DNA of 37,206 nt from assembly GCA_023262005.1 (NCBI GenBank), contig JALREL010000211.1:1-37206 (forward strand), read 5' to 3'. A program made the position numbers and the translations under genes. This document shows, in pieces, positions 1-37,206 of the stretch (positions within the stretch are counted from its first letter, which is position 1; every line of letters starts with the position of its first letter). The notes below the pieces were generated by a model. The model saw only the letters and a program-made list of their open reading frames with translations, had not been told where the DNA came from and did not search any database. Origin of the DNA: Sphingorhabdus sp. (GTDB lineage Bacteria; Pseudomonadota; Alphaproteobacteria; Sphingomonadales; Sphingomonadaceae).

Positions 1-642
1 AAGCCGACATTGCTATGGGAACTCGATCCGCAACGCGGCGCATCCTACCTGCTGGGCGAGGACGAAGAGCATTGGAAACCGGCACTTTCGATCTTCTCAA
101 AAGACCGGCCGGCAAAATCCCTGATCACTGCCACCGAAATAGAAGGTTTGGACTTGCTGCCATCCGACGGCAGCATGGTCGAACTCGATTCCTATTTGCG
201 GCAATTGGGAAAGAAACGGCGACTGGCAAAAATTGCGCAAGAGTTGAAGGCTGAATATCCCATAATCATTCTCGATTGCCCACCGGTGATGAACGAGGTC
301 GCGCGCCAGATCATGCGGGCAGCCGACCTTATAATCGTACCCTTGTCGCCCTCGCCCTTGGCTCGTCGATCGCTAGATCTTGTGCGATTCGAGCTATCGA
401 AAATGGTCAAGTCCGACGCGGCGATCCTACCGGTTTTTTCAATGATCGACCGGCGGCGAAGCTTGCACTGCGAAGCGTGCGATGCACAACCTGACTGGCC
501 CGTGATCCCTATGTCGAGCATAGTGGAGCAGGTGGCCGTCCGCCGCGCACCCCTTGGCGCGTTTCGTTCCAACTGCCCCGCTTCTGTTGCATTTGCGTCA
601 TTGTGGCGGGGGATCGAGGCCAAGCTGGCCTCAAGGAAATAG
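1..642 (+). CDS. ParA/MinD-family ATPase, 5' end outside window
   Basis: The reading frame is open through the left edge, so the start codon and the Walker A P-loop lie outside the window; what is seen is roughly the last 213 residues. The first visible residues resemble the ParA segment that follows the P-loop (a hydrophobic strand ending in a DPQ triplet, here LLWELDPQRG). A Walker B-like strand IIILDCPP follows near residue 100, and then a stretch ending VPLSPSPLARRSLD that is typical of ParA/Soj proteins. Such ATPases dimerise on ATP and position DNA, chemoreceptors or division machinery. There is no adjacent parB, so a role in plasmid or chromosome partition is not supported; an orphan ParA-like positioning ATPase is more likely. 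It ends 124 bp before the first TonB receptor and seems to be a separate transcription unit, because a Pho-like box lies between them. Confidence 0.75.
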   Translation, partial: KPTLLWELDPQRGASYLLGEDEEHWKPALSIFSKDRPAKSLITATEIEGLDLLPSDGSMVELDSYLRQLGKKRRLAKIAQELKAEYPIIILDCPPVMNEVARQIMRAADLIIVPLSPSPLARRSLDLVRFELSKMVKSDAAILPVFSMIDRRRSLHCEACDAQPDWPVIPMSSIVEQVAVRRAPLGAFRSNCPASVAFASLWRGIEAKLASRK

Positions 643-656
643 TCCAGGGTGGACCA

Positions 657-707
657 CTGTCATTTTTCTTTCTTGAACCCATAGCCGAACTGTCACGGTT
701 CCCTCGC
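657..707 (+). promoter_or_regulatory. Candidate Pho box upstream of TonB receptor/NPP operon
   Basis: Heptamers spaced exactly 11 bp apart read CTGTCAT (657-663), CTTTCTT (668-674), CCATAGC (679-685), CTGTCAC (690-696) and CCCTCGC (701-707). The first and fourth match the PhoB half-site CTGTCAT/C and are 33 bp, three repeat units, apart. The array ends 60 bp before the receptor start codon, a sensible distance for a promoter. A weak -10 (AAATTC, 708-713) begins 11 bp after the CTGTCAC repeat. PhoB control is inferred from the pattern only; the middle repeats are poor matches. Confidence 0.55.
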
Positions 708-766
708 AAATTCGAAACAGCACGCGCCTAGTGCCCCCCTCGCAACAATAACTGCGAGGGAAAACC

Positions 767-2989
767 ATGCGTACCGCCACTCTCTTCCTACTAACCACTT
801 CTGCGCTGTTTTCAGCGCCCGCCTTTGCCCAGGATGCCATTCCGACTGCAGACGAATCGACTGCGGAAAACGAGATTGTCGTCTTTGGCCAAGGCCAGAC
901 CCGCCAAGTTCAGGAACTGAAGACCGAGGATGTCACCATCCTCGCGCCTGGAACCAGCCCTTTGAAAGCAATCGAAAAGCTGCCCAGCGTCAATTTCCAG
1001 TCGGCAGATCCGTTTGGCACATATGAATGGTCCAGCCGCGTCACAATCCGTGGATTCAACCAGAACCAGCTTGGTTACACCCTGGACGGCATACCGCTCG
1101 GCGACTCTACATATGGTAACAATAATGGCCTGCATATCGGACGTGCGATTGCGCCCGAGAATATCGGCGTTACCCGCGTGTCACAGGGCGCCGGTTCGAT
1201 TGGCACCCAATCGACCAACAATCTGGGCGGCACGCTGGAGTTTTTCTCACTCGACCCCGTAGACGGTTTCGGAGCAGACGCTAATCTCACCTATGGTTCC
1301 GAGAACACCGTTCGCGCATTTGCGCGGGTGAATTTTGGCGAAAGCGACGGCATTCGCGGTTTCATTTCGGGCACCTATCATAATGCAGAAAAGTGGAAGG
1401 GTGGCGGCGACCAGCGCAACTGGATGATCAATGCCAAGGCGATCATCCCAGTCGGTGAAGCAGAGTTCGACGCCTATTTCAGCTATTCGGATCGCGCCGA
1501 GCAGGACTATCAGGATCTTTCGCTCGAGATGATCAGCCGCCTGGGTTATGATCACGATAACTACTCCCCCGATTATGCGACCGCCATCCGTGCCGCACAG
1601 GGCGTTTTCGTCGCTCCGATCAACAATCTTGACGACAGCTATTATGATGCATCGGGCCTGCGCAAAGATACGCTGGCGGCCTATGGCCTGACCGCACCGC
1701 TCAGCGAAGGCGTGACCTTCAAGATCAAGGCCTATTATCATGACAACACCGGCCAGGGAACGTGGGGCACACCTTATGTGGCAAGCCCGACCGGCGTACC
1801 CATGTCGGTGCGCACAACAGAATATGACATCCAGCGCGGCGGTGTATTCGGCTCGTTGGAAGCCGAGGTCGGCGATCACACGATCAGCGTTGGCGGTTGG
1901 TATGAGCATAACGACTTCACCCAAGCCCGCCGCTTCTACGCTTATGAAAGCCTTACCAACCCGGGCCGCGATCACCAGAAATTCATGCGCAACCCGTTCT
2001 TCACCCAATGGCTGTTCGATTTCAACACAGACACACTGCAATATCATGTGCAGGACAAAATCAGCATGGGCGATCTGACGATCAACCTCGGTTGGAAGGG
2101 CTTTCAAGTCAACAATGAGGCTGATCCGCGCGTCCAAGGTTCGCTCGCTGCCGGTAAGATCAAATCGCGCGACTGGTTCCAGCCGCATGCCGGTGTCGCT
2201 TACAAGCTGAGCGGCAATGCAGAGGTTTTCGGCGGCTTTACGCAGGCGACCCGTGCATTCGTCTCTTCAGCCACGAGCGGACCTTTTTCGACTACACAGG
2301 CGGGATTCAACGCGCTGCGGGCTCGCGGCCTGAAGCCGGAGGAATCTGATACCTATGAACTTGGTGCGCGCTTCAATAACACCACCTTCAATGGCGTGCT
2401 GGGTGTATATTATGTCAACTTCCGCAATCGCCTCCTCGGAATTCCGACAGGCCCAGGAATTGTTGGCAACCCTTCGATCCTTCAGAATGTCGGCTCGGTT
2501 CGCTCGCTTGGTTTCGAAGCTGCGGGCGATGTGCGCCTAGGCGGGGGGCTCACCTTGTTTGCATCGTATAGCTATAACGATGCGACCTATCGTGACGATG
2601 TCTTCGTTCCGGGCGTGGTTCCTGTGACGATCCCGATCAAGGGCAAGTCTGTGGTCGACACGCCGAAGCATCTGCTGAAAGGTGAGATCGCTTATGACAG
2701 CGACAGCCTGTTCGGCCGTATCGGCGCAAATTATATGAGCAAGCGTTACTTCACCTACACCAACGACCAATCGGTCGGCAGCCGGGTGATTGTCGATGCT
2801 ACGCTCGGCTATCGCTTTGATCTTGGCATGCGCAAGCCAGTCGAGGTCCAACTCAACGCCACCAACCTTTTCGACAAGCGTTATGTTTCTACGATCGGCT
2901 CGAACGGCTTTGGTAACAGTGGTGATAACCAGACCCTGCTCGCAGGCGCTCCGCAGCAGTTCTTCGTGACGGCAAAGGTCGGTTTCTGA
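767..2989 (+). CDS. TonB-dependent outer-membrane receptor (first)
   Basis: This 740-residue protein starts with a signal peptide cleaved after AFA (about residue 21), then a TonB-box-like EIVVFG at 36-41, a plug domain (about 50-165, with SRVTIRGF and YTLDGIPLGD typical of plugs) and a 22-strand type barrel ending in a terminal Phe (VTAKVGF). The ATG has a GAGGG Shine-Dalgarno seven bases upstream. Its stop overlaps the next start as TGATG, so it is translationally coupled to a periplasmic phosphodiesterase gene and probably imports that enzyme's substrate or product. The upstream Pho-like box suggests induction by phosphate limitation, making an organophosphate or nucleotide a reasonable ligand guess. 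The substrate cannot be read from the sequence; iron chelates remain possible. Confidence 0.9.
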   Translation: MRTATLFLLTTSALFSAPAFAQDAIPTADESTAENEIVVFGQGQTRQVQELKTEDVTILAPGTSPLKAIEKLPSVNFQSADPFGTYEWSSRVTIRGFNQNQLGYTLDGIPLGDSTYGNNNGLHIGRAIAPENIGVTRVSQGAGSIGTQSTNNLGGTLEFFSLDPVDGFGADANLTYGSENTVRAFARVNFGESDGIRGFISGTYHNAEKWKGGGDQRNWMINAKAIIPVGEAEFDAYFSYSDRAEQDYQDLSLEMISRLGYDHDNYSPDYATAIRAAQGVFVAPINNLDDSYYDASGLRKDTLAAYGLTAPLSEGVTFKIKAYYHDNTGQGTWGTPYVASPTGVPMSVRTTEYDIQRGGVFGSLEAEVGDHTISVGGWYEHNDFTQARRFYAYESLTNPGRDHQKFMRNPFFTQWLFDFNTDTLQYHVQDKISMGDLTINLGWKGFQVNNEADPRVQGSLAAGKIKSRDWFQPHAGVAYKLSGNAEVFGGFTQATRAFVSSATSGPFSTTQAGFNALRARGLKPEESDTYELGARFNNTTFNGVLGVYYVNFRNRLLGIPTGPGIVGNPSILQNVGSVRSLGFEAAGDVRLGGGLTLFASYSYNDATYRDDVFVPGVVPVTIPIKGKSVVDTPKHLLKGEIAYDSDSLFGRIGANYMSKRYFTYTNDQSVGSRVIVDATLGYRFDLGMRKPVEVQLNATNLFDKRYVSTIGSNGFGNSGDNQTLLAGAPQQFFVTAKVGF

Positions 2990-4332
2990 TGCGCGCGATG
3001 CCCCGCTTGATCGCCACGCTGGCAGCGCTCGTTCCAACCGCTAGCCAAGCCGAACCGGTGCTTTTGATCTCTATAGACGGGCTCCAGCCCGCCGATGTGA
3101 TCGAAGCCGACAAGCGGGGCATCGACATCCCCAATCTCAAGCGTTTTGTGAAAGAGGGCAGCTACGCCAGCGGCGTCGTTGGAGTATTGCCTTCTATCAC
3201 CTATCCCAGCCATGCCACTTTGGTGACAGGCGCCAGTCCCGCCGAGCACGGTATTATTGGTAATACTGGCTTTGATCCGCTGCAGATCAATCAGTCGGGC
3301 TGGTATTGGTATGCCAGCGACTACAAAGTTCCGACTCTTTGGGATGCGGCCGCCAAAGCCGGCCTTAAGACTGCAAATATACACTGGCCGGTCACGGTCG
3401 GCATGAACTCAATCCAGTATAACCTACCGCAAATCTGGCGCACCGGACATGAAGACGACATCAAGCTGATGAAGGTGCTGGCGACGCCTGGCCTCATCGA
3501 TCGGCTGGAGCAATCCATAGGCATACCATATGCGCAGGGCATCGATGAGAGCATAACTGGCGACGAGAACCGCGCCCGCTTTGCCGAAGCGCTGATTCTT
3601 GCGGAAAAACCGGATTTCATGACGGCCTATTTCACCGCGCTTGACCATGAACAGCATGAGAAGGGCCCGGACACGCCCGATGCGCGCAAAATTTTGGAGC
3701 GCATCGACGTCATCGTCGGGCGATTGGTCGCGGCCCAGATGCAGGCGCATCCGGACTCGGTTATTGCGATTGCATCCGACCATGGGTTTGCCGCCACCAC
3801 GACCGAGATCAACCTTTACCGGGCGTTCATCGATGCAGGTCTAATCACCATCGGCCCCGATGGAAAGATTGCCAGCTGGCTGGCGGCCCCATGGAATTCT
3901 GGTGGTTCGAGTGCAATCATGCTGTCCGATCCGCAAGACACAGCGCTCGTCGCCCGCGTCGCAGGACTGCTCGATAAGCTCAAATCGGATCCGGCCAACC
4001 GCATCGCAGCGATAGCAGATCGCAAAGCGATTGGTGCAATGGGCGGCAACCCCAAAGCGAGCTTCTATGTGAATTTTGAATTCGGCGCTTATGGCGGCGG
4101 CTTCAAAGGCAAGGATGCACCTTTGGTGGCAAAGTCGGCGAGCAAAGGAACACATGGCTATTTCCAGGCTGGAGGCCAGATGCGATCGGCATTCCTGATG
4201 ATGGGTAAGGGCGTGAAGCAGGGACATGACATGGGCGAAATGGATATGCGTTCGATTGCGCCGTTGCTCGCTCAGAAACTCGGCATCAATTTCAATGTTA
4301 CCGATAAACATGCTGCAATAAGCACGCCTTGA
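2989..4332 (+). CDS. Periplasmic NPP-family phosphodiesterase (alkaline phosphatase superfamily)
   Basis: The 447-residue product has a short signal peptide (residues 1-21, ending SQA). It carries the full metal and nucleophile set of nucleotide pyrophosphatase/phosphodiesterases: D30 in ISIDG, nucleophile T71 in PSITYPSH, D219 and H223 in ALDHEQH, D264 and H265 in SDHGF, and a late His in GTHGY near residue 385. These bind two zinc ions in known NPP enzymes and hydrolyse phosphodiester or pyrophosphate bonds of nucleotides and related compounds. The length is usual for bacterial NPPs. It overlaps the TonB-receptor stop by one base, so the two form one operon behind a Pho-like box. Exact substrate (NTPs, dinucleotides, glycerophosphodiesters) is not determined; phosphonoacetate-hydrolase-like activity is an alternative within the superfamily. 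Confidence 0.88.
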   Translation: MRAMPRLIATLAALVPTASQAEPVLLISIDGLQPADVIEADKRGIDIPNLKRFVKEGSYASGVVGVLPSITYPSHATLVTGASPAEHGIIGNTGFDPLQINQSGWYWYASDYKVPTLWDAAAKAGLKTANIHWPVTVGMNSIQYNLPQIWRTGHEDDIKLMKVLATPGLIDRLEQSIGIPYAQGIDESITGDENRARFAEALILAEKPDFMTAYFTALDHEQHEKGPDTPDARKILERIDVIVGRLVAAQMQAHPDSVIAIASDHGFAATTTEINLYRAFIDAGLITIGPDGKIASWLAAPWNSGGSSAIMLSDPQDTALVARVAGLLDKLKSDPANRIAAIADRKAIGAMGGNPKASFYVNFEFGAYGGGFKGKDAPLVAKSASKGTHGYFQAGGQMRSAFLMMGKGVKQGHDMGEMDMRSIAPLLAQKLGINFNVTDKHAAISTP

Positions 4333-4360
4333 TTGTTCACTAAATTCACAGGGATGCGGT

Positions 4361-4378
4361 GAGTCACGATTCTGTCAT
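4361..4378 (+). promoter_or_regulatory. Candidate two-repeat Pho box upstream of orphan response regulator
   Basis: GAGTCAC (4361-4367) and CTGTCAT (4372-4378) are 11 bp apart with a four-base spacer. The second half-site is a perfect PhoB consensus and the first a partial match. The pair sits 46 bp before the ATG chosen for the regulator. Only two repeats are visible and no convincing -10 follows, so this is the weaker end of the set in this window. Confidence 0.45.
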
Positions 4379-4423
4379 TTGAAGGTTGCACTCAAAGGTA
4401 AAGATGCCACGGGGGTGAATTAC

Positions 4424-5095
4424 ATGACCGGATCTTCAACCGTGTTGTTTACGACACAGGATGCGAACCTATTCGTCGAATTGCAGCGCCAGCGTCCCGA
4501 CGTTGCCCTGTTGGCGATAGGTTCAACCATTCCCCCGTTGAATGCAGATGGCAGAATCTGGTGTTTCGTCGATTTCCTCCTACCTGAAGTTTCAGGGTTG
4601 GAAATGTGTCGGAGGTTGCGCACCAACCCGGCCACCGAAAAATCGCGGATAACGATTGTCTTCGACAGTGCAGACAAAGAGTTGATTCTGCGCGCACTTC
4701 ATGCTGGCGCTGATGACTATATCGTCGGGCAACTTTCTGCTGAAGAGGTGTTGCGGCGGATTCAGGATTTTAATCCGCCCAGCCTCACTCCCAAGGAAAA
4801 GATCGAACTCGGTGACATTATAGTCGAACCGATAGCCCACCGCGTCAGGTACCAAGGCAAGCGCGTGGAGCTCGCACCCAACGAGTTCCAGCTTTTGCTG
4901 CACTTCGCACAGAGCCCAGACCGCGTCTTCTCACGCGAAGATCTAATACAATCGCTGGGAAAGCCGGCAGATGATATCGAGAGCCGCACAGTCGATGTAT
5001 GGATTGGACGCTTGCGCCGCGCCTTCAAAAAGGTGGGAGCGCCCGAGGTCATCCGCACTGTCCGTCCGATTGGATATGTTTTCGAGATCCCCTGA
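4424..5095 (+). CDS. Orphan OmpR/PhoB-type regulator with degenerate receiver
   Basis: The 223-residue protein has a receiver-like domain (about 5-110) and a PhoB-type winged helix (about 127-223), whose recognition-helix region SRTVDVWIGRLRRAF resembles that of PhoB/KdpE. The acceptor Asp is kept (D50 in FVDFLLPE), but the other phosphorylation residues are altered. The N-terminal acidic pair is replaced by T11-Q12, the switch Thr/Ser aligns with F80, and the conserved Lys of the DYxxK motif aligns with G102. Such receivers usually cannot be phosphorylated normally. No histidine kinase gene is adjacent. ATG 4424 is preferred because a GGGGG tract lies about eight bases upstream; a TTG at 4379 would add 15 residues that do not fit a receiver and would place the start inside the Pho-like box. 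Its position between two putative Pho operons suggests it tunes that response. Confidence 0.8.
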   Translation: MTGSSTVLFTTQDANLFVELQRQRPDVALLAIGSTIPPLNADGRIWCFVDFLLPEVSGLEMCRRLRTNPATEKSRITIVFDSADKELILRALHAGADDYIVGQLSAEEVLRRIQDFNPPSLTPKEKIELGDIIVEPIAHRVRYQGKRVELAPNEFQLLLHFAQSPDRVFSREDLIQSLGKPADDIESRTVDVWIGRLRRAFKKVGAPEVIRTVRPIGYVFEIP

Positions 5096-5107
5096 TCGAC
5101 CTGTTCG

Positions 5108-5147
5108 CTGCAATCAAACTGCAACGCTACTGACTCGAACTGGTAAT
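5108..5147 (+). promoter_or_regulatory. Candidate four-repeat Pho box upstream of plcP-agt
   Basis: Four heptamers in 11-bp phase read CTGCAAT (5108-5114), CTGCAAC (5119-5125), CTGACTC (5130-5136) and TGGTAAT (5141-5147), with four-base spacers CAAA, GCTA and GAAC. A -10-like GGTAAT (5159-5164) begins 11 bases after the last repeat, the spacing expected of PhoB-activated promoters lacking a -35. The repeats use a CTGCAA form rather than CTGTCA. The site ends 71 bp before the plcP start. Confidence 0.65.
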
Positions 5148-5218
5148 GCGTTTCATGCGGTAATGTAAAACAACGAAGATAATGGAGGCGCATTACCGAT
5201 AAACGGAGGGCGCCGAAC

Positions 5219-6094
5219 ATGCGCGAAAGCATCGGATATCAGCCGGTCGCAATAGACACACCGCAAATGTCGCCTCCGGAATGGATTTTCCATCCCGAAC
5301 CAAAAAGTTTCCGACCCAAAGCAAAGTTCCGGACGATCTGGATTTCGGATATTCATTTGGGCACTAAAGGTTGCAACGCCGAGCTACTTCTGGATTTTCT
5401 CCATTCGGTTGAATGCGAAACGCTTTATCTGGTCGGTGATATCATCGACGGATGGCGGCTCAAGAAGGGCTGGTATTGGCCAGACAGCCACAATGAAGTC
5501 GTGCGACGAATACTAAAGATAGCGCATAAAGGTACACGCGTGATTTTTGTCGTCGGCAACCATGACGAGATGCTTCGCGACTATGCCGGTTTCAGCTTTG
5601 GCGGAATAACTCTGGCACGCGAGGCAATTCATGAAACTGCTGATGGTCGATTACTCCTGATAACCCATGGAGACGCTTTCGACGGTGTCGTGCTCTACGC
5701 CCGTTGGCTCGCCTTTTTGGGTGACCAAGCTTATAATTTACTGCTTCGCGCGAACGTCTGGATTAACTTCGTTCGCAAGAGGCTAAACCTGCCTTACTGG
5801 TCGCTCTCATCCTACCTTAAACGGCGCGTAAAAAATGCAGTTCAATATGTTTGTGCATTTGAGGATGCCGTAGCGCGCGAAGCAGCCGAACGCGGGGTTG
5901 ATGGTGTGGTTTGCGGCCATATCCATTGCGCCGAAATCCGCCGGATTGGGGACGTCACTTACTATAATGACGGTGACTGGGTTGAAAGTTGCACCGCTTT
6001 GACGGAGGCATTTGATGGCACGATCCAGATCTTGGATTGGGCCGAGCAACGCGCGGGCAACAAAGCAAATTTGTCTGAAAGCAGTATCGCATGA
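5219..6094 (+). CDS. plcP: PlcP-type metallophosphoesterase for phospholipid turnover
   Basis: The 291-residue calcineurin-like phosphoesterase carries the family metal motifs: D44 and H46 in SDIHLG, D74 in GDIIDG, N114-H115-D116 in GNHDE, H150 in THGD, and a CGHIH motif in the last quarter. It resembles the LpxH-like proteins of alphaproteobacteria. Its 4-bp ATGA overlap with a GT4 glycosyltransferase gene is the plcP-agt arrangement described in rhizobia and marine bacteria, in which PlcP removes phospholipid head groups under Pi starvation and the resulting diacylglycerol is glycosylated. There is no cleavable signal peptide, so action at the cytoplasmic face of the inner membrane is expected. 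The ATG has GGAGG about ten bases upstream. A UDP-2,3-diacylglucosamine diphosphatase annotation is likely in databases, but the context argues for PlcP. Confidence 0.8.
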   Translation: MRESIGYQPVAIDTPQMSPPEWIFHPEPKSFRPKAKFRTIWISDIHLGTKGCNAELLLDFLHSVECETLYLVGDIIDGWRLKKGWYWPDSHNEVVRRILKIAHKGTRVIFVVGNHDEMLRDYAGFSFGGITLAREAIHETADGRLLLITHGDAFDGVVLYARWLAFLGDQAYNLLLRANVWINFVRKRLNLPYWSLSSYLKRRVKNAVQYVCAFEDAVAREAAERGVDGVVCGHIHCAEIRRIGDVTYYNDGDWVESCTALTEAFDGTIQILDWAEQRAGNKANLSESSIA

Positions 6095-7167
6095 GAATTG
6101 CGATTGCCACTGATGCCTGGTTTCCGCAAACTAACGGCGTTGTCCGCAGCCTGGCTACGACGATTACTATCTTGCAGCGCCGGGGCTATGAAATCGAACT
6201 CATTACCCCGAACGAGTTTGTAACGGTGCCGACACCCGGTTATCGCGAAATTCGCCTCGCAGTTGCACCACGCTTCGGCGTGCGAAAAGCACTTGGAAAA
6301 TTCAGGCCAGATATCGTGCATATCGCCACCGAGGGGCCAATTGGTTGGGCAGCCCGCTCTTGGTGCTTGAGCCACTCCATTCCATACAGCTCGGCATTCC
6401 ATACTCGATTTCCGGATTATGCAGCGGTTCGCACCGGGCTTTCGCCGGATCGTTTTTGGCCCATAATGCGCAGGTTCCACAAACACTCACAGTCGGTCTT
6501 GGTATCCACGTACCGTTTGATGGACGAATTGAAACAGCACGGCATAGAGCGAACGCAGTTATGGTCTAGGGGCATTGATCGGCAACTTTTCCATCCCAAT
6601 CATGATCCCTTGCCAGAGCTAGCCATGCTGCCGAAACCAATACTCCTTTATGTTGGCCGCGTGGCCGTCGAAAAAAACCTCCCTGCCTTCTTGGAAACGG
6701 CAACAGCCGGCACGAAAGTGATCGTCGGCGACGGGCCAGCGCGCGAAAAATTGCAGCAAAAGCACCCGCAGGCGATCTTCTTGGGGCCCCTACATGGCGA
6801 GGCCCTTGCACGGGCTTATTGCAGCGCCGATGTCTTCGTTTTCCCAAGTCTTACCGATACCTTCGGGCTGGTGGTGATCGAAGCCCTGGCCTGTGGCACT
6901 CCCGTTGCCGCCTATCCTGTGCAAGGGCCAATCGACATACTGGGCCAATCAGCGCGCGGAATTTATGAGCAACTTGGCGCAGAGGCTGGCGCGCTCGACG
7001 AATCGCTTTCGCGGGCCATTACAAGGGCACAAAACGCTTCGCGCTCTGCCGCGGCGGAACTTGGAGCAAGCTTTGACTGGGAAATGTGCAGCGACCAATT
7101 TGTAAATGCGTTGCTCGATGCGATGCAGGGAACCATCGATCAAAGCGCTGAACTGCAAACGAGTTAG
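6091..7167 (+). CDS. agt: GT4 glycosyltransferase for phosphorus-free glycolipids (Agt-like)
   Basis: The 358-residue GT-B enzyme has the N-terminal acceptor domain signature FPQTNGVV (11-18), the nucleotide-sugar domain start LLYVGRVAVEKN (185-196) and an EX7E-type motif whose first acidic residue is D256 and second E264 (TDTFGLVVIEA). This subgroup includes GDP-mannose and UDP-sugar dependent transferases. The ATGA overlap with plcP means coupled translation, and the expected reaction is transfer of a hexose or hexuronic acid to the diacylglycerol made by PlcP. The donor (UDP-Glc, UDP-GlcA, UDP-Gal or GDP-Man) cannot be read from the sequence. The gene ends three bases from the convergent gspO stop with no hairpin between them. 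Confidence 0.78.
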   Translation: MRIAIATDAWFPQTNGVVRSLATTITILQRRGYEIELITPNEFVTVPTPGYREIRLAVAPRFGVRKALGKFRPDIVHIATEGPIGWAARSWCLSHSIPYSSAFHTRFPDYAAVRTGLSPDRFWPIMRRFHKHSQSVLVSTYRLMDELKQHGIERTQLWSRGIDRQLFHPNHDPLPELAMLPKPILLYVGRVAVEKNLPAFLETATAGTKVIVGDGPAREKLQQKHPQAIFLGPLHGEALARAYCSADVFVFPSLTDTFGLVVIEALACGTPVAAYPVQGPIDILGQSARGIYEQLGAEAGALDESLSRAITRAQNASRSAAAELGASFDWEMCSDQFVNALLDAMQGTIDQSAELQTS

Positions 7168-7170
7168 CCT

Positions 7171-7935
7171 TTAAATCGCTTTTACAATTGGCAGCACTAT
7201 CGCCGCAATACCGAGCAGCGTTCCAAACGGGATTTGTCTCACCGCTCGCTTTTGAAATGCCAGTACCAGTGCCAACGCAATTCCCAAAAGCGAGGACGCC
7301 AGCAGCAGGAAAGGCAGTTCCAGCGGTGCAAACCACAAAGCGAGAGCTGCAAAAAGTTTGGGATCGCCGGCACCCATCCCTTCAATGCCGCGCCAAGCGC
7401 GAAACAGCCGCCGGAGAAGCTCAAGCCCTGCAAACACCATGAAAGCCGCAAGGATGCGGGAAAGAAGGCTGGTGCCATCGGAAGTGAAGCTGCCGAGCAA
7501 CAAGCCGCCAATTGCCAAGGCCATGGTCAACCGATCGGGAAGCCAAAAGTGGCGTGCATCAAGTAATGCCAAGGGAATCAGCAAGAGACAGAGGATGCTA
7601 AATGCAACCGCCTCGGCAAATGGAAACAAGAAGAAGGCAAGGCCGCAAAGAACTGCACATGACCACTCCGCCGCCGCCTGCACCCAATCAATCTTCGAAT
7701 TGCAACTTCTGCACCGGCCTTTGAGAAGCAGGAATGAAAAGAGCGGGACGAGATCGAACCAAGCAATTTGCCGTCCGCAATGATCGCATTTCGATCGGCC
7801 TTGGCTGGTTTTTTCTCCCAAAGGCCAGCGAAGGATAACAACCCCGATATAGCTACCTACAATTGCGCCAAAAAATACCGCCAACAATGCCAGCCAAGGC
7901 TGGGGGGGCAACTGGCCAATGTCGGCCAATATCAC
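7171..7935 (-). CDS. gspO: T2SS prepilin peptidase GspO
   Basis: This 254-residue polytopic membrane protease matches the GspO/PilD family. An N-terminal cytoplasmic zinc-binding loop has C50-x2-C53 and C75-x2-C78. The aspartyl catalytic residues are D126 (LLDARHF) and D191 in the GMGAGDPK motif. The family cleaves the positively charged leaders of the pseudopilins before Phe and methylates the new N-terminus. It is the last gene of the gsp operon and overlaps gspN by four bases (ATGA), so it probably serves this secretion system alone. Its stop faces the agt stop three bases away. Confidence 0.93.
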   Translation of the reverse strand: MILADIGQLPPQPWLALLAVFFGAIVGSYIGVVILRWPLGEKTSQGRSKCDHCGRQIAWFDLVPLFSFLLLKGRCRSCNSKIDWVQAAAEWSCAVLCGLAFFLFPFAEAVAFSILCLLLIPLALLDARHFWLPDRLTMALAIGGLLLGSFTSDGTSLLSRILAAFMVFAGLELLRRLFRAWRGIEGMGAGDPKLFAALALWFAPLELPFLLLASSLLGIALALVLAFQKRAVRQIPFGTLLGIAAIVLPIVKAI

Positions 7936-8663
7936 CAGAATTGGCCCTTCCCGACTTTACGAAAACCCCCGGGAACAGGTGTAAAGCCGGCAAGCGAGAG
8001 TAATGGTGTCAACTCCGCAGCGGGTTGCTGCAGATAGGCAGTCGCGCGGTACTGGCCATCGCCTGCAATGCGAAGATCCAATTTTTCCATCGCAGACTCA
8101 CTGGCGAGCGGAACCAGCAACATTCCGTTTTGACATCGAATGCGGCCCATCATTTTCAGCCGAAGTCCTAGGGAGTTAAACAACGCGCCGTCAGGTTCCA
8201 ACCGGACATTCCCGCTTGCCTCCCTGCATTTGTTTGCTGACCAGGCAAAAGATACGTTTTCGAGTTTCAGCTTTCCCGATGGAATTCCGGGCAACAGGTT
8301 TGCGACAGGCAGCTCGCCTTCGAGCGCTTGCACACTAGTGCCAGAAATTCCACGAGCAACCGAACCTCGAAATCCTGCAATCCCAGCAGTTGAGGGCTGT
8401 TCAAACCAGAAACCTATTCGACCCATCAGCAGGCCGAAAGGTTGGAGGCCGACGCTGAAAGTCCCCGCTTGGACGTTGCCTATCGTCACATCAAAGACCC
8501 GGCCAGACCAAATTGTACCATCCGCTCCCGATGCGGAAATCGCACTTTTCTCTGGCAAGGCGACCCCCAGCATCCAACGCAGCGGCATGACGGCGATCGC
8601 TGCCAGAAGGAACATGGCAGCGCTTACAAGCCAAAAACGCCGGGTTGGTCGGGGAAAGTTCAT
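7932..8663 (-). CDS. gspN: T2SS protein GspN
   Basis: The 243-residue protein has one N-terminal membrane segment (about 10-30) and a periplasmic beta-rich remainder, as in GspN. It sits between gspM and gspO with ATGA overlaps on both sides. GspN is present in only some T2SS clusters and its exact role is unsettled. It ends with a short basic tail after the GFTPVPGGF segment. Confidence 0.85.
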   Translation of the reverse strand: MNFPRPTRRFWLVSAAMFLLAAIAVMPLRWMLGVALPEKSAISASGADGTIWSGRVFDVTIGNVQAGTFSVGLQPFGLLMGRIGFWFEQPSTAGIAGFRGSVARGISGTSVQALEGELPVANLLPGIPSGKLKLENVSFAWSANKCREASGNVRLEPDGALFNSLGLRLKMMGRIRCQNGMLLVPLASESAMEKLDLRIAGDGQYRATAYLQQPAAELTPLLSLAGFTPVPGGFRKVGKGQFW

Positions 8664-9142
8664 CGACCACCCTTCACCAATGTTGCATTGACGGCAACCG
8701 TTCCCGCATTACCGGCTTTGACATCAATCTGTTCGGTTATCACGCCCTGTAGCTCAAGCTCTGCCAACCATTTTAGCAGGGCTGAGGGACGCGCCTGCGT
8801 GATGGTGATAACGGTACGATCACTGCCCGAAGCATCCACTTTTTCAAGCGTAAAGCCTGCCTCTGCCGCGCTTTGATTGATCAATGTTTCTAATGAAGTG
8901 TCGGATATGATAGCCGCAGCCTTTGGCTGATTTTGCGCCGCATTGTCGACCATCGCCTCGATGGAAACGCGTCGCTCCAATGCCTCGCGATACGCAAGGC
9001 GCTTCTCTGTTATCGCGGAAGTGAGCGGGAAATAGACGCCGTAAATTGTGAAAACGAGCGCAAATAGCGCTGCCGCGATGCCGACCAGCACCTTCTCGCG
9101 CGATGAGAGCCCAGTATACCACTGAATGACTTGCTGCTTCAT
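8660..9142 (-). CDS. gspM: T2SS assembly-platform protein GspM
   Basis: The 160-residue bitopic protein has a cytoplasmic N-terminus, a membrane helix at about 18-38 and a periplasmic ferredoxin-like region, the usual size and layout of GspM. It partners GspL in the inner-membrane platform. ATGA overlaps with gspL upstream and gspN downstream show translational coupling. Identification leans on position because GspM is poorly conserved in sequence. Confidence 0.88.
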   Translation of the reverse strand: MKQQVIQWYTGLSSREKVLVGIAAALFALVFTIYGVYFPLTSAITEKRLAYREALERRVSIEAMVDNAAQNQPKAAAIISDTSLETLINQSAAEAGFTLEKVDASGSDRTVITITQARPSALLKWLAELELQGVITEQIDVKAGNAGTVAVNATLVKGGR

Positions 9143-10221
9143 GGCGCCCTCACAGTGATGGCGACAGCGTTCATTCCGTTCGCTTCTTGGGAGGCGGTGG
9201 CTGTTACCTTATAGCCTTTTTGCTGAAGGTCGATCAGCAGCTTGTTCACTGGATCGATCGTAGCGGCAATCACGGTAATGTTCAGAACCTTGTCCTTTCC
9301 GAACCGCATATCGCGCAAGGTTGCCCCATCGGCCTGCTGCATCGAACGCCAGATTGCGGATGCGGCGATGGTAAGACTGCGATTCCCACCACCACGCGCC
9401 ACCAATATCTGTTCAAGCCGCACGGGTGCCTCTGCCGCGCTGGCAATCTCTGGCGCAAGTTTTCGTGCAGCGGCGAGCGCTCTCTCATCTTCCCGGGCAA
9501 TCGCTGCATCAATTTTCAGAAACGTCGCGAGCGCCAGCAAAAGGCTGAACAGCAAACCCAAGGCAAAGACAATGCCGGCGAGCTTAAGCTTGCTCCGATG
9601 CAACACCGCGCGAGCACTCTTCTTGGCAAACTGGCCGGAACGAAGATCGAGCGGCGCTTCACGCAATGCAGCGCCAAGGTAGCGCGCGAGATCGGATTCA
9701 GCGATATCTCCGATCTCCATGCCATCTGCAATGATCGCGGAAAGGCCGGGCTCATCGGGAAACAGTCTGTTCCCTGCACGGATAACTTTGAGATCACCTA
9801 GCTCGGCACGGACAGCTTTGCCCTCGTTGGCCGGCAAGGCAAGACCCATTGGCCAGACTTGGTCGGGATCGAAGCCGGCGGCTTTCAAGTATCGAAGTCC
9901 ATTTTCGAATAATTCGCCATCGATGCTCGCAGAGATAGTGATGCCATCGGCTTCACGTGCGACAATGTGCAAATCTGCAGCGTTGATCGACGCGGTTCCG
10001 GCATCGATGCGCGCTGCTGCCTCCGCTTGTCGTGGCGCAAGCGCTTCGTGATGGTGCCAGCGAACAACGACATTTTCAGGAGGCACCAAAGCGATCACCG
10101 GCAGCGCCAGCATTTCTTCCGCGTTGCCTTCGCTTACAAAGCCCTCATCGGTGAGCAGCCATGATTGGATGGCGATGTCGGGCCGATCGGGGAACATAAC
10201 AATCTTGGCGAGAAGATTCAC
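9139..10221 (-). CDS. gspL: T2SS assembly-platform protein GspL, GTG start
   Basis: The 360-residue product has a cytoplasmic actin-like region (about 1-200), one membrane helix near 205-230 (GIVFALGLLFSLLLAL) and a periplasmic domain, as in GspL, which recruits the GspE ATPase. The start is taken as GTG 10221: it overlaps the gspK stop as GTGA and has GGGAG about eight bases upstream. A more upstream start at 10245 would lie well inside gspK. The gspM start overlaps its stop by four bases. Confidence 0.9.
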   Translation of the reverse strand: MNLLAKIVMFPDRPDIAIQSWLLTDEGFVSEGNAEEMLALPVIALVPPENVVVRWHHHEALAPRQAEAAARIDAGTASINAADLHIVAREADGITISASIDGELFENGLRYLKAAGFDPDQVWPMGLALPANEGKAVRAELGDLKVIRAGNRLFPDEPGLSAIIADGMEIGDIAESDLARYLGAALREAPLDLRSGQFAKKSARAVLHRSKLKLAGIVFALGLLFSLLLALATFLKIDAAIAREDERALAAARKLAPEIASAAEAPVRLEQILVARGGGNRSLTIAASAIWRSMQQADGATLRDMRFGKDKVLNITVIAATIDPVNKLLIDLQQKGYKVTATASQEANGMNAVAITVRAP

Positions 10222-11216
10222 GCAGCTTCTCCCAGAGCACGCCATAAAATCTGCGCTGATGTGCCATCCGCCCGGATCAGGGCATTGCTTTCCAGTTCAA
10301 TGGATTCAGCCCGAACCCGGCTTTGGAGGAAGAACCAGTTACTCGTCACACCGATCTGACCTTGGACATCTGCAGGGACCTCCGCTGCTGCCAGTTGCGG
10401 TATCGCCCAGAATTTTACTGCGCTCCCATAGCCTTCGGATGGCCTGATAGCGAGCACAGCCTTGGCTTGCGCAGGAGAAATTTTCCCGTCGAGCAAAGCG
10501 GAAAGCAATATCGCTCTGTCAGGAGCCAAGGTATTTGCATTGAGTCTCACCGGCTCCGCGACGGGCAGAGCACAGATCCATGGACGGAGGCGCGCATAAT
10601 ATGTCGGCGTCATCCCGCGCACCGCTCTCAATTCACCCCGGTCAATGAACAATCGGTTCGCCGGCAGATAGGGGGTGGTCTGGCTGGCATAAAAGCTATC
10701 CTCGGCGCCTGACGGCAAAGCATTGCCATCGCTATCAAGCCAATCGATGGTGGATTCGGTAATGATGATGGCATCGTTGCTGTTGATCCCCAGCAATTCC
10801 ATCAATTTTGTAAACTGACGCATGCCTGTGGGGCTTGCGTTGAACGCGCCCTTTTCGCCTGAAACGAGACTATTGAGATTGAAGCAATTCTGCCCGTCGC
10901 TCAACCGCACAAATGCCTGCCCACGATCAACCGGCACAGGAATTTCCCGATCCATCCAATTGCCATCGCCGGTCAGTTGCGCTGCATCGCGCTGCAAAAG
11001 ATCCTCAACGCGGGCGGCAGCGATGCCTTCAGCGGCAAGCATATAGGCTCGCGCTTGTGCCATCGCCGCTCCATTTACCGCCAACCGCGTAGACAGGCGC
11101 AACCGATCGAGGGCGGTCGCGGAAATCACGGCCATTACCGCGACGAGAAGGAGGACGGTGAGCAACGCAGCACCCTGTTCGCCCTTGGGAGGAGCAAAGC
11201 GCTTACGCATCGCCAT
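10218..11216 (-). CDS. gspK: T2SS minor pseudopilin GspK
   Basis: The product of about 332 residues has a basic leader, a Gly at the cleavage site and the hydrophobic run AALLTVLLLVAVMAVI. Position +5 is Thr rather than Glu, the known peculiarity of GspK, which caps the pseudopilus tip. A large alpha-helical domain follows (MELLGINSNDAIIITEST, then PTYYARLRPWI). The start is ATG 11216 or ATG 11210; both follow a GGCGAGG Shine-Dalgarno and both overlap the end of gspJ, so the leader is 15 or 13 residues. Placement after gspHIJ confirms the call. Confidence 0.9.
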   Translation of the reverse strand: MAMRKRFAPPKGEQGAALLTVLLLVAVMAVISATALDRLRLSTRLAVNGAAMAQARAYMLAAEGIAAARVEDLLQRDAAQLTGDGNWMDREIPVPVDRGQAFVRLSDGQNCFNLNSLVSGEKGAFNASPTGMRQFTKLMELLGINSNDAIIITESTIDWLDSDGNALPSGAEDSFYASQTTPYLPANRLFIDRGELRAVRGMTPTYYARLRPWICALPVAEPVRLNANTLAPDRAILLSALLDGKISPAQAKAVLAIRPSEGYGSAVKFWAIPQLAAAEVPADVQGQIGVTSNWFFLQSRVRAESIELESNALIRADGTSAQILWRALGEAA

Positions 11217-11847
11217 CGTCCTCGCCTTCAACTTTTTCGGGACGTTGCGGGCCGGCGCCGACCAGATAGAGCATGCGATAATTCCGGCCGTCCTGCGTGG
11301 TCAGCAACAGTTCCAGTGCACGGGGCAGCCTTTCGGCGTCGACAGCCGCCCAATCATTCCGCCAACCGCCATCGGGTTCGCGCAATCGGATGGTGGCCTG
11401 GCTTACGCCATCGATCAAAACGGCTTCGGCCCCTTCACGCGCACCATCGGCATGGCTGTTTGCGCTGCGTACAAGCTTCGCACCATCCAACCGATAGGTG
11501 ATGCGGGCGAGGGAGGGCTGGATGGATCCGCTATCCGGTGCCGAACCGATACGGCTGAATGCAAAGAGGCTGTTATCGCCTGCTTCGAAAGCGGGGCGGA
11601 CGGTGCCGTCTTCTTTGCGGACGGGCCGGCCGACAGCCTGCGCGAGATCCGCTTCGATCAAATTTGAAAGCCGGCTGAGCGTCGCGCGCTCTCCCAGCTT
11701 GGTTCGTAACAGGATCTGGCTGTCCGCCGTGCTGCGAAGCAGCGTGACGCCCGCTGCCGAAATCAACCCGAATACGAACAGCGCGACGAGCATCTCGACA
11801 AGCGTGAACCCGTTACGGCGATTTTCGGCTGCACCCCGCACAAACAT
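11203..11847 (-). CDS. gspJ: T2SS minor pseudopilin GspJ
   Basis: The 214-residue protein has a 13-residue leader ending in Gly13, then the type IV pilin-like FTLVEMLVALFVFGL with Glu at +5. GspJ forms part of the tip complex with GspI and GspK. Its ATG overlaps the gspI stop as TGATG, and its tail overlaps the gspK start. The length is usual for the family. Confidence 0.92.
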   Translation of the reverse strand: MFVRGAAENRRNGFTLVEMLVALFVFGLISAAGVTLLRSTADSQILLRTKLGERATLSRLSNLIEADLAQAVGRPVRKEDGTVRPAFEAGDNSLFAFSRIGSAPDSGSIQPSLARITYRLDGAKLVRSANSHADGAREGAEAVLIDGVSQATIRLREPDGGWRNDWAAVDAERLPRALELLLTTQDGRNYRMLYLVGAGPQRPEKVEGEDDGDA

Positions 11848-12215
11848 CAGGGCCGCTGCTTCGCTATCGTCAAGGCAGCCTTCCCGCCTGACATGCCATC
11901 GACCATGATGTCGATCCGGACGAATCGCTCATCTCCGGTCTGCTTGGCGACTTGTTTCCAGTTGAATTGCTGGCCGCCATTTTCATCGTTCCCGCTGCTT
12001 TCGCCCAATGCGGGCATTGCCGGATCGGATAATATTTCCACCGCCCTGTTGCGCGCGACCTGCCAAGCCAATTCATGCGCAATCACATCGCCCCCTGTGC
12101 GCAATGAAAAGGCCGAAAGCTTGATCAACGCCAGCGCGGCGAGGCTGAAAACAGCCAAGGCAACGACGACTTCGATCAGGGTGAAACCATTGATTAGGCT
12201 CTGTTTAACGCGCAA
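11847..12215 (-). CDS. gspI: T2SS minor pseudopilin GspI, TTG start
   Basis: This 122-residue pseudopilin has the processing site NG/FTLIEVVVALAVF with Glu at +5. No ATG or GTG precedes the signal in frame. TTG 12215 is chosen because a GGGGGAGG Shine-Dalgarno lies six bases upstream, giving a ten-residue leader; TTG 12221 would abut the Shine-Dalgarno. The gene begins inside the last codons of gspH (11-bp overlap), so reinitiation probably helps expression. Confidence 0.9.
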   Translation of the reverse strand: MRVKQSLINGFTLIEVVVALAVFSLAALALIKLSAFSLRTGGDVIAHELAWQVARNRAVEILSDPAMPALGESSGNDENGGQQFNWKQVAKQTGDERFVRIDIMVDGMSGGKAALTIAKQRP

Positions 12216-12675
12216 CGGCAACCTCCCCCGATGCGCTTACGAGGATTCGGCTGCGACCTTCTTCATTTACCAACTCGATTTCGGCAGGTGCAGAAGGTAG
12301 CCCGGTGGCATCGTAGATTATGCGGCTCTGGGCAGCGCCCGCAATCCGTGTGCCATTGTCAAAACTATATGCCTTGAACGCTGCATCGGGATGCGCGCGC
12401 CACTGCCCGTCTTGGCGCAGTTCGAAACCATAGCCAGAAGCGCGTGTCCAAACAGCTACCGGACGCGCCTGCATGACTGCCTCGTCACGTGCAGCCGCTA
12501 TCCGCGCAGCAAATCGCTCGGCATCGTTTCGCACTCCACTTTCGCCACCGGGCAACATCAATACCACTGCGGCTGAAGCGAGCCCCAGCAGGAAGATGAC
12601 AACCAGCATTTCAACTAGCGTGAAGCCGTTGCGCAATTGCCTTGGTTCAGTCGGAATAGATGTCGGCATTTTCAT
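12205..12675 (-). CDS. gspH: T2SS minor pseudopilin GspH
   Basis: The 156-residue pseudopilin has a 17-residue leader ending RNG, then FTLVEMLVVIFLLGLASAAVV with Glu at +5. The C-terminal part (GYGFELRQDGQW, then SRIIYDATGLPS) fits GspH. ATG 12675 lies within the end of gspG (29-bp overlap) with a weak GGCGG Shine-Dalgarno; the open frame extends further upstream but would add an implausible long leader. Confidence 0.88.
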   Translation of the reverse strand: MKMPTSIPTEPRQLRNGFTLVEMLVVIFLLGLASAAVVLMLPGGESGVRNDAERFAARIAAARDEAVMQARPVAVWTRASGYGFELRQDGQWRAHPDAAFKAYSFDNGTRIAGAAQSRIIYDATGLPSAPAEIELVNEEGRSRILVSASGEVAVAR

Positions 12676-13153
12676 TATCGCCGCCTGGCGCGCCATCAGC
12701 ACCCAGCGAATAGACATCGAAGGCACCATTGCGGCCTGGATTTGCATATTGATAAGGGCGGCCCCAAGGATCGTTCGGCAGTTTCTTGATATAGCCAGGG
12801 CGGGGCGAGGAGCCCGCCGCAACCGGCGGGGTTACCAATGCTTGCAGACCTTCGCTGGCTGAAGGATATGTCATATTATCCAGCCGATAACTCTCCATCG
12901 CCTGTGCCAAAGTGCCGATATCTGCCTTGGCCTTGGCCACCATAGCCTTGTCCTGATTTGGCAATACGTTGATCACAACAATTGTGGTGACGAGGCCCAA
13001 AATGAATAGCGTCACCAACATTTCCGTCAGCGTAAAACCATTCGCCCTCGCTTTTTGCGGCGATTTTGACCGACGAACACTGCGAAAGCGCATGTCCGGC
13101 AACATCATGTCGGTGAACAGGTTCCAAAGGAGTTTGCGTGAAATCATGGTCAT
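12647..13153 (-). CDS. gspG: T2SS major pseudopilin GspG
   Basis: The 168-residue protein is the main pseudopilus subunit. FTLTEMLVTLFILGLV follows the cleavage Gly, and the C-terminal part shows the hallmark DPWGRPYQY and the Ca-binding DVYSLGADGAPGG loop. With ATG 13153, which overlaps the gspF stop as ATGA, the leader would be 39 residues, much longer than usual. ATG 13093 would give a more ordinary 19-residue leader but has a poor Shine-Dalgarno. Either start yields the same mature protein. Confidence 0.93.
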   Translation of the reverse strand: MTMISRKLLWNLFTDMMLPDMRFRSVRRSKSPQKARANGFTLTEMLVTLFILGLVTTIVVINVLPNQDKAMVAKAKADIGTLAQAMESYRLDNMTYPSASEGLQALVTPPVAAGSSPRPGYIKKLPNDPWGRPYQYANPGRNGAFDVYSLGADGAPGGDNENADIYSD

Positions 13154-14373
13154 AGCCCCGCAAGATTTTGCAGTTGGAGGATGGGAAGGAGGATGGAAAG
13201 TATGATGACAGCGACAACGCCGCCCATCACCACAATGATCAGTGGTTCCAGCAGAGACAGCGCCGTTGTGGTGAAATTGTCGAATTCGCGCTCCAGATAA
13301 TCAGCTGCACGTTCGAGCATCAATTCGAGCTGGCCCGCGCTTTCACCGCTCGCCGTCAGATATACCAGTAAAGGTGGAAACACGCCCGATGCGCGCATCG
13401 CTCCCGAGAGGCTACCGCCGCTGCGCACCTGGTCGATCATCTGGTCATTCGCCAAACGCAGCGCCCGATTTCCCACCGTATCCCGCGTCAATCGCAGACC
13501 ATCAAGCAGCGGCAACCGGCTCGACACCATCGTCGACAGCGTCCGCGCCAGACGAGCCGCGTTAAGGTCGCGAATGAGGCGGCCGAGAAATGGAGTGCGG
13601 AGCAGGAATGTGTCGAAACGCAAGCGAAGCGGTTCCCGGCGCAGGGCCGCAGTCGCCGCAACCAAGACCAGTACAATAGCCAGCAGGATCGCCCACCAAT
13701 AGCTTGCAAGGAAGGACGATAGCCCGATCACAATGCGGGTGATCGCTGGCAATTGCTGGTTCACATCATCAAACTGTTCAACAACCCGCGGGACGACCGA
13801 AATCATCAGCCCTGACACGACGAGCAGCGCTACCAAGGTCAATATGATCGGGTAAGCCAGCGCAGAAAGCAGCTTACTGTTGATCGCCGCGCGCCGTTCA
13901 AGGAGGTTTGCCAGCCGCTGCAATATTTCCGGCAAGGCACCCGAGCTTTCCCCTGCCGATACCATCGCGCGGTACATGGGCGGGAAGCTCGCCTCTTCGC
14001 GACGCATCGCTTCCGACAATCGCTGCCCCTCTACGATGCCTGAATGCACATTGCCCAAGATTGCCCGAGTCGCCGAAGATTCGGTCTGCAGACTTGCCGT
14101 GCGCAATGCCTCTTCCAGTGGGGAGACCTGCACGAGCGATGAGAGCTGCCGGGTAAACAAAGTCAATTGCTTCAGACCAAGCTTGCTCGGGCGCTGGAGG
14201 AATTTTGGTAGGCTGGCTGTAGCCGTTGCTTTGGGGGGCGCAGGCTCAATGGCAACGACGTGCAAACGCTGCCGAACCAAACGCTCATGCACAATCTGGT
14301 CGTTGGCAGCAGAGATGCGTCCGCGCTTTTCTCGGCCCTCAACGTCAATCGCGCGCCATGCAAAATCAGGCAT
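13150..14373 (-). CDS. gspF: T2SS inner-membrane platform protein GspF
   Basis: The 407-residue protein has two homologous cytoplasmic T2SSF domains (about 70-195 and 275-390) and three membrane segments, the usual GspF plan. The N-terminus FAWRAIDVEGREKRGRI is family-typical. ATG 14373 overlaps the gspE stop by eight bases and has AGAGG nine bases upstream. GspF couples the GspE motor to pseudopilus assembly. Confidence 0.95.
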   Translation of the reverse strand: MPDFAWRAIDVEGREKRGRISAANDQIVHERLVRQRLHVVAIEPAPPKATATASLPKFLQRPSKLGLKQLTLFTRQLSSLVQVSPLEEALRTASLQTESSATRAILGNVHSGIVEGQRLSEAMRREEASFPPMYRAMVSAGESSGALPEILQRLANLLERRAAINSKLLSALAYPIILTLVALLVVSGLMISVVPRVVEQFDDVNQQLPAITRIVIGLSSFLASYWWAILLAIVLVLVAATAALRREPLRLRFDTFLLRTPFLGRLIRDLNAARLARTLSTMVSSRLPLLDGLRLTRDTVGNRALRLANDQMIDQVRSGGSLSGAMRASGVFPPLLVYLTASGESAGQLELMLERAADYLEREFDNFTTTALSLLEPLIIVVMGGVVAVIILSILLPILQLQNLAGL

Positions 14374-15898
14374 CGGTCGGTGCCTCTGAACGCATGATAC
14401 GAACTGCCTCTTCGGCAGTTGTTTCCCCGTCGCGTACAAGCCGCCGTGCCGCTGCGGCAAGGTTGGGGCTGTTCGCAAAAACATGGCGCGCGATGATCGC
14501 TTCATCGCCGCCATTGCCGATATAGCGACGCACTGTGTCGTCGATCTTGATCGCTTCGAAAACGCCTATGCGGCCCTGATAGCCGGTGTGCCCGCATTTA
14601 TCGCATCCAACAGGACGGTGGATCACGCTTCCGGCATCCAGCCCCAGCAGCGCCGCCGCGCCGGCCTCTGCCTGCACCGGCTCACGGCAATCGGGGCATA
14701 GCCTGCGCACAAGCCTCTGCGCGATCACGGCGCGCAGGGTCGATGCCAGCAGAAAAGGTTCGATTTTAAAATCGCGCATGCGGGTAATTGCGCCAATGGC
14801 GTCATTGGTATGCACGGTGGACAGCACGAGATGTCCGGTCAATGCGGCCTGAACGGCAATTTCAGCTGTTTCGCGGTCGCGAATTTCGCCGACCATCACC
14901 ACATCCGGATCCTGGCGCAGGATCGCGCGCAAACCGGCAGCGAATGTCATCCCGACCTTTGCATTGACCTGTGTTTGGCCGACGCCTTCAAACGCATATT
15001 CGACCGGGTCTTCCACCGTCAGGATGTTGCGTTTGCCGTCATTCAATTGCTTCAGGCAAGCATAGAGCGTCGTTGTCTTACCCGATCCCGTTGGGCCGGT
15101 GACGAGGATGATGCCATTGGGCTCTGCAAGTGCACTGGATATGACAGCGCGAGCGTTGTCGGACATTCCAAGCAGATCTAGGGAAATGAAGGCGTTATCC
15201 TTATCAAGGATACGCAGCACCACGCGTTCGCCAGCACGGCTTGGAAGCGTGGAAACCCGGACATCAACTTGCTTGCCGCCCAATGTCAGGCTGATGCGAC
15301 CATCCTGCGGCACGCGCCGTTCTGCGATATCGAGGCGCGCCATAACCTTGATACGGCTGACCACGACCGGCGCCACATGGGGTGGCATTCGCAGCCGTTC
15401 CTGAAGCACCCCATCTTGCCGCATGCGAACTACCAGCCCGGTTTCATAAGGCTCGATGTGAATGTCGGAAGCTCCTTGTCGGATCGCTTCGGTGATAATG
15501 CCGTTGATCAACCGTATGACTGGCGCGTCATCCGCGCTGTCGAGCAAATCATCGGCGCTGGGGAGCCCCGATACCAATAGGTCATCGTCAGCATTGCCGG
15601 CCTGAAGCGAACCCGCAACCGTCGCAGCCGAACCGTCGATTGCGTAATGGTCCGACAGGAAGCGGTCGAATTCAGCGGGCTCTGCAAGTTCAACGTCAAA
15701 CGGCAGAGCAAGATAGCGCCGAACCTCTAGCAGATCTGCCGGATCGGCACCCTTGCGCATCGCTATTTTAAGCCGACCACTTTCGTGCTGGAGCAAAACG
15801 ATGCCCCGGTTCTTGGCGAAGGCATAAGGCAAATCGAGCAGTATTCTTCCGGTTTCAGCGGTCGGTTCGATTGCGCCATCTGCACGCTCACCACTCAT
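14366..15898 (-). CDS. gspE: T2SS ATPase GspE
   Basis: The 510-residue secretion ATPase has an N-terminal GspL-binding region (about 15-100), Walker A GPTGSGKTT at 268-276, an Asp box and Walker B in DPDVVMVGEIRD near 330, and a zinc-binding tetracysteine region near 395-440 (LCPDC and CDKCG). It powers pseudopilus extension from the cytoplasmic face. Its ATG overlaps the gspD stop as ATGA. All catalytic motifs are intact. Confidence 0.96.
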   Translation of the reverse strand: MSGERADGAIEPTAETGRILLDLPYAFAKNRGIVLLQHESGRLKIAMRKGADPADLLEVRRYLALPFDVELAEPAEFDRFLSDHYAIDGSAATVAGSLQAGNADDDLLVSGLPSADDLLDSADDAPVIRLINGIITEAIRQGASDIHIEPYETGLVVRMRQDGVLQERLRMPPHVAPVVVSRIKVMARLDIAERRVPQDGRISLTLGGKQVDVRVSTLPSRAGERVVLRILDKDNAFISLDLLGMSDNARAVISSALAEPNGIILVTGPTGSGKTTTLYACLKQLNDGKRNILTVEDPVEYAFEGVGQTQVNAKVGMTFAAGLRAILRQDPDVVMVGEIRDRETAEIAVQAALTGHLVLSTVHTNDAIGAITRMRDFKIEPFLLASTLRAVIAQRLVRRLCPDCREPVQAEAGAAALLGLDAGSVIHRPVGCDKCGHTGYQGRIGVFEAIKIDDTVRRYIGNGGDEAIIARHVFANSPNLAAAARRLVRDGETTAEEAVRIMRSEAPTDA

Positions 15899-18060
15899 GG
15901 CTTGACCTCGGATTCAGGCAGCACCTCTATGTTGCCATCGTCAGGGCGCGAGCGATCGGTCGAAGCACCGACTATGGTATCACCTGGCGCCAAAGTCGGC
16001 GCAACCGGGATGGGCGCACCCATATAATCACGAAACAACTGGTCGATCGACGGTTCAAGGTCGGGGTTTCGTTCAAGCTGCAGGCCGCGCACATAATCAT
16101 AACGGCGTGCAGTATGGATATCGCCATCTGCCCTGCTGCGGATCACGGTGGGGCGAATGAACACGGTAAGATTGGTCTTACGACGCGTGCGGCTTTTCGA
16201 TTTAAACAATTCACCCAAGAGCGGGATATCGGAAAGCAGTGGGATTTTCTCTATAGTGCGCCGCTCGTCGTCATTCAGCAGGCCGCCAATTGCAAGGATC
16301 TGGCCGTCGCCAACCGTCAGGGTGGTTTCGAATTCACGTTTGTTGAAGATTAAATCCGACGAACGGTTGGAGACCGGGCCTGCGACGCTCGAAACTTCCT
16401 GTCGGACGAAAAGCTTCACCTCTCCTTGCTGATTAACCTGAGGCATTACCTCGAGCTTGATACCGACTTCCTTACGCTGCACCGTTCGGAACGCATTGTC
16501 GAAGTTATCTGACAACGCTTCGCCCGTGGTGATGGGCACATCCTGTCCGACGAGGAATTTCGCCTTTTGGTTGTTGAGCGTCACAATGTGCGGCGTTGCG
16601 AGGATGTTGGATTCGGTATCGTTCTGAACTGCATTGATAATCGCGCCGAAAATTGCGTCTTTGCCTATGTCGAGTGCGATGCCACCAAAGCCGCCCGTCG
16701 CGTTCAGGATCGATTGGGCCGCAGCCTGCTGCAGGCTGTCGCCCAGCGGACTTCTTTGGGTTGTCGTTGTCGTATTGCCATTTACCGTGGTCGTTTCTCG
16801 GGCGAGTTCTTCCGCCGCGATAGCGCCTCCGATAGTCAGAATGCTGGGTACCGCGTTCGAATAATTGGTTGCCGCAAATGGAATATTCTCACCGCCCAGC
16901 AGGAATTGGACGCCCAGGCGCTTGGCAGCATCATTGCCGATCTCGACTACGATAGCCTCAACCAGAACTTGCTGCGGACGCGAGTCGAGTTGCCGAATAA
17001 GTTCGCCGAGCATTTTTTGCATATCTGCGCTCGCAGCGATGATGATTGCGTTCGTGCCTTCATAACGGCTGACTACCACCTTGCCGCGACCACCCAATGC
17101 GATCGCAGACCCGGTGACGGCAACTGGTGCGGCTGATGTCGCCGCCGGCGAAGCGCCCGCTGCTGCTGATGCAGGAGGTGTTACCGCTGATGCCGCTTGA
17201 TTGGCCCCGGGCGACGATGTGCCTTCCCCAATCAGCGACTGGATCGTGGGAAGCAAGGTTTCTGCATTGGCATATTCGAGCTGGTAAACCCGGATTTCAG
17301 CTCCCGATTCTGCGCGTTTGTCGAGTTCTTTTGCCATTGCGGCAAAGCGCGAGACCGATGTCGGATCGCCGCGCAGGGCAATGGCGTTGCTTGAATCGAT
17401 TGGAACGACGGTTACCGGTGGGCGCGCACCTTCGCCTGCAACCCCCTGGCCTGCCAAACCTTGTAAGGCGCTGGCGATTTCACGCGCGCCAGCATTATCG
17501 AGTGCGACGACTTGGGTTGCCGCACTGTCGCGGTCAATTTGCACGACAAGATCACGTATGCGCCGGATGTTGTCAGCATAATCAGCGACCACCAAACTGT
17601 TCGCATTGCGGTTGGCAGTGAGCGAGCCCTCGCGACTTACAAGCGGTCTCAATGTTTCGACCGCTGACGAAGCGTCGATCGATTTTAGCCTGAAAACTTC
17701 GGTCACAAACTGGCTACCCAGAGCTGTCTTCGAACCGACGCGTGTCGGTTGGGTTGCTGCTCCTTCAGCTTGCTGGATGCGATAGCCGCCGCCTCGAAGC
17801 GGGATGGCGACCAAACCATTGGCACGCAGTGTCGACAGAAAGACTTCGAAATATTCAGAGCGGCTCAAGGAGCGATCGGTGACAACAGACACTTTTCCCT
17901 GGACACGGCTGTCGACGATGAAGGTCTGCCCGGTAACACGCGCTGCATCTTGCACAAATGCGCGGATATCTGCGTCGCGCACGTTCAAGACGTGTTGCGC
18001 TTGGAGCGAAGTGGCCACCAGCATGGCAGCGAGTGAAAGGGTAAGGATGCTCTTTTTCAT
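15895..18060 (-). CDS. gspD: T2SS outer-membrane secretin GspD
   Basis: The 721-residue secretin has a signal peptide ending LQA (about residue 21), an N0 domain (25-95), N1-N3 domains and a C-terminal secretin domain with the classic VGQDVPITTG and the GGLL followed by IPLLSDIPLLGELF. An Ala/Pro/Ser-rich insertion of about 40 residues interrupts the N2-N3 region near 280-325. The start ATG overlaps the gspC stop (TAATG). No gspS pilotin or gspAB gene is present in the window, so targeting of the secretin may use another lipoprotein. Confidence 0.96.
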   Translation of the reverse strand: MKKSILTLSLAAMLVATSLQAQHVLNVRDADIRAFVQDAARVTGQTFIVDSRVQGKVSVVTDRSLSRSEYFEVFLSTLRANGLVAIPLRGGGYRIQQAEGAATQPTRVGSKTALGSQFVTEVFRLKSIDASSAVETLRPLVSREGSLTANRNANSLVVADYADNIRRIRDLVVQIDRDSAATQVVALDNAGAREIASALQGLAGQGVAGEGARPPVTVVPIDSSNAIALRGDPTSVSRFAAMAKELDKRAESGAEIRVYQLEYANAETLLPTIQSLIGEGTSSPGANQAASAVTPPASAAAGASPAATSAAPVAVTGSAIALGGRGKVVVSRYEGTNAIIIAASADMQKMLGELIRQLDSRPQQVLVEAIVVEIGNDAAKRLGVQFLLGGENIPFAATNYSNAVPSILTIGGAIAAEELARETTTVNGNTTTTTQRSPLGDSLQQAAAQSILNATGGFGGIALDIGKDAIFGAIINAVQNDTESNILATPHIVTLNNQKAKFLVGQDVPITTGEALSDNFDNAFRTVQRKEVGIKLEVMPQVNQQGEVKLFVRQEVSSVAGPVSNRSSDLIFNKREFETTLTVGDGQILAIGGLLNDDERRTIEKIPLLSDIPLLGELFKSKSRTRRKTNLTVFIRPTVIRSRADGDIHTARRYDYVRGLQLERNPDLEPSIDQLFRDYMGAPIPVAPTLAPGDTIVGASTDRSRPDDGNIEVLPESEVKP

Positions 18061-18878
18061 TATTGTTCCAGAACCAAGGCGACAGGCAGTTTTTGTCCGC
18101 CGCGTTCGATTTCGAGTGACAGGCGCGCGCCAGGGCGAATTTGGGCGGCAAGTTCGGCGGCGGCGGTGACGGGGCGGCCATTTACGGAGACAATGATGTC
18201 TCCTTTTTGCAGCCCCGCTAGCCGCATCATGGTTCCGTCATCCTTGGCAGACACCACCAAACCCGTGGTTTTTCCGCCTTCATTGCGAGGGGCCAGATTT
18301 ACTGATTGTTGCAGCGTCTGAGCATTGAGCTGTGCGCTGGAATCGCTCGATGCAGGTTCAGGCGCAATTGGTTGCGGTGTTACGTTTTCGGCAGGAACCG
18401 ACTGGTCGATGAACAGCTTTTCCAGCACGCCATTGTTGCTGATCACGACATGGTCGAACGCCACCGAATGCAGAACGGCTCCCGGCATGATGGTTTCACC
18501 GACTGACCAACTGTTCTGGACGCCATCCGCACCGGCGATGATCGCCGATCCCCCGCCCGAGGCTTCATTGGTGCGAATGCCAAATAGCGTAAGCGGAAGC
18601 GACGTGACGACTTCGGAACCGGAAGCAGCCTGTTGCGATCTGAAAAAGGGATCGAAGCTGCTGAAAAGTGCAGGACGCTCGGAAGCGGGAACGATGTCTA
18701 CGGCAGTTTGCTTCCAATCGCCTATAGGGGCTAAAGGGGTAAGGATCGTCCAAGTCAGCCGCGCAGCTTGAACGGCGACGAAGACCATGGCCAAAGCGAT
18801 CAGGACATCGCCAGACGAAACGCCTCGCACCATTTTACTAAACGGCGATACGACCCTTTTTGCAACTTCACCGTACAT
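18060..18878 (-). CDS. gspC: T2SS clamp protein GspC
   Basis: The 272-residue inner-membrane protein has one membrane helix (about 24-45), a homology-region domain (about 75-155, LPLTLFGIRTNE onward), a linker rich in Pro, Ser and Gln, and a C-terminal PDZ domain (about 200-268, LQKGDIIVSVNGRPV). GspC links the inner platform to GspD and takes part in substrate recruitment. It is the first gene of a 13-gene operon in the order C-D-E-F-G-H-I-J-K-L-M-N-O, all with overlapping ends, and it has a strong Pho-like box 39 bp upstream. Confidence 0.93.
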   Translation of the reverse strand: MYGEVAKRVVSPFSKMVRGVSSGDVLIALAMVFVAVQAARLTWTILTPLAPIGDWKQTAVDIVPASERPALFSSFDPFFRSQQAASGSEVVTSLPLTLFGIRTNEASGGGSAIIAGADGVQNSWSVGETIMPGAVLHSVAFDHVVISNNGVLEKLFIDQSVPAENVTPQPIAPEPASSDSSAQLNAQTLQQSVNLAPRNEGGKTTGLVVSAKDDGTMMRLAGLQKGDIIVSVNGRPVTAAAELAAQIRPGARLSLEIERGGQKLPVALVLEQ

Positions 18879-18916
18879 CGCATTTCCCTGTTTCGAGTCG
18901 GCGTTACGCTTATCGA

Positions 18917-18956
18917 AAGTCAGTTCGATGACATATAGGTTTCAGTTTGATGACAG
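18917..18956 (-). promoter_or_regulatory. Candidate four-repeat Pho box upstream of gspC
   Basis: Reading the minus strand, heptamers in exact 11-bp phase are CTGTCAT (18950-18956), CTGAAAC (18939-18945), ATGTCAT (18928-18934) and CTGACTT (18917-18923), with spacers CAAA, CTAT and CGAA. The first and third are canonical PhoB half-sites. A -10-like GATAAG lies at about 18909-18914. This is the best match in the window and places the entire T2SS operon under likely PhoB control. Confidence 0.75.
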
Positions 18957-18965
18957 TCGAACACT

Positions 18966-19001
18966 GGATGCGAACGCTTGGAAACATCAGCGTTCGCATC
19001 C
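18966..19001 (-). terminator. Perfect 13-bp hairpin between TonB receptor and gsp operon
   Basis: GGATGCGAACGCT (18966-18978) pairs perfectly with AGCGTTCGCATCC (18989-19001) around a ten-base loop. It starts 11 bp beyond the receptor stop codon and ends ten bases before the gspC Pho-like box. In the minus-strand RNA the U-run precedes the stem instead of following it, so it is not a textbook intrinsic terminator. It may be a U-less terminator or a 3' end stabiliser for the receptor mRNA. Confidence 0.5.
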
Positions 19002-19011
19002 CAAAAAAGGA

Positions 19012-21726
19012 TCAGAACTCTACGTCAATCCCCAAGCTGAATGAACGGCCCGGCTTGTACAGATTGTAGAAAATCCGGTTCTGCCCGCTTTGCTGGAATT
19101 CGCGGTATTTGGTGCCTGTAAGATTACGCGCTTCGAATTTGAGTTCGAATTCCTTGCCACCGATCTTGATGCCCTGGCGAGCGACGAAATCAAGTTCGAA
19201 CCCGGGGCGCTCGACAATATCGGGCTGGTTGGCAGCACCGCGACTGGTCACGCGATCCGATGCATAATTCAGCAACAGTGTCTGCGCCGAAAGGCTGTCG
19301 GTATCTTCGAGTCCGATTTGCAGGTTGACCAGATGGTCCGATTGACCAGTCAACGGAGCACCATCGCGGAAGAAATCGGAAGCATTGGTCGATGAGGCGG
19401 CAAATACCGCCACCGGATCACCCGGCTTCACGCTGATCTTCGATTTCGAAAAAGTGTAGTTGGCAATTGCCACCAAACGCCGCGTCGAAAAGAAACCCGA
19501 TTCGGACAGGCCCGAAAGGTCGAAATATTTCTGCACCTCGAGCTCGGCACCGTAAAGCTTTGCCTGCGGCGCATTTGCGAAACTGGTGACGACGCTGTTG
19601 TCGTTAAAGCTGGAATAAGCTTCGATCGGCTTGTCGATCTTTTTGAAAAAGCCTGCGACCGAAAGCCGCTGGTCACGATCGAAATACCATTCATAACGTG
19701 CTTCGGCGTTGTACAGCTGGCTATCTGTCAGCAATGGGTTGCCACGATATTGCCGGTTGCTGTCCGGGTCGAAGAAGGTCTGGTAAATGAGCTCGCGGAA
19801 TTGAGGGCGGGCGATGGTCTTTGAACCGCTGACGCGCAATTGCATCTGGTCAGCCAGCTCCCAAGTCAGGGTCGCGGCAGGCAACCAATATTTGTTGTTC
19901 AACGAAGTCGATGCGAGGACTGCCGTCGGAGTCGTAAACACCGGCACAGCTTCCACCGATTGCTTCGCTGCCTCGTAACGTACGCCGATGTTCAGATTGA
20001 TTTCAGGCGTAATGTAGGCGCGAATTTGGCCGTAAGCCGCATTGTTCACCAGCTTGGCATCGAAAATCGGATTGGCTTCATTGGTATCGATAAGACCGAT
20101 GTCGTAGAAATTGATCACATCGGGCTGGAGAAGGTAATCCGGGCGGAACAGGGCCACGGCCGTCGGGAAAGTGGTCGGTGCGGTAAACAGGAAGTCCCGC
20201 TTTTCCGTACGTCGGGCAGTATCCGTATAGGAATAACCGACCGTAGCGGTAACATCAGGAGTCACATTGTACGAAAGATCGAGGCCGCCGGACCAGAGAT
20301 TCTCGTTCAGGTCCGAATAGCTGATTTCAGCACTGCCCTGCTGACCGTTGTTCAGGCGATTGATGAAATACTCGCCATAGGGGTCGGTCGCGACATTGCT
20401 TCGAAAATATTCGAAGCTGAGTTCACCCGGCGCTTCCCGCTGCGAATTGGCAAATGCGAGGCGCACGTCGAGCTTGACCTCATCCGCCAAACGGAATTCT
20501 CCGACGAATTGCGATGTTACCAACTGGCGTTCGAACCAGCCAGTATCCTGCTGCTGCAGGGTCGCTATGGGCGATGTCGTCTGCCGGGTGCCCACACCAA
20601 GGCGGGTCTGTTTGATGGTGTCGCGTATGAACACATTGGTCCAGCGCAGTTTCTGGTCACCCGCTTCAATGCCAAAGCCGACCATGGCATTGGCGACTAT
20701 ACGGTTGTCCGTGAGCACGCGGCGGAAATCGAGTTCCTTTTCCGACAGGTCAACCGACGAAGCTGTTTGCTGGATGGTGTCGCGGGTACGCCATTTGTTG
20801 CTGTAGCCAGCAGCGGCAAGAATGCCGAGAGTAGCATCATCGCCGATTTCAAAGCTCGTGCCACCTGAAAGGCTCAACGATCCGTTGGCGGGCAAATGCT
20901 TGTTACGTTGGATCACGCCGTTACGACCGTTGACCAATTCCGACGCGATTGCCTGCGTGTCGACGCCGCCCTCACTGATGCGAAGGCCGCTGTTCAAATA
21001 GGCGCTCAAGGCTGGCGGAACAGCGCGATTGTCATTGGTAAAACCGGTCCAATCAAGCGAACTGCCATAATGGGTATAGCCCAGCTGGTTCGTGGTTTCG
21101 CTGTTGCCGCTGATGCTGCCCCCAACGCTGAAGAACGATTCTTCGGGGATAGCCTTGGTTGTGAGGTTGATCACACCGCCACCAAATTCGCCAGGGAAGT
21201 TGGCCGAATAAGACTTTTGGACCAGCGACGAGGCGATCAAACTTGTCGGGAACAGGTCGAGCGGGACAACGCGGCGGAGCGGCTCGGGGCTGGGTAGGGG
21301 TGAACCATTGAGCAGCGCGAGTGAATAGCGATCGCCCAAGCCGCGAACATACACATAGCCATTGCCGACAACGCTAAGACCCGTAACGCGGCCAAGCGCA
21401 CCCGCAATATCGCCTTCGCCCGTGCGCGCAATATCTGCAGAGGAAAGCAGCGAGACAACTTGTGGCGCCGCTTTCTCGACATTCTGCAACCTGCGGCCCT
21501 GAACGACGATTTCCCCGCCGGGGATAGATACGTCGATACCTTCATCCGGTGCTTCTTCGGTGACTGCCGAACCATCGGTGGCAGCTTCCACCGGTTGCTC
21601 CGTCGCGCCCTCTTCGGCAACACCAGCTTCGGCTGGCTCTTCAACGGCCTGCGCCAACGCCAGCGACGGTGTGACGAGTGCGGATGTCACAAGCAGGAGG
21701 CTCAAGCGCCCAAAAGGCTTCAACAT
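19012..21726 (-). CDS. TonB-dependent outer-membrane receptor (second), T2SS-linked
   Basis: The 904-residue receptor starts at ATG 21726 (AAGGGA Shine-Dalgarno) with a signal peptide ending LAQA (about residue 26). A 40-residue acidic Glu/Ala-rich stretch, a TonB-box-like GEIVVQG (71-77), a plug (about 85-205, with VYVRGLGDRYSLALLNG) and a barrel ending in Phe (LGIDVEF) follow. It lies between a large lipoprotein gene and gspC; a lipoprotein-receptor-gsp order is, from memory, also seen around elpS in Caulobacter. Its role there is unclear; uptake of material released by secreted hydrolases is plausible. A strong terminator precedes its start, so expression depends on read-through from the lipoprotein gene or on a promoter I could not identify. 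Confidence 0.9.
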   Translation of the reverse strand: MLKPFGRLSLLLVTSALVTPSLALAQAVEEPAEAGVAEEGATEQPVEAATDGSAVTEEAPDEGIDVSIPGGEIVVQGRRLQNVEKAAPQVVSLLSSADIARTGEGDIAGALGRVTGLSVVGNGYVYVRGLGDRYSLALLNGSPLPSPEPLRRVVPLDLFPTSLIASSLVQKSYSANFPGEFGGGVINLTTKAIPEESFFSVGGSISGNSETTNQLGYTHYGSSLDWTGFTNDNRAVPPALSAYLNSGLRISEGGVDTQAIASELVNGRNGVIQRNKHLPANGSLSLSGGTSFEIGDDATLGILAAAGYSNKWRTRDTIQQTASSVDLSEKELDFRRVLTDNRIVANAMVGFGIEAGDQKLRWTNVFIRDTIKQTRLGVGTRQTTSPIATLQQQDTGWFERQLVTSQFVGEFRLADEVKLDVRLAFANSQREAPGELSFEYFRSNVATDPYGEYFINRLNNGQQGSAEISYSDLNENLWSGGLDLSYNVTPDVTATVGYSYTDTARRTEKRDFLFTAPTTFPTAVALFRPDYLLQPDVINFYDIGLIDTNEANPIFDAKLVNNAAYGQIRAYITPEINLNIGVRYEAAKQSVEAVPVFTTPTAVLASTSLNNKYWLPAATLTWELADQMQLRVSGSKTIARPQFRELIYQTFFDPDSNRQYRGNPLLTDSQLYNAEARYEWYFDRDQRLSVAGFFKKIDKPIEAYSSFNDNSVVTSFANAPQAKLYGAELEVQKYFDLSGLSESGFFSTRRLVAIANYTFSKSKISVKPGDPVAVFAASSTNASDFFRDGAPLTGQSDHLVNLQIGLEDTDSLSAQTLLLNYASDRVTSRGAANQPDIVERPGFELDFVARQGIKIGGKEFELKFEARNLTGTKYREFQQSGQNRIFYNLYKPGRSFSLGIDVEF

Positions 21727-21750
21727 TGCAATTCCCTTATTCCCGATTGG

Positions 21751-21789
21751 AAAAAGGGGTGAGGTGCAGCCTGTGGCACACCTCACCCC
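21751..21789 (-). terminator. Intrinsic terminator between lipoprotein gene and TonB receptor
   Basis: On the minus strand an 11-bp perfect stem (GGGGTGAGGTG with CACCTCACCCC, 12-base loop, 21756-21789) is followed by five Ts (21751-21755). It begins 17 bp after the lipoprotein stop and ends 24 bp before the receptor start. It should reduce receptor expression relative to the lipoprotein, as commonly seen when a secreted product is needed in larger amounts. Confidence 0.8.
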
Positions 21790-21806
21790 GTTCAGCTTTG
21801 ATTGCT

Positions 21807-23378
21807 TCAGAACGTCGGAAGCGAGGTGCACAGACCCGTGTTGCCCGTGCCAAAGTCGGCAGTGGCGCTGTTACAGGTCCAGGTGCGGTACCAAGTATCA
21901 TTCGCATCGCGAACGGCACCGATATAGGTCACTGCGTCAAAGAAGGACGACAGGCTCGTCGGGTTGAAGGCCGAAATCGCGGTTTCAGCGGCGCCGTTGA
22001 TGAACAGCGAGCTGAACGACGGGGTGAAGGCATCGTTGTTGTTGTTCGAACCCGAACCGAAAATTGCCTGAACCTGCGCTTCGGTCACGCCGTTACGACC
22101 CGAATATTTGGTCGCGCCACACTGCATTGCAACCGAACGGAAGATGGGTGAACCCACTTCGTCAATCGCCGCATCGGCAGTCAGCGAGGCCGTTTGCGGG
22201 CGGCTGATGGCAAGGCAAGTTGTGTTCGGTGCCGAGACCACACCATTCACCAGTGCATAATCGGTACCGCCGCGCAGCAGGATCGCCGTCTGGTTGCCCG
22301 GCGTTGCACGCTGGAAGAAGGCGAAGTTCGAGATGCGGGTGTTCTGACGCGGCGTGTTGCCATCAAGGGCGTTGTCCGAGTCTGCTTCGATGATCGAGTC
22401 TCCGGCAGCCGAACGCTGGACGGCGATGACATATTGGAAGTTGGCTTTGACGCCGACGTCGGTGTCGATGCTGTCGTCTTCGGCGCCGACAGAGATGAAA
22501 TACTTCATGTTGACGTTGCCGCCGAAGAATTCCGCACCATCATCCGAGCTGTTGAACACCTGGATGTTGTTGAGGGTAGTACCCGATCCGACGCCGCCGG
22601 TGGTGAGAGCTTGCAATTCGCTGTTGCCCGAAAGCACGAAGCCCGAGTAGCGGATTTGGACAAAGCTCATACGACCGCTGTTATCGGCAGGGTTGGCACC
22701 ACCATAAAGAGCGGGATCAACAGCGCCTTCGACCTGGCGTTCGCACGCAGCGGTGCCCGGCGTTGCAGCAGGTGCGGCACAATCGGTAACCGGTGCGCGG
22801 CCCGACAGCACAACACCGCCCCATTGACCGCTCGAATTGTCGGTGTTGAGGCCAAGGACATTGTCTCGGCTGGTAAAGATGATCGGAAGCGCAGCCGTGC
22901 CAACTGCATTAATACGGTTGCCACGATTGACGTGGAGCCACGAAACGCCGGTGCCACCGAATACAATCACGCCGGGTTCGATGGTAAGCGTTACGACGTT
23001 GTTCGTCGAAGCCGCACCCTGATCGGTACCAACGTCTACACGGCCACCGAGGCGATAGAGAAGACCTGCAACCTTGGGGAGGGTCGAACTGACATTGATG
23101 CGCGCAGGCAAGGTGCAAACGCGATACGTTCCGGTCGGGCCGGTGATCGTTCCCGAATCAGTCAAGCCTTGCGGATCAGCAATCGTCGGGCAACCACCAG
23201 CGGGGGTTACGGCTGCGGGCGGCGGGGGCGGCGGTGGGGGCGGCGGCGGCGGAGCCGGATTGTTGATTGTGATGTTTCCGCCGGTTCCCGGCGAAGCAAT
23301 ATCATCAGCGCCGCAACCAGCCAGCAAACTGGCCGCTGCTGTTACATAAACAATCCCACGCAACTTTGGGTCTATCAT
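21807..23378 (-). CDS. Large beta-helix-like lipoprotein, candidate T2SS cargo (ElpS-like by context)
   Basis: The 523-residue protein starts at ATG 23378 (GGAG seven bases upstream). It has a lipoprotein signal peptide with the lipobox LAGC (Cys22, Gly at +2), then a Gly/Asn/Pro linker containing 12 consecutive prolines (near residues 43-54). The remaining 460 residues are rich in Asn, Gly, Ser and Thr with repeated short beta-strand-turn units (for example SGNSELQALTTGGVGSGTT and NNIQVFNSSDDGAEFFGGN), suggesting a right-handed beta-helix; I see no catalytic signature. It sits next to a TonB receptor and the T2SS operon behind a Pho-like box. Caulobacter ElpS, an extracellular lipoprotein secreted by the T2SS on Pi starvation, has a similar genomic setting, but homology needs an alignment. 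Low charge and high Asn/Thr content fit an exported surface protein. Confidence 0.72.
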   Translation of the reverse strand: MIDPKLRGIVYVTAAASLLAGCGADDIASPGTGGNITINNPAPPPPPPPPPPPPAAVTPAGGCPTIADPQGLTDSGTITGPTGTYRVCTLPARINVSSTLPKVAGLLYRLGGRVDVGTDQGAASTNNVVTLTIEPGVIVFGGTGVSWLHVNRGNRINAVGTAALPIIFTSRDNVLGLNTDNSSGQWGGVVLSGRAPVTDCAAPAATPGTAACERQVEGAVDPALYGGANPADNSGRMSFVQIRYSGFVLSGNSELQALTTGGVGSGTTLNNIQVFNSSDDGAEFFGGNVNMKYFISVGAEDDSIDTDVGVKANFQYVIAVQRSAAGDSIIEADSDNALDGNTPRQNTRISNFAFFQRATPGNQTAILLRGGTDYALVNGVVSAPNTTCLAISRPQTASLTADAAIDEVGSPIFRSVAMQCGATKYSGRNGVTEAQVQAIFGSGSNNNNDAFTPSFSSLFINGAAETAISAFNPTSLSSFFDAVTYIGAVRDANDTWYRTWTCNSATADFGTGNTGLCTSLPTF

Positions 23379-23437
23379 CCTGATTCTCCGCAATAAACTT
23401 TGCCTATGGCAGGCATTGAGACATGCGGGCGCAAATC

Positions 23438-23471
23438 AAAAAGGGCCCCCACCGGTCTTCGGTGAAGGCCC
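23438..23471 (-). terminator. Terminator-like hairpin in the leader of the lipoprotein gene
   Basis: On the minus strand GGGCC-UU-CACCG (23460-23471) pairs with CGGTG-GG-GGCCC (23443-23454), two G-U pairs in the middle, followed by five Ts (23438-23442). It lies 120 bp beyond the TPR gene stop and 60 bp before the lipoprotein start codon, just downstream of the Pho-like promoter. It can end the TPR transcript, but it also lies inside the predicted leader of the lipoprotein mRNA, where it could act as an attenuator. Confidence 0.7.
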
Positions 23472-23506
23472 CTAAATGAAAGATGTGACTCTATTGTTCG
23501 AAGTTG

Positions 23507-23546
23507 AAGACAGTTCGATGAACAATCTATTGCAGTTTCGTTACAA
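23507..23546 (-). promoter_or_regulatory. Candidate four-repeat Pho box upstream of lipoprotein gene
   Basis: Minus-strand heptamers in 11-bp phase are TTGTAAC (23540-23546), CTGCAAT (23529-23535), TGTTCAT (23518-23524) and CTGTCTT (23507-23513), with spacers GAAA, AGAT and CGAA. A -10-like AATAGA (23490-23495) begins 11 bases after the last repeat, the spacing expected for PhoB activation. It lies in the gap between the TPR gene and the lipoprotein gene, giving the latter its own promoter. Confidence 0.65.
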
Positions 23547-23591
23547 GGCCATCATTGGCCCGCGCAACACTGCCTTACTTCACCAAATGAA

Positions 23592-23960
23592 TTATTGTCC
23601 GAGCGATTTCAGAGCAAGCGCTGCAACCTTGCGCGAGTTCATGATCTGGCCGTTGGAAAGCACCAGATCGAATTCCTCCTTGCAGTTTGCAGCAGCAAGA
23701 AATGCCTGCCGCGCTTTTTCCTTGTCTCCGAGGCGCGCATGGGCACGGCCAAGGTTGATCAGGCGCGCGGGATCGTTGGGCGCGGTGGATTTGTCGGTCA
23801 ATATTTGATTGAGTGCGCGATGGTTGTCATTCGCCATCAACGCCTCAAATCCGAGTGAGCCCCGCTCATAACCAATCTCAGCATTCTGAGATTGCGCATA
23901 AGTTGCCGACGACATACCCATCGCGGCCACCAGTGCGGCGCTTAGAATGAGATGTTTCAT
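23592..23960 (-). CDS. Small exported TPR protein
   Basis: This 122-residue protein has a signal peptide (about 1-22, ending TYAQ) and at least one tetratricopeptide-like helix pair (INLGRAHARLGDKEKARQAFLAAANC, about 68-93), flanked by further helices. ATG 23960 is favoured: GGAGAGGAG lies about six bases upstream, with an in-frame GTG one codon before. TPR proteins mediate protein contacts; here a periplasmic scaffold or chaperone for the neighbouring receptor, lipoprotein or T2SS is a guess from position. A distal Pho-like box and a downstream terminator suggest a monocistronic unit. Confidence 0.75.
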   Translation of the reverse strand: MKHLILSAALVAAMGMSSATYAQSQNAEIGYERGSLGFEALMANDNHRALNQILTDKSTAPNDPARLINLGRAHARLGDKEKARQAFLAAANCKEEFDLVLSNGQIMNSRKVAALALKSLGQ

Positions 23961-24366
23961 CACGATTCTCCTCTCCAGATCGATGATTGTTACATTATCA
24001 TTACACCAATGGATCGAGAAGAAATTATTTTCTGGTTCTTTCTAAAATACAGAGATTACATTATAAAAATGCGTAAGTGAAAGCCATGGTGCATTATCAT
24101 GTCTTTTATATTACTCTTATTTGACGTTAATATGACAAGTAATATGTTGTTGGTGTCTTATAGACTCGCCATGCTGAAAGCCGTCGCAAGTGCTGTTGCG
24201 CGTTCAAGGGGTCACATGTTCGAGTGATCCAGGCGCACCATTTATCTTCAACATCGGGCCAACATTGCCGCTTACATTCCGCCAACGACTGTTTTTTCGT
24301 CTGGTCGGAAACTGTCACCCCAAAAAATGGGAACCTATTTGTTTTAAGCAAGCTATAGAGCCCATC
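23961..24366. other. 406-bp AT-rich divergent intergenic region
   Basis: This is the longest stretch without a gene. It separates the leftward TPR gene from the rightward tamA gene. The part from about 23,985 to 24,150 is clearly AT-rich compared with the rest of the window and holds the three-repeat Pho-like array for the TPR gene. The tamA-proximal half contains no strong -35/-10 pair that I can defend and no open frame with a ribosome binding site. A tRNA-like 3' fragment at 24,218-24,240 was examined and rejected. Confidence 0.6.
24093..24138 (-). promoter_or_regulatory. Candidate Pho-type promoter for TPR gene
   Basis: Minus-strand heptamers in 11-bp phase are TTGTCAT (24132-24138), ACGTCAA (24121-24127) and GAGTAAT (24110-24116), with AT-only spacers ATTA and ATAA. 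A good -10, GATAAT (24093-24098), begins 11 bases after the third repeat. The TPR start codon is 133 bp further on, giving a leader of about 125 bases. Only the first repeat is close to consensus; the AT-rich phasing and the -10 spacing make the case. Confidence 0.5.
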
Positions 24367-26451
24367 ATGGGCGCGCGTTGTTCCAAGTTGAATGCAATCT
24401 TGCTGTGCGGAATTGCCCAATTGCCCATTGCGGCCTTTGCTGCGCAGCCGATTATCGATGACAAGTCATTCGAAGAGGCGCTGCCCCAATTGGATGCACC
24501 GCCGATGGAAAGCATCGAGGAGTGGCAAAAGGCACAGGATGCGAGGGAGCAGGCCGAGGCGCCCCGCGCTGAGGCCGATGAACTGCTTGCCGAGCCGTCC
24601 GCGACCGATCCTTTGCTCGATGCGCCGATGCCACCGATTGAAACTTTCGACGCCGAACCACCGCCCTCGCCTACCCAAGGCAACGATGCCGAGCAGCAAT
24701 CGATGCGCTATGCCTATCGTATCGAAGGTTTGGCGGGAGATGGTGAGTTTGCCGAACTGTTCCGTCGCATCCGGCAACGCTTTGCAGATCTTTCCGCGCT
24801 CGACGATGGCGATGGCCGGGCGGAAAACCGTTCAGGCATTCAGGCGCGGGCACGCCAAGACCGCCAGTTGTTGCTCGATATCCTCTCCGGCGAAGGCTTT
24901 TTCGATGCAACTGTGGACCTTTCTGTCGATCGCTCCGGCGAGCAAGCCCAGCCTGTCACTCTGGTACTGAACGTCGTCACCGGCAAACGATACCGGCTGG
25001 GCACCATCGCATTCGCGGCCGCTCCTGTGGAGCCGGTCGACCTGATCGCAAGCAATTTTGCACCCAAGACCGGCGATCCGATCATCGCCGATGAAATCGT
25101 CGGGGCGGAAGCGAATGTTTCAATCAAGCTGCCCGAAAATGGCTATCCTTTTGCCAAGATCGGGCAGCGCGATATCCTGCTCGACGGCGAATTGGGCACG
25201 GGTGATTACACCTTGCCGATCGAAACCGGCCCGCGCAGCTATTTCGGAACGATAATAACAGAAGGCAAAACAGCCTTTAGCGCCAATCATATCGAGGTCC
25301 TGCGAAGGTTTAAAACCGGCGATCTGTATGACGCGCGCAAGGTTGACGATCTGCAGGCGGCGCTGGTCGCAACCGGCCTTTTGTCGACCGTTTCGGTCGA
25401 GCCGGTAGCCAGCAACGAAACAGCAGCCGATGGCACGCCTTATGCGAACCTCCTTGTCCGGCAAGAGGCGGGGCCGCCGCGCACCATTGCCGCCAGTGCC
25501 GGCTATAGCACCGGACAAGGTCTTCGCGCCGAGGGGAGCTGGACGCACCGCAACCTCTTCCCCCCCGAAGGTGCGCTGGCAGCCAATCTGGTTTTGGGCA
25601 CACAGGAGCAGGCGGCGAGCGTCAGCTTCCAGCGCTCGAATGCCGGCAAGCGCGACCGCAATATCGAGATCACATTGTCGGCTTTGCGAAATGACTATGA
25701 TGCCTTCGACGCGCTGACAGGTCGACTGGCGGGCATATTGTCCTATGTCTCAACCCCGATCTGGCAGAAGAAGTTCACCTACAGCTTCGGGTTTGAACTG
25801 CTGGGAACTTACGAAAGATCATTTAATTTCGCGCGCAATTTGCGCGAACGGCAGCTTTACTATGTCGGCGCGCTTCCCGCGCAAGTCGGTTTTGATACAT
25901 CAAACGACCTTTTGAACCCGACAAAGGGCTTTCGCCTGAACCTGCGCATATCCCCTGAGACTTCGTTAGGCGACGGATCGCGGGTCTACGTGCGGACGTT
26001 ACTCGACGGCAGCTATTACAAGGCGTTCAATGAAAGCTTTGTCCTTGCCGCCCGCGCCCGCATTGGATCTATCAATGGCACATCGCGCAATTCCCTCCCC
26101 CCCTCACGCCGCTATTATGGCGGCGGCGGTGGATCGGTACGCGGCTTTGGTTACCAGCAGCTGGGACCGCGCGACCCCAACAATGATCCGATAGGCGGTC
26201 GCAGCCTGAACGAGTTTGCGATCGAGGGGCGGTACCGTTTCGGAAATTTCGGCGTGGTCGGTTTCGTCGATGCCGGGCAGGTCTATGAAAGCAGCCTGCC
26301 CAAATTTGATGACTGGCGATTTGGCGCAGGCATTGGCGGGCGGTTCTACACCAATTTCGGGCCGATGCGGGTCGACGTCGCGACACCGATCAACCGGCGC
26401 CCGGGCGAATCGCGTATCGCCTTTTACGTATCATTGGGGCAGGCGTTTTGA
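24367..26451 (+). CDS. tamA: TamA-like Omp85 outer-membrane assembly protein
   Basis: The 694-residue protein begins with a signal peptide (ending AFAAQ, about residue 26). An acidic, proline-rich linker of about 90 residues follows that is not part of standard TamA, then POTRA domains (about 118-370) and a 16-strand Omp85 barrel with the family VRGF motif in loop 6 (GGGGGSVRGFGYQQLGP) and a C-terminal Phe. With TamB it helps insert autotransporter-type and other outer-membrane proteins and, in recent models, supports lipid transport to the outer membrane. The ATG at 24367 starts the signal peptide; the open frame upstream has no leader character. The stop overlaps tamB as TGATG. Confidence 0.92.
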   Translation: MGARCSKLNAILLCGIAQLPIAAFAAQPIIDDKSFEEALPQLDAPPMESIEEWQKAQDAREQAEAPRAEADELLAEPSATDPLLDAPMPPIETFDAEPPPSPTQGNDAEQQSMRYAYRIEGLAGDGEFAELFRRIRQRFADLSALDDGDGRAENRSGIQARARQDRQLLLDILSGEGFFDATVDLSVDRSGEQAQPVTLVLNVVTGKRYRLGTIAFAAAPVEPVDLIASNFAPKTGDPIIADEIVGAEANVSIKLPENGYPFAKIGQRDILLDGELGTGDYTLPIETGPRSYFGTIITEGKTAFSANHIEVLRRFKTGDLYDARKVDDLQAALVATGLLSTVSVEPVASNETAADGTPYANLLVRQEAGPPRTIAASAGYSTGQGLRAEGSWTHRNLFPPEGALAANLVLGTQEQAASVSFQRSNAGKRDRNIEITLSALRNDYDAFDALTGRLAGILSYVSTPIWQKKFTYSFGFELLGTYERSFNFARNLRERQLYYVGALPAQVGFDTSNDLLNPTKGFRLNLRISPETSLGDGSRVYVRTLLDGSYYKAFNESFVLAARARIGSINGTSRNSLPPSRRYYGGGGGSVRGFGYQQLGPRDPNNDPIGGRSLNEFAIEGRYRFGNFGVVGFVDAGQVYESSLPKFDDWRFGAGIGGRFYTNFGPMRVDVATPINRRPGESRIAFYVSLGQAF

Positions 26452-29400
26452 TGGTCGCGCGGCGGATCGGCCTGTGGGCTGGCAGCTTGCTTGCCCTGCT
26501 GCTGTTATTGCTGGCGGGGCTTTATGTCTGGCTCGATACCCAATCGGGTCACAAATTTGTCGCGAAGCAGGTTGCCGCCTATGAGTTTGAAAATGGCCTC
26601 AATGTGCGCATCGGGCGGATCGAGGGGTCGTTGTACAGCGATGCCATATTGCGCGACGTCCGCGTCCGTGACCCCAAAGGAGACTTTGCGACCGTGCCCG
26701 AGGCGCGTCTCGATTGGCGGCCTTTCGCTTATCTCGGGGGCATTGTTGATATCAGGCAGTTGACCGCGCGCGAAATGCGCGTCGCCCGGCTACCGGCGTT
26801 TCGCGACGTGCCGGACAGGGGTGAACCCCTGCTCCCCGATCTGGATATACGCATCGACCGGCTGGCGATTGATCGGCTGGTCTTCTCCAAATCGATTATC
26901 GGCACGGAGCAGGTTGCGAGTCTCTCGGGCAAGGCGCGCATTGCCGACAGGCGCGCGGTTATCGACGCCACCGGCGGGTCGCTGAAGGGCGACCGGCTGG
27001 TACTGAAACTTGATACCGTTCCCGATGACAATCGTTTCGACATGGCGCTCAACCTCGATGCGCCTATGGGGGGCTTGGTGGCCGGGCTAGCTGGCTTAGA
27101 AGCACCGATAAGGGCTTCGTTGAACGGCAAAGGCAGCTGGACAAAATGGGATGGCGCGTTGACCGGAACGGTTGGCGACCAGAACCTTGCGGATATCAAA
27201 CTGGCGGCGCGCGAGGGCCTGTTCACCGCCCAAGGCAATGCGCAACCCGCGCTCGTCCTCGGGGAAGGGATGCTCGGTAATGCACTGTCGCCAAGTGCTG
27301 CTATCGATCTTGCTGCCACTTTCGAGAAGCGCGCCGCTCAGATCAAAGGCAGTCTGGCATCGTCGGCTTTGACGCTGACCGCAGAAGGCGAAATCGATAT
27401 GGGCGAGGCCGAGTATCGCGACCTCGCGCTCGATATCCGCCTGCTTCGCCCCGCGGTCCTGGCACGCAATGTCAGCGGCAACAATGTGCGGGCAGAGGCT
27501 CTGCTCAACGGTAATTTCGCAACCCCCACCATTGCCTACAAGATTGCCGCTGTGCGGTTGGCTTTTGACGACACCGCGCTTGAAGGGCTGACTGCAAGCG
27601 GCGAGGCGCGCGGCGATGCAGACAGGATGCGGATACCCGTCAGCGCACGCGCGCTTCGCATTTCGGGGGTGAGTGCGGCGGCAGGCGGGTTGCTGACCAA
27701 TGTCCGTTTGGATGGCGATCTGGCCTATGCCAACCAGCGCATCCTTTCGGATAATCTTCGAATCCGGTCGGACCGGATACAGGCCACTGCAATCCTTGTC
27801 GGTGACATGGCGAACGGGATTTATACCGGTGGCATTAATGGCAACGTCAACGGCTATCGCATTGAATCGGTCGGCATGTTCAACATTGATGCCGATGTCG
27901 ATCTTGAAAGTCGCGGATCGGGTTACAGCCTTGATGGCACCATCCGCGCGCGATCGACCCGGTTGTTCAGCCCCGGGGTTGAAAACTTCCTCGGCGGGCA
28001 GATGCTGGTCAATGCCGGGATACGATATGGCACCGATGGCGTGCTCCGCATCGTCAGAGCCACCGCCATCGCACCGCAGTTCCGACTCAACCATGGGTCT
28101 GGAACCTATAGCGGTGATAGCGGGCGTGTGGTCTTCAACGGCAGCGGCTTTTCCGAACGATACGGGCCTGTCGCTGTTGCATTGACCGGAACATTCGATC
28201 GCCCTGTTGCAAGGGTGACGGCATCGCGCCCCGGTTTTGGTGTCGGCCTTTCGGATGTCGTCGCGCTGGTCGTGCGCAGCAGGCGTGGCTATGCAATCAG
28301 CCTGACGGGCACCACCGATTACGGCCCGATCAGCGGTGATCTCGATGTCCTTTCGGGGAACGGCCCGCTGACCATCGACGTGATGCGTGGAAATTTCGCC
28401 GGTGTGGCGTTGACAGGGCAGTTGCAGCAGACACGCGCAGGCCCCTTTGCCGGGACATTGGCCGGTCTTGGCGCGGGATTCGATGGCACCGTCACGCTGC
28501 TCGCCGAAGGGCAGTATCAACGCGCGCAGGTGCGCGGAATTGCTGCAAATGCTGAATTGTCGGGAACGCAGAGGCTCGCCGTAGGGCGCGGGATAATCGA
28601 CGCCGACATCACCCTCTACGACCAGCCACAGATCATCGCCGATGTGCAGGTTGAAAATGCCGTGATCGATTCCACCAGCCTTGCATTGGCCCGCGCCGAG
28701 ATCAATTATCGAGGGGGCAGCGGCACTGCGCAATTGGTCGCCGAAGGACGCAGTCAGGTGCCTTTCCGGATCGCCGCCAACGCCGAACTGTCACCCCGCT
28801 TGTGGCGCCTTGCAGCGAAAGGGCGCGCGAACAGCATCGATTTTGAGACTGCCCAGCCGCTGCGGATCATTCCGGGACGCAGCGATTACCAGATCCTGCC
28901 TGCGACCATCAATATCGGCAATGGCACCATGCGCTTGGCGGGGCGTTATGGCGACGGTATCGAGCTGCAATCACGGCTGCAGGAAGTGAGCCTCGCGGTC
29001 GTCAATCCGATGCTGCCGGGACTGGGGCTGGGTGGCCGGGTAACCGGCAGCCTCGATTGGTATCAACCCTCATTCGCCGCATTTCCAAAGGCCAATGCGC
29101 GATTGGAAATCACACGCTTCACACGGACCAGTCTTGGGGCGGCATCCCAGCCTGTCGAGATCAGCCTTGTGGCACGCTTGCTGCCCGAAGGCGGTGATGC
29201 CCGGGCGGTCATCCGCCGCCGCGGCGCTGCCGTGGGGCGGGTGCAAATCGATCTCAAGCCCTTGCCTGCGGACGAAGCGGACTGGGTCACGCGCCTGCTC
29301 GCCGCACCACTGGGCGGCGGAATCCGGTACAATGGCCCTGCGGACAAATTATTCTCGCTCGCGGCGCTGCCCGACCAAAGCCTGTCTGGAAACATCGGCG

Positions 29401-30602
29401 TCGCAGCCGACTTTGCCGGTCGCGCGCAAGAGCCGCAGCTCACTGGCGTGGTGCGCGCCAATGACCTTGTTTACGAAAATGACATTTACGGAACGCGGCT
29501 TACCCAGTTGCGGGTGCGCGGGCAGTTCACCAACGACCAACTGAACGTTACCGAACTGAGCGCACGCGCAGGGCAAGGCACGATAACCGGGCAGGGCTTT
29601 GTCAATTTGAGCTCCGCAAAAGGCTTTCCAGTCCAGCTCAACCTCGACTTGAAACAGGCGCGCATCGCGCGAAGCGATACCGTCGCCGCCGCAGCTACCG
29701 GATCTATCAGCGTGACCAATACGCCCGATGGCGATGCCTTGATCAGCGGCACATTGCGGCTGCCCGAAACGCGGTACAAGATTGTTCGACAAGGCGCGGC
29801 CCAGATAACGACGTTGACCGGCATTCGCCGCAAGACGCCATCAAGGCTGCGGGTTTCGGGGGATGCCGATCCCATCAAGTCGCTGCCAAGCAATTGGAAA
29901 CTCGATGTCCGTCTGATTGCCAATGATGATTTGCACGTCACCGGCATGGGCCTCGATTCCAAATGGAGCGCCGATTTGCGCGTCACGGGCACCACAGACG
30001 CACCGCGAATAGCTGGAGAGATGAACCTGGTACGCGGCACGCTGGATTTTGCCGGACGATCATTCGAGATCGAGGATGGGCGGCTGGCCTTCAATGGCGC
30101 GGCAACCAATCCGTCGCTGCGCGTTTCAGCCGGCAGCACCGTCGATGGCACGAGGGTGCGGGTGAACATTTCGGGCACTGGCAACAATCCGCAGATCAGC
30201 TTCGCCTCTACACCGACTTTGCCGCAAGACGAGATATTGGCGCGCATATTGTTTGGCAATTCTGCAACCGAACTGACCGCAGTGCAGGCCGTGCAGCTGG
30301 CGGCTTCGCTCAATAATCTGCGCGGTGGCGGCGGTGGATTGAACCCGCTGGGCGTGTTGCAATCGGCGGCGGGTATTGACCGGCTGCGTATCCTGGAAGC
30401 AGATGAAACCACTGGTCGCGGAGCATCCGTTGCACTTGGCCAGTATATCACCAACGAGGTGTATATCGAAATCGTCACCGACGCCCGCGGCTATACCGCG
30501 AGCCAGATCGAGATCAGTTTGACTCCGGCCCTGTCATTGTTGAGCCAGATCAGTTCGTTCGGCACATCCAATGTCGGCGTCCGTTACAGGAAAGATTATT
30601 GA
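26451..30602 (+). CDS. tamB: TamB-family translocation and assembly module
   Basis: The 1383-residue AsmA-like protein has an N-terminal membrane anchor (about 5-25, LLALLLLLLAGLYVW), a very long periplasmic region of repeated beta segments forming the hydrophobic groove of TamB, and the DUF490 C-terminal domain (about 1000-1383, with LPQDEILARILFG and a strand-rich end ISLTPALSLL to VGVRYRKDY). It bridges the inner membrane to TamA. The ATG at 26451 overlaps the tamA stop; a TTG one codon earlier is less likely. Slightly larger than E. coli TamB (about 1260 residues), as is common in this class. Confidence 0.94.
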   Translation: MVARRIGLWAGSLLALLLLLLAGLYVWLDTQSGHKFVAKQVAAYEFENGLNVRIGRIEGSLYSDAILRDVRVRDPKGDFATVPEARLDWRPFAYLGGIVDIRQLTAREMRVARLPAFRDVPDRGEPLLPDLDIRIDRLAIDRLVFSKSIIGTEQVASLSGKARIADRRAVIDATGGSLKGDRLVLKLDTVPDDNRFDMALNLDAPMGGLVAGLAGLEAPIRASLNGKGSWTKWDGALTGTVGDQNLADIKLAAREGLFTAQGNAQPALVLGEGMLGNALSPSAAIDLAATFEKRAAQIKGSLASSALTLTAEGEIDMGEAEYRDLALDIRLLRPAVLARNVSGNNVRAEALLNGNFATPTIAYKIAAVRLAFDDTALEGLTASGEARGDADRMRIPVSARALRISGVSAAAGGLLTNVRLDGDLAYANQRILSDNLRIRSDRIQATAILVGDMANGIYTGGINGNVNGYRIESVGMFNIDADVDLESRGSGYSLDGTIRARSTRLFSPGVENFLGGQMLVNAGIRYGTDGVLRIVRATAIAPQFRLNHGSGTYSGDSGRVVFNGSGFSERYGPVAVALTGTFDRPVARVTASRPGFGVGLSDVVALVVRSRRGYAISLTGTTDYGPISGDLDVLSGNGPLTIDVMRGNFAGVALTGQLQQTRAGPFAGTLAGLGAGFDGTVTLLAEGQYQRAQVRGIAANAELSGTQRLAVGRGIIDADITLYDQPQIIADVQVENAVIDSTSLALARAEINYRGGSGTAQLVAEGRSQVPFRIAANAELSPRLWRLAAKGRANSIDFETAQPLRIIPGRSDYQILPATINIGNGTMRLAGRYGDGIELQSRLQEVSLAVVNPMLPGLGLGGRVTGSLDWYQPSFAAFPKANARLEITRFTRTSLGAASQPVEISLVARLLPEGGDARAVIRRRGAAVGRVQIDLKPLPADEADWVTRLLAAPLGGGIRYNGPADKLFSLAALPDQSLSGNIGVAADFAGRAQEPQLTGVVRANDLVYENDIYGTRLTQLRVRGQFTNDQLNVTELSARAGQGTITGQGFVNLSSAKGFPVQLNLDLKQARIARSDTVAAAATGSISVTNTPDGDALISGTLRLPETRYKIVRQGAAQITTLTGIRRKTPSRLRVSGDADPIKSLPSNWKLDVRLIANDDLHVTGMGLDSKWSADLRVTGTTDAPRIAGEMNLVRGTLDFAGRSFEIEDGRLAFNGAATNPSLRVSAGSTVDGTRVRVNISGTGNNPQISFASTPTLPQDEILARILFGNSATELTAVQAVQLAASLNNLRGGGGGLNPLGVLQSAAGIDRLRILEADETTGRGASVALGQYITNEVYIEIVTDARGYTASQIEISLTPALSLLSQISSFGTSNVGVRYRKDY

Positions 30603-30775
30603 TGCGCATATTCTTGGCCATGGCGGCGCTTATCACCTTGAGCGGATGCCAGAAGGATTTCGACGATCAATATGCCGAAACCGAACAGAAGCTGAAAGCG
30701 CAGGCCGAACAGCTGGACAAGGAAATGGCGAAGGAAGCTGCCAAGGAAAGCAGTCGGGCAGGCGAAAACCCCTAA
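30602..30775 (+). CDS. 57-residue lipoprotein coupled to tamB
   Basis: The ATG overlaps the tamB stop (TGATG) and the frame runs 57 codons to TAA. The product has a short signal peptide with a lipobox LSGC (Cys16) followed by a highly charged alpha-helical tail rich in Lys, Glu, Gln and Ala (DDQYAETEQKLKAQAEQLDK). Its helix is predicted to be amphipathic or coiled-coil. Coupling to tamB suggests a helper of the TamAB system or an envelope lipoprotein. It is too short for standard gene finders to score well, but the lipobox and stop-start overlap are persuasive. Confidence 0.75.
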   Translation: MRIFLAMAALITLSGCQKDFDDQYAETEQKLKAQAEQLDKEMAKEAAKESSRAGENP

Positions 30776-30791
30776 ATCGATTGCCGCTATA

Positions 30792-31412
30792 TCAGCGGGC
30801 GGACATTTCGATATTTGCACCCAGTTCTTTGAGCAGGTCGTCGATATCTGCGATTTTGAGATCATAGCGTTCGACCAGTTCGCGGATATCGTTCAGCCGC
30901 GCCATCTCCCCATCGTCGCGCATGATCGAACAGATTACGGCTGCATCGCCGCACCCCGCCAGACGGCACAAGTCGATCGAAGCCTCGGTCGCCGCCTGCC
31001 GTTCCGCCGTGCCACCTTCGACCGCGATGAGCGGAAATACATGGCCGGGCGAAACCAGATCATCGCTATTGGCGCCTTCTGCAACCGCGACCTCGATCGT
31101 CTTCGCGCGATCAGCAGCTGAAATCCCCGTCGTCACATCAGCACGCGCCTCGATCGAACGGCCAAAGGGTCGGCCCGACTGCCTTTCGCTACCGGGATTG
31201 ATCAGGCTGATGCCGAGCTTCACCGCACGGGCGGGGGTCAATGTCAGGCAGATAAGTCCGCGGCCGTGGCGTGCCATGAAATTGATCGCCTCGGGCGTGA
31301 CATGCTTGGCTGCCATGGCGAAATCGATATCACCGCGACGCAACCGGTCGCCAGTGATGACGATGATTTCGCCTTTGCGCAGCGCTTCGAGAGCTGGCTG
31401 GAGGCTGCTCAT
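30792..31412 (-). CDS. RibB-like DHBP synthase fold, metal ligands lost
   Basis: The 206-residue protein aligns along its length with 3,4-dihydroxy-2-butanone 4-phosphate synthase (RibB): VTPEAINFMARHGRG (38-52), VTTGISAADRAKTI (93-106), SPGHVFPL (121-128), and MRDDGEMARL near the end. Two key sites are changed. The acidic DDEDREN-EGD loop that carries the catalytic Glu is replaced by TGDRLRRGDID (20-30), and the His of the GHTEA motif, the second Mg ligand, is Ala141 (QAATEA). It is therefore unlikely to make DHBP. It is the last gene of the operon, overlapping the FMN-reductase gene by four bases (ATGA), so a flavin- or pentulose-related regulatory or binding role is possible. No GTP cyclohydrolase II domain is attached. 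Confidence 0.8.
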   Translation of the reverse strand: MSSLQPALEALRKGEIIVITGDRLRRGDIDFAMAAKHVTPEAINFMARHGRGLICLTLTPARAVKLGISLINPGSERQSGRPFGRSIEARADVTTGISAADRAKTIEVAVAEGANSDDLVSPGHVFPLIAVEGGTAERQAATEASIDLCRLAGCGDAAVICSIMRDDGEMARLNDIRELVERYDLKIADIDDLLKELGANIEMSAR

Positions 31413-31987
31413 GCCTTGCCTCCCAAAGTCGAAGCAAAGCTGCGCGCACCCTGGACCACCTGCTTGCCGACAATATCAAGCTGCATCGAAACCCGGTCGT
31501 CGAGGCACTCACCATCGGGCGAAAACAGGTCAGGATAGGTCCGCACCGTGGCGCCCATCGGCGTGGGCCAGCCGCGCAATGCATGAACGATGCTGCGCAG
31601 CGTCTGCATCGTGCTCATGCTCGCCTGGTCGCCAAAGGCGGTGGCAATCAGGCCGACGGCACGGCCATCCAGATAGGGCCGGTCGTCCTTGGATAGGTCT
31701 TCGAGATAATCGAGCGCATTCTTCACCAGCCCGGATATGGTGCCATGGTAACCCGGCGCAGCGATGATGATGCCATCAGCCTCGCGAACGGCTTCGACCA
31801 TCTCGGCACCACCCTCTGCCCGGTGCGCGGAGCTGCGATAATGCGGGAGAGCGGCGAGATATTCGCCGCCGAACAGCTTCACCTCGGCACCTTCTGCCTC
31901 GGCAACAGCGAGCGCCGTGCGCAGCGCCATCTCGGTCGAACTACCGGGGTTGATCGTTCCGCCAATGGCGACAATTTTGGGGCTCAT
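31409..31987 (-). CDS. NAD(P)H-dependent FMN reductase (SsuE-like, flavodoxin fold)
   Basis: The 192-residue flavoprotein shows the phosphate-binding loop GGTINPGSST (9-18) and the flavin-side motif APGYHGTISGLVKNALDYLEDL, as in SsuE/MsuE reductases that supply FMNH2 to two-component monooxygenases. It starts at ATG 31987, overlapping the glpD stop as ATGA, and overlaps the RibB-like gene downstream. Its natural partner is the SsuD-like monooxygenase encoded two genes upstream in the same operon. An azoreductase-type side activity is possible but less supported by context. Confidence 0.85.
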   Translation of the reverse strand: MSPKIVAIGGTINPGSSTEMALRTALAVAEAEGAEVKLFGGEYLAALPHYRSSAHRAEGGAEMVEAVREADGIIIAAPGYHGTISGLVKNALDYLEDLSKDDRPYLDGRAVGLIATAFGDQASMSTMQTLRSIVHALRGWPTPMGATVRTYPDLFSPDGECLDDRVSMQLDIVGKQVVQGARSFASTLGGKA

Positions 31988-33465
31988 GGGGCGACGACCT
32001 TTCGTAAGTGGTTTTCGAGCTGCAATTGCTCTTGTTGATTCATGCGCAGGCCCAGCTTGCCACGTCGCCACAAAACGTCTTCGGCGGTGCGGGCCCATTC
32101 TTTGTGGACCAGATAATCGACCTCGCGCTCGGTAAGGCCATGGCCAAAATGCTGCCCGCAATCAGCGAGCGATTGGGCATCGCCGAAAATCGCATAACAA
32201 TCGAGACCATAGCTTTTGAACAGGCGGTCTGCCCAGTCAGATTCGAGGAAGGGATAGGCCTGACGAAACCGTTCCTGCTCAGCAGCAATGGCATCGATCT
32301 TGAAATTTCCGCCCGGTAGTGTCTTTGTCGCCGTCCAGCGTTGGTTCTTCGGAAAAGGCAACCGCGTCGCCAGCAGGTCGACCGCTTCTTCGGCGAGGTG
32401 CCGGTAAGTGGTGATCTTGCCCCCGAATATATTGAGGATCGGCGCGCCGTCGCCAGCTTCGCTCAGGTCGAGGCGATAGCCGCGGGTGGCAGCTTCGGGC
32501 TTGCCAGAGCCGTCATCGACCAGCGGCCGCACCCCGGCAAAAGCCCAGACTACATCTTCCGGCCGCACCGGCGTGCGGAAGAAATGGCTCGCCCCTTCGC
32601 AGAGATAGGCGATTTCCTCGGCACTGGCTTCAACCCGGTCGAGCCCGGCATGATGATCAGCATCAGTGGTGCCGATCAGGGTGAAATCATGCTCATAGGG
32701 AATGGCAAAAAAGATGCGGCCATCGGGCAACTGGAAAAAATAGGGATAAGGATGGTCGAAAATCTTTCGCACCACGATGTGCGATCCGCGGACCAGCCGC
32801 ATGGCATATTCGGCCTTGTCCGGGCTTTTGCTGATGACGTTCAGCACCGCAGGCCCCGCCGCATTGACGATCGCCTTTGCCTGGAATGAACGTCCGCCAG
32901 CTTCGATCAGCCAATGATCATCCTCGCGGATCAAACGCGTCACCGGGCAGCGGGTAAGCACCTCTGCACCATTTTGCGCTGCATCGCGGGCATTCAAAAC
33001 CACCAGCCGCGCATCATCAACCCAGCAGTCCGAATAGACGAAAGCATGGACGAATTCAGGCTTGAGCGGCACGCCCGCAGGATGCCGGGCAAGCTTGACG
33101 CTTTCGGTTGCGGGCAGGCGCTTGCGCGCGCCCAGATGGTCGTAAAGAAACAGCCCCAGCCGCAACAGCCAGCGCGGGCGCAGGCCCTTAACGTGCGGCA
33201 ACACGAAACGCATCGGCCAGATGATGTGCGGGGCTATGGCCCAGAGCACTTCGCGCTCGGTCAGCGATTCGCGCACCAGCGCAAATTCATAATGCTCCAG
33301 ATAGCGCAGCCCACCGTGGATCAGCTTGCTCGAAGCCGAAGACGTTCCGTTCGCAAGATCCTTGGCCTCGAGAAGGAGAACGCGTGCGCCGCGCCCTGCT
33401 GCGTCACGAGCGATGCCGCAACCATTGACCCCACCGCCAATGACCGCAACATCAAACATCTCCAT
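31984..33465 (-). CDS. glpD: FAD-dependent glycerol-3-phosphate dehydrogenase GlpD
   Basis: The 493-residue protein has the FAD-binding GGGVNGCGIARDAAGRG (10-26), the GlpD signature SSASSKLIHGGLRYLE, and a C-terminal region with FGGKITTYRHLAEEAVD, all characteristic of aerobic membrane-associated G3P dehydrogenase, which oxidises sn-glycerol 3-phosphate to DHAP and feeds quinones. ATG 33465 is favoured (GGGA six bases upstream); a TTG 12 bases upstream is an alternative. Its place in an operon with a two-component monooxygenase suggests it handles glycerol released from a glyceride substrate. No glpK or glpF is in the window. Confidence 0.93.
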   Translation of the reverse strand: MEMFDVAVIGGGVNGCGIARDAAGRGARVLLLEAKDLANGTSSASSKLIHGGLRYLEHYEFALVRESLTEREVLWAIAPHIIWPMRFVLPHVKGLRPRWLLRLGLFLYDHLGARKRLPATESVKLARHPAGVPLKPEFVHAFVYSDCWVDDARLVVLNARDAAQNGAEVLTRCPVTRLIREDDHWLIEAGGRSFQAKAIVNAAGPAVLNVISKSPDKAEYAMRLVRGSHIVVRKIFDHPYPYFFQLPDGRIFFAIPYEHDFTLIGTTDADHHAGLDRVEASAEEIAYLCEGASHFFRTPVRPEDVVWAFAGVRPLVDDGSGKPEAATRGYRLDLSEAGDGAPILNIFGGKITTYRHLAEEAVDLLATRLPFPKNQRWTATKTLPGGNFKIDAIAAEQERFRQAYPFLESDWADRLFKSYGLDCYAIFGDAQSLADCGQHFGHGLTEREVDYLVHKEWARTAEDVLWRRGKLGLRMNQQEQLQLENHLRKVVAP

Positions 33466-33488
33466 TGGCTGTCCCAATCTATCCCGGG

Positions 33489-34577
33489 CTAGAGCGCGAG
33501 CGGGCCATGTTCGATATGCGGTAAAACATAACGCGCGAACATGTCCGCTTCCTGCATGTGCGGATAGCCTGAGAGAATGAACGCCTCAATGCCTTCCGCC
33601 TGATAGGCGCGCAATTTCGCCAGTACCTGGTCAGGCGTGCCGACAATGGCCGCGCCGCAACCCGACCGCGCACGACCGATCCCTGTCCAAAGATTGTCTT
33701 CCACAAAACCGTCACCGCCAGCGGCACTGCGCAATTCCTGTTGGCGCTGCACCCCGTAATTCTTGGCATCGAGCGATTTCTCACGGATCGCCTTGCCGGC
33801 ATCTTCATCGAGCTTCGAAAGCAGCCGGTCAGCATAGGCGCGCGCTTCTTCCTCGGTTTCTCGCACAATCACATGGACGCGATAGCCGAACTTCAGGCTG
33901 CGACCTTTGGCGGCGGCGCGCTGCTTCATGTCGGTGATGGTTTCACGCACCTTGTCCATAGTATCGGGCCACATAAGGTAGACATCGCAACCTTCTGCTG
34001 CACATTCGCGTGCTTCGTTGCTGAGTCCGCCAAAATAGAAAGCGGGGCATTTGCCTGAAATGGTTGTGATGCGCGCGGGATCGAGTTGCAGATTGTAGAA
34101 CTCTCCCTGGAAATCGAGATGCTCTCCGTTGAGCAACGTGCGCACGATCTTCATGATTTCCGTCGCACGGCGATAACGGGGGCCGCTTTCGATCTTTTCG
34201 CCGGGCATGTCTGACGAGATGATGTTGACATTCAGCCGTCCGCCCGTGCCTTCGGCATTGGGGCCGAGGATGCGGTCGAGCGTGGCGATGCGGCGTGCGA
34301 GCTGCGGCGGCCAGTCTTCGCCCATGCGCGTCGCCCAAAGCAGCTTCATCCGCTTTACCTGCGTGGCAACCGCTGCTGCAAAGGCAGTGGTATCAAGGCC
34401 GAGCTGGTATCCCGAGGGTAGCAGAATATTGTCAAATCCGCCTTCTTCAGCGCGGAGCACGATGTTGCGGCAATGCTCCCAGCTCGATTGCAGATAGGGA
34501 TCGGGAACCCCCAGAAACTCATAATCATCGTCGCAAAGTGCCGAAAACCAGGCGATCTCGCATTGTTGGCCGCTCAT
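33489..34577 (-). CDS. SsuD-like FMNH2-dependent (sulfonate) monooxygenase
   Basis: The 362-residue luciferase-like TIM-barrel protein resembles alkanesulfonate monooxygenases: the segments PAFYFGGLSNEARECAAEG, RVHVIVRETEEEA and the C-terminal AFILSGYPHMQEAD match SsuD closely. Such enzymes use FMNH2 and O2 to cleave C-S bonds, releasing sulfite and an aldehyde. ATG 34577 has AAGGAG seven bases upstream. Neighbouring genes encode the FMN reductase it needs and an aldo/keto reductase able to reduce an aldehyde product. This matches the SQ monooxygenase-aldehyde reductase logic of the sulfo-SMO sulfoquinovose pathway; a generic alkanesulfonate role is the main alternative. Confidence 0.82.
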   Translation of the reverse strand: MSGQQCEIAWFSALCDDDYEFLGVPDPYLQSSWEHCRNIVLRAEEGGFDNILLPSGYQLGLDTTAFAAAVATQVKRMKLLWATRMGEDWPPQLARRIATLDRILGPNAEGTGGRLNVNIISSDMPGEKIESGPRYRRATEIMKIVRTLLNGEHLDFQGEFYNLQLDPARITTISGKCPAFYFGGLSNEARECAAEGCDVYLMWPDTMDKVRETITDMKQRAAAKGRSLKFGYRVHVIVRETEEEARAYADRLLSKLDEDAGKAIREKSLDAKNYGVQRQQELRSAAGGDGFVEDNLWTGIGRARSGCGAAIVGTPDQVLAKLRAYQAEGIEAFILSGYPHMQEADMFARYVLPHIEHGPLAL

Positions 34578-34603
34578 AATCACTCTCCTTGTCGACCGGC
34601 GCC

Positions 34604-35527
34604 TCAGGGCAGCCTTTCTCCCCGTGCCGCAACGAGCACGGCATACCAGTCCTGCCTTGACCAGCGGACTTTATAAGCTTCGGTAGCCTCGGCGATCCGC
34701 CCCGGCTGTTGCGACCCCACAATCGGGATGATGCCAGCAGGATGCGCCATCAGCCAGCTATAGGCAGCGACGGTGCGCGACACGCCTTGCGCGCCTGCAA
34801 CCCGATCAAGTTCAACGGCAACCGCCTTATCGCGTTCGCTCTGCGGATTGGCGAGGCGACCGCCCCCAAGCGGTGACCAGCCGAGCGGCGTCAAGCCCAG
34901 CATCATTGCCTGGTCGAGTTCACCATTTTCGAAACAGGTGATGCGAAGCGGGCTGATTTCGGGCTGCGTCGACACCAGCTTGTTGTCCAGAAACTGGTTG
35001 AGCGCTGCGACTTGGTGAATGGTGAAATTGGACACACCAAGCGTTCGAACTTTTCCCGCCTTGACCGCATCGTCCAAAGTGCGTGCGACTTCCTGCGGGT
35101 GCGCAAGGATATCGGGGCGGTGAATCTGGTAAAGATCGATCGTATCGGTCCGCAGCCGCTTCAGCGAAGCATCGATTGCGGAAGCCAGATAGGCAGCGCT
35201 CTGGTCATAAGGCAGCGGCGGCATGATTCCGCCTTTGCTGGCGAGCACCATGCGTGCCCGCAGGGCGGGTTCGGCAGCCAGAACCTCGCCCAGCAATGCC
35301 TCTGCATCACCAAAGCCGCCAGCCCCGTCAAAGCCGTAAATATCTGCTGTATCGAGGAAATTCATACCTGCATCGAGCGCGGCGTGAACCAGCTTTGCGG
35401 CATCAGCTGCGGTACGGCCATTTTCCGCCAGACGCCACATGCCCCAGGCAATGGTGCTGACTTCAATCTCGCTGTTGCCCAGTTTCCGCTTGGCTGCGGG
35501 CTCCGGCAATGTCTCGTTCGCGCTCAT
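34604..35527 (-). CDS. Aldo/keto reductase, YdhF-like
   Basis: The 307-residue TIM-barrel oxidoreductase has the AKR tetrad D59, Y64, K98 and H136 (FLDTADIYG, LASKGG, YQIHRPD) and a C-terminal cofactor loop (PIVGSQQPGRIAEA). Motifs such as VSTQPEISPL and LGWSPLGGGRL place it near YdhF. NADPH is the usual cofactor. It starts the operon at ATG 35527, 26 bp before the monooxygenase gene, with a LacI-like operator 22 bp upstream. In a sulfo-SMO-like pathway it would reduce 6-oxoglucose to glucose; other sugar aldehydes are possible. Confidence 0.85.
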   Translation of the reverse strand: MSANETLPEPAAKRKLGNSEIEVSTIAWGMWRLAENGRTAADAAKLVHAALDAGMNFLDTADIYGFDGAGGFGDAEALLGEVLAAEPALRARMVLASKGGIMPPLPYDQSAAYLASAIDASLKRLRTDTIDLYQIHRPDILAHPQEVARTLDDAVKAGKVRTLGVSNFTIHQVAALNQFLDNKLVSTQPEISPLRITCFENGELDQAMMLGLTPLGWSPLGGGRLANPQSERDKAVAVELDRVAGAQGVSRTVAAYSWLMAHPAGIIPIVGSQQPGRIAEATEAYKVRWSRQDWYAVLVAARGERLP

Positions 35528-35548
35528 GGACGCTCTGTCTCCCCGATA

Positions 35549-35562
35549 TGACAACGGTGTCT
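35549..35562. promoter_or_regulatory. LacI-type operator O1 upstream of aldo/keto reductase operon
   Basis: The 14-bp near-palindrome TGACAACGGTGTCT has GACA/TGTC arms around a central CG, the form typical of LacI-family operators. The identical 14-mer occurs in inverted orientation at 36695-36708 before the divergent oxidoreductase gene. It lies in the 74-bp gap between the regulator gene and the operon it would control. Confidence 0.7.
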
Positions 35563-35601
35563 TATTGGACCTTGAAACGCCCCATCGTCAAGCCGGTAAA
35601 A

Positions 35602-36606
35602 TTACGATTTGCGCAGAGGCGCCGTCGACCCGCGCACCATCAATTCGTGTTGCAAGCGTTGGTGGACGATCGCCGGGTCAGGGCAGAAGAGCTGGTCGGT
35701 GGCTGCATATGCGAGCTCGCGCACCGGTTGCCGAACTGTGGTCAGCGGCGGCCATACCAGTTGCGCCAATGGGGTATCGTCAAAGCCTGCCACGGACAGG
35801 TCGTGTGGAACATCAAGGCCAATTCGGTGGGCATAAGACAGCACGCCAGCCGCCATGTCATCATTGCTGGCGAAGATAGCAGTGGGCTTTGCGGAAAGCT
35901 TCAACAGGGCCTCAGCCGCTTCCATTCCGCTTTCGAAATCGAAGGTGCCCGGGCGCACCAAACCAGGTTCATAAGCTATACCTGCGCGGTCAAGCGCGCG
36001 ACGATACCCGAAATGGCGCTGGTCGCTCGCCATATGGTTGGGATGCCCGATAACAAAGCCGATGCGCCGATGCCCCTGGTTGATGAGGTGGGTCGTCATA
36101 TCGTCGGCCGCCTGCACATCATCCATGAAAACCGAGCTTGTCAGCGCGTGATTGGTCCCTGGCGAGATGCGGACGAAGCGAATTCCGCGCCGTTCCAGTT
36201 CCTCGAGCGCAGCAGGTGCGTCGGTAACTGGCGAAGACAGGATCACCCCGTCGACATGGGTCTCGTCAATCAAGCCACCGATTTCCTGTGCCAATGTCGG
36301 TGATTCGACGTCGACCGGTTGTGCAAGCATCCGGACGCCTTCTTCACGGCACCGATTCCAGACGCCTTCCTGCACCGCATGGATGTAATAAGGGCTGTGA
36401 TTGTCATAGATCAGCGCGATCTGGAACGAGCGCGAACCCGCCAAAGTGCGCGCTGCGAGGCTGGGGCTGAAGTTGAGTGCAGCGACCGCTTCCTCCACCT
36501 TGCGCCGGGTTTCGTCGCTGACATATTTCTCTTTGTTGAGGACGCGTGAAACCGTTTTGATCGAAACCCCGGCGATACGGGATACGTCTTTGATCGTCAC
36601 GCGCAT
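35602..36606 (-). CDS. LacI-family transcriptional regulator
   Basis: The 334-residue repressor has an N-terminal LacI HTH (TIKDVSRIAGVSIKTVSRVLN, 4-24) with hinge residues NFSPSLAARTLAGSRS, and a periplasmic-binding-protein-like effector domain (60-334, with DGVILSSPV, ASNDDMAAGVLSYAHRIGL and VAGFDDTPLAQLVWPPLTTVRQP). This family senses sugars or sugar derivatives. Three TGACA-type palindromes flank the gene: one before the aldo/keto reductase operon and two in the divergent intergenic region. It probably represses both units until the substrate sugar appears, and perhaps itself. Confidence 0.92.
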   Translation of the reverse strand: MRVTIKDVSRIAGVSIKTVSRVLNKEKYVSDETRRKVEEAVAALNFSPSLAARTLAGSRSFQIALIYDNHSPYYIHAVQEGVWNRCREEGVRMLAQPVDVESPTLAQEIGGLIDETHVDGVILSSPVTDAPAALEELERRGIRFVRISPGTNHALTSSVFMDDVQAADDMTTHLINQGHRRIGFVIGHPNHMASDQRHFGYRRALDRAGIAYEPGLVRPGTFDFESGMEAAEALLKLSAKPTAIFASNDDMAAGVLSYAHRIGLDVPHDLSVAGFDDTPLAQLVWPPLTTVRQPVRELAYAATDQLFCPDPAIVHQRLQHELMVRGSTAPLRKS

Positions 36607-36679
36607 GGCATTTGGGTAACAGTCGAGCCGAAATCTGCAAGCATCGAATCTGCCCTCTTGCCAAGCCGGAGATATTTTG

Positions 36680-36693
36680 TGACAAGGCTGTCA
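36680..36693. promoter_or_regulatory. LacI-type operator O2 in the divergent region
   Basis: TGACAAGGCTGTCA has perfect TGACA/TGTCA arms but lacks the central CG. It abuts O3 with one base between, giving two palindromes on one face 15 bp apart, 73-86 bp upstream of the LacI start and 31-44 bp upstream of the Gfo/Idh start. Cooperative binding would block both promoters. Confidence 0.55.
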
Positions 36694-36694
36694 T

Positions 36695-36708
36695 AGACAC
36701 CGTTGTCA
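36695..36708. promoter_or_regulatory. LacI-type operator O3 in the divergent region
   Basis: AGACACCGTTGTCA is the exact inverse of O1 at 35549-35562, with the central CG step. It lies 16 bp before the TTG start of the oxidoreductase gene, overlapping or just past its expected promoter. Confidence 0.7.
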
Positions 36709-36723
36709 GACGGGAGAGGACAT

Positions 36724-37206
36724 TTGACGAATACGGTTCGCTACGGCCTTGTCGGTTCCGGCATGATGGGGGTCGAGCATATCCATAATCTCGCAATCAC
36801 GCCCGGGGCGGTGGTGACGGCGCTCGCCGATCCTACCGAAAGCTCACTTGGCTGGGCCAAAAACGCCTTGGGCGCGGATGCGGACGGTGTCCAGACCTTC
36901 GCCAGCTCTGCGGAGCTTGCCGCGTCGGGCCTTTGCGATGCCGTGATCGTCGCCAGCCCCAACTACACCCACCGCGAAGTATTGGTCCCGCTTTTCGACG
37001 CAGGCCTCCATATCCTGTGCGAGAAACCCCTCGCGACGAAAATCGACGACGCACGCTGGATAGTCGAGCGCGCAGCGCAATCACCGGGCATTTTCTGGAC
37101 GGCGATGGAATATCGCTACATGCCGCCCGCGGCCGAGTTCATCCGCCAGGTGCATGACGGCCGCACCGGCAAGCTGCAGATGCTTTCGATCCGTGAGCAT
37201 CGCTTC
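36724..37206 (+). CDS. Gfo/Idh/MocA-family oxidoreductase, 3' end outside window
   Basis: The frame begins at TTG 36724 (GAGAGG four bases upstream) and is still open at the right edge after 161 codons. The visible part is the NAD(P)-binding Rossmann domain: GSGMMGVEHIHNL (11-23), VASPNYTHREV and the active-site Lys in CEKPLA (K101), then the start of the substrate domain. The family comprises sugar dehydrogenases and NAD-dependent glycosidases. NAD-dependent sulfoquinovosidases (family GH188) have this fold, and the divergent operon looks like a sulfo-SMO type cluster, so a sulfoquinovosidase is a reasonable candidate, but the truncated sequence cannot settle it. LacI-type operators lie directly upstream. 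Confidence 0.85.
   Translation, partial: MTNTVRYGLVGSGMMGVEHIHNLAITPGAVVTALADPTESSLGWAKNALGADADGVQTFASSAELAASGLCDAVIVASPNYTHREVLVPLFDAGLHILCEKPLATKIDDARWIVERAAQSPGIFWTAMEYRYMPPAAEFIRQVHDGRTGKLQMLSIREHRF

Follow-up and report, generated by a model that had tools for sequence, protein, structure and literature searches.

A predicted phosphate-starvation island in a sphingomonad, with six PHO arrays and a PhoB-like pseudo-receiver regulator

Introduction

At positions 657–24138 of a sphingomonad contig, genes for phosphorus scavenging and phosphorus saving adjoin one another in six transcription units, each with a 5' PHO array. Here, the window refers to the whole stretch of DNA analysed, 37 206 nt in length. 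Does this region form one PhoB-controlled phosphate-starvation locus, and what part might be played by the PhoB-like regulator (REG) encoded within it? A first-pass annotation of the sequence had rightly stated that the individual parts are known elsewhere. Three of them are already published: the linkage of elpS, a receptor gene and a type II secretion system (T2SS; PMC2996285), PhoB control of the T2SS in Caulobacter (PMC11208175), and plcP–agt clusters with predicted Pho boxes (PMC4796936). What is new is the union of the elpS–receptor–T2SS and plcP–agt parts, seen commonly in one genus and there in two permuted layouts, and a PhoB-like clade of 27 members that has a pseudo-receiver and is represented here by REG.

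Results

Gene content of the island

On the plus strand, the island begins with a TonB-dependent receptor gene, TBDR1 (767–2989; PF00593/PF07715), and NPP (2989–4332), encoding a member of the type I phosphodiesterase/nucleotide pyrophosphatase family (PF01663, E 7.9e-45). REG follows at 4424–5095, with ATG 4424 as the preferred start; an alternative TTG at 4379 immediately abuts a PHO box. The next two genes encode a PlcP-like metallophosphoesterase (5219–6094; PF12850/PF00149) and an Agt-like family 4 glycosyltransferase (6091–7167; PF13439/PF13692), the gene pair on which a plcP–agt assignment depends. No NCBIfam model scored over its cut-off for either protein and their functions are predicted; the PlcP name was given because of the pairing with the glycosyltransferase.

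The minus strand carries thirteen T2SS genes, gspO to gspC (7171–18878). The set is complete: 12 of the 13 genes exceed a Pfam or NCBIfam cut-off, and gspL falls just short of its own (61.7 vs 65 bits). A second TonB-dependent receptor gene, TBDR2 (19012–21831; PF00593/PF07715, with TIGR01782 below cut-off), lies after a lipoprotein gene (21807–23393), giving the order elpS, TonB receptor, gspC onward that marks an ElpS–receptor–T2SS cluster. The ElpS-like character of the lipoprotein goes beyond the first-pass annotation. Its lipoprotein signal, LLAGC, was recognised by eye; the protein model is rich in beta-strands, beta-helix matches in a fold search were weak (best E 0.022), and no PHROGs family matched. 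The remaining gene encodes a small TPR protein with a signal-peptide-like N-terminus (23592–23963, minus strand).

PHO arrays in the window

The genome encodes a true PhoB (contig C122; profile score over cut-off) and PstC (contig C163), with a PstS-like gene adjoining pstC. We trained a weight matrix solely on the pst-locus arrays of relatives, keeping in each round the 16 top-scoring loci out of 20 and excluding the four lowest (11.8 to 16.3 bits). The region upstream of phoR was dropped as a source of training arrays and the whole 5-kb stretch 5' of pstC was used, since in most relatives the array is found elsewhere than upstream of phoR. Both strands were scanned for four units in 11-bp phase, with a four-unit threshold of at least 12 bits.

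The five best four-unit matches in the window lie 5' of gspC, the TPR gene, the lipoprotein gene, TBDR1 and plcP, and the best two-unit match lies 5' of REG, confirming the six transcription units and the array positions given by the first-pass annotation. The array of gspC (18917–18956, minus strand) has four units and the top four-unit score of 21.9. Also on the minus strand, the elpS array (23485–23546) has units at 23546, 23535, 23524, 23513, 23502 (weak) and 23491, of which the first four score 18.2. The first four units of the TPR array (24055–24138; best units 24138, 24116 and 24061) score 18.3, and a further box pair is present near the TPR gene start (23989–24006, minus strand). On the plus strand, the TBDR1 array (657–718) has units at 657, 668, 679, 690, 701 and 712; only 657 and 690 are strong, and the first four score 16.0. 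The plcP array (5108–5169), with units at 5108, 5119, 5130 and 5141 and a weak one at 5163, scores 12.3 over its first four. The REG site (4361–4378, plus strand; two-unit score 17.9), previously described as an array like the others, consists of two boxes only. CTGTCAT-like repeats in 11-bp phase thus score alongside the pst arrays, although the earlier description of this phase as 'strict' was too strong, several in-phase units being weak.

The first-pass annotation had proposed setting box density against the genomic background by matrix scan. We found five four-unit matches of at least 12 bits in the 37.2 kb of the window and two in 358 kb of the same genome, a background of about a quarter of the 82%-complete assembly; one of the latter two is the pst array itself. 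By upstream region, the count was 5/13 for the window vs 2/335 for the background. Five of the top seven among 348 scored upstream regions came from the window (hypergeometric 6.3e-7, post hoc), and pst ranked first.

Controls and conservation

Chance matches in AT-rich intergenic DNA would be compatible with the weakness of some in-phase units and with the frequency of two-box matches. A simple two-box consensus search allowing three mismatches found 134 matches in the genome vs 43 for the reversed pattern, and was too weak for judgement for this reason; two- and three-unit matrix scores also discriminated less (rate ratios 1.9 to 9.6). Against a chance origin, the window held no four-unit matches at spacings of 8, 9, 10, 12, 13 or 14, and 100 Markov-1 random sequences held a mean of 0.06 (maximum 1), compared with five in the window. 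We also started the matrix from 120 other heptamers, 60 of them permuted and 60 random. Of these seeds, 94 brought no promoter of the six into the top five, and two that brought in two promoters failed to arrive at the PHO motif. The six that brought in at least three all reached the same motif, in a shifted register; the PHO motif therefore emerges without being specified beforehand.

Upstream of orthologues, in rows that include related and some duplicate genomes, arrays at four, three and two units were found for 35, 35 and 25 of 41 gspC genes, 58, 47 and 28 of 75 elpS genes, 14, 13 and 10 of 19 TBDR1 genes and 23, 35 and 21 of 44 plcP genes. The TPR orthologues gave 7, 16 and 23 of 39, most failing the four-unit test. 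Operon-internal genes (40 gspD, 27 gspF, 19 NPP, 64 TBDR2 and 43 agt) had none at any of the three unit numbers. Some orthologue regions also scored as arrays at wrong spacings, at most 11/75 (elpS, two units; 0/75 at four units). With true PhoBs counted apart, 22 of 26 scorable REG genes carry a PHO array; this count replaces an earlier one of two-unit arrays in 18/28 loci, which was contaminated by true PhoB loci. Together with the wrong-phase, random-sequence and internal-gene controls, the in-phase conservation 5' of gspC, elpS and plcP orthologues makes a chance origin exceedingly improbable.

The first-pass annotation had further described a −10 element starting 11 bases past the last repeat. 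Among the distinct tails of relatives, TA at offset 11 was present for gspC (30/34), plcP (22/36) and in part elpS (22/61), but not as a rule for TBDR1 (1/16), REG (3/20) or the TPR gene (0/22). Within the window, TA immediately follows the four scored units at gspC only (18906–18905). The in-register TA of TBDR1 (729–730), plcP (5180–5181), elpS (23474–23473) and the TPR gene (24044–24043) requires in-phase extension of the array by additional units, some of them weak, which makes a coincidental TA easy to obtain.

A PhoB-like regulator with a pseudo-receiver

The REG clade, which the first-pass annotation had not described as a pseudo-receiver clade of its own, has 27 members, adjoining elpS or plcP: REG adjoins elpS–TBDR2 in eight further genera of its family and plcP in four genomes of the host genus. 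In the receiver, the Thr and Lys are lost in 27/27 members (Lys to G in 25) and the acidic pair is not kept; the Asp place is kept in 25/27. With these losses, and a score of 141 vs a cut-off of 296 bits, REG was rejected as a canonical PhoB. Sequence and structure model instead point to a pseudo-receiver OmpR/PhoB regulator, with a predicted receiver fold lacking the catalytic residues and a winged helix. Helix alpha-2 is absent from the model, whose pTM of 0.52 makes the domain arrangement unsure. No report of this regulator family was found in the literature, and PMC3348028 does not mention the residues that we looked for.

Known pseudo-receiver regulators of the OmpR/PhoB type include ChxR and HP1043 (PMC3960148, PMC12632262). 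As far as the available descriptions go, REG resembles them in a receiver fold without full phosphorylation chemistry and an intact winged helix, and differs in the kept Asp place, the lack of helix alpha-2 in the model and the PHO arrays of its genes.

Distribution of the island

Linkage of plcP and elpS, a further observation beyond the first-pass annotation, is common in the host genus (22 of 32 genomes having both genes). Elsewhere in the family, 13 genomes from other genera have both genes unlinked, as do 15 genomes from other families, whose ElpS matches are remote. A REG gene is missing from all of 15 type-B stretches in the host genus; the island therefore occurs without a linked REG, which is not a constant part of it.

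Discussion

At sequence level, TBDR1–NPP, REG, plcP–agt, gspC–O, elpS–TBDR2 and the TPR gene each have a 5' array of the type found at pst in the same genome, six arrays in all. The same matrix detects them as detects pst, on the right strand and in the right phase, and they are conserved in relatives, supporting the Pho reading of the first-pass annotation at this level. We consider it highly likely that the island is a PhoB-controlled phosphate-starvation locus.

Some observations count against PhoB control. Most TPR orthologues fall below the four-unit threshold (7/39 above it) and none has an in-register TA (0/22), REG has two boxes only, and the plcP array scores lowest of the five. In Caulobacter crescentus, ElpS is made under Pi starvation, but the receptor adjoining elpS is reported to be constitutive, and gspE and gspL to rise only 1.7-fold, in poor medium (PMC2996285). 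Alternatively, the main reader of the arrays could be an OmpR-family regulator other than PhoB whose motif is similar, as the genome encodes a second REG and other OmpR-type regulators; against this, the matrix was built from pst loci and the genome's own pst array ranks first of 348, and we regard such a reader as very unlikely.

The C. crescentus cluster (cc0170–cc0184: elpS, TonB receptor, gspC–N), also reported for Sphingomonas alaskensis (PMC2996285), shares with the island a lipoprotein, a receptor and a T2SS arranged in identical order. In a metagenome-assembled genome labelled Caulobacter vibrioides (L054), ElpS is 60% and TBDR2 59–65% identical, and gspC to gspK follow. According to the accessible description, the island differs in being joined to TBDR1–NPP, REG and plcP–agt, and in its gspO, which is codirectional with the other gsp genes here and opposite there. 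The Caulobacter PhoB regulon covers the same functions (T2SS, TonB receptors, nucleotide pyrophosphatase, phospholipase C and lipid glycosyltransferase), although the glycosyltransferase there serves ceramide, and the available part of that source describes no single contiguous locus of this content (PMC11208175). In lipid remodelling clusters with predicted Pho boxes, such as that of Erythrobacter sp. NAP1 with agt downstream of plcP, a metallophosphoesterase gene likewise precedes a glycosyltransferase gene with a PHO array 5' (PMC4796936); the host genus, in contrast, links the pair to elpS–T2SS. T2SS or ElpS data for Sphingomonas were not found in the accessible part of PMC9123166.

We propose that REG is a PhoB-induced modulator, perhaps a brake, and think it somewhat more probable than otherwise that it acts on PHO promoters at all. 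As a brake, a constitutively active REG would sit on PHO boxes, among them its own, but would not bring in sigma-70 RNA polymerase, and so would damp or time the response. The REG genes themselves carry PHO arrays (22/26), arginines at what we take to be the DNA-contact positions of PhoB are kept in 27, 27 and 25 of 27 members, and the modelled winged helix fits PhoB bound to pho box DNA (1.4 Å over 98 columns). The loop has G at the W184 place in 27/27 and K at the G185 place in 26/27 (E. coli register), and W184R and G185R belong to a group of four substitutions that deprive E. coli PhoB of its ability to activate (PMC3973317). However, acidic residues are retained at the E191 (D in 22/27) and D192 (E in 19/27) places, H198W (27/27) and R200G (23/27) may alter the target, the loop is highly variable across OmpR/PhoB proteins, and some of these reach RNA polymerase in another way (PMC3960148), and no type-B stretch contains REG. 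We regard the brake as tentative, at somewhat less than even weight. REG might instead be a PhoB-induced, phosphorylation-independent activator that feeds forward on the neighbouring receptor–elpS and lipid genes, contacting RNA polymerase through another surface. ChxR activates transcription without phosphorylation (PMC3960148), A, L or V two residues after the lost Lys (22/27) is said to favour active conformations (PMC12632262), and REG adjoins elpS–TBDR2 in those eight other genera; the two replaced loop residues and the arrays of elpS upstreams without REG in the fetched locus (e.g. L031, L035 and L036) speak against activation, to which we give slightly less weight than to the brake.

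In the mechanism that we envisage, falling Pi would lead PhoR to phosphorylate PhoB, and PhoB~P bound to the arrays would stand in for a −35 element. NPP and T2SS cargo would free Pi from extracellular esters, with ElpS as a putative surface helper, and the products would be imported through the two TonB receptors, while plcP–agt would replace phospholipids by glycolipids. REG would be produced under the same PhoB switch, would probably bind DNA constitutively, without the usual phosphorylation chemistry, and would modulate PHO promoters as brake or booster.

The island offers a testable unit in which lipid replacement, ester cleavage, outer-membrane uptake and protein secretion are possibly tied to one nutrient signal. 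The REG family, made on demand by a canonical regulator with which it possibly shares sites, could help to explain how pseudo-receivers act. It is conceivable, if still short of likely, that sphingomonads evolved a second PhoB: a phosphorylation-independent, PhoB-induced paralogue family that retains the DNA-reading surface, is the natural counterpart of a positive-control mutant of E. coli PhoB, and competes with PhoB at PHO boxes. If so, this second PhoB would act as an inherent brake on the costly genes of secretion, uptake and lipid replacement, travelling with them.

Gene content and predicted PhoB-binding arrays

The window corresponds to contig C81 in a 2.55-Mb assembly of 234 contigs that is 82% complete. 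The gene order is TBDR1 (a TonB-dependent receptor), NPP (phosphodiesterase/nucleotide pyrophosphatase family), REG (a PhoB-like regulator with a pseudo-receiver, 4424..5095, + strand) and the plcP-like metallophosphoesterase and agt-like glycosyltransferase genes, followed on the opposite strand by the type II secretion system (T2SS) genes from gspO to gspC, a second receptor (TBDR2), an ElpS-like lipoprotein gene (elpS) and a small TPR protein gene (TPR). The ElpS-like protein has a proline run, about a dozen residues long, shortly after its lipid anchor (about 23220-23260). Downstream lie tamA-like and tamB genes.

A matrix for the 7-base unit was trained on 5-kb stretches upstream of pstC from 20 relatives, with the best 16 of 20 used per round. 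The training set was free of window sequence and the known CTGTCAT served as the seed; alternative seeds that yielded a strong motif led to the same one. The array of the genome's own phoR-pst operon scored 25.8 bits with three units and 32.2 bits with four. When both strands of the window were scanned with four units at 11-bp spacing, the top five matches lay on the coding strand upstream of gspC (21.9), TPR (18.3), elpS (18.2), TBDR1 (16.0) and plcP (12.3); the sixth (8.9) overlapped the elpS array, and the tamA-like and tamB upstream regions held no array among the window's best matches. The region upstream of REG was the window's top two-unit match (17.9). The first-pass annotation had proposed phased Pho-like repeats ahead of each of these units and suggested comparing their density with the genomic background. 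The pst-trained matrix bears out the proposal: five four-unit matches of at least 12 bits occur in the 37.2-kb window versus two in 358 kb of own-genome background, one of these two being the pst array. At this threshold, random sequences with the window's dinucleotide frequencies (n=100) gave a mean of 0.06 matches, and six wrong spacings gave none in the window. Two- and three-unit scoring discriminates less (rate ratios 1.9 to 9.6).

We also ranked 348 upstream regions whose gap was 50 bases or longer (13 from the window and 335 from 641 kb of background), with gene calls from a simple open-frame rule. In order, the top seven were pst, gspC, TPR, elpS, TBDR1, another TonB receptor (contig C138) and plcP; REG is missing from the ranking because its called gap is shorter than 50 bases. 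The hypergeometric value for window regions in the top seven, 6.3e-7, is post hoc, as the cut was picked once the list was seen. The background took in contigs chosen for consensus matches or pho genes, so the test is conservative. A second REG gene (C170) ranked 10 with four units and 2 with two, and the upstream region of a polyphosphate kinase gene ranked 11 with a low score. The C138 receptor (L109:147-7784) has an array of 15.3 bits and lies 2.5 kb from the polyphosphate kinase gene, whose own array is weak.

In the pst loci of this genome (C163, L101) and of G001 (L210), the array heads a phoR-like kinase gene; in most of the other fetched relatives (L211-L229) the highest-scoring array occupies a different place upstream of pstC. 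The genus may contain two pst operon types.

Conservation of the arrays and the -10 register

Orthologous upstream regions counted as carrying an array from 8 bits with four units, 10 bits with three and 13 bits with two, thresholds that we set ourselves. In that order, arrays were found in 35, 35 and 25 of 41 regions for gspC, 58, 47 and 28 of 75 for elpS, 14, 13 and 10 of 19 for TBDR1, 23, 35 and 21 of 44 for plcP, and 7, 16 and 23 of 39 for TPR, rows that are not independent and count some genomes twice. No arrays were found at any of the three settings for gspD (0/40), gspF (0/27), NPP (0/19), TBDR2 (0/64) or agt (0/43). The best of four wrong spacings gave no four-unit passes for gspC, elpS, plcP or TPR, and 1/19 for TBDR1, 2/40 for gspD and 1/43 for agt; two-unit passes at wrong spacings reached 11/75 for elpS. 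Four-unit passes on the opposite strand (TBDR1 6/19, TPR 23/39) we attribute to divergent neighbours in many genomes.

The -10 element that the first-pass annotation placed 11 bases past the last repeat at several arrays is borne out for only part of the island. Among distinct tails, TA stood at offset 11 in 30/34 gspC, 22/36 plcP and 22/61 elpS orthologues, compared with averages of 0.5, 0.9 and 2.2 for the other offsets, which favours the register for gspC and plcP and in part for elpS; it is rare or absent at TBDR1 (1/16), REG (3/20) and TPR (0/22). Within the window, TA follows the four scored gspC units directly in register, and no TA is in register after the REG boxes. At TBDR1, plcP, elpS and TPR it is in register only when the arrays are extended by further in-phase, partly weak units, an agreement that could be chance.

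Of 39 orthologous regions upstream of TPR, 22 have a PHO-type box pair (23989-24006, - strand, in the window) 20-25 nt ahead of the start codon. This is too near the start for an activating array; the pair could act as an operator or indicate that the leader is very short.

Island layout within and beyond the genus

Two layouts were found in the genus. In layout A (the window, G001, G032 and G043), plcP-agt faces gspO and the T2SS genes lie between plcP and elpS; G032 has no TBDR1-NPP at the island. In layout B (15 fetched stretches), (TPR-)elpS-TBDR2-gsp runs in one direction and (TBDR1-NPP-)plcP-agt in the other, with TBDR1-NPP in 10/15 and no TPR match in 1/15. By hand count, 32 genus genomes have both plcP and elpS, and 22 of them carry the two genes no more than 17 kb apart on one contig; the remaining ten include genomes in which a contig end separates the genes and others in which they lie far apart. 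This compares with 0/13 elsewhere in the family and 0/15 in other families, whose ElpS matches are remote. The union is therefore common, but not fixed, in the genus.

In two further records, L033 and L066 (Chakrabartia godavariana), TBDR1 and plcP lie within 10 kb of elpS. In five loci (L037, L040, L041, L049 and L083), gsp genes are found upstream of elpS instead of downstream of TBDR2. T2SS-elpS linkage seems to be retained through rearrangement.

REG, a PhoB-like regulator with a pseudo-receiver

REG scored 141 bits against the PhoB model (cut-off 296), with the match beginning at model position 51. Across a set of 27 relatives including the window's REG, neither the receiver Thr nor the Lys survives in any (25 have G in place of the Lys), the acidic pair is not conserved, and the Asp is retained in 25 (E in 2). 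In a 34-sequence tree, whose only other members are five PhoBs and two further regulators, a branch supported at 100/100 separates the family from the rest. An AlphaFold model built with nine sequences (mean pLDDT 83, pTM 0.52) has a receiver fold without helix alpha-2 and a winged helix, which superposes on the PhoB-pho box DNA structure at 1.4 Å over 98 columns. The family keeps the arginines R201, R203 and R219, which we take to be DNA contacts. Near-fixed changes in the DNA-binding domain (E. coli register) are W184G in 27/27, G185K in 26/27, H198W in 27/27 and R200G in 23/27.

With the same thresholds, a PHO array was found upstream of 22 of 26 scorable REG genes (one of the 27 was left out at a locus edge), compared with 3/26 at any of six wrong spacings; 1/5 PhoB genes passed. 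Among 55 loci from the ElpS search, 15 of which are short on that side, TBDR2 is followed by REG in 11 and by a gsp gene in 19, including L054, where the receptor match is split. A REG match adjoins elpS-TBDR2 in eight other genera of the family (L129 to L136), and in three genus genomes (L126, L127 and L128) REG lies beside what, from reading frames and N-termini only, appear to be other TonB receptors. The second REG gene (L102:6851-7570) has its own PHO array and neighbours an SBF-family transporter and a ManC-like nucleotidyltransferase.

Regulation of the island

The sequence evidence indicates that the island is very probably under PhoB control, and REG is probably PhoB-induced and phosphorylation-independent. 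What REG does to the PHO response we can only guess from its residues. Our tentative first choice is that REG would damp it: the W184 and G185 places are replaced, and the four changes reported to abolish activation by PhoB include W184R and G185R (PMC3973317). However, the acidic residues at the E191/D192 places are largely retained, which argues against total loss of sigma contact. Feed-forward activation is a possibility to which we give somewhat less credence; at the position two past the lost Lys, 22/27 have A, L or V, residues reported to promote active conformations (PMC12632262). The remaining weight falls to REG acting on other targets.

The individual parts are known elsewhere, as the first-pass annotation had stated. 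According to PMC2996285, Caulobacter ElpS is produced under phosphate starvation, its gene lies with a TonB receptor beside gspC-N, and the elpS-receptor-T2SS linkage extends to Sphingomonas alaskensis. PMC11208175 places T2SS genes, TonB receptors, a nucleotide pyrophosphatase and phospholipase C in the Caulobacter PhoB regulon, and PMC4796936 describes plcP-agt clusters and Pho-box predictions for plcP clusters. Among the papers listed in our search, mostly open without subscription and judged chiefly by title and the start of the abstract, there was no report of the island combination in sphingomonads, of a Pho-linked pseudo-receiver or of plcP with T2SS. The two neighbourhoods of REG, plcP here and elpS elsewhere, tie it to phosphate scavenging; what appears to be new is the union of known Pho parts, together with the REG family.
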